Source of the DNA: a virus
Virus record (IMG/VR): IMGVR_UViG_3300007540_000076
Span: 1-28,385 of that record
Strand: one strand, 5' to 3'
Length of the DNA stretch: 28,385 nucleotides
Shown: positions 1 to 28,385 of the stretch, in pieces
How positions within the stretch are numbered: the first letter of the stretch is position 1
Layout: each line of letters begins with the position of its first letter
Position numbers and translations under genes: made by a program
Notes under the pieces: model-generated
The model's database searches: none
What the model saw: the letters and a program-made list of their open reading frames with translations, nothing else
Told to the model about the DNA's origin: nothing

Positions 1-53
1 AATAAAGAGTATTTTTTAATAGTCTGCCCTACCAGTTAGGAATTTTTTTGAAA

Positions 54-81
54 AGCCCCCCCGTGTTTGGCTTAGCCCCCC
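54..81 (+). repeat. Direct repeat AGCCCCCC, 20-bp period
   Basis: AGCCCCCC begins at 54 and again at 74, so the copies sit on the same face of the helix about two turns apart. Runs of six or seven C's are very unusual in this AT-rich sequence. No function can be read directly; a terminase or other protein-binding site is one possibility. Confidence 0.5.
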
Positions 82-219
82 ATACCCATATGTAAATATA
101 GATAGGATTTTCAATGCCCTCCTCGTTTTTCCCCAAAAATAAGTCCACATAGTCAGTAATAATATATGTAATAACTACGGGTACTTACAAAACCCCCACA
201 AGTATTACATTTTTCCCAT

Positions 220-249
220 TTGACATTGTTATAAATATTAGATTATAAT
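220..249 (+). promoter_or_regulatory. sigma70-like promoter P1, upstream
   Basis: A perfect -35 box TTGACA (220-225) and a perfect -10 box TATAAT (244-249) are separated by 18 bases, next to the optimum of 17. Transcription would start near 256, giving a leader of about 70 bases before the first gene at 328. This is the best promoter in the window and suggests that host vegetative RNA polymerase transcribes the late genes. Confidence 0.75.
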
Positions 250-279
250 AACAATATATAGATAAAATGCAGAAAAAAC

Positions 280-310
280 TTGACAAACGTGATTCTCAAC
301 TATTTATACT
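280..310 (+). promoter_or_regulatory. sigma70-like promoter P2, downstream (tentative)
   Basis: TTGACA (280-285) is followed after 19 bases by TATACT (305-310). The boxes are good but the spacing is long. Initiation near 317 would fall inside the ribosome binding site of the first gene (AGAAGG, 314-319), so this promoter would make a transcript poorly suited to translate that gene. It may be a secondary promoter for downstream genes or a chance match. Confidence 0.4.
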
Positions 311-327
311 TATAGAAGGTGTATTAA

Positions 328-594
328 ATGACCGAGAAAGAGTATCTCGTGTTAAAAAACAAAATATGGTACGTAGCTAGTGGGCATGGTTTCGATAACT
401 ATGACTGTGAAGATATACTACATGATGCTTGTGTACATATTGTGGAACATATTACACCGCCTGAAGATTATACAAGAATATTATATAAGTACTTGGGCAA
501 ATATAGGGAACGCAGACACAGAGAAGGCAAAAGAGACGACAAGGCAACCAAGTTAGAAGAACTGGAGGCAACAAATGAATCAAACATTAAGTAA
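328..594 (+). CDS. Sigma-factor region-2-like small protein (88 aa)
   Basis: First gene of the operon, preceded by AGAAGG at 314-319. The layout resembles region 2 of ECF-type sigma factors: a helix at about 8-20, an acidic helix with D26-C27-E28-D29 and H32-D33 at the place of the usual DAEDLVQE motif, then an aromatic/basic segment (YLGKYRERRHREGKR, 55-69) where region 2.3/2.4 would contact promoter DNA. It stops after this domain and has no region 4 of its own. The next gene overlaps it by 20 bases and carries an HTH that resembles region 4. A role redirecting host polymerase, or an anti-host polymerase-binding role, is inferred; the match is by pattern only and could be coincidental. Confidence 0.6.
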   Translation: MTEKEYLVLKNKIWYVASGHGFDNYDCEDILHDACVHIVEHITPPEDYTRILYKYLGKYRERRHREGKRDDKATKLEELEATNESNIK

Positions 595-1060
595 ACTATT
601 CCCTGAAACACAAGAATACGACAAAAAGATATGGAAGTTCTTGGAATTAAGTTATAGCAAGGGTTGGTCATACAGGGCAACGGCTAAAGAATTAAACATA
701 GACCACAAAACAGTTAAGAATATACTAGAGAATGTTAAACCAACTGACACATATAAAATATTCATGGACAAGGTAGACAATTCTGTTAAATCATTTAAGG
801 ATAGAGAGTTTGCATCTACTATCTTTGACAGATATGAGTCTACATTAAAAGATATCAACGCTAAGATTAAAAAGTGCCAGGATAATGATGACGAAAGAAA
901 CGTATTGAATTACTATAAACTAAAATTAGTTGTATTAAAAGACCAGCTTCGTGCTTCTCTTGCAATACAGACTCAAGATACGCAGACAGTAGCGATAGAA
1001 AATGCTATTACTACATTACAAGACGAAGCGTGGGAAGAATATGGCGAAAAAATCCAATAA
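575..1060 (+). CDS. HTH/coiled-coil protein, probable terminase small subunit
   Basis: 161 residues, with a strong GGAGG (564-568) six bases before the ATG. Residues 30-52 form a clear helix-turn-helix (YRATAKELNIDHKTVKNIL), followed by a long charged helical segment (about 60-130) suited to oligomerisation and an acidic C-terminus. HTH plus helical oligomerisation core, at this size and upstream of the large terminase, is the usual plan of TerS, which recognises the packaging site and recruits TerL. The HTH also resembles sigma region 4, and the preceding gene resembles region 2, so an alternative reading is the second half of a split sigma-like pair. The terminase role is inferred from fold and position. 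Confidence 0.6.
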   Translation: MNQTLSKLFPETQEYDKKIWKFLELSYSKGWSYRATAKELNIDHKTVKNILENVKPTDTYKIFMDKVDNSVKSFKDREFASTIFDRYESTLKDINAKIKKCQDNDDERNVLNYYKLKLVVLKDQLRASLAIQTQDTQTVAIENAITTLQDEAWEEYGEKIQ

Positions 1061-1289
1061 TATACAAAAACTTGCTCAAGATTTCATATCTGAGTTAAAT
1101 TCGCCCATGGGTAGGTACATTCCTTCATGGATTGCACCACACCCGGACAATTATAAGGAGGACAAACATGCCATACGGAAAAGGAACATACGGGTCGACC
1201 AAGGGAAGACCTCCCAAGAAGAAAAAGCCACCGATGTTAGCAAAGGACAGGCTAAAAGCAAAACCAAAAAGACCAATGAAAAAGGGTAG
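1041..1289 (+). CDS. Small protein of unknown function (82 aa)
   Basis: I chose the ATG at 1041 (MAKKSNNIQK) over the in-frame ATG at 1002, because 1041 follows a GGGAAG purine stretch and avoids a long overlap with the preceding HTH gene. Residues 1-45 look like ordinary protein with an aromatic/proline segment (GRYIPSWIAPHPDNY). The second half becomes a Lys/Gln/Thr-rich tail and shares its DNA, in another frame, with the next gene, which has a better ribosome binding site. The N-terminal half is therefore more trustworthy than the C-terminal half. No family recognised. Confidence 0.5.
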   Translation: MAKKSNNIQKLAQDFISELNSPMGRYIPSWIAPHPDNYKEDKHAIRKRNIRVDQGKTSQEEKATDVSKGQAKSKTKKTNEKG

Positions 1290-1296
1290 AGCATAA
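1168..1296 (+). CDS. Small, very basic Lys/Pro-rich protein (42 aa)
   Basis: The near-perfect Shine-Dalgarno AAGGAGG (1155-1161) lies six bases before ATG 1168. The protein starts MPYGKGTYGSTKGRPPKKKK and is dominated by Lys, Arg and Pro. Short proteins beginning this way are, to my recollection, common next to terminase genes in marine phages. It is probably disordered and able to bind nucleic acid; its role is unknown. Its stop codon overlaps the next start (TAATG), and most of its length overlaps the preceding reading frame. Confidence 0.65.
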   Translation: MPYGKGTYGSTKGRPPKKKKPPMLAKDRLKAKPKRPMKKGRA

Positions 1297-1448
1297 TGGT
1301 TACTAAAAACTCATCCAAAACATATCAAGTAAATGTAACTGGAAGTAAGTTACAAGAGTTTAATAAAGTTATGAAACGAATGCCGGGTGTTAGAGCAACA
1401 ATAATGAAAGCAACAAACAATCCGACCAAACCAAGAGGTAAAAAATAA
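1296..1448 (+). CDS. Small basic protein of unknown function (50 aa)
   Basis: It starts in a TAATG overlap with the previous gene, with AAAGGG upstream, and ends in another TAATG overlap with the next, so translation is probably coupled through all three. The protein is basic (MVTKNSSKTYQVNV at the start, PTKPRGKK at the end), with a central stretch VMKRMPGVRATIMKA that could be a helix. No family is recognised and no membrane segment is evident. Position among the other junction-coupled small genes is the main support for it being real. Confidence 0.6.
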   Translation: MVTKNSSKTYQVNVTGSKLQEFNKVMKRMPGVRATIMKATNNPTKPRGKK

Positions 1449-1765
1449 TGGGAACACCACATCCACTGACTACACAACAACAAGTATTAAATAATATATC
1501 AGGAGCAGGTGGTTACGATTTAGTAACGAATGCTACTGTTAATGCAAATATCTATGTAGCTATTACAGTATTGGTAGGTACAGAAGTTATTGCAGATAAC
1601 ACAGCTTCGGGTACAGTAACCGCAGTTTCAACCGATACAGATGTATGGGATAGCTTATCTACAGTAGAAGTACCGATGGGTACTACAATTTATGGTAGAT
1701 GGAATTCTATTACAATCGGTGCAAATGATACAGCTATCTGTTACAGGGAATCAAGCACTACGTAA
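1448..1765 (+). CDS. Beta-rich small protein, unknown, possible virion component
   Basis: 105 residues, rich in Thr, Val, Ala, Ser and Asn in alternating patterns typical of beta strands, with no signal peptide. This composition is like that of head-decoration or fibre-base proteins, and the segment VPMGTTIYGRWNSITIG looks like a strand-turn-strand unit. It is coupled at both ends by TAATG overlaps. An imperfect copy of the recurring palindrome (1608-1622) falls in the codons for S54-G55-T56-V57. A structural role is inferred from composition alone. Confidence 0.6.
   Translation: MGTPHPLTTQQQVLNNISGAGGYDLVTNATVNANIYVAITVLVGTEVIADNTASGTVTAVSTDTDVWDSLSTVEVPMGTTIYGRWNSITIGANDTAICYRESSTT
1608..1622. 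repeat. Imperfect copy of the CGGGTAC palindrome
   Basis: CGGGTAC-A-GTAACCG: the seven-base arms pair at six of seven positions around one central base. It lies inside the 105-residue gene in the same codon register as the three best copies. Confidence 0.5.
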
Positions 1766-1971
1766 TGTTGGGTTGGATTACATTATTAAAATCTGTATTA
1801 GGTATTGCCGGTAAGATATTTGGTAAGTATCAAATACAAAAACATGTTGCGGATAGAAATAAGATTAAAGAATTAAGTTTCAAATTAAAGAAGCGAGAAT
1901 TAGAACGAGAGGCGTTACAACGGGTAGATGAAGAAATTACTAATCATCGTGATTATCTCAATAAGTCTTAG
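1765..1971 (+). CDS. Candidate inner-membrane spanin (Rz-like), 68 aa
   Basis: The N-terminus (MLGWITLLKSVLGIAGKIFG) is hydrophobic enough to be a short or marginal membrane segment. It is followed by a highly charged helix (about 28-60, KELSFKLKKRELEREAL) suited to a coiled coil. The next gene, a lipoprotein, starts inside this one in another frame with 44 bases shared, which is the arrangement of overlapped Rz/Rz1 spanins that fuse the inner and outer membranes at lysis. It is short for an i-spanin, and two Lys interrupt the hydrophobic stretch, so a different coiled-coil membrane protein is possible. Confidence 0.5.
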   Translation: MLGWITLLKSVLGIAGKIFGKYQIQKHVADRNKIKELSFKLKKRELEREALQRVDEEITNHRDYLNKS

Positions 1972-2176
1972 CGGTTGTTCAGCACTAAAGTTCTGGACAG
2001 CAACTGAAGACACTAATCTATATGCGGCACCAGAGTGCCCACCTGTAGAAGAGTGCAGTATTGAGAGCACCTGTTTAACTCCTGAAGATATGCGTTGTTT
2101 AGCAAAACAAAAACAAGCTTATAAGACTTGCATCTGGGTACACGAACAAGCGTGGGATGCAGTAAATACTAAGTAG
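1928..2176 (+). CDS. Lipoprotein, candidate outer-membrane spanin (Rz1-like)
   Basis: A textbook type II signal peptide: MKK, a run of Leu/Ile/Val/Ser, then the lipobox LSGC with C17 as the predicted lipidated residue. The mature part is 66 residues with five further cysteines (37, 43, 49, 57, 68) and a proline-containing acidic segment, so it is probably disulfide-bonded in the periplasm. It begins inside the preceding gene in a different frame, as Rz1 does relative to Rz. Lipoprotein status is well supported; the spanin role rests on architecture, and a superinfection-exclusion lipoprotein is a reasonable alternative. Confidence 0.7.
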   Translation: MKKLLIIVIISISLSGCSALKFWTATEDTNLYAAPECPPVEECSIESTCLTPEDMRCLAKQKQAYKTCIWVHEQAWDAVNTK

Positions 2177-2198
2177 GTTGTGGCAAAGTTGAGGAGAC

Positions 2199-3755
2199 TT
2201 GACACGCCAATACAACCTGCCTAGTGGAAATATTATGATGAGAGACTGGTGGTGGAAGGACAAAAAAATGTTAGCGTTGTGGCACAAGATACACAACATG
2301 ACCCCGGAAGAATTTGCAAATTTTGATAAAAAAGTCAAAGCAGAGTTATTATACTGGTATGGAAGTTTGTTCTTCTTTAAGCCGTATCCTGCACAACAGC
2401 CTATTGTGGACGATGACAATTATAGTGTTTATGTGCATGGTAACAATAGTTCTGGTAAGTCATATTGTTCAGCGGCTGTTACAGCGTACAATGTAATTGG
2501 ATGGCACCCTAACTATGAGATGCCAACACCTAAGTATGGAGATAGAATAATCTGGGCATTTAGTCCTTCATTTGATATACAAAGAACTTCTAGTCAAGTT
2601 CACCTGTTCTCTACGGATACACCTAACAGTATTGGATTATTGCCGAGCATTGAGTCAATAGAAAAACGTGGCGGTAAAGTAGCATGGGGTAAAAACAGAT
2701 GTATTGACTTTGTTAAATTTTGGGACGGTACATTACTTGAATTTAAATCTGCTGAAATGAAGACACAGAACCTACAAGCTTCTGGTATTGATTTCTGCTG
2801 GTTTGATGAGTGTCCGTCAAATGTAATGCATGATGAGATTCTAGCTAGGTTGCTTAGAAAATCCGGGAAAATGATTATGAGTTTCATTGTCGAGGACGCA
2901 ACTAGCAATTACATAGCACAAGATTTGTATAGTAAAAACAAAGAAGACAAAGATACTTCGTTTCATTTTATTGATGTATACGATAACCTGTCCTTAGATA
3001 AAGAAGAGATAGAAAGATATAAGAAAAGATTTACTGAGAGTGCAATGCACTGGCGATTTAGTGGGGGCGGTAAGTTCCAGTTACAACCAACCGGTCAAGT
3101 TGTTTACCCCGATTTTTGTGAGCAGCATGTGTATGATGATTTAGTTGACCAGTATGACCCGCTACGTACAGTATGGAGAGCTTGGGATTTAGGATATACC
3201 CGCCCAGCTTGTGTTGCTTTTCAAATGAATAAACATGGACATAAAAATATATTGTATTCTATATTAGGAAAGAACGTACAATTAACAGACTTTATCGACC
3301 AGGTAGTTACGTATGAAAAAGAGATAATGCCTGAAGTACAGTCTGCAATGGATTTACTACCACATGATGCCAACAGGAAATATGACGTATCACCGGAAAC
3401 TAGTGCGATGATATTTAAACGAAAAGGATTGAACACGGACGTGGTATACGTAAAAAGAGATACAAGTGTAGTATTAACTAACGAAGAATTAAAAGAATTT
3501 AACTCGGGAGTGCCTAGTTTAAAGTTTGACTCTAAACATTGCAGCATCTTAATCCAAGCGTTATCTGCTTACACTAGAGATGATGCGGGTGTTCCAAGAC
3601 GGGATAAATACTTTGAGCACGTTTCGGATGCGTTTAAACTCGGTTTGTTTTACATATCCAAAAAATTAGTAAACGACCAAGAGTTACCTGTAGAGGAACC
3701 TCAATATTATACGGATAACTTTGATACGCCTACCAGAGAGAGGATATTTAATTGA
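2199..3755 (+). CDS. terL: Terminase large subunit (packaging ATPase/nuclease)
   Basis: 518 residues, a full-length TerL, the motor that pumps DNA into the prohead and cuts it. The ATPase half has Walker A GNNSSGKS (81-88) and Walker B ending in D203-E204 (FCWFDE). The nuclease half has an RNase-H-like fold with D330 (WRAWDLGY), D390 (LLPHD) and D477 (HVSDAFKLG) as likely metal ligands. The start is uncertain: TTG at 2199 lies only two bases after GAGGAG (2191-2196), closer than usual, while in-frame ATGs at 2235 and 2238 lack a good ribosome binding site. No longer start is possible because of an in-frame stop at 2190. The gene ends in a TTGA overlap with the portal gene. Confidence 0.95.
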   Translation: MTRQYNLPSGNIMMRDWWWKDKKMLALWHKIHNMTPEEFANFDKKVKAELLYWYGSLFFFKPYPAQQPIVDDDNYSVYVHGNNSSGKSYCSAAVTAYNVIGWHPNYEMPTPKYGDRIIWAFSPSFDIQRTSSQVHLFSTDTPNSIGLLPSIESIEKRGGKVAWGKNRCIDFVKFWDGTLLEFKSAEMKTQNLQASGIDFCWFDECPSNVMHDEILARLLRKSGKMIMSFIVEDATSNYIAQDLYSKNKEDKDTSFHFIDVYDNLSLDKEEIERYKKRFTESAMHWRFSGGGKFQLQPTGQVVYPDFCEQHVYDDLVDQYDPLRTVWRAWDLGYTRPACVAFQMNKHGHKNILYSILGKNVQLTDFIDQVVTYEKEIMPEVQSAMDLLPHDANRKYDVSPETSAMIFKRKGLNTDVVYVKRDTSVVLTNEELKEFNSGVPSLKFDSKHCSILIQALSAYTRDDAGVPRRDKYFEHVSDAFKLGLFYISKKLVNDQELPVEEPQYYTDNFDTPTRERIFN

Positions 3756-5548
3756 ACGAAAAAAACATTATTAAGTTCCATGCACATTTAGTAGCTCAAG
3801 CATCGCCTGAGTTTCAAAGTGCTACGGCTGATTGGAAAGAGAATATGCGATTCTATATGGATGAGTATAATTTTCAAAACAAGATAGATTGGCAAACTAA
3901 AATCAAAGACCCGATAGTAGACAACTTAGTAGTACGTATGTCTAATTTCTTTGTAAGGATATTAATGTCTACAGATAACAAGTACTTTACTGTAGAACAC
4001 ACAGATAAGAAAGTACAATCTGGGCTAAACAAATTATTAGAACAATCATTAATACACAATAGATTTCCGTTAGTATTTGGAGATGCACTTAAAATGGCAC
4101 TACTAACATCTCCGTATATTACTAAGATTAAATATACTTATAAAGAAGAAAGCTACCCGCAGTATAATGAAACAACGGGAGATATAGAATCAGAAGAATC
4201 AATAACAGGAAGAGTAAACATTGAACCTGTAAGTCCATTTAATATTATGGTTGACCCTAACGGTGATAACTATATTATTGAATCTAAGTCTTGCTCTGTT
4301 GCAGACTATCAAAGTTTAGCAAGAGTAAACAATTGGAATAAAACAAAAACAATACTACAAGAATCTGTAAATAAAGCACAAGGAAGCGATGAAGCATATG
4401 TTACAGATGTTAAATTAGACTACGTATATAGTAAATTCATCTCTGACGAACAGGGACGAGTATTAGATACAAACATACATTACGTAATAGTAAACAAAAA
4501 ACATGTTGTCTATTACGGAAAAAATACATTACCAAATGGGAACTTCCCTTACTGTATGGGATTCCCAATGAAAGTTTTACAAGGTCGTTATGGCAGGGGT
4601 TATATTACAAAATTAAGAAGCCTGTTAAGTTCATATGTCGAAAGTATGAATCTTCTGCTCGATGCATTTACAATATCTACACTGGGCGTGTACGAAGTTG
4701 TAACTAGCAATATCGAGTCAGGTAAAGCCCACTTGTTTGGCTCTGTAGTTCCGGGACGTATGTATCCGGTTTCAGCCCCAAACACAATCAATCAGGTGTA
4801 TAACAATTCGTTAAACCCAAATGCTGTAAACCTTTTATTCACAATAGATAGACTTATTCAAAATAGGTCTTTCCAAAATGAGTTCTTCCAAGGAGCACCT
4901 ACGTCTAAGGGTAGACCTACTGCTTCTGAAGTAGCAACTAAAACGCAAGAGACTTCAAGTTTCTTTACAGATATAGCATCTGAAATAGAACGAAGTATCA
5001 TAGAGCCGTCACTAGAATTGTTACTTCATACAGAACTTATGTACATGGACGATGATGCTCACGCACCTATGTTTACAGAAGATGAAACAGATGCGTCAGT
5101 ATTACACTTACTTTCTATGACTTTTAATGAACGAATGCAGTTGATTAAAGATGCCCGTATCCGTGTCCGAGGCATATCAGGGAAAGTACTCAAGATGAGT
5201 AACTTTAACAAGTTGATGCAAATTGTTAATGTTATTGGAAACATGCCAGAGGTTGCTCAAGCAATCGACCCGGCAAAATTTGTTCAGAGAATTTTTGAGA
5301 GTTTCGATGAATCTCCTGAAGATTTACTGAATATGGAGAAGATACAAAACGTCAACCAACCTCAACCAGCCCCGGGTACAGTACCCGAGGGAGCTCCTCC
5401 AGGACAAGGACCAGAACAAGGGATGGCTGATTTAAGCCAGATGCCAGGAATGGGAATACCAGATATGGAAGGACAAGGTAGTGAGGAAGAACAATTGCAG
5501 GAGGTACTAGCAAATGTCAGAAGAAGTCAAAACACCGGAACAAGATAG
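3752..5548 (+). CDS. Portal protein
   Basis: 598 residues, normal for a podovirus-type portal, the dodecameric ring at the unique head vertex through which DNA passes. The TTG start overlaps the TerL stop and has AGAGAGG eight bases upstream (3737-3743), which supports this unusual start. The segment GRPTASEVATKTQE (about 386-399) matches the late helical stem motif seen in many portals. The last 60 residues are rich in Pro, Gly, Gln and Met and likely disordered; the palindrome at 5373-5387 encodes P541-G-T-V-P-E546 there. TerL before it and scaffold plus capsid after it are the standard head-gene order. Confidence 0.92.
   Translation: MNEKNIIKFHAHLVAQASPEFQSATADWKENMRFYMDEYNFQNKIDWQTKIKDPIVDNLVVRMSNFFVRILMSTDNKYFTVEHTDKKVQSGLNKLLEQSLIHNRFPLVFGDALKMALLTSPYITKIKYTYKEESYPQYNETTGDIESEESITGRVNIEPVSPFNIMVDPNGDNYIIESKSCSVADYQSLARVNNWNKTKTILQESVNKAQGSDEAYVTDVKLDYVYSKFISDEQGRVLDTNIHYVIVNKKHVVYYGKNTLPNGNFPYCMGFPMKVLQGRYGRGYITKLRSLLSSYVESMNLLLDAFTISTLGVYEVVTSNIESGKAHLFGSVVPGRMYPVSAPNTINQVYNNSLNPNAVNLLFTIDRLIQNRSFQNEFFQGAPTSKGRPTASEVATKTQETSSFFTDIASEIERSIIEPSLELLLHTELMYMDDDAHAPMFTEDETDASVLHLLSMTFNERMQLIKDARIRVRGISGKVLKMSNFNKLMQIVNVIGNMPEVAQAIDPAKFVQRIFESFDESPEDLLNMEKIQNVNQPQPAPGTVPEGAPPGQGPEQGMADLSQMPGMGIPDMEGQGSEEEQLQEVLANVRRSQNTGTR
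5373..5387. repeat. Perfect palindrome CGGGTAC-A-GTACCCG
   Basis: Seven-base arms pair perfectly around one central A, inside the portal gene's disordered C-terminal tail. It is the exact reverse complement of the copy at 19214-19228. As RNA it would fold as a six-pair stem with a CAG loop. Confidence 0.85.
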
Positions 5549-6029
5549 TGGAGATACTAGGGTTAAGATAAACCCAAAGGATGCCGCTACATCTATGTTA
5601 CCTGCTGGATTGGACGCAAACAATTTAACTCCAGAACAGCAAATGAATTATACATCTACAATGGTTAAAGCATCACGTTTACACGAGAAAGCCATAGATG
5701 GATTAACACAAGAAGAGGAGGATGTGTTTAACGCATTACTAATCGCTACACCGGACGATATCGCTGTAGAAGAAAGGTTTGCTCAAGCACAGAAACTCTT
5801 TAACACTACTGTGAAAAAAGTAGAGAAAAAAGAAGAACAACCAACAGAAGGCACAAATGTTTCACCGAAAGGTGATGCGGATGTAAGTTCCAAGGTTGCA
5901 ATAAATAATAGTAATCTGTTAGAGGAAACGAATCCAGCTCCATACGGTGATGATAATGAATATTTCAAATTCTTAGAAGATAGATACAAAAAACAGACTA
6001 CTGTTAAAAGACTACAAAATAACAACTAG
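5514..6029 (+). CDS. Probable capsid scaffolding protein
   Basis: 171 residues, between portal and major capsid protein, the usual place of the scaffold that directs prohead assembly and then leaves. It is strongly hydrophilic, rich in Glu, Lys, Asp, Asn and Thr, without cysteine, and probably helical or disordered. The C-terminal helix (NEYFKFLEDRYKKQ, about 148-161) followed by a basic tail resembles capsid-binding ends of scaffolds. GGAGG precedes the start, and the gene overlaps the portal by 35 bases. Function is inferred from position and composition, since scaffolds are poorly conserved. Confidence 0.75.
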   Translation: MSEEVKTPEQDSGDTRVKINPKDAATSMLPAGLDANNLTPEQQMNYTSTMVKASRLHEKAIDGLTQEEEDVFNALLIATPDDIAVEERFAQAQKLFNTTVKKVEKKEEQPTEGTNVSPKGDADVSSKVAINNSNLLEETNPAPYGDDNEYFKFLEDRYKKQTTVKRLQNNN

Positions 6030-6045
6030 GAGGTAACTTAATATG
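6027..6045 (+). promoter_or_regulatory. Strong ribosome binding site of the capsid gene
   Basis: TAGGAGGTAACTTAATATG, with an extended match to the 16S anti-Shine-Dalgarno; the scaffold stop codon TAG forms its first three bases. An almost identical leader precedes the gene at 7011, which suggests that both products are made in very large amounts. Confidence 0.75.
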
Positions 6046-6990
6046 CCACAAGGAGCAATTAGTTATTTAAATGAGGAAGCTAGACTTGCCAAGATTAAAA
6101 TTGACTCTGATATCAGATTTCAAGCTGGTAACATGATGCAGTTCAGAAACTTGGCTAAGCCTATTAATTCCTACGGCAAGAACAAAGGTTCACAAGTTGA
6201 GATAGAAAAGTACCAAAAACTTGGCACTGCAACTGGAACAATCAGTGAACTTCAATCTTTGCCTATGCAAAAACCAAGTGTTGGGTTTGTAGTTGCAACT
6301 GTTAACGAATATGGTAATGGTGTGTCTTATACTAGAAAAGCACAGACATTAGCAGAATACTCTGTAGATGAAACTCTAAAGAAAATTCTTGCTATGAATG
6401 TCGCTGAATCTATGGATAAGATTGCTGGAACTGAATTCCAAAATGCAGATGTATTCTACACTCCAACCGGAGCAGCAGCAGGTACGTTCGATAAGGACGG
6501 TACTGTAAGTACTGGTGCAGGGGCAAGTGTTAGTGCATTCCATATTAGAGAAATTATCAAAAACATGAAAAACGATAATGTACCTAAATGGGACGGAAAC
6601 TCTTACTTAGGAGTTTTCTCAGCATTCGCAATGTCCAAACTATTCGAAGATACTGCAACAGGCGGTATTGTCGATTTACATAAATACGACCAACCAGAAA
6701 ATTTAATCAACGGTGAGATAGGTTCTTACTTTGGATTAAGAATGGTGGAAGAGAACAATGTTCTTTCTAGCACAATTGGTGGTCATGCAACGCATCAGGG
6801 TGAGGTAATCATCTGCGGGTTCGAACCTGTAGTAGAAGTATTAGCACAACCTGAAGCAACAATGATAGAGTCATGGGACTTCGGTAGATTTACTGGAGTA
6901 GCATGGAACGCACTGACAGGGTTCAAAAAAGTATGGACTAATTCAACTGACAGTGAGTATCACTTAGTTAGAATACACTCTAACGATTAA
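6043..6990 (+). CDS. Major capsid protein, N4-gp56-like (HK97 fold)
   Basis: 315 residues, preceded by the strongest ribosome binding site type in the window. The pattern of an N-terminal arm, then VATVNEYGNGVSYTRKAQ (84-101) and YSVDETLKKILAMNVAESMD (a helix after it), matches the N4-gp56 family of HK97-fold capsid proteins, in which a strand with NQYG or NEYG precedes the spine helix. The C-terminal part (about 250-300) is beta-rich, as expected for the A domain. It follows the portal and scaffold, and forms the icosahedral shell. No maturation protease is recognisable nearby. Confidence 0.9.
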   Translation: MPQGAISYLNEEARLAKIKIDSDIRFQAGNMMQFRNLAKPINSYGKNKGSQVEIEKYQKLGTATGTISELQSLPMQKPSVGFVVATVNEYGNGVSYTRKAQTLAEYSVDETLKKILAMNVAESMDKIAGTEFQNADVFYTPTGAAAGTFDKDGTVSTGAGASVSAFHIREIIKNMKNDNVPKWDGNSYLGVFSAFAMSKLFEDTATGGIVDLHKYDQPENLINGEIGSYFGLRMVEENNVLSSTIGGHATHQGEVIICGFEPVVEVLAQPEATMIESWDFGRFTGVAWNALTGFKKVWTNSTDSEYHLVRIHSND

Positions 6991-6994
6991 CCAA

Positions 6995-7013
6995 TAGGAG
7001 GTAATTAATTATG
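6995..7013 (+). promoter_or_regulatory. Strong ribosome binding site, near-copy of capsid leader
   Basis: TAGGAGGTAATTAATTATG matches the capsid leader at 6027-6045 in all but a few bases, although it is not part of the preceding coding sequence. It argues that the 136-residue product is another high-copy virion protein. Confidence 0.7.
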
Positions 7014-7421
7014 GCGTTTAACAGTAAAATAAACACCCTTTTTATTCCAGGCGAATTAAACTGTGCCGGTGGTGCAGCAGACCATTTCACTTGGAAAGTT
7101 GCTCATCCTATGGTAGTGCATAGGGTGGAGTTCGTAGCTTCATTACTCTTTGCAGCAGACTCAGCATCAGCTGTGGTTTCACTAGACCATACTGATGTAG
7201 TAGGTAGTGTTGCAAGAGCAGAAAAAGCTACAATAACTTTAGCAGAAGCGGTAGCAGTAGGTGCAACTACTGAGCCTTCTTCGTTCACACCGTTCTTTGT
7301 TCAGGATACAGATATCCTACACTTTGAACATAAAACACAAGCAACTGACTCAGGAACTGCGGCAGGTAAAGGATTCTTTATTCTTTATTACGAGTCAATT
7401 CCAGACAACGAGGTTGCTTAA
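7011..7421 (+). CDS. Probable head decoration/cement protein
   Basis: 136 residues directly after the capsid gene and with nearly the same ribosome binding site. The sequence is beta-rich and Ala/Val/Thr-rich, with segments such as HFTWKVAHPMVVHRVEFVAS and FILYYESIPDN that look like strands of a jelly-roll or barrel. Position, small size and predicted high expression fit a protein that coats the outside of the capsid. No family was recognised with certainty, and a head-fibre or spike-base protein is an alternative. Confidence 0.65.
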   Translation: MAFNSKINTLFIPGELNCAGGAADHFTWKVAHPMVVHRVEFVASLLFAADSASAVVSLDHTDVVGSVARAEKATITLAEAVAVGATTEPSSFTPFFVQDTDILHFEHKTQATDSGTAAGKGFFILYYESIPDNEVA

Positions 7422-7426
7422 ATAGC

Positions 7427-7900
7427 ATGTGGTATAGAGTGCATTTAAATAGAATTCACTTTAACCTTGCGGATAAGGAGGGCAAGTACGTAAGAGTCTT
7501 GTCCTCTGGACCCATATTTAATGTGGAAACATCATCAGACGTAGAAGTCGAACTGCTTTACATGTTGGCAGAAGAGAAGTCTGAATTGATGCAATTTGTT
7601 AAATCCTGGACAGAACAAGATAATTCTTGGTATCAGCTAGTATTTACCAAATTGTCAGACGCATCACGAGCTGGATTTACCGGCAAGACAAAAGTATTTA
7701 GTTATTGTGGTTATGCATTATTTCAACGTATTAAAGACCATATACAGTTTGAAACTAAATATATGAACATAGGAAACTTGAATGCGTCTAATCTACAATC
7801 ACGAGATGTAAAGGAAGAAGTAAGAAACAAATCAAACCATAAAATCCCAGGTGGCGAGAAAGTAGGAAAAGACTGGGTACAGAAACATGGAGGCAAATAG
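7427..7900 (+). CDS. Unknown protein in head-completion position (157 aa)
   Basis: It starts five bases after the preceding stop with no good Shine-Dalgarno (GAGG is about 13 bases away), so it may depend on translational coupling. The body is mixed: an N-terminal beta-like part (MWYRVHLNRIHF, SSGPIFNVETSSDVEVELL), a helical middle (SELMQFVKSWTEQDNSWYQL) and a basic disordered tail ending GGEKVGKDWVQKHGGK. Its place between the decoration and adaptor genes suggests a minor head protein or a head-completion protein. No family recognised. Confidence 0.6.
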   Translation: MWYRVHLNRIHFNLADKEGKYVRVLSSGPIFNVETSSDVEVELLYMLAEEKSELMQFVKSWTEQDNSWYQLVFTKLSDASRAGFTGKTKVFSYCGYALFQRIKDHIQFETKYMNIGNLNASNLQSRDVKEEVRNKSNHKIPGGEKVGKDWVQKHGGK

Positions 7901-8662
7901 ATGTCAAGAAGTGAACTAAATTATGATAGAAGTAATATCGTTACAAAAGTAAAAAGTATGTGTGGCAGAAATTTTACAGGTATTGACACAGTAATAAAAG
8001 ATTTGATAAATGTATCAGTAGAATTGTTTGGCAACATGGTATCTTCTGTTTACGATGAATTTGTATATACACATACAATATCTAGCGGTGAAGTAAGTTC
8101 TAAGACAGATGAGTATAACTTACCAAATAGAACTAAGATGATACTAGATGCTTACTACATAGACGTATCTGGAAGTGACGAAGTATATTATCCCATACAT
8201 CTAAGAAGCCCAATTGATTTTGATTCCGCTGTGTCACATGGTACTACATATGGACGACCAAGTTTTGACTACGGTTCAGATACATTAAAGTTTGGACCAG
8301 GTTATATGTCTAGTCGTTCTACTCGTGCTGATTATCAAGGAATACCTCAATCTGGTTATAGAGTTAATAATGCGTTTCATGTTTATCCAACACCGGGAAG
8401 TAGTGAACAAGATAATAAAATAAGACTTATGTTAGGAATGTATCCAGCTGATTTACAAGAAGATGGAGCTAAAAATAGTATAACAAAAAATTACCCTCAA
8501 GCATTGATAACATATACAGCAGCACTGTTTTGGTTGTTACATATGAATGACGCACAACGAGGACAGCAGACGTTAGGTTTGGCTACAATGTTATTACAAT
8601 CATTCGCAACACAAGATGAAGTAAACAAACTAGTAAACATAACAATTAAATTACCTAATTAG
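7901..8662 (+). CDS. Head-tail adaptor (gp4/gp11-like connector)
   Basis: 253 residues beginning immediately after the previous stop, with GGAGG at 7889-7893. The pattern resembles podovirus adaptors: an N-terminal helical part, strands around DEYNLPNRTKMILDAYYID (about 68-86), then AFHVYPTPGSSEQDNKIRLM, and a C-terminal helical bundle starting at the YPQALITYTAALFWLL segment (about 207-222). The xxYPTPxx strand followed by the helical bundle is the usual feature of the gp11 (T7) and gp4 (P22) type, which docks under the portal and receives the tail. Assignment is by fold-level pattern. Confidence 0.7.
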   Translation: MSRSELNYDRSNIVTKVKSMCGRNFTGIDTVIKDLINVSVELFGNMVSSVYDEFVYTHTISSGEVSSKTDEYNLPNRTKMILDAYYIDVSGSDEVYYPIHLRSPIDFDSAVSHGTTYGRPSFDYGSDTLKFGPGYMSSRSTRADYQGIPQSGYRVNNAFHVYPTPGSSEQDNKIRLMLGMYPADLQEDGAKNSITKNYPQALITYTAALFWLLHMNDAQRGQQTLGLATMLLQSFATQDEVNKLVNITIKLPN

Positions 8663-8670
8663 GAGGAACA

Positions 8671-9072
8671 ATGGCAAACGCAATATATCCAAAAGCAAAA
8701 GAATCACTATTAAAAGGTGAGCTTGATTTGGAAGATAACACTATCAAAGTAGTATTAGTAGATACTGGTACATATACATATAATGCAGCACATGATTTCT
8801 ATAATGACTTATCTGGCGTACTTGGTTCAGGGGTAGCATTATCTAGTAAGACTGTAGCACTAGGTGTATTTGATGCAGCAGATGTAACATTTACTACACC
8901 GGCATCAGGTACAAGTATTGAAGCATTAGTTATTTATAAAGACACAGGTAACGTAGCAACAAGTAACCTTATAGCTTACATAGACGCAGGAACAGGATTA
9001 CCGTTTACTACTAATGGAGCAGATATAGATATTGTTTGGGACTCAGGTTCTAACAAAATCTTCGCAATATAA
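8671..9072 (+). CDS. Conserved phage structural protein, small beta-rich (133 aa)
   Basis: Preceded by TTAGGAGG. It matches a widely spread phage family that begins with MANxIYPKxKExLLKGE and contains TIKVVLVDTGTYTYNAAHDF, a central VFDAADVTF strand, EALVIYKDTG, and a C-terminal IDIVWDSGSNKIFAI. All of these blocks are present in order and at normal length, so the gene looks intact. The family is found in head-tail and fibre regions and is thought to be a virion component, but its exact role is not established to my knowledge. Its stop overlaps the next start (TAATG). Confidence 0.75.
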   Translation: MANAIYPKAKESLLKGELDLEDNTIKVVLVDTGTYTYNAAHDFYNDLSGVLGSGVALSSKTVALGVFDAADVTFTTPASGTSIEALVIYKDTGNVATSNLIAYIDAGTGLPFTTNGADIDIVWDSGSNKIFAI

Positions 9073-9362
9073 TGGGCGGAAAAAAGACACCTGCATGGAC
9101 ACGTAAAGAAGGTCAAAGTCCTACTGGCGGATTAAACGCTAAAGGTAGAGCTTCAGCTAAAGGCAATCTTAAAGCACCACTCGGTAAAGGCACAAGTGGT
9201 AGAAGAGTCAGCTTTGCAGCTAGATTTGCAGGAATGAAAGGACCTATGAAAGATAGTAAAGGAAGACCTACACGTAAGGCATTGGCTCTTAAAAAGTGGG
9301 GATTTGGCAGTGTCGCAGCTGCACGTAACTTTGCAAATAAACATAAAAAAGGAAGTGCATAA
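9072..9362 (+). CDS. DUF6321-like basic protein (96 aa)
   Basis: The signature elements of this domain are present in order: KKTPAWTRKEGQSPTGGLNAKGR at the N-terminus (residues 4-26), LKAPLGKGTSGRRVSFAARF, and GMKGPMKDSKGRPTRKALAL before KKWGF. Here the two cysteines often seen in the middle motif (SFCARM-like) are replaced, giving SFAARF. The protein is very basic and glycine-rich, probably nucleic-acid-binding and possibly packaged. It is coupled to its neighbours by TAATG overlaps on both sides. The family's function is unknown. Confidence 0.75.
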   Translation: MGGKKTPAWTRKEGQSPTGGLNAKGRASAKGNLKAPLGKGTSGRRVSFAARFAGMKGPMKDSKGRPTRKALALKKWGFGSVAAARNFANKHKKGSA

Positions 9363-9514
9363 TGGCAAAACCAGGATTATACGCAAACATACATAAAAAA
9401 CGTAAAAGAATAAAAGCAGGTAGTGGAGAGAAAATGCGAAAACCTGGAAGTAAGGGAGCCCCGACAGCCGCTAATTTTAGGCGTTCAGCTAAGACAGCTA
9501 AGAAAAGGAGATAA
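9362..9514 (+). CDS. Small basic protein, MAKPGLYANIHKK family (50 aa)
   Basis: It begins in a TAATG overlap with the DUF6321-like gene. The sequence MAKPGLYANIHKKRKRIKAG, then SGEKMRKPGSKGAPTAANF, is one I associate with short phage proteins that usually sit next to DUF6321-type proteins. About one third of the residues are Lys or Arg. It ends in KKRR two bases before the fibre gene start, and its own last codons (AAGGAG, 9505-9510) serve as the fibre gene's Shine-Dalgarno. Function unknown; nucleic-acid binding is inferred. Confidence 0.75.
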   Translation: MAKPGLYANIHKKRKRIKAGSGEKMRKPGSKGAPTAANFRRSAKTAKKRR

Positions 9515-9516
9515 CA

Positions 9517-11091
9517 ATGGCAATAGCAGGTAATAAAATAACAAGAGCTAAGATTGATGCGGATGCAATTGACGGTACAAAAGTAGCTGATGATTCACTA
9601 GATAGCGAACACTATGCTGCAACTAGTATTGATAATGAACACCTTGCAGATAATGCTGTAGGTACAGATGAAATTGCAGACGATGCTGTTACATATGCTA
9701 AGATACAAAACGTATCTGCTACAGATAGAATACTAGGGAGAGACTCAGCAAGTGCAGGAGTAATTGAAGAGATTACACCAGCTAATCTACGTACAATGAT
9801 TAACGTAGAAGATGGTGCTACTGCTGACCAGAGCAACGCAGAGATAGTTGCTGCTGTTGAAGCTGGTTCAGATTCAAATACTTTTACTGATGCTGACCAT
9901 AGTAAACTAAATGGTATAGCAGCTAGTGCTAACGCATATGTACATCCTAACCATAGTGGTGAGGTTACATCCACAGCAGACGGAGCTACAGTAATAGCAG
10001 ATAATATAGTAGATGAAGCAAACTTAAAAGTATCTAATGCTCCTTCTAATGGATATATGTTAACAGCACAAAGTGGTGATACAGGTGGTTTAACCTGGGC
10101 AGCTGCAGGTGGTGGTACAAATACTGCAAGTTATAATGGAATAATAAATGGAGATTTTACATGTTGGCAAAGAGGGACAGCATTTAGAGCTGGAAATAAT
10201 GATGATGATACTTGCACGGCATCTAGGTGGGTACTTCTGTCAGATGGAAATGATATCGTTGATGTTGTTCGTTCAGCTGGTGATGTAGATAGTTCATTCT
10301 ATTCTATTGGATTAGATGTAGAAACAGTGGATAAGAAATTTGGTATAGTACAAATAATAGAAAATATAAATACTGGAGCTCTTGGAGGTAAAGGAACTAC
10401 TCCTGTAAGTCTTTCATTTAAGGCAAAGGTTGCTGGTGGTGGAAAACTGGATAACGTCAAAGCTGCAGTAATAGCATGGAGTGGCACAGCGGATAGTGTA
10501 ACAAGTGATGTAGTAAGTGCTTGGAACGCAGAAGGCACTGCTCCAACATTAGCCACTAACTGGACTTACGAAAATACAGCAGCAAATTTAAGTGTAACAA
10601 CTTCATTTGCAGATTACAAAATAGAAAATATATCAGTAGATACTTCTAGCACAAATAATGTTGCAGTCTTTATTTGGTCAGATGTAACAGACACAGACGC
10701 AGGTGATTTCTTATACATTACAGATGTACAGTTAGAACCTGGTGCAACAGCAAATGATTTCAAACGGGAAACTCATGATGCAACACTATCAAAATGTCAA
10801 AGATATTACCATAAAGGGCAGTATGCTTTTATGACATCAAGTGCTACAACATGTGTATTTAATATTAACTTTCCAACTACTATGAGAACAAGTCCAACTA
10901 TATCACATGAGTATGCCGAGGGTGGAACAGCTAATGATTTATATAATATAGCTAGTGCTGCTACACCAACTTTTGTTCCTAATGGGAGTTTTGGAGATGT
11001 CAATGGATATAGGTTTGCGTATGATTTTGATGCAGGTCTTACAGCAGATGATGCATACCAAGCTTACTTTTACTTTGAGGCGGAGTTATAA
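9517..11091 (+). CDS. Tail fibre with repeats and jelly-roll tip
   Basis: 524 residues. Residues 1-65 carry short repeats of the type (DxxHLADNAVGTDEIADDAVTxAKI), typical of trimeric fibre shafts. Residues 97-165 match a common fibre module (VEDGATADQS, AEIVAAVEAGSDSNTFTDAD, then SKLNGIAASANAYVHPNHSG). From about 205 a carbohydrate-binding-type jelly roll begins (NGIINGDFTCWQRGTAF, later ITDVQLEPGATANDFKRETH and LSKCQRYYHKG near 410-437), and the last 90 residues are a separate beta domain that probably forms the receptor-binding tip. It likely mediates host recognition. Host range would be set by the C-terminal domains. Confidence 0.85.
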   Translation: MAIAGNKITRAKIDADAIDGTKVADDSLDSEHYAATSIDNEHLADNAVGTDEIADDAVTYAKIQNVSATDRILGRDSASAGVIEEITPANLRTMINVEDGATADQSNAEIVAAVEAGSDSNTFTDADHSKLNGIAASANAYVHPNHSGEVTSTADGATVIADNIVDEANLKVSNAPSNGYMLTAQSGDTGGLTWAAAGGGTNTASYNGIINGDFTCWQRGTAFRAGNNDDDTCTASRWVLLSDGNDIVDVVRSAGDVDSSFYSIGLDVETVDKKFGIVQIIENINTGALGGKGTTPVSLSFKAKVAGGGKLDNVKAAVIAWSGTADSVTSDVVSAWNAEGTAPTLATNWTYENTAANLSVTTSFADYKIENISVDTSSTNNVAVFIWSDVTDTDAGDFLYITDVQLEPGATANDFKRETHDATLSKCQRYYHKGQYAFMTSSATTCVFNINFPTTMRTSPTISHEYAEGGTANDLYNIASAATPTFVPNGSFGDVNGYRFAYDFDAGLTADDAYQAYFYFEAEL

Positions 11092-11250
11092 ATGATTGAA
11101 ACAGTAGTAAACATGAGAGATGCAAATAACACTTTAACAGGTTATTTAATGAATGGTAATAAGTATGTACCACTAGACCCAACAAACAGAGATTACCGCA
11201 GAATACAAGAATGGGTAGCAGCAGGTAATACAATAACGGAGGCAGACTAA
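11092..11250 (+). CDS. Small fibre-associated protein (52 aa)
   Basis: ATG directly follows the fibre stop codon, with GAGGCGGAG upstream, and the stop overlaps the next ATG. The protein contains GYLMNGNKYVPLDPTNRDYR followed by RIQEWVAAGNTITEAD. A Pro-x-Asp-x-x-N-R-D-Y segment then a helix with EW(I/V)AAGN is a pattern seen in short proteins encoded after phage fibre genes, sometimes annotated as fibre-assembly or XkdX-like. It probably attaches to or helps assemble the fibre. The role is inferred from location. Confidence 0.75.
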   Translation: MIETVVNMRDANNTLTGYLMNGNKYVPLDPTNRDYRRIQEWVAAGNTITEAD

Positions 11251-11576
11251 TGGCAGTAAGTTCAATACAAAATGGAAGTATTACTACTGATGGTAGTGAG
11301 CAAACAATAGGCTCAGCTGTTACAGATGATGCAGCATATACAGGTTATTTAGATATGACTAACAATGCTGGTGGTGACACTATAGTAATTAAAATTAAAG
11401 TTAGGATTGCCAGTACTGATGACAGAGTTATGATTAAAGATACATTTACGGGCTCACAGGATGAACCGTTGTATCATTTTCCACCAATAACAAGTACAGA
11501 AAATTTTACTTGGACAATAGAAAAAACAGGTGGAACAAACAGAGCGTATACATATCGACTATACAAGGTGGAGTAG
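11250..11576 (+). CDS. Beta-rich virion protein of unknown role (108 aa)
   Basis: GGAGG lies just before the TAATG overlap start. The sequence has the alternation of a beta sandwich: an N-terminal SSIQNGSITTDGSEQTIG, a strand-rich middle (GDTIVIKIKVRIASTDDR, about 43-60) and a C-terminal NRAYTYRLYKVE strand. No cysteine, no signal peptide, no membrane segment. Lying between the fibre-associated gene and the repeat protein, it is probably part of the tail or fibre apparatus. Family not recognised. Confidence 0.65.
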   Translation: MAVSSIQNGSITTDGSEQTIGSAVTDDAAYTGYLDMTNNAGGDTIVIKIKVRIASTDDRVMIKDTFTGSQDEPLYHFPPITSTENFTWTIEKTGGTNRAYTYRLYKVE

Positions 11577-12002
11577 ATGGCACTAGGAAGTTTTGCTGGT
11601 AGCTTTTCATTTTCAGCTGCTGGTCACATACATACATTTTTACCTGACAAGATAACAGTCGGAGCTCTTACAGGTATATCAGATGCAATAACCTTGGGTA
11701 CACCAATAGGTAAACTCCAGGCTAGTAACACAGGGTTATCAGACTCGTTTGTATTTGGTACACAGATATCTAAGTTACAAGTTAGTGGTACAGGATTGTC
11801 AGACCCCACAGTATTTGGTACAGAGAAATGTACATTACAAGCAAACTGTACAGGACTAGCAGATGCTGTAACAATAGGTACTTCATTTGTAGTGTTCAAA
11901 GATTGGTCTGTAGTAGTAGCACCTACAAGCACAGACATGGCAGTAGTAACAGCAGCATCTAGTAGTGATTTTGCAGAGGTAAGTGGTGAGGGAGGTTTAT
12001 GA
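11577..12002 (+). CDS. Repeat protein with four 20-residue units (141 aa)
   Basis: Residues 32-111 consist of four tandem 20-residue units with consensus TG(L/I)SDxxxFGTxxxKLQxSG; the first three are well conserved and the fourth keeps only TGLAD and GT. Such short periodic units suggest a beta-solenoid or a stacked fibre shaft. The N-terminal 31 residues are aromatic and small (FAGSFSFSAAGHIHTF) and the end is an Ala/Ser/Val strand-rich tail. The gene abuts the previous stop and overlaps the next start by four bases (ATGA). A fibre or tail-shaft role is inferred. Confidence 0.7.
   Translation: MALGSFAGSFSFSAAGHIHTFLPDKITVGALTGISDAITLGTPIGKLQASNTGLSDSFVFGTQISKLQVSGTGLSDPTVFGTEKCTLQANCTGLADAVTIGTSFVVFKDWSVVVAPTSTDMAVVTAASSSDFAEVSGEGGL
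11670..11909 (+). repeat. Four 60-bp tandem repeats within a gene
   Basis: Four 60-bp units code for the 20-residue repeats above. Units two and three share phrases such as TATTTGGTACA, while synonymous sites have drifted, so the array is not freshly duplicated. Copy number could vary between relatives through recombination. Confidence 0.75.
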
Positions 12003-13438
12003 AGAGATTTATAAAAGATTTATCGGGTGGCTTAAATTTATCTGTACCATCACATTTAATAGGTGAGAACCAGTTATCTGTTGCAACAGATTGTGTATAT
12101 AGAAACGGTAAATGGAATAAACGAGATGGGTATGCTCAACTAGCAGCAACAACAGAAACCTCAAGTGTTATCGAAGTAGCAGACCAACTTAGGCATGATG
12201 GCGGTGCAAGACAATTAGTAGCTACTTTAGCCAGAATATATAGTTGGGATGGGAGTTCTTACTCAAGTCTTATTACAGAAGGAGTAACTCGTAGCTCCAA
12301 AGATAAAGTATTCTTTGCAGAAATAAATAATTCAATATTTAGAGTAGACGGAAAAAATGCTCCAGCAGTATCTACTACAGGTAATTTTAGTGCCGTATCG
12401 TGGGATACAAGTAGTAGCGGTAGAAATCTTACATTAGCTAAAACACTTATAGCATTTAATTCTAGAATATTATTTTTTAATGTAACTGACGGTACTGACG
12501 GTGCCGTACCTTATCGGGTACTGTACACGGATGCACTTGATTATGACAGGATATCTAATACAAACTTTGTAGACTTAGATTATTCAATGGCTCCTATTAT
12601 ATCAGCTAGAAGATTAGGTCATAATATGATAGCGGTATACAAATCAGATAGTGTAGTAACATTACAAGACCAAGGTAGCCCTTTATTTTTTGTACCTAAA
12701 GCTAGACAACAAATTGGCATCATAGGACCTAAAGCAGTAACAGATGTACCTAACTCACATTTATTTGTAAGTAATGATGGTATATATTTATTTAATGGCT
12801 CAGCAGTAGAACCTGTTGGAGATAACACTGTTGTAAACGATATGTTTGCAAACTTAAATTTTACATACAAAGATAACGTGTATTGTTGGACAGACCTTAA
12901 AAATAGAGAAGTTAATATACATTACCCAACGGGTAGTAGTGAAATACCAAACGCAGCATTAGTGTGGAATTATCAATATAATGTTTGGAGTAAATCTACT
13001 CAATCTGCTTTCTCGGGTTTTTACAAATATCGTACGGTTACAGTACCCGAGGTTTATTATGGTGCAGCAAGTGGGAGAGTACATCAACGAGATGCATCAG
13101 GAACAGACATTAGTTCAGCGATTGCTAGTACATTAGCAACTAGAGCATACCATGGTAACTATGATTTACCTCAACCAGAAGGTATGCAACCTACAGACTA
13201 TATACAGATAACTAGAGTACAAACTGACGCAACACCCTCAAGTACTACTATCTCAGTAGGTGTAGCCGATTTAGGAAGTGATAGTCCTACTTACACAGGA
13301 GAAACTATTACAGACACAGATGGTAAAGCACCCAAAGCAGATTTTAATGAGTTCGGTAGATACATAACAATTAAAGCTGCAAATTTTACAAGCGTATCAG
13401 AGTTTGTTTGTGATGTGGAATCAGGAGGAGATAGTTAG
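11999..13438 (+). CDS. Tail hub/nozzle protein, beta-propeller-like (gp10/gp12-like)
   Basis: 479 residues. The N-terminus (DLSGGLNLSVPSHLIGENQL then ATDCVYRNGKWNKRDGYAQL, residues 8-47) is the hallmark of P22 gp10-type stabilisation proteins and the related T7 gp12-like nozzle proteins, which begin with a short (S)GGLN segment and a KR(D/P)G(Y/F) turn. Blocks ALDYDRISNTNFVDLDYS and LGHNMIAVYKSDSVV (about 178-225), then SNDGIYLFNGS, fit successive propeller blades. It probably closes the tail channel and anchors fibres. The start is in an ATGA overlap with GGAGG (11990-11994) just upstream. Two degenerate palindromes lie inside it. Confidence 0.8.
   Translation: MKRFIKDLSGGLNLSVPSHLIGENQLSVATDCVYRNGKWNKRDGYAQLAATTETSSVIEVADQLRHDGGARQLVATLARIYSWDGSSYSSLITEGVTRSSKDKVFFAEINNSIFRVDGKNAPAVSTTGNFSAVSWDTSSSGRNLTLAKTLIAFNSRILFFNVTDGTDGAVPYRVLYTDALDYDRISNTNFVDLDYSMAPIISARRLGHNMIAVYKSDSVVTLQDQGSPLFFVPKARQQIGIIGPKAVTDVPNSHLFVSNDGIYLFNGSAVEPVGDNTVVNDMFANLNFTYKDNVYCWTDLKNREVNIHYPTGSSEIPNAALVWNYQYNVWSKSTQSAFSGFYKYRTVTVPEVYYGAASGRVHQRDASGTDISSAIASTLATRAYHGNYDLPQPEGMQPTDYIQITRVQTDATPSSTTISVGVADLGSDSPTYTGETITDTDGKAPKADFNEFGRYITIKAANFTSVSEFVCDVESGGDS
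12515..12529. repeat. Imperfect copy of the CGGGTAC palindrome
   Basis: CGGGTAC-T-GTACACG pairs at six of seven positions. Its codon register (CGG GTA CTG) differs from the main register, so its peptide is unrelated to that of the other copies. Confidence 0.5.
13035..13049. repeat. Imperfect copy of the CGGGTAC palindrome
   Basis: CGGTTAC-A-GTACCCG pairs at six of seven positions and is nearly the reverse complement of the copy at 1608-1622. It encodes T348-V349-P350-E351 in the main register. Confidence 0.5.
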
Positions 13439-14784
13439 TGGCTTACAGTAAGTTTGACGATGTAGCTTTGCCAAGTCCTCCGGTGTTTAAAGCTGGAGAA
13501 TACTTAGAGTATGTAGATACTAAATTACCTACATTCCTAAAATCACAGCATTCTGCATTACTAGATTTTATATTAGCAGTACAATCAGAATTCTTAGTAG
13601 GCAATGAACAGATATTTGATTTATCAGCAGAAAAGATTTCATCTAATACTCAATTTACAAACAAAGTATTTGTAGGGGCAGAAAGTAAAATAGCTCTCGA
13701 TGGTCCAAGTAATACAATAGAAATAAAAGATTCACAAGACCCTGTGCAAACTAGGGTTAAAATTGGTAAGTTAGGTAGTGGTACTAATAACTATGGTATA
13801 CAAGTTATGGATGCAAGTGGTACAGTAAAGTTTCAAACAGGTAGTAGTGTGTTTATAGATGGCGGTATTATATCTGCGGACTCAGTAACAGCCACTCAAA
13901 TTGCAGCAGGAACTATAACAGCAACTGAACTAGCAGCAAACTCGGTAACAGCAGATGAGATATCAGCAACAACTTTGTCAGCTATTACAGCTAACCTAGG
14001 TAGTATTACGGCAGGAAGTATTGACGGAGCTACTATCACAGGAACTACAATGACAGGTAATATATTCAGAACTGCAGCTAGTGGGGCAAGGATACAGTTT
14101 ACAACAACAGGTATTGATTGTTTCAAAGCAGACGGAACACAAACAATTGATATAGATAATGATGGTACATTTAGATTTGGACCTTCTGGCGGAAATAATA
14201 TTTATTGGAACAATAGTGCGTTAGCAATCACGGGTAGTTTAATAACTACAGGTAACATAGTCGAAGGGGCTGCAACATTAAAAGTTGTCGCTACTCCAAA
14301 TTTATCCTCTGTTATAGACAGTGGATACACTTTAATAGGTACAGACCATCCAAGTGCTACGGACTACAAGAAAGGTGGAACTGTAACTGCCGCTGCTCAA
14401 ACTGTAGCCGAGTTAACAATAAGCACTCTAGGTAGAGATGTATTAATTTTATTTAATCCTACATGTACAGGAGCAGATGTTCCAGAGTATAATGGTGTGG
14501 CTATTTTTGGTACAATGGCTTGTCAATTGCAAATTAAAAAAGGTAGCACAGTTATGGCTACTGGAAATATTTATTCAAATGATGGCACTAATTTTGTAGG
14601 TGGTTCTATTACAGCTTTGGACACTAGTCCAAACGGTAGTTTAGCCAGTCCTGCAAACACAACCTACACTTGTACGTTGTCTATAATAGAATTTACTACT
14701 CCCGAAGTTGCAGGTGGAGTAGGGCACAATAAAAAATCTGTAGTAATAGGCGGTAACGCTGTTGCAGTAGAGATGAGGGTATAA
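13438..14784 (+). CDS. Second tail fibre/tip protein
   Basis: GTG start in a TAGTG overlap, with AGGAGG (13425-13430) upstream. 448 residues: an N-terminal helical attachment region (1-60), then a strand-rich segment, then alanine/threonine-rich units ending in TADEISATTLSAITANLGSI and TAGSIDGATITGTTMTG (about 145-208). The wording ISA(T)xLSAIxANLGxIxAGxI is typical of the C-terminal parts of tail-tip and receptor-binding proteins. The last 160 residues form a distinct beta domain with three of the four cysteines (PTCTG, MACQL, YTCTL). A host-recognition or tail-tip role is likely; whether it is spike or fibre cannot be said. Confidence 0.78.
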   Translation: MAYSKFDDVALPSPPVFKAGEYLEYVDTKLPTFLKSQHSALLDFILAVQSEFLVGNEQIFDLSAEKISSNTQFTNKVFVGAESKIALDGPSNTIEIKDSQDPVQTRVKIGKLGSGTNNYGIQVMDASGTVKFQTGSSVFIDGGIISADSVTATQIAAGTITATELAANSVTADEISATTLSAITANLGSITAGSIDGATITGTTMTGNIFRTAASGARIQFTTTGIDCFKADGTQTIDIDNDGTFRFGPSGGNNIYWNNSALAITGSLITTGNIVEGAATLKVVATPNLSSVIDSGYTLIGTDHPSATDYKKGGTVTAAAQTVAELTISTLGRDVLILFNPTCTGADVPEYNGVAIFGTMACQLQIKKGSTVMATGNIYSNDGTNFVGGSITALDTSPNGSLASPANTTYTCTLSIIEFTTPEVAGGVGHNKKSVVIGGNAVAVEMRV

Positions 14785-14785
14785 C

Positions 14786-14956
14786 ATGAAATGTGAATGT
14801 AATAAAAAAGAAGAAAGATTAAAAGAATTAGAAGAACTTGAAAAACAGTTTGAGAATGCGAAAGCTACTGTTGCTTATTTGCAAGGTTCAATAGTAACCT
14901 ATAACAAATTGTTAGAGTGCGATTGCGGAGATGAGTGTGCATGTCAGAACAAGTAG
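14786..14956 (+). CDS. Cys-cluster micro-protein with helical core (56 aa)
   Basis: It begins one base after the fibre gene's stop codon and overlaps the next gene. Six cysteines lie in two tight groups: C3 and C5 near the start, and C45, C47, C51 and C53 near the end (CDCGDECAC). Between them is a helix of about 30 residues rich in Glu, Leu and Lys (KEERLKELEELEKQFENAK), suited to a coiled coil that would bring the two groups together in a hairpin or antiparallel dimer. The spacing suggests a metal site (zinc or iron-sulfur) or disulfides. No family recognised. Confidence 0.65.
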   Translation: MKCECNKKEERLKELEELEKQFENAKATVAYLQGSIVTYNKLLECDCGDECACQNK

Positions 14957-15351
14957 ATGTATTTGAAGAATACATAGACAAGTATATGGAAGAAGTACAA
15001 CCAGAACAAACTCGTGAAATTATTATGCAAGGATTAGCTTGGCATGTGTTAACAGAGTTTGGGTTCGGTTCAAAGCCTATAGGTATGATAGGTTATAAGA
15101 TGGTAACATCCGGGTACACGTACCCGCATTTATATCTAGAATTTATATACATAGATAAAGCATATAGAGCTAGGTATAAATTTTGGTTAAAACGTATCGC
15201 TGATTTTTGTAAGAATTTTAGTTCTAAGAAAGTTGAGATACAAGGAACAAGAAGAACGAAACGATTAATAGAAAAAATCTTTAAGAAAAAACCGTCAGTA
15301 TTTATATATGAAATAGATGCAGATGAAGTAGGAGAACATTATGGGTGGTAA
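14941..15351 (+). CDS. GNAT acetyltransferase-fold-like protein
   Basis: I chose ATG 14941 (MSEQVDVFEEY), ten bases after GGAG (14927-14930); the in-frame ATG at 14935 is closer to it than usual. 136 residues. The order beta strand (PIGMIGYKMVTSG), strand (HLYLEFIYIDKAYRARY), helix (WLKRIADFCKNF), strand (KVEIQGTRRTKRLIEKIF) and strand (PSVFIYEID) follows the GNAT fold, with IDKAYRARY at the place of the acetyl-CoA pyrophosphate loop, though its Q/RxxGxG/A signature is degenerate. A GNAT-like protein in the gene 13 region is my recollection for T7-like phages. Enzymatic activity is doubtful. Its last codons overlap the next gene. Confidence 0.6.
   Translation: MSEQVDVFEEYIDKYMEEVQPEQTREIIMQGLAWHVLTEFGFGSKPIGMIGYKMVTSGYTYPHLYLEFIYIDKAYRARYKFWLKRIADFCKNFSSKKVEIQGTRRTKRLIEKIFKKKPSVFIYEIDADEVGEHYGW
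15111..15126. repeat. CGGGTAC palindrome with a two-base centre
   Basis: CGGGTAC-AC-GTACCCG: perfect seven-base arms with two central bases instead of one. It is read in a third codon register (TCC GGG TAC ACG TAC CCG), giving S-G-Y-T-Y-P. As RNA it would be a six-pair stem with a four-base loop. Confidence 0.75.
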
Positions 15352-16816
15352 AAGTAAATCAAGGAGTAAACAAATGTCAGTTAGTGGACCAAGTTCACAA
15401 CAATCATTTTACTCTAATATGATACAAGAGGCTTTCTTTCCGGGAAGTACAAATACAGGAGGATATATAACCGATGCACAAGGTACACGAGAAGGTGCAC
15501 TGCGTAGACCCGATGGGGGTAAAGTTGGTTATGGTGTCGCACAAGGTTATGATAGTGCTAAAGATTATCTTGATAAATTAACAACTCCAAGAAAATCTGC
15601 ATTACCAGGTTCGCCAGGTCCTATAGCAAGTAGTCAAGACCCTAGAGGTCAGGTAACAGCTAGACAAGAAATGTTTGATACTCAAATGAACACTACTGAG
15701 CAGGATTTACGAGACCAAGCAGAATCTATCCTACCTAGTTTTGATGATGCTAAGTATAAGGATTTCTTTGCAAAGTATGAATCAGGTGAGTTACCGGAAG
15801 AAACTAGAAAACTTACTTCAAATGTAATTAACATGGTGCAAGACCCAGTTGCAGCAAGTTCAGAACAAATGTCAGAAATATACAGAATGTCTGGAGCAGA
15901 CGGTGCAATGTCATTACCAGACCCAACTCCATTACAAGATGAGGTAACAGAAATATTTGAAGGATTACCAAATGCAATGACTTCGTTTATGGTAAATGTT
16001 TTTGATGATAGTACAGACGCAGGTATGGAACGAGAGTTAGAAAACTTATCTTCTGCTATATATGAAACAGCAGCAAGTCAAGGAGAAGATTTACTTAAAT
16101 CAACTCTGGGTGATTTTGCTTCACAAGGAGTAGCTACTTCAGGTGCTGCCCTAAATGCAATCAAAGATGGGGTTATAGAAATAGCTAAAAATACAAATGC
16201 TCAACTAGCTCAAGCAAGAATTCAAGCTCTAGGTACTCTGTACCAGGCTAGACAAACGGGTGTTTCATTACTATCAGATTTATTACAACGAGGAGAGCAA
16301 CAACAAAGTTTAACTTTATCTAAGAATATTAAAATGTTAGAACTTGAATCGGCAAAACAATTAAGCAAAATAAATGCACATACTCAAATGCAGTTAGCAA
16401 TGAACCAACAACAAATGCAATTGTTTGGTATAGCAGTCGATGAACAAAGACAAGTCGAACAGAACAAAGAAAGAACACAGCAATTTATTTATACCTTTAT
16501 GGGTAACATGGCTACAGCCGGACCAGGAAGTTCTTACGGAACATCCTCATCTAGAAGTAGTTCATTTAATATACAACCAATTTCATTAGGCTTCACCGTG
16601 GGTTCTGGTTCTGATAGAAGACTTAAAGAAGATATATCTCTAATTGGACAATCACCTAGTGGAATCAACATATACAAATTTAGGTACAAAGATTCAGAAG
16701 GATATTACCAAGGCGTTATGGCTGACGAAGTTTTTGAAGCAAGTATTCTAAGAGCCGATGGTTATTATTCAGTTGATTACAATAGACTAGATGTAGAGTT
16801 TAAGGAGGTCCAATAA
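15341..16816 (+). CDS. Internal virion protein with C-terminal S74 chaperone domain
   Basis: 491 residues, no cysteine. The middle is largely helical and Gln-rich (about 280-400, for example QRGEQQQSLTLSKNI and AHTQMQLAMNQQQMQLF), as in podovirus internal-core proteins. The end is a peptidase-S74-type intramolecular chaperone: SDRRLKEDI (424-432), then IYKFRYKDSEGYYQGVMADEV and YSVDYNRLDV. In that family the domain trimerises a neighbouring fold and then cuts itself off near the SDxRLK serine (S424 here). S74 domains normally follow beta-helical spikes, so a fusion to a helical protein is unusual. AGGAG precedes the start, which overlaps the GNAT-like gene. Confidence 0.7.
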   Translation: MGGKSKSRSKQMSVSGPSSQQSFYSNMIQEAFFPGSTNTGGYITDAQGTREGALRRPDGGKVGYGVAQGYDSAKDYLDKLTTPRKSALPGSPGPIASSQDPRGQVTARQEMFDTQMNTTEQDLRDQAESILPSFDDAKYKDFFAKYESGELPEETRKLTSNVINMVQDPVAASSEQMSEIYRMSGADGAMSLPDPTPLQDEVTEIFEGLPNAMTSFMVNVFDDSTDAGMERELENLSSAIYETAASQGEDLLKSTLGDFASQGVATSGAALNAIKDGVIEIAKNTNAQLAQARIQALGTLYQARQTGVSLLSDLLQRGEQQQSLTLSKNIKMLELESAKQLSKINAHTQMQLAMNQQQMQLFGIAVDEQRQVEQNKERTQQFIYTFMGNMATAGPGSSYGTSSSRSSSFNIQPISLGFTVGSGSDRRLKEDISLIGQSPSGINIYKFRYKDSEGYYQGVMADEVFEASILRADGYYSVDYNRLDVEFKEVQ

Positions 16817-16817
16817 T

Positions 16818-19070
16818 ATGGCAAACGAAAAAAAATATACAACGGATAATGAAGGATTAAGACTAAGAAATTTTGATATATTTGGATTAAAAGTAGGCTT
16901 TCCATCTGGAATGGACCTGTCTAAGGCTGCAATACAAAGGTTAAGTATAGATGCTAGTAAAGAATTAAGTAAGAAAAATGAAGGATTACCAGTAGAAACA
17001 AATACAGGACAAGAAGATTTCCTAGGTCGAGGTTCAGGTGGGGTAAAAGAAAGATATAGTGGTGTTGACAGAGACCCATTTAGTATAAGTGAATCTCCTA
17101 ATTTAGCAAATGTTAAAGAATTAGAGGGCGAAGTAGGTTCTGCAGAACAAAAATTTTTATATGATAGTACATCAGTAATTAATACTGCTTTAGCGGATTA
17201 CAATTATAAATTAAAATATATACAAGACAATGAAAATTTATTAACAAATAATCCAATATACAAAACTTTACTTAATAACTTGTCATCATCTAACTTAACT
17301 GATGCACAAAAAGTTGATGCAAAATTTGCTCAAATAAGTTTATTAGCAAATGCTGATTCTGAAAGTACCGTACAAAACAAAAAAACTAGCGATGCATCTT
17401 CAACCTACGACAAAAACTTAAACAAAGTTAAAGCATTTGTTTTGAATCCGGCTACCTCCAAAGGAGGTATGTTTTCTGGTCTTCTAGGCACAGAAGCATA
17501 CAATCCAGTTGCTGCTCTTACTCACGGGCTTTTGTATGAAGGTATACCTGGAAAAGATACTTACGGTAAAGAAGTAACGCCTGATAAATCAGCTAATCCA
17601 AACTACACAAGAACAAATCAAATTGCAGTAAAAGATAAAGATGGAAATATTAAATATCAAGAAGTAAAAACAGAAATAGATAATCCGTATAAAGGTAAAG
17701 AGTACTTAAATTCTGCTGTTGTTATTAAAAATCCAATGAATCTATCTGCGGGAATGGGCAAAGATGGCATAGAGGTATCTGGCTCTGATATGGAATTTGA
17801 AGATATTAATAACTATTCTTTAGCTAGTTTAAATCATAAAATTAACATAGGCGATTTAAGTGAAGCAGAAGCACTAGACATATTAAAATTGCGAATAAGA
17901 AGAAGTATATTTACCGGTGATGGGGGAGAAAATTATAATCCGTTAGTACAAGAACAAACAGGATTAAATGTAACTACTAACATAGATAGAGGGTTAAACG
18001 CAGAGTTACTAGGGGCTGCTGGACTTGATGGGAATATTACAGCGATTGCTGAATCTATGTTAAACCAGAGTAGGCAAATAATTGATGCTAGAATTGAAGC
18101 GGGGTATGAAAGATACGTTGCCGCAATAAAGAAAACAGATGGTGACGCATCACCATTATCCATGGAACAATATAGATTATTACATGATAAAGAGATGTCA
18201 GAATTTTTTGAGGCTGGAGATACATTTACAGCGTACAAACGAGAAGAAGACCAAAAGTATTTACAACAGTTATACAGAGCAGATACAGGAGAAAATGTTG
18301 GATACGTATTAAATGATATTTCAAATGTTTTACAACAGTATGGTTTAGGTGAGAATTTGTCTGAACGACTTGGAGCTCCGGTAATGCAAGTAATTGAACA
18401 AGTAGTAACAAGTGAACACCACAGTGAGGTAATAAATACCCTTGTCACTGTATTAAAAGATGGTATAAGTAATGGTGGTGAAATTTCAGAAGAACAAGTA
18501 AACAAGGATATAGAAACTATACTTAAAAAAGTATTAGGTACTAAACAATATGCATCCTTAAATGCACTTAAAACAAAACTTTCAACTGATTTTGGCAGAA
18601 AAGACCCAACGTATCAACCTTTCAATGGTGGGGCTAAATTAGCTAACAGTGTTAATTATAGCTTAGAAGAAACTACTAGAAAAGAATTATACGATGAGTT
18701 AAATAATATGACAAAAGACCAACGTAAAAAAACTCTCCAAAAAATACACCCAAGTTTAGGAGGTGACTCGAAGTTACTGGCAACAGTAGATAAATTAACT
18801 AAACAAGCATACAGTACAATGACTGCATCATCGGGTACTTCTGTCTTAGAAGAAACTGCAGACGATATAGAAATGAATTTGGATACTGATGTGACTGATG
18901 AATTAGCAGATGTTGATATTACAACTATTGCCACTGTTATGAGTGCACAGATACCCGAGTTAGGTGCATTAGGTATTGACACAGTAAGTTATCTAAGTGA
19001 ATTTTTAAGTGAAAATAATATTGACGCAAAGTTTTTACCGGACATACTAGACAGAATAGAATACACATAA
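16818..19070 (+). CDS. Probable internal/ejection protein, 750 aa
   Basis: The Shine-Dalgarno TAAGGAGG sits in the end of the previous gene. The protein is mostly helical and polar, with no signal peptide, no membrane segment and no cysteine in 750 residues. It has long Asn/Ser/Asp-rich linkers and helical blocks such as ESMLNQSRQIIDARIEAGYE and KKTLQKIHPSLGGDSKLL. Its place between the S74-bearing protein and the 2207-residue giant is where podoviruses encode the middle internal-core protein (T7 gp15-like in position). Sequence family not recognised; the function is inferred from position and the cysteine-free composition. Confidence 0.7.
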   Translation: MANEKKYTTDNEGLRLRNFDIFGLKVGFPSGMDLSKAAIQRLSIDASKELSKKNEGLPVETNTGQEDFLGRGSGGVKERYSGVDRDPFSISESPNLANVKELEGEVGSAEQKFLYDSTSVINTALADYNYKLKYIQDNENLLTNNPIYKTLLNNLSSSNLTDAQKVDAKFAQISLLANADSESTVQNKKTSDASSTYDKNLNKVKAFVLNPATSKGGMFSGLLGTEAYNPVAALTHGLLYEGIPGKDTYGKEVTPDKSANPNYTRTNQIAVKDKDGNIKYQEVKTEIDNPYKGKEYLNSAVVIKNPMNLSAGMGKDGIEVSGSDMEFEDINNYSLASLNHKINIGDLSEAEALDILKLRIRRSIFTGDGGENYNPLVQEQTGLNVTTNIDRGLNAELLGAAGLDGNITAIAESMLNQSRQIIDARIEAGYERYVAAIKKTDGDASPLSMEQYRLLHDKEMSEFFEAGDTFTAYKREEDQKYLQQLYRADTGENVGYVLNDISNVLQQYGLGENLSERLGAPVMQVIEQVVTSEHHSEVINTLVTVLKDGISNGGEISEEQVNKDIETILKKVLGTKQYASLNALKTKLSTDFGRKDPTYQPFNGGAKLANSVNYSLEETTRKELYDELNNMTKDQRKKTLQKIHPSLGGDSKLLATVDKLTKQAYSTMTASSGTSVLEETADDIEMNLDTDVTDELADVDITTIATVMSAQIPELGALGIDTVSYLSEFLSENNIDAKFLPDILDRIEYT

Positions 19071-19083
19071 GTTAGGAGAATAT

Positions 19084-22000
19084 ATGAGTAGTTTTCAAGA
19101 TAGATTAAATATGCCAGACGAGGATAATACACCCACAGGTGTTGTACCTCTTGATGACAAATTAAATCAAAAACTTCTAGACCTACAAAACAAAAACAAT
19201 ATGAGTATAGATTCGGGTACTGTACCCGAGATATCCATGGACGATAGTATTGTTTCTGCGTCTCAAATAGATAACAATAAACCACCTTCAAATTTATTAG
19301 GCAAACTTCGAGATACTTTTGCTGAGTCAGAAAGTTTTACGGGTGTTGCTGACTACTTAAATAATACTTTTCCTAATATAGACAACTTAGAAAATATTAA
19401 CGACCCAACTGTGTTACAATCATTTGCTTCTGGTTTACTACAAGATGTATCTGTGAATGAAATAAAAGATTATGGTGACCGAATTGCTGGAATGAAAACA
19501 GATGGAACTTACGATGAGAATAGTGACCTACTGCAAAAAATTAATTCTGGTGTATTTGGTATTGGTGAACTAATCCAATTTATGGGCATAATGAAAGTAG
19601 CTCGTGCAGGAGCTGGTCCTACAGCACAATTCCTTGCTGCAAAACGTATCATTGATGCAAGTAGTCGGTTTATTAATCCGTCTATAACAAAAAATGTTGC
19701 TAAATTTATTCCGGGTTCTACTGCTCGAAAACATTTTGTTGGAGTTGCAAGAAATCAAGGAGAAGCTGTTAGAATTGGAACTGCGTTTTTATTAGAAACT
19801 GGTTTATGGAAATCACTTAATCATTCTACTACTGAGGCTGCTTTGTATGCAGGAGGTTTTCCTCTTGCTTTTAATAGCTACATAATACCCGGTATAAAAA
19901 CTGCATGGAAAGGTGCAAGTGGTTTTGTTAAAGGAAAAAGCAACCGTAAAGGCGAAACAAGTATTGTACCTCAAACAACTGATGATGGTCAGTTAATTCC
20001 ATTAAATAATATTAAAGAAATACTTAATTTAAGTAAAAAAGAAATTGAAGAAGCACGTAAAGTTTTACCTAAAAATGACGGAAGACATGTTTTATTTGAT
20101 GAAATAGAAAAACTACAAACTAGTGATAAAGCTACTATACAAGAAGTTACTGGATTAATTAAAGGATTAGAAATAGATACAAAACAATTAATAAACACTC
20201 ATAACAAAGAATTAGTAGGATTGTTTAACGGATTAAGTGGACAAGAAATTAAAGTAATATCAGGACAAACTGTTGCCGGTTCAGGAAAACAAACTGAAAA
20301 AATTATGTTAAAAATACAGAATGCACATAAAAAACGGTCAGCAGAATTTTTCGAAAGCAGTCTTAATGAATTTGATAACATACTTAATAAATTTGTAGAT
20401 GACAGTTTGCTAGGATTAAATAGTAAAACAATGAAATTTGATGCTACAACAATTCAAACAATTGAAAAAAATATTATAGGAGACTTAGAGCAGTTGTTAC
20501 TTACTGATGCAAATCCTGTATTAAGAAACATGTTTGCTTTAGGTAATTCTGCAAAAAAAGGTGTTAAACCTTACGCTATATTTAACGGATTCAAATCTCA
20601 AATACAACGTAAAATTAGACATAAGATACAAACTCGAGGAGTTGCAACTCAAGAAAACTGGTTTAGGAATATAGGTATTAATGCAAAAAATACTGACGCT
20701 GACAATATTGATATAATAAAAAGCACTGTAAATAATTTATTAAAAAGTGGAACTCAAATTTTTAATACTAAAACTACATCCCAATTAGAAACATTAGGCA
20801 CAGTAATAAAACAAATTAAACCAAAGATAACTAAAGAACCCAGAGGATTTAATTACAATAGAAAATTAGACAAATACGAACAAACATCAACAGTGAATAT
20901 TGTCACTGTACCAAAGAAAACTTTGGATAAAATTCTTAACATGAATGATAAAGAACTGTATGCTTTAGGTAGAGATTTTAATTTATCTCTTACGCAAATA
21001 TCTAGAGCAATTAAAGATTTACAAAAACATGTAAAGGAATCTACTCTTGACGGAAAGTCATTAGGTCGGATGGACTTCTTTAACTTAAAAAGAGAAAAAG
21101 GTATGTATTATTTTAGTGGAAAACATGGCGGTATGCAAATTGCTAGTTTATTAAATACAATTAATAAATTTACAAGAAGTAAAATGTATAAGAATATAGC
21201 AAAAGAAGGTACAACAAGTTACATTGCTAGACGTGTTTATAATAAAGGTGCTGCATTAGGTAGGCAATCCAAATTAAACCAAACACAAAAAACTATAACA
21301 CGAGCAGAAGGACGTACACCTGTTCAAGAAAAATCCGCTACTATAGCTTCACGAGAAGCTAAAGGGTTTATACAAAATTTAACTGACCGTGCAACTTTAG
21401 CATACTATGGCTTAGACCCATCAGACTTACGAAACTTTACAAAAAGATTAAAAAAACGTCAAGCTGGAATAGATGCAATAGAAGAAAAATTTTCAAAAGG
21501 TTTTTATGAAGCAAGTATGGGAGGTCCTAAACAAAAAATAATGAGGCTTGAACAAATTTTTAGTCAGTTAAAAGATAAGTCTCGAGTTCTTGGCGGACAT
21601 TTTGATGTATTCAATAAATTAAGCGATTTGAAAACAGCAGTTAAAATGGTATCAGAATATAATTCTACTAACGCAACTCTTAATGGTAGCAAAGGATTTA
21701 ACGTATTTACAAAAGATTTGGAAGCAATATTAAAAAAGGTAGATGGAGCTAAACGTAGCACTGAAAAAGTTGATATAGCTATGCAAAGAGACTATAACAA
21801 TTTTGTAGCTAATTTTAATAAATCTGCAGATAACAGTCATGTTATGGTACAAGATATACAAGATGTGATGATAGGTTTAGTTGAAAGTACAGGGCTTAAA
21901 AAAGACATTATGACTCGAGCTTTGCCTAGTGTTTTCAGGGCGTTAAATGATTTTGTTAAAACTGATATGGCTACATTATATGGAAAATTATCTCGTAGAG

Positions 22001-25000
22001 TAGAACAAGGAAGTCAAAAATTTTCTGAACAATACCAACCTTTAGTAAAAAATATACAAGAATTTTTGGCAAAAGGAAAAGTAGACGAAGCAGAAAAATT
22101 CCTAGCATCTGCCATTATTAAAGACAGAAAACTACAGCAATTTCTTGTTAAAGACAACTCTCCGTTCGGTGAATTGTTATTATTACAAAGAGCTATGGGA
22201 GACCCCGGATTACGTAGTGTCTTAAAAGAAACTATATTAAGAAACAAAAACCATACTCATATGTTGGATATAATGAAAAAATTAAATCAATTTGTTAATC
22301 CTAAATTTTTTGGGGATGTGCCTACTACTGGGGCAAACATACAAAACATGTCTACTATGCTAGGAGATAGTCAGTTAAAAGGTCAAGGTGGTGTCTTTGG
22401 TAGATTCTCAAATTACTTCTTTACTGAAATACATAACATAGCTAGAAGTTCTGGAGATGATTCTTTATCATCAGTTAATAATTTAATATCTGATTCAATA
22501 CAAAAATTACAACGTCTAACTTCAAAAGGTGGACCTATTGATTTGGATGTAATAAATTACAATAAAGGATTAGACGCTGCTCTTAAACAAATTAACAAAG
22601 GCAGAAATGCAGCTCAACAAATGACAGTTAAAGATGTAGACGATATAATTGTAGCATTGGATAAACTTGAGACAGAGGCTGGTGGAAAATTAGCAAAGTC
22701 TGTTGATTACTTAAAAGCTAAAGATTCTATAATGGGTAAATTACCTGTAGAAATTAGACAAGTTATAGATGATTTTTATGACTTAACTTGGAAACATGCA
22801 GAAGCATATAATGATGAAATTAGAAGACTACAAGCTTTATTCAAAACTAATAATGTGTTTCCTGATACAGGTACAGCAGTCCCTTGGCGTAAAGGTTTAG
22901 GGGACGAATTACAAATTATTGAAAGAAGAGAAAATTATTTTCCACGATTTACAGACAGACAAAACCAAGAGACTTATGAAATATACTCACAAACTATTGG
23001 TGCTGGTGGTAAAAAAGGTCCTGTAGTTCGAGTACATGACACAGTTAAGTCATTAAAAAAAGTACACGAAGTTATTAGAAAACATGTTGATAACAAAGCA
23101 TTAGGAAAAGACGAAAATATTGTATATAGTTTTAAGGTCAACCAACCTATGGCTAATGTTGGTGGTGCAGATGGGATACCTCGTTCCAGGTTAAATTTAG
23201 TATTAGATGATATGGACCAAATGACATCTATGGACCATAGGGCAATACAAAAATTACTAGATGACGGTACATTTAATTATGAAACTTTCTACCACAAAGC
23301 TTTTGTGTCTGGACCTAGTATGGTAAAGAAAAGATATAATGTAGACGGAGCTTACGAAACTAACCACATAAAAGCATTAGAAATTTACTTAAATCGAATT
23401 GTTCGACACACGTCTATGTTGGAAGCAGTAGTAAAATCAGATTCATTGTTAGCTTATTATTCTAAGACACCTCCTTTATTTCAAGGCGGAATAAATGGAA
23501 TTGGGTCAATGAAAGAATACATACCTTATTTGTCCCGTATGATTGATGAAGCTCTTGGTAGACCATCCACAACTACTAAACAAGTAAATGATGCTATGAA
23601 TGAATTAATTAGTACAGGATTAAAAAAAGTAGGTATCAATACAAATACTAATTTTGACATACGTACTTTGGTTAATGTTAATAATAAATACAATTACTTC
23701 TCACAATTTGCATCCAACATTGCTGCCGCATTTATTCAAACAAACATGGCGGCTACCTCAGTTGTACCATCGTTGGGTAAACACGCAATAAAAGGAATCC
23801 TTAATAAAGATGCTATTCGATTAACTCGAGACGTTGGTCGATTTAATGCTATGAAACAAAAAGCATCCACACTTCCAAATATCAAAAGCATTGCAAGTAA
23901 ACATGAAAAATATTTTGAAAAGATGCGAAAAGAAGAACCAGAAAAATATCAAATGATAGAAGATATCCAAGAGTTATATACACACAACAACTTAAATCTT
24001 GATAGTAGTGGTGCTCTATTACTAGCCGATACTTTTGTATCTCAAGTAGGAGGAACTGGAGCTAAAGGATTTGTAACAAGAAATTGGGACAGGTTGGGTG
24101 AAGTTGTAAATTATGCTACTAAACCATTTAAGAAAGGAGATGAGTTGCCTAGGAAAATGGCAATTAGAGCAGCTTATTTGTCAGCCGATGATGTCTTTAC
24201 AGATGTAGTAAAAAAACTTAATATTCTAGGTCTTGATTGGAAAACAAAAACTTACAATGTTAACAAAGTATTAAGTATGATACGTAATGCAAAAGGTATG
24301 TCAGCCTTAACTCCTCTAGAAGAGAAAGCTATGAGCCTAATAGTTAATTCAGAAGCTAGAACCTTTATGAAAAAAGGAAGATATGAATTCGCTAAAAAAG
24401 TAAGCAAGGGAGATAAATACACTTATCAAACAAATCGAGACTTTAAGAAAGATTTAGCTACTAGATTTCAAGAAGATACAAACCATTTATATAATGTATC
24501 GCACAACACAGCCTTTATGAATAACCAAGTATTAAAATCCTACAACCTATACAAAAAATTTGCTGTTAAAGAGTTTGGCAGAATAACAGGATTGTTTCAA
24601 AAACAAGATTACAAAACTGCAATGGGTTCTTTGTTGGGTTATGGAGTCCTTGGTGGTGCTATAGGTGTTCCATTCGGAAAAGATTTATTAGCTCTGTATT
24701 CTTGGGCATATAGAAGTACAGCAGGTATCTTTGGGACTGAACGTGGATTACCTTCAACTGGGGCAATAGACCCAGAGTTCACTTTACGAGCATCCGGAGA
24801 TAATTGGGTTAAAAACTTAATTGGTTTCGGGGTAGGAGCCACAGCCGGTGTTGATTTAACATCATCCAGTAGTGTGGGTTTAGGTACTTATTTTGACCCT
24901 CGTGGTAAAGGGTTTCTTTATGGTAAAGGTGCTGTAAGCAAAGGTCTAGATTTTGCTGCAAACGTAGCTTTAGGAGATACTTATATTAGGTTAAGTAAAT

Positions 25001-25707
25001 TTTTACAAACAATGTTTAATCGTCCTGTTACTATAGCATCAGAAGCTATGGTAACTGACCATGAATTTGGAGCAGATGCAGCTTATGAAAACATAGAAAC
25101 AAAAGAAAACATTAGATTGCTTGAAGGTGTATCTCATTTGTTTCCTGGTTCAAAACATGTGTTTAATGCAATAGCTGCTATATACGGACAAGGACCTATG
25201 AATTATGAAGGTAAACCCTCTGACGTATACAACGCCTTAGCAAGAGACGAAGACGGTACCCTGGATAAAGGTTTCATATTTGCAAAAGGACTTGGTTTCA
25301 CTAGTATGGACCAAAAATTATTTGACCAGAATAAAAGTGGTATTCGTAAACAAAGATTAAATGAAGTTCTTAGAGTAAGACAAGAAGCAGGTATCAGGGA
25401 AGTAATACTTTTACAGGGAGAAATTGAAAAGTTAAAGTACTTCCAACCAGAAGGGTATGAAGATGATATAGATGCAAATCTAACAGAGATAAAAGAAATT
25501 AGTGAGAACTTACAACTAAGTAGAGAACAAATTAAAAATGAAGTAGTAACAAAAGGAATAGGTGCTGGAAGATTAATAGAACGAGGTGGAAATATTCTGG
25601 AAAAACAAGAGAAAAAAAATCTTATAGACGAAGGTTACATAGATAAAAATACAGGAAGATTTATTAAACAAAAGGAAAGAATCAAAAGACGACAAGAAAG
25701 AAAATAA
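19084..25707 (+). CDS. Giant internal virion/DNA-ejection protein (2207 aa)
   Basis: A single uninterrupted reading frame of 2207 residues (about 245 kDa), nearly a quarter of the window, with TTAGGAG just before the start. It is Lys-rich, mostly helical and contains no cysteine. Hydrophobic or amphipathic stretches near 156-190 (FGIGELIQFMGIMKVARAGA), 1544-1565 (NIAAAFIQTNMAATSVVPSL) and 1846-1875 (MGSLLGYGVLGGAIGVPFGK) could insert in membrane. The segment RRENYFPRFTD near 1280 resembles large phage internal proteins. I see no lysozyme (SLT) signature of T7 gp16 and no RNA polymerase motif of the N4 kind. It is probably the largest ejected protein, which lines the DNA entry channel. The palindrome at 19214-19228 encodes S44-G-T-V-P-E49. 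Confidence 0.75.
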   Translation: MSSFQDRLNMPDEDNTPTGVVPLDDKLNQKLLDLQNKNNMSIDSGTVPEISMDDSIVSASQIDNNKPPSNLLGKLRDTFAESESFTGVADYLNNTFPNIDNLENINDPTVLQSFASGLLQDVSVNEIKDYGDRIAGMKTDGTYDENSDLLQKINSGVFGIGELIQFMGIMKVARAGAGPTAQFLAAKRIIDASSRFINPSITKNVAKFIPGSTARKHFVGVARNQGEAVRIGTAFLLETGLWKSLNHSTTEAALYAGGFPLAFNSYIIPGIKTAWKGASGFVKGKSNRKGETSIVPQTTDDGQLIPLNNIKEILNLSKKEIEEARKVLPKNDGRHVLFDEIEKLQTSDKATIQEVTGLIKGLEIDTKQLINTHNKELVGLFNGLSGQEIKVISGQTVAGSGKQTEKIMLKIQNAHKKRSAEFFESSLNEFDNILNKFVDDSLLGLNSKTMKFDATTIQTIEKNIIGDLEQLLLTDANPVLRNMFALGNSAKKGVKPYAIFNGFKSQIQRKIRHKIQTRGVATQENWFRNIGINAKNTDADNIDIIKSTVNNLLKSGTQIFNTKTTSQLETLGTVIKQIKPKITKEPRGFNYNRKLDKYEQTSTVNIVTVPKKTLDKILNMNDKELYALGRDFNLSLTQISRAIKDLQKHVKESTLDGKSLGRMDFFNLKREKGMYYFSGKHGGMQIASLLNTINKFTRSKMYKNIAKEGTTSYIARRVYNKGAALGRQSKLNQTQKTITRAEGRTPVQEKSATIASREAKGFIQNLTDRATLAYYGLDPSDLRNFTKRLKKRQAGIDAIEEKFSKGFYEASMGGPKQKIMRLEQIFSQLKDKSRVLGGHFDVFNKLSDLKTAVKMVSEYNSTNATLNGSKGFNVFTKDLEAILKKVDGAKRSTEKVDIAMQRDYNNFVANFNKSADNSHVMVQDIQDVMIGLVESTGLKKDIMTRALPSVFRALNDFVKTDMATLYGKLSRRVEQGSQKFSEQYQPLVKNIQEFLAKGKVDEAEKFLASAIIKDRKLQQFLVKDNSPFGELLLLQRAMGDPGLRSVLKETILRNKNHTHMLDIMKKLNQFVNPKFFGDVPTTGANIQNMSTMLGDSQLKGQGGVFGRFSNYFFTEIHNIARSSGDDSLSSVNNLISDSIQKLQRLTSKGGPIDLDVINYNKGLDAALKQINKGRNAAQQMTVKDVDDIIVALDKLETEAGGKLAKSVDYLKAKDSIMGKLPVEIRQVIDDFYDLTWKHAEAYNDEIRRLQALFKTNNVFPDTGTAVPWRKGLGDELQIIERRENYFPRFTDRQNQETYEIYSQTIGAGGKKGPVVRVHDTVKSLKKVHEVIRKHVDNKALGKDENIVYSFKVNQPMANVGGADGIPRSRLNLVLDDMDQMTSMDHRAIQKLLDDGTFNYETFYHKAFVSGPSMVKKRYNVDGAYETNHIKALEIYLNRIVRHTSMLEAVVKSDSLLAYYSKTPPLFQGGINGIGSMKEYIPYLSRMIDEALGRPSTTTKQVNDAMNELISTGLKKVGINTNTNFDIRTLVNVNNKYNYFSQFASNIAAAFIQTNMAATSVVPSLGKHAIKGILNKDAIRLTRDVGRFNAMKQKASTLPNIKSIASKHEKYFEKMRKEEPEKYQMIEDIQELYTHNNLNLDSSGALLLADTFVSQVGGTGAKGFVTRNWDRLGEVVNYATKPFKKGDELPRKMAIRAAYLSADDVFTDVVKKLNILGLDWKTKTYNVNKVLSMIRNAKGMSALTPLEEKAMSLIVNSEARTFMKKGRYEFAKKVSKGDKYTYQTNRDFKKDLATRFQEDTNHLYNVSHNTAFMNNQVLKSYNLYKKFAVKEFGRITGLFQKQDYKTAMGSLLGYGVLGGAIGVPFGKDLLALYSWAYRSTAGIFGTERGLPSTGAIDPEFTLRASGDNWVKNLIGFGVGATAGVDLTSSSSVGLGTYFDPRGKGFLYGKGAVSKGLDFAANVALGDTYIRLSKFLQTMFNRPVTIASEAMVTDHEFGADAAYENIETKENIRLLEGVSHLFPGSKHVFNAIAAIYGQGPMNYEGKPSDVYNALARDEDGTLDKGFIFAKGLGFTSMDQKLFDQNKSGIRKQRLNEVLRVRQEAGIREVILLQGEIEKLKYFQPEGYEDDIDANLTEIKEISENLQLSREQIKNEVVTKGIGAGRLIERGGNILEKQEKKNLIDEGYIDKNTGRFIKQKERIKRRQERK
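19214..19228. repeat. Perfect palindrome CGGGTAC-T-GTACCCG
   Basis: Seven-base arms pair perfectly around a central T, extended to eight by the flanking T (19213) and A (19229). It is the exact reverse complement of the copy at 5373-5387 and lies in the disordered N-terminus of the giant protein gene. Confidence 0.85.
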
Positions 25708-25717
25708 GGAGGGTATT

Positions 25718-25909
25718 ATGGATATAATGAGTTATGTGCCTTGGGTACTAACAGGTGCTATGTCAATTGGTGGATATTTATTTAAGAATAAATACGGTCA
25801 GTTCAAAGTTATCATTGAAACATTTGTAGATATGATTGAAGATGACAAGGTTACACCAGAAGAGTTAGACACTTTTATGAAAGAAGTAAAAAAACTATTA
25901 GGAAAATAA
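25718..25909 (+). CDS. Small membrane protein, possible holin (63 aa)
   Basis: Very good ribosome binding site AAGGAGGG. One hydrophobic N-terminal segment (SYVPWVLTGAMSIGGYLF, residues 5-22) is followed by a charged C-terminal helix with DDKVTPEELDTFMKEVKKLL. A single membrane pass with a charged tail fits a small class III-type holin, or a membrane anchor for the neighbouring peptidase. No family recognised. The alternative start at the second Met (residue 4) would leave the membrane segment intact. Confidence 0.65.
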   Translation: MDIMSYVPWVLTGAMSIGGYLFKNKYGQFKVIIETFVDMIEDDKVTPEELDTFMKEVKKLLGK

Positions 25910-25910
25910 T

Positions 25911-26264
25911 ATGGAAGTTATACACTGGATAGATTTAGGTGATTTTTATCGACCAATTGAAGTGATAATTATAGATAAAGATGCCTTAGAACAAAAAGCA
26001 AAAGAGCTTGGTGTCTATGATGACGGTGATATAGTAGAAGGTCTCTGGGTTAGCAATGACCACAGTATCTATGTTAGCTCAGAGCCTGTACACAATACCG
26101 CTGAGTTTGTTTTGTTACATGAATTAACACATGCGTTTGACGATTTATGTGACGCACACACAGAAGAAGAAAATCAAGTTGATTGTAAGGCTGGTTTGTT
26201 AGCGGGGTTTTTAACGCACAACCCTAAGTTAATAGAGGCAATTAGAAATAAGGAGTTAGTATGA
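25911..26264 (+). CDS. HExxH metallopeptidase, possibly ImmA/IrrE-like
   Basis: 117 residues with a clear zinc motif: H70-E71-L72-T73-H74 (FVLLHELTHAFDD) at the start of a helix. Downstream EEENQVDCKAGLLAGFL (86-102) would supply the third ligand, Glu86-88, by analogy with the E-x-E-A-N-x-FA block of ImmA/IrrE (M78) peptidases. The strand before the helix (GLWVSNDHSIYVSSEP) also fits that fold. It is shorter than typical ImmA, and M78 members cleave repressors. Here it may instead act on host regulators, in maturation or in wall degradation. It has no signal peptide. It is coupled to the next gene by an ATGA overlap. Confidence 0.72.
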   Translation: MEVIHWIDLGDFYRPIEVIIIDKDALEQKAKELGVYDDGDIVEGLWVSNDHSIYVSSEPVHNTAEFVLLHELTHAFDDLCDAHTEEENQVDCKAGLLAGFLTHNPKLIEAIRNKELV

Positions 26265-27754
26265 GTTACGAACACATTAAAAGACGTATAGTAGAACACA
26301 ATGATATGTACTATGCAATTGACTATAGAATTTGGGATGAGAAAAATAACACATACAAGATAATTGAAAATGATGCTGAAGCAAAACGTGGTGTCGCAAA
26401 CAACTTAGTAGAAACTATACATGTTTTTGAAACAAAAGACCAAGCCGATAGGTACGATGAACGGCAAAACAAATCACCACAAGGTGCCAATGATGCATTA
26501 CAATTTTATTGGAAACAATTAGAAGAAAGCCCAGAGTATGATACTTACACACGAAAGATGGTAAAAAACGCACGGCTAGGCGGTAGACCACCTGTTGTAC
26601 TTAGTGACCAAACAACAGATAGATTTACTGGCGACAGAAAAAAATACCATGATATAAGTATATTTGATGCTGTAAATAAAGGTGCTACAGTAAGTGTTAC
26701 TGATAAAGATGACCGTGGTCCTACAATAGGTAAAGCTATAGGGGCACAAAAACACACATTTTTTGAAGATGAGGGTGTTCCAATAAGTAACATAGAAAAT
26801 TACGTAGGAGGTATGTTGGGATATTCTAGTTCTGGTTATGGAAAATTAAACCCAGAAACTATGCAATATAAATACAATGTAGGTGACCCGTTGTACGATT
26901 CTACTGCTGCCAATGTGTTTTCTTTTCTTAAAGAAATGATGTTTAATAACAAATCACACAATATATTTTACGCAAGAAATACTCGATACGATGGGTATGC
27001 AGAAAAAGAAGAAGGTAAAAGTTATGAAAATTTAGTTGATTCTTATCTAGAGGATGCTCATAATTTGATACATAAAAATAAAGAACATGTACCAGAGTTT
27101 GAAAAAGGAACTACTCCAAATACTCTAGAAAATATACGATTACATTTAGTTGCTCAAATATTATTAGAGAACGATTACCGAGCTAAAGGTGACCCAAACA
27201 AGATAGCAAGAGATTTTAATTCTGATGCGACTTATAAACGGGATGTAGAAATAAATGTATTGAAATCATTACCGTTTCTTACCGACATACTTGAACAAAC
27301 TGAGAAATGGATAATGACAAACGAAGGGTATGAACGAGGTTATGCTGATGTTGCTATTGCTAATCCACAAGATAGGGGAGCTTTACTAGACACTATAAAT
27401 AAAGCATTAGATATTGAGTTCAAAGATAATTATAAACCTATTAATACAGGATTTATACCTGAACATGTAAGAGAAGTATACAAAAACTTACCCCCAGTAC
27501 ATGCAACAAAAGCAAAAAAGAAAATGGAAAGCAACATTCCCGAACATACCGATGTAAATGCAGTGTTAAAAAATGCCAGAGAAAGAACAAACAAACGTAC
27601 AAGACCTACTAATATGCATGGACGAGTAGCCGATGTACAAGTGGATAACTCGGGTATTGTACCCGAGCCTGGACCACCACCAAAAGATGTAAGACCAAAT
27701 CTGTTTAATAAATTTATGGAATCTGTCGGTAAAATGGGAGTAGGTAAAAGATGA
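26261..27754 (+). CDS. Unknown 497-aa protein, cysteine-free
   Basis: It starts in an ATGA overlap with the peptidase gene. No signal peptide and no membrane segment. The sequence is polar and Asn/Asp/Lys/Tyr-rich, with a structured part up to about 380 and a likely disordered Pro/Arg/Lys-rich tail (from about 400; PPPKDVRPN near the end). There is no cysteine in 497 residues, the same unusual feature as the three putative ejection proteins upstream. It could therefore be a fourth protein carried in the capsid, but that is inference only. I recognise no enzyme motif. The palindrome at 27651-27665 encodes S464-G-I-V-P-E469 in the tail. Confidence 0.72.
   Translation: MSYEHIKRRIVEHNDMYYAIDYRIWDEKNNTYKIIENDAEAKRGVANNLVETIHVFETKDQADRYDERQNKSPQGANDALQFYWKQLEESPEYDTYTRKMVKNARLGGRPPVVLSDQTTDRFTGDRKKYHDISIFDAVNKGATVSVTDKDDRGPTIGKAIGAQKHTFFEDEGVPISNIENYVGGMLGYSSSGYGKLNPETMQYKYNVGDPLYDSTAANVFSFLKEMMFNNKSHNIFYARNTRYDGYAEKEEGKSYENLVDSYLEDAHNLIHKNKEHVPEFEKGTTPNTLENIRLHLVAQILLENDYRAKGDPNKIARDFNSDATYKRDVEINVLKSLPFLTDILEQTEKWIMTNEGYERGYADVAIANPQDRGALLDTINKALDIEFKDNYKPINTGFIPEHVREVYKNLPPVHATKAKKKMESNIPEHTDVNAVLKNARERTNKRTRPTNMHGRVADVQVDNSGIVPEPGPPPKDVRPNLFNKFMESVGKMGVGKR
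27651..27665. repeat. Palindrome variant CGGGTAT-T-GTACCCG
   Basis: The arms pair over eight bases (CTCGGGTA with TACCCGAG, 27649-27656 and 27660-27667) with TTG between. The one change from the other copies is in the central triplet, so an RNA stem would be fully kept. It lies in the disordered tail of the 497-residue protein gene. Confidence 0.75.
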
Positions 27755-27993
27755 ATGATTTAAGTTCTATAGAAAGTATTATAACAAACCTAGGGTTTCC
27801 TATACTTGTAGCTTTGTTTGTATTGTATAGATTAAATTATAGCTTAGAAAAATTACGCACTAGTTTAGACAAACTGTGCACAGAACTAAACAACAGAGAG
27901 TTAGTATTAAAAGAACTAGTACTTAAAGTAGACTACTTAGAGCAATCAGTTTACCGTACATCAAACATTAAGAGGAGAACAAATAGACAATGA
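27751..27993 (+). CDS. YvrJ/holin-like membrane protein with coiled coil (80 aa)
   Basis: ATGA overlap at both ends. Residues 6-26 carry the pattern of YvrJ/holin-like proteins (IESIITNLGFPILVALFVLY: short helix, GFP turn, one membrane helix), then a heptad-like helix (LEKLRTSLDKLCTELNN, about 32-48, and LVLKELVLKVDYLEQ further on). It could be a holin, or an inner-membrane partner of the secreted protein encoded next. The family match is by pattern only. Confidence 0.65.
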   Translation: MNDLSSIESIITNLGFPILVALFVLYRLNYSLEKLRTSLDKLCTELNNRELVLKELVLKVDYLEQSVYRTSNIKRRTNRQ

Positions 27994-28385
27994 AATACCT
28001 GCTAATATTTTTACTGCTAGTATTACCAACTTACGCTACAGATAACAGTACTGCAACACAAACCAATACAAGTGGGACGAACACCAGTATCTCAGGTGGA
28101 TACACCTCCACGACAACAAACAACAACGATGGTCAAACTAACAGCACAACCTCCACAACGACCAACGCTACTACGCATAACAACTCCACCAACAACAGTA
28201 ATAAAAACGACATACCGGTGCCCACAGCCAGTGCACCAAGTATGAGTTCTTACTCCCAGGACTTGTGTACTGTTGGTGTTAGTGCTGGTGTTCAAGTCCC
28301 TGGAATAGGTGTTGCTGCTGGTACATATTTTACAGATGAGAATTGTGAACGTATGAAACTATCTAAGTTATTGTATGACTTTAAT
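27990..28385 (+). CDS. Secreted Thr/Asn/Ser-rich protein, 3' end cut by window
   Basis: It starts in an ATGA overlap with the previous gene and runs open to the right edge (132 codons, no stop). A Sec signal peptide (MKYLLIFLLLVLPTYA) probably ends after A16. Residues 18-72 are low-complexity Thr, Asn and Ser, followed by a conserved block with C93 and C119 (YSQDLCTVGVSAGVQVPGIG, then FTDENCERMKLSKLLYD). I recall this end block (NCERxKLSKxLYD) from other phage proteins of unknown function. The low-complexity part uses ACC, TCC and ACG codons much more than its neighbours. The product is probably exported to the envelope. Confidence 0.75.
   Translation, partial: MKYLLIFLLLVLPTYATDNSTATQTNTSGTNTSISGGYTSTTTNNNDGQTNSTTSTTTNATTHNNSTNNSNKNDIPVPTASAPSMSSYSQDLCTVGVSAGVQVPGIGVAAGTYFTDENCERMKLSKLLYDFN

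Follow-up and report, generated by a model that had tools for sequence, protein, structure and literature searches.

Why a GC-rich palindrome should recur within genes in an uncultivated marine phage is the question raised by the window analysed here, the complete 28,385-nucleotide IMG/VR record IMGVR_UViG_3300007540_000076, which is itself a fragment of a genome. The full sites listed in the initial annotation were all found at their coordinates. They comprise six copies of CGGGTACnGTACCCG with at most one mismatch, two of which are perfect, and one further copy with a 2-base centre:

1608–1622: CGGGTACAGTAACCG, one mismatch, inside a 105-aa open reading frame (1448–1765); unchanged at the corresponding place in the relative G002, where the flanks differ at 13/150 positions.
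5373–5387: CGGGTACAGTACCCG, perfect, at the 3' end of the portal gene.
12515–12529: CGGGTACTGTACACG, one mismatch, in the virion gene 11999–13438, in another codon register.
13035–13049: CGGTTACAGTACCCG, one mismatch, in the same virion gene 11999–13438; identical in the relative G018, with flanks differing at 18/150 positions.
15111–15126: CGGGTACACGTACCCG, 2-base centre, in gene 14935–15351, in the third codon register.
19214–19228: CGGGTACTGTACCCG, perfect and extended to 17 bp by the flanking T..A, at the start of the 2207-aa gene 19084–25707.
27651–27665: CGGGTATTGTACCCG, one mismatch, at the 3' end of gene 26261–27754.

The palindrome is enriched beyond chance, and this part of the earlier claim was borne out by dinucleotide shuffles, codon shuffles and a de novo scan. 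Searching the window for CGGGTACnGTACCCG at two to three mismatches revealed no site beyond the six, while dinucleotide shuffles yielded a mean of 0.19 sites at up to three mismatches. When synonymous codons were shuffled within genes 500 times, the mean was 0.002 perfect copies versus two observed and 0.064 copies at up to one mismatch versus six observed, with a maximum of one in each case. This codon-preserving shuffle had been named beforehand as a refuting check, and the shuffles did not reach the observed counts. The de novo scan covered all 4096 6-base half-sites with spacers of 0–4 and identified GGGTAC-n-GTACCC as the top palindrome in the window at 10^-14. The next unrelated palindrome reached 10^-5 and one simulated sequence 10^-4, leaving the window palindrome the strongest outlier by approximately nine orders of magnitude. 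The half-sites at 178 and 18832, also part of the original list, are at chance level (two seen versus about one expected), and the former falls in a separately conserved stretch that is also present in relatives with a different palindrome.

The surroundings of the window were obtained from an overlapping contig, G001 (IMGVR_UViG_3300017697_000099), which matches window positions 1–9696 at 99.97% identity and extends the window leftwards by 14.2 kb (G001 coordinate = window + 14220); all data used here are metagenomic contigs, some of them chimeric. The left part of G001 encodes the replication genes polA, primase, helicase and nuclease on the minus strand. These are followed by a divergent control region and then, on the plus strand, by a gene designated R, the small and large terminases, the portal and the late genes. 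Two features of G001 are listed here:

G001 599, 1616, 5786, 7778, 12508, 12735, 12853 and 13165: palindromic sites of the left part.
G001 13288–14028, late strand: R, an orphan gene encoding 246 aa, with counterparts in classes B, C and D described below.

The window contributes seven sites and the left part of G001 eight, giving 15 in about 42.6 kb. Of the G001 sites, four cluster within 0.7 kb adjoining R, around the divergent early control region. The palindrome is thus restricted neither to genes nor to the late region, as had been supposed; half of the left-part sites are in or near early control DNA.

Relatives were gathered via the large terminase, the small terminase, the helicase and R, and were scanned without a preset motif. 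Each motif-bearing lineage possesses its own palindrome, at 10^-10 to 10^-36 by composition, and the sequence is class-specific; the six motif classes do not amount to six independent trials:

Class A, the window, G001, G002 and G018: CGGGTACnGTACCCG.
Class B, G003 and the right part of G004: GGGTAC n or nn GTACCC.
Class C1, G016: TCGGTACnGTACCGA.
Class C2, G009: TCGGGACnGTCCCGA.
Class D1, G010–G013 and G021: GCGGGAnnnTCCCGC.
Class D2, G019 and one site in G020: GTCGGGAnnnTCCCGAC.

The more distant relatives G014, G015 and G017 have no comparable GC-rich palindrome. Copy numbers range from 4 to 15, with four sites in class C and about six in class D1, none of them outside the early half. Continuation of the array through the late genes is a class A feature; class B carries the portal site and one site in a tail-side gene. 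The 2-base centre seen at 15111 is the main form near R in this sister class (G003 and G004). Across IMG/VR, exact matches to the class A palindrome are almost always single-copy and represent background, and among the matches listed (80 contigs), GTCGGGAnnnTCCCGAC is present in several copies only in G019. An Rfam search gave no match, and the terminase matches cultured phages only at below 31% identity.

The motif switches in concert across sites, as is evident from G009 and G016. These phages are closely related, the helicase being 98% and the small terminase 100% identical over 160 aligned residues. All four of their homologous sites differ at exactly two symmetric positions, with half-sites of CGGGAC/GTCCCG in G009 and CGGTAC/GTACCG in G016 (G to T on the left, C to A on the right). 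Both half-sites therefore co-vary at 4/4 sites, as in a two-fold symmetric site. The flanks differ at 1/91, 4/91 and 19/91 positions at three of the sites, and at the fourth the left flank is nearly identical and the right flank unalignable. Such a set of eight matched substitutions, always at the fixed symmetric position, is inexplicable unless the sites share a reader. The small terminase is ruled out as the protein that sets or binds the motif, since it is identical in two phages whose motifs differ. This identity, together with the 15 copies, also disfavours the packaging site that had been proposed as one possible role. G009 and G016 constitute a natural pair with four sites, one symmetric base-pair change and about 30 residue differences in R; such pairs would allow a direct test of how the DNA specificity of a regulator evolves along with its entire regulon.

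The placement of the sites is conserved, although the palindrome sequence differs between classes. A site is located approximately 30–110 bp upstream of R in classes A, C and D1 and in G004 of class B. Another is found 24–33 bp upstream of g23 in classes B, D1 and D2 (119 bp in G010), and a third 11–14 bp upstream of g11, just before the Shine-Dalgarno sequence, in classes A, B, D1 and D2. Classes C1 and C2 have the corresponding site before the helicase instead of g11, and class A phages carry one 12 bp upstream of g14. At the portal position of 5373, the palindrome is also present in G002, G003, G004 and L056, where the outer bases vary by class and the site is kept despite differing flanking codons and indels. 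The 12515 site is identical in G018; relatives bearing other motifs lack it at the corresponding position.

Classes A, D1 and D2 each have a site within polA; the three fall on one alignment column (154) and share their codon phase. The codons read TCG GTT ACA GTA CCC G in class A (peptide SVTVP), TGC GGG AGA TTC CCG C in D1 (CGRFP or SGKFP) and, with one extra residue, GTC GGG ATA ATC CCG AC in D2 (LVGIIPT). Because three palindromes at one column encode different residues, the DNA word is kept, rather than the peptide. Divergence within class A was compared at eight homologous in-gene sites between the window or G001 and G002 or G018. Sites differ at 2/121 bases (1.7%) versus 104/1191 (8.7%) in the flanks (Fisher p = 0.0018). 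The sites are under selection at the DNA level, as had been suspected from the varying codon register: the codon shuffles, the slower divergence than in the flanks, the polA codon with three palindromes and the concerted switching all support this. Coding sequence, including a fixed DNA polymerase codon, thus appears to give way to a putative operator.

These observations bear directly on two readings that dispense with a DNA-binding protein. Conservation of an S-G-T-V-P-E peptide, or the spread of a short palindromic element, would suit the five of seven window sites that share one reading frame; 12515 and 15111 are each in one of the remaining two, as had been stated, and the intergenic sites, the differing peptides at one polA codon and the codon shuffles all oppose it. 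This explanation is refuted for the whole set and retains hardly any probability. An element of the Rickettsia type is disfavoured in particular because homologous places align without an inserted segment. A hairpin in the transcript, serving as a nut-like antitermination site or a translational operator, would match the perfect inverted repeats in the early leader and immediately ahead of Shine-Dalgarno sequences. However, the 30 non-Watson-Crick cells in class A (transcribed strand) comprise 6 G.U, 10 A.C and 14 others, and the stem hardly varies among the sites of a class and shifts in unison from one class to the next. The lack of a wobble preference and of conservation in the central bases, or loop, makes the conserved RNA hairpin of the initial annotation very unlikely.

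Hairpin promoters for an N4-type virion RNA polymerase were considered in view of the 2207-aa protein, which is of virion size, and the hairpin-capable sites near gene starts. Against this, the protein has no match to sequences of solved structures or to PHROG and only sub-threshold matches to Pfam, the centre of the palindrome is not conserved, and standard sigma-70-like promoters are present. A search for the RNA polymerase family PF00940 gave no match, and its controls were silent as well. We regard this alternative as extremely improbable.

By position and behaviour, R is probably the protein that binds the palindromes. It lies between the early operon and the terminase in every motif-bearing phage whose contig covers that region, and both R and the motif are absent from G014, G015 and G017. 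For class D2 (G019), only the C-terminal part of R could be read, at the edge of the contig. The gene is on the late strand in classes A and B and on the early strand in C and D. R is the fastest-evolving protein shared by G001 and G002, at 41% identity, followed by one at 59%, with most at about 90% and up to 99%. Three types of R exist without significant mutual similarity (hhalign probability <1%), which counts against this reading, as does the difference in strand. Since several other early genes are likewise confined to motif-bearing phages, R is not singled out by presence and absence alone; synteny and divergence are what connect it, as a candidate, to the motif. Nor is R matched by any Pfam or PHROG family; it shows no ParB domain, a tblastn search of 50,697 phage records detected no counterpart, and none was detected in the bacterial genomes searched. 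The structure model of type I shows a confident core domain (pLDDT of about 75–92 over residues 20–150) with no fold match in the PDB or BFVD, and the model of type III is poor.

The characteristics of R are also relevant to a segregation role, in which the sites would be partition or genome-organising sites bound by a ParB/SopB-like protein. The plasmid prophage N15 provides the precedent, with palindromic SopB/parS sites dispersed in phage genes as part of a ParA-ParB system. The array resembles it in its 14–17 bp palindromes dispersed in genes at 4–15 copies, and to that extent the suggestion in the initial annotation fits. Unlike in N15, no ParA-type ATPase (PF13614) was detected in nine records, where controls matched in 14/14; moreover, the sites are concentrated at early control DNA and ahead of start codons, and R is devoid of a ParB domain. 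We therefore judge a partition function to be decidedly unlikely.

A predicted early promoter of sigma-70 type, TTGACT/A-16-TATACT or close to it, is conserved before the early operon in all classes. No palindrome overlaps this promoter; the first one lies downstream of the inferred start by approximately 80 bp in class D, 109 bp in C, 120 bp in B and 156–158 bp in A. This layout, with the first palindrome downstream of the promoter and further sites inside the operon, is that of elongation-blocking sites. The palindromes would be the binding sites of a phage-encoded, sequence-specific protein that acts as a symmetric dimer, with one subunit on each CGGGTAC half. Together they would form a dispersed operator array, the core of which surrounds the early control region and the neighbouring R in every lineage. 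The sites concerned are those upstream of R, in the early-operon leader and between early genes just ahead of Shine-Dalgarno sequences, joined in classes A and D by the one in polA; in the lineage of the window, the sites continue through the late genes. The bound protein may silence early transcription, and in the lineage of the window late transcription as well, by blocking elongating RNA polymerase, and may also act at promoters. A block to elongation is the most likely mode, since most sites are downstream of promoters, within transcribed DNA. The specificity of the protein would change often, with all sites following.

The same protein and array in a strictly lytic phage could instead serve as an activator or an early-to-late switch, in which upstream sites at about -50 to -65 activate and the remaining sites titrate the protein or shut off early genes. 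A second predicted promoter in type I phages, TTGACA-17-TAAACT, has site centres at -53, -52, -56 and -55 in G001–G004, and the predicted R-proximal promoters have sites near -60. The -52 to -56 position is activator-like and counts against repression. A search with PF00589 alone, over fragments together covering most of the genome, found no tyrosine integrase, which agrees with a lytic switch and leaves classical lysogeny unsupported. Most sites, however, are in genes or before Shine-Dalgarno sequences with no known promoter at a matching distance, and rapid switching of specificity is less easily accounted for if immunity-type selection is absent. Activation is thus an unlikely main function. 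The occurrence of both 1-bp and 2-bp centres is not what a rigid dimer operator usually shows and argues against the operator reading itself. On balance, we consider it likely that the palindromes are operators of a phage DNA-binding regulator, arranged as a dispersed array that silences partly by roadblock. Binding by R may amount to repression, and the array could confer immunity or a timed shut-off. More tentatively, and with somewhat less than even confidence, we envisage an integrase-less marine phage family with a palindromic roadblock grid, a binder of unknown fold, self/non-self control of superinfection, repeated concerted switches among six motif classes, and operators in essential genes that bend protein sequence.

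A dispersed dimer operator comparable to stoperators is the best-fitting of the roles initially offered. In the Cluster A mycobacteriophages L5 and Bxb1, stoperators are repressor sites distributed genome-wide and inside operons, with few at true promoters (PMC6550527, PMC9283540), and they function as elongation-blocking sites (PMC6550527). They are 13-bp, asymmetric, monomer-bound and oriented with transcription, in temperate phages with a known repressor; their sequence is class-specific and follows the repressor, and syntenic sites differ between relatives (PMC6550527, PMC9283540). The present array likewise consists of many copies of one short motif in transcribed DNA, 15 in about 42.6 kb, and its class-specificity is clear across lineages. 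In contrast, its sites are symmetric palindromes of 15–17 bp, R is an orphan without a known fold or a Pfam or PHROG match, and no integrase was found. Since the asymmetry and orientation that define stoperators were tested and are lacking, we do not file the array under that name. In phage P1, a single repressor, C1, of a known family acts on many operators scattered over the genome. Both systems are genome-scattered, but the P1 operators are asymmetric 17-bp sequences, in contrast to the palindromes described here, and we know of no series of concerted switches at homologous P1 operator sites. The T1-like phages Stevie and TLS, thought to be lytic, have 22-bp repeats regularly placed before genes, which their authors liken to stoperators (PMC4319613, PMC11447400). 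These repeats differ in being asymmetric, oriented, mostly intergenic and of unrelated sequence (PMC4319613, PMC11447400). A literature search, with subscription journals outside its scope, found no such array described in pelagiphages and no paper in which the terms for phage-wide palindromic operators all occur together. What appears new here is the combination of palindromic dispersed operators with repeated specificity switches, in an array that would work like that of the stoperators. If this is true, a stoperator-like array exists outside the phages where such arrays have been characterised, in uncultivated marine phages in which no integrase was found.

The initial annotation had listed a half-site at position 178 along with the palindrome series. 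This half-site lies within TACGGGTACTTACAA (window 175–190), located 5' of the small terminase gene, and the stretch is conserved even in the class D phages, which carry a different palindrome. We therefore assign the half-site to another element, which is perhaps a packaging site. A small protein with weak, sub-threshold similarity to sigma-70 region 2 is encoded ahead of the small terminase (window 328–594), and it occupies the same position in most of the examined relatives, with or without a palindrome array. In each of two further contigs, one exact copy of the class A palindrome, the type found in the window, lies 90 bp from a second, near-exact copy.

The early operon leader contains a conserved, structured-looking element of approximately 90–100 nt, immediately 3' of the first palindrome, the array site nearest the predicted early promoter. 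In the related phage G002, the element occurs in two copies, and its closing stem exhibits paired changes, from AGCAACTG..CAGTTGCT to AGTGACTG..CAGTTACT. The element is missing from the sister phages G011, G012, and G019, and an Rfam search with it returned no matches. The leader 3' of the early promoter is also rich in ACTAG/CTAGT repeats, which are retained across all palindrome classes and could represent an origin or the site of a second regulator.

Features in stretches of other contigs (L numbers, own coordinates)
L091 751–853, minus strand, early-leader element
L092 11440–11546, plus strand, early-leader element
L092 11559–11652, plus strand, early-leader element
L116 11710–11816, minus strand, early-leader element
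L091 ~865–1052, and counterparts, ACTAG/CTAGT-rich leader
L045 3845/3935, class A palindrome pair, exact and near copy
L022 3422/3512, class A palindrome pair, exact and near copy

Two of the IMG/VR records, G004 (L096–L100, 83,747 bp) and G011 (L104–L106), each contain two terminase and capsid regions. Each appears to comprise two different related phages, as a chimeric or concatenated assembly.

The two very large late proteins (window 16818–25707, compared with L165) share 25–36% identity between the window and the class A phage G018, whereas their neighbours share ~90%. The pair represents a swapped module, perhaps of ejection or host-range proteins. A small gene at window 9072–9362 exhibits ~78% DNA identity to a gene of the Methylophilales phages MEP401/402, a similarity far exceeding that of the remaining genome.
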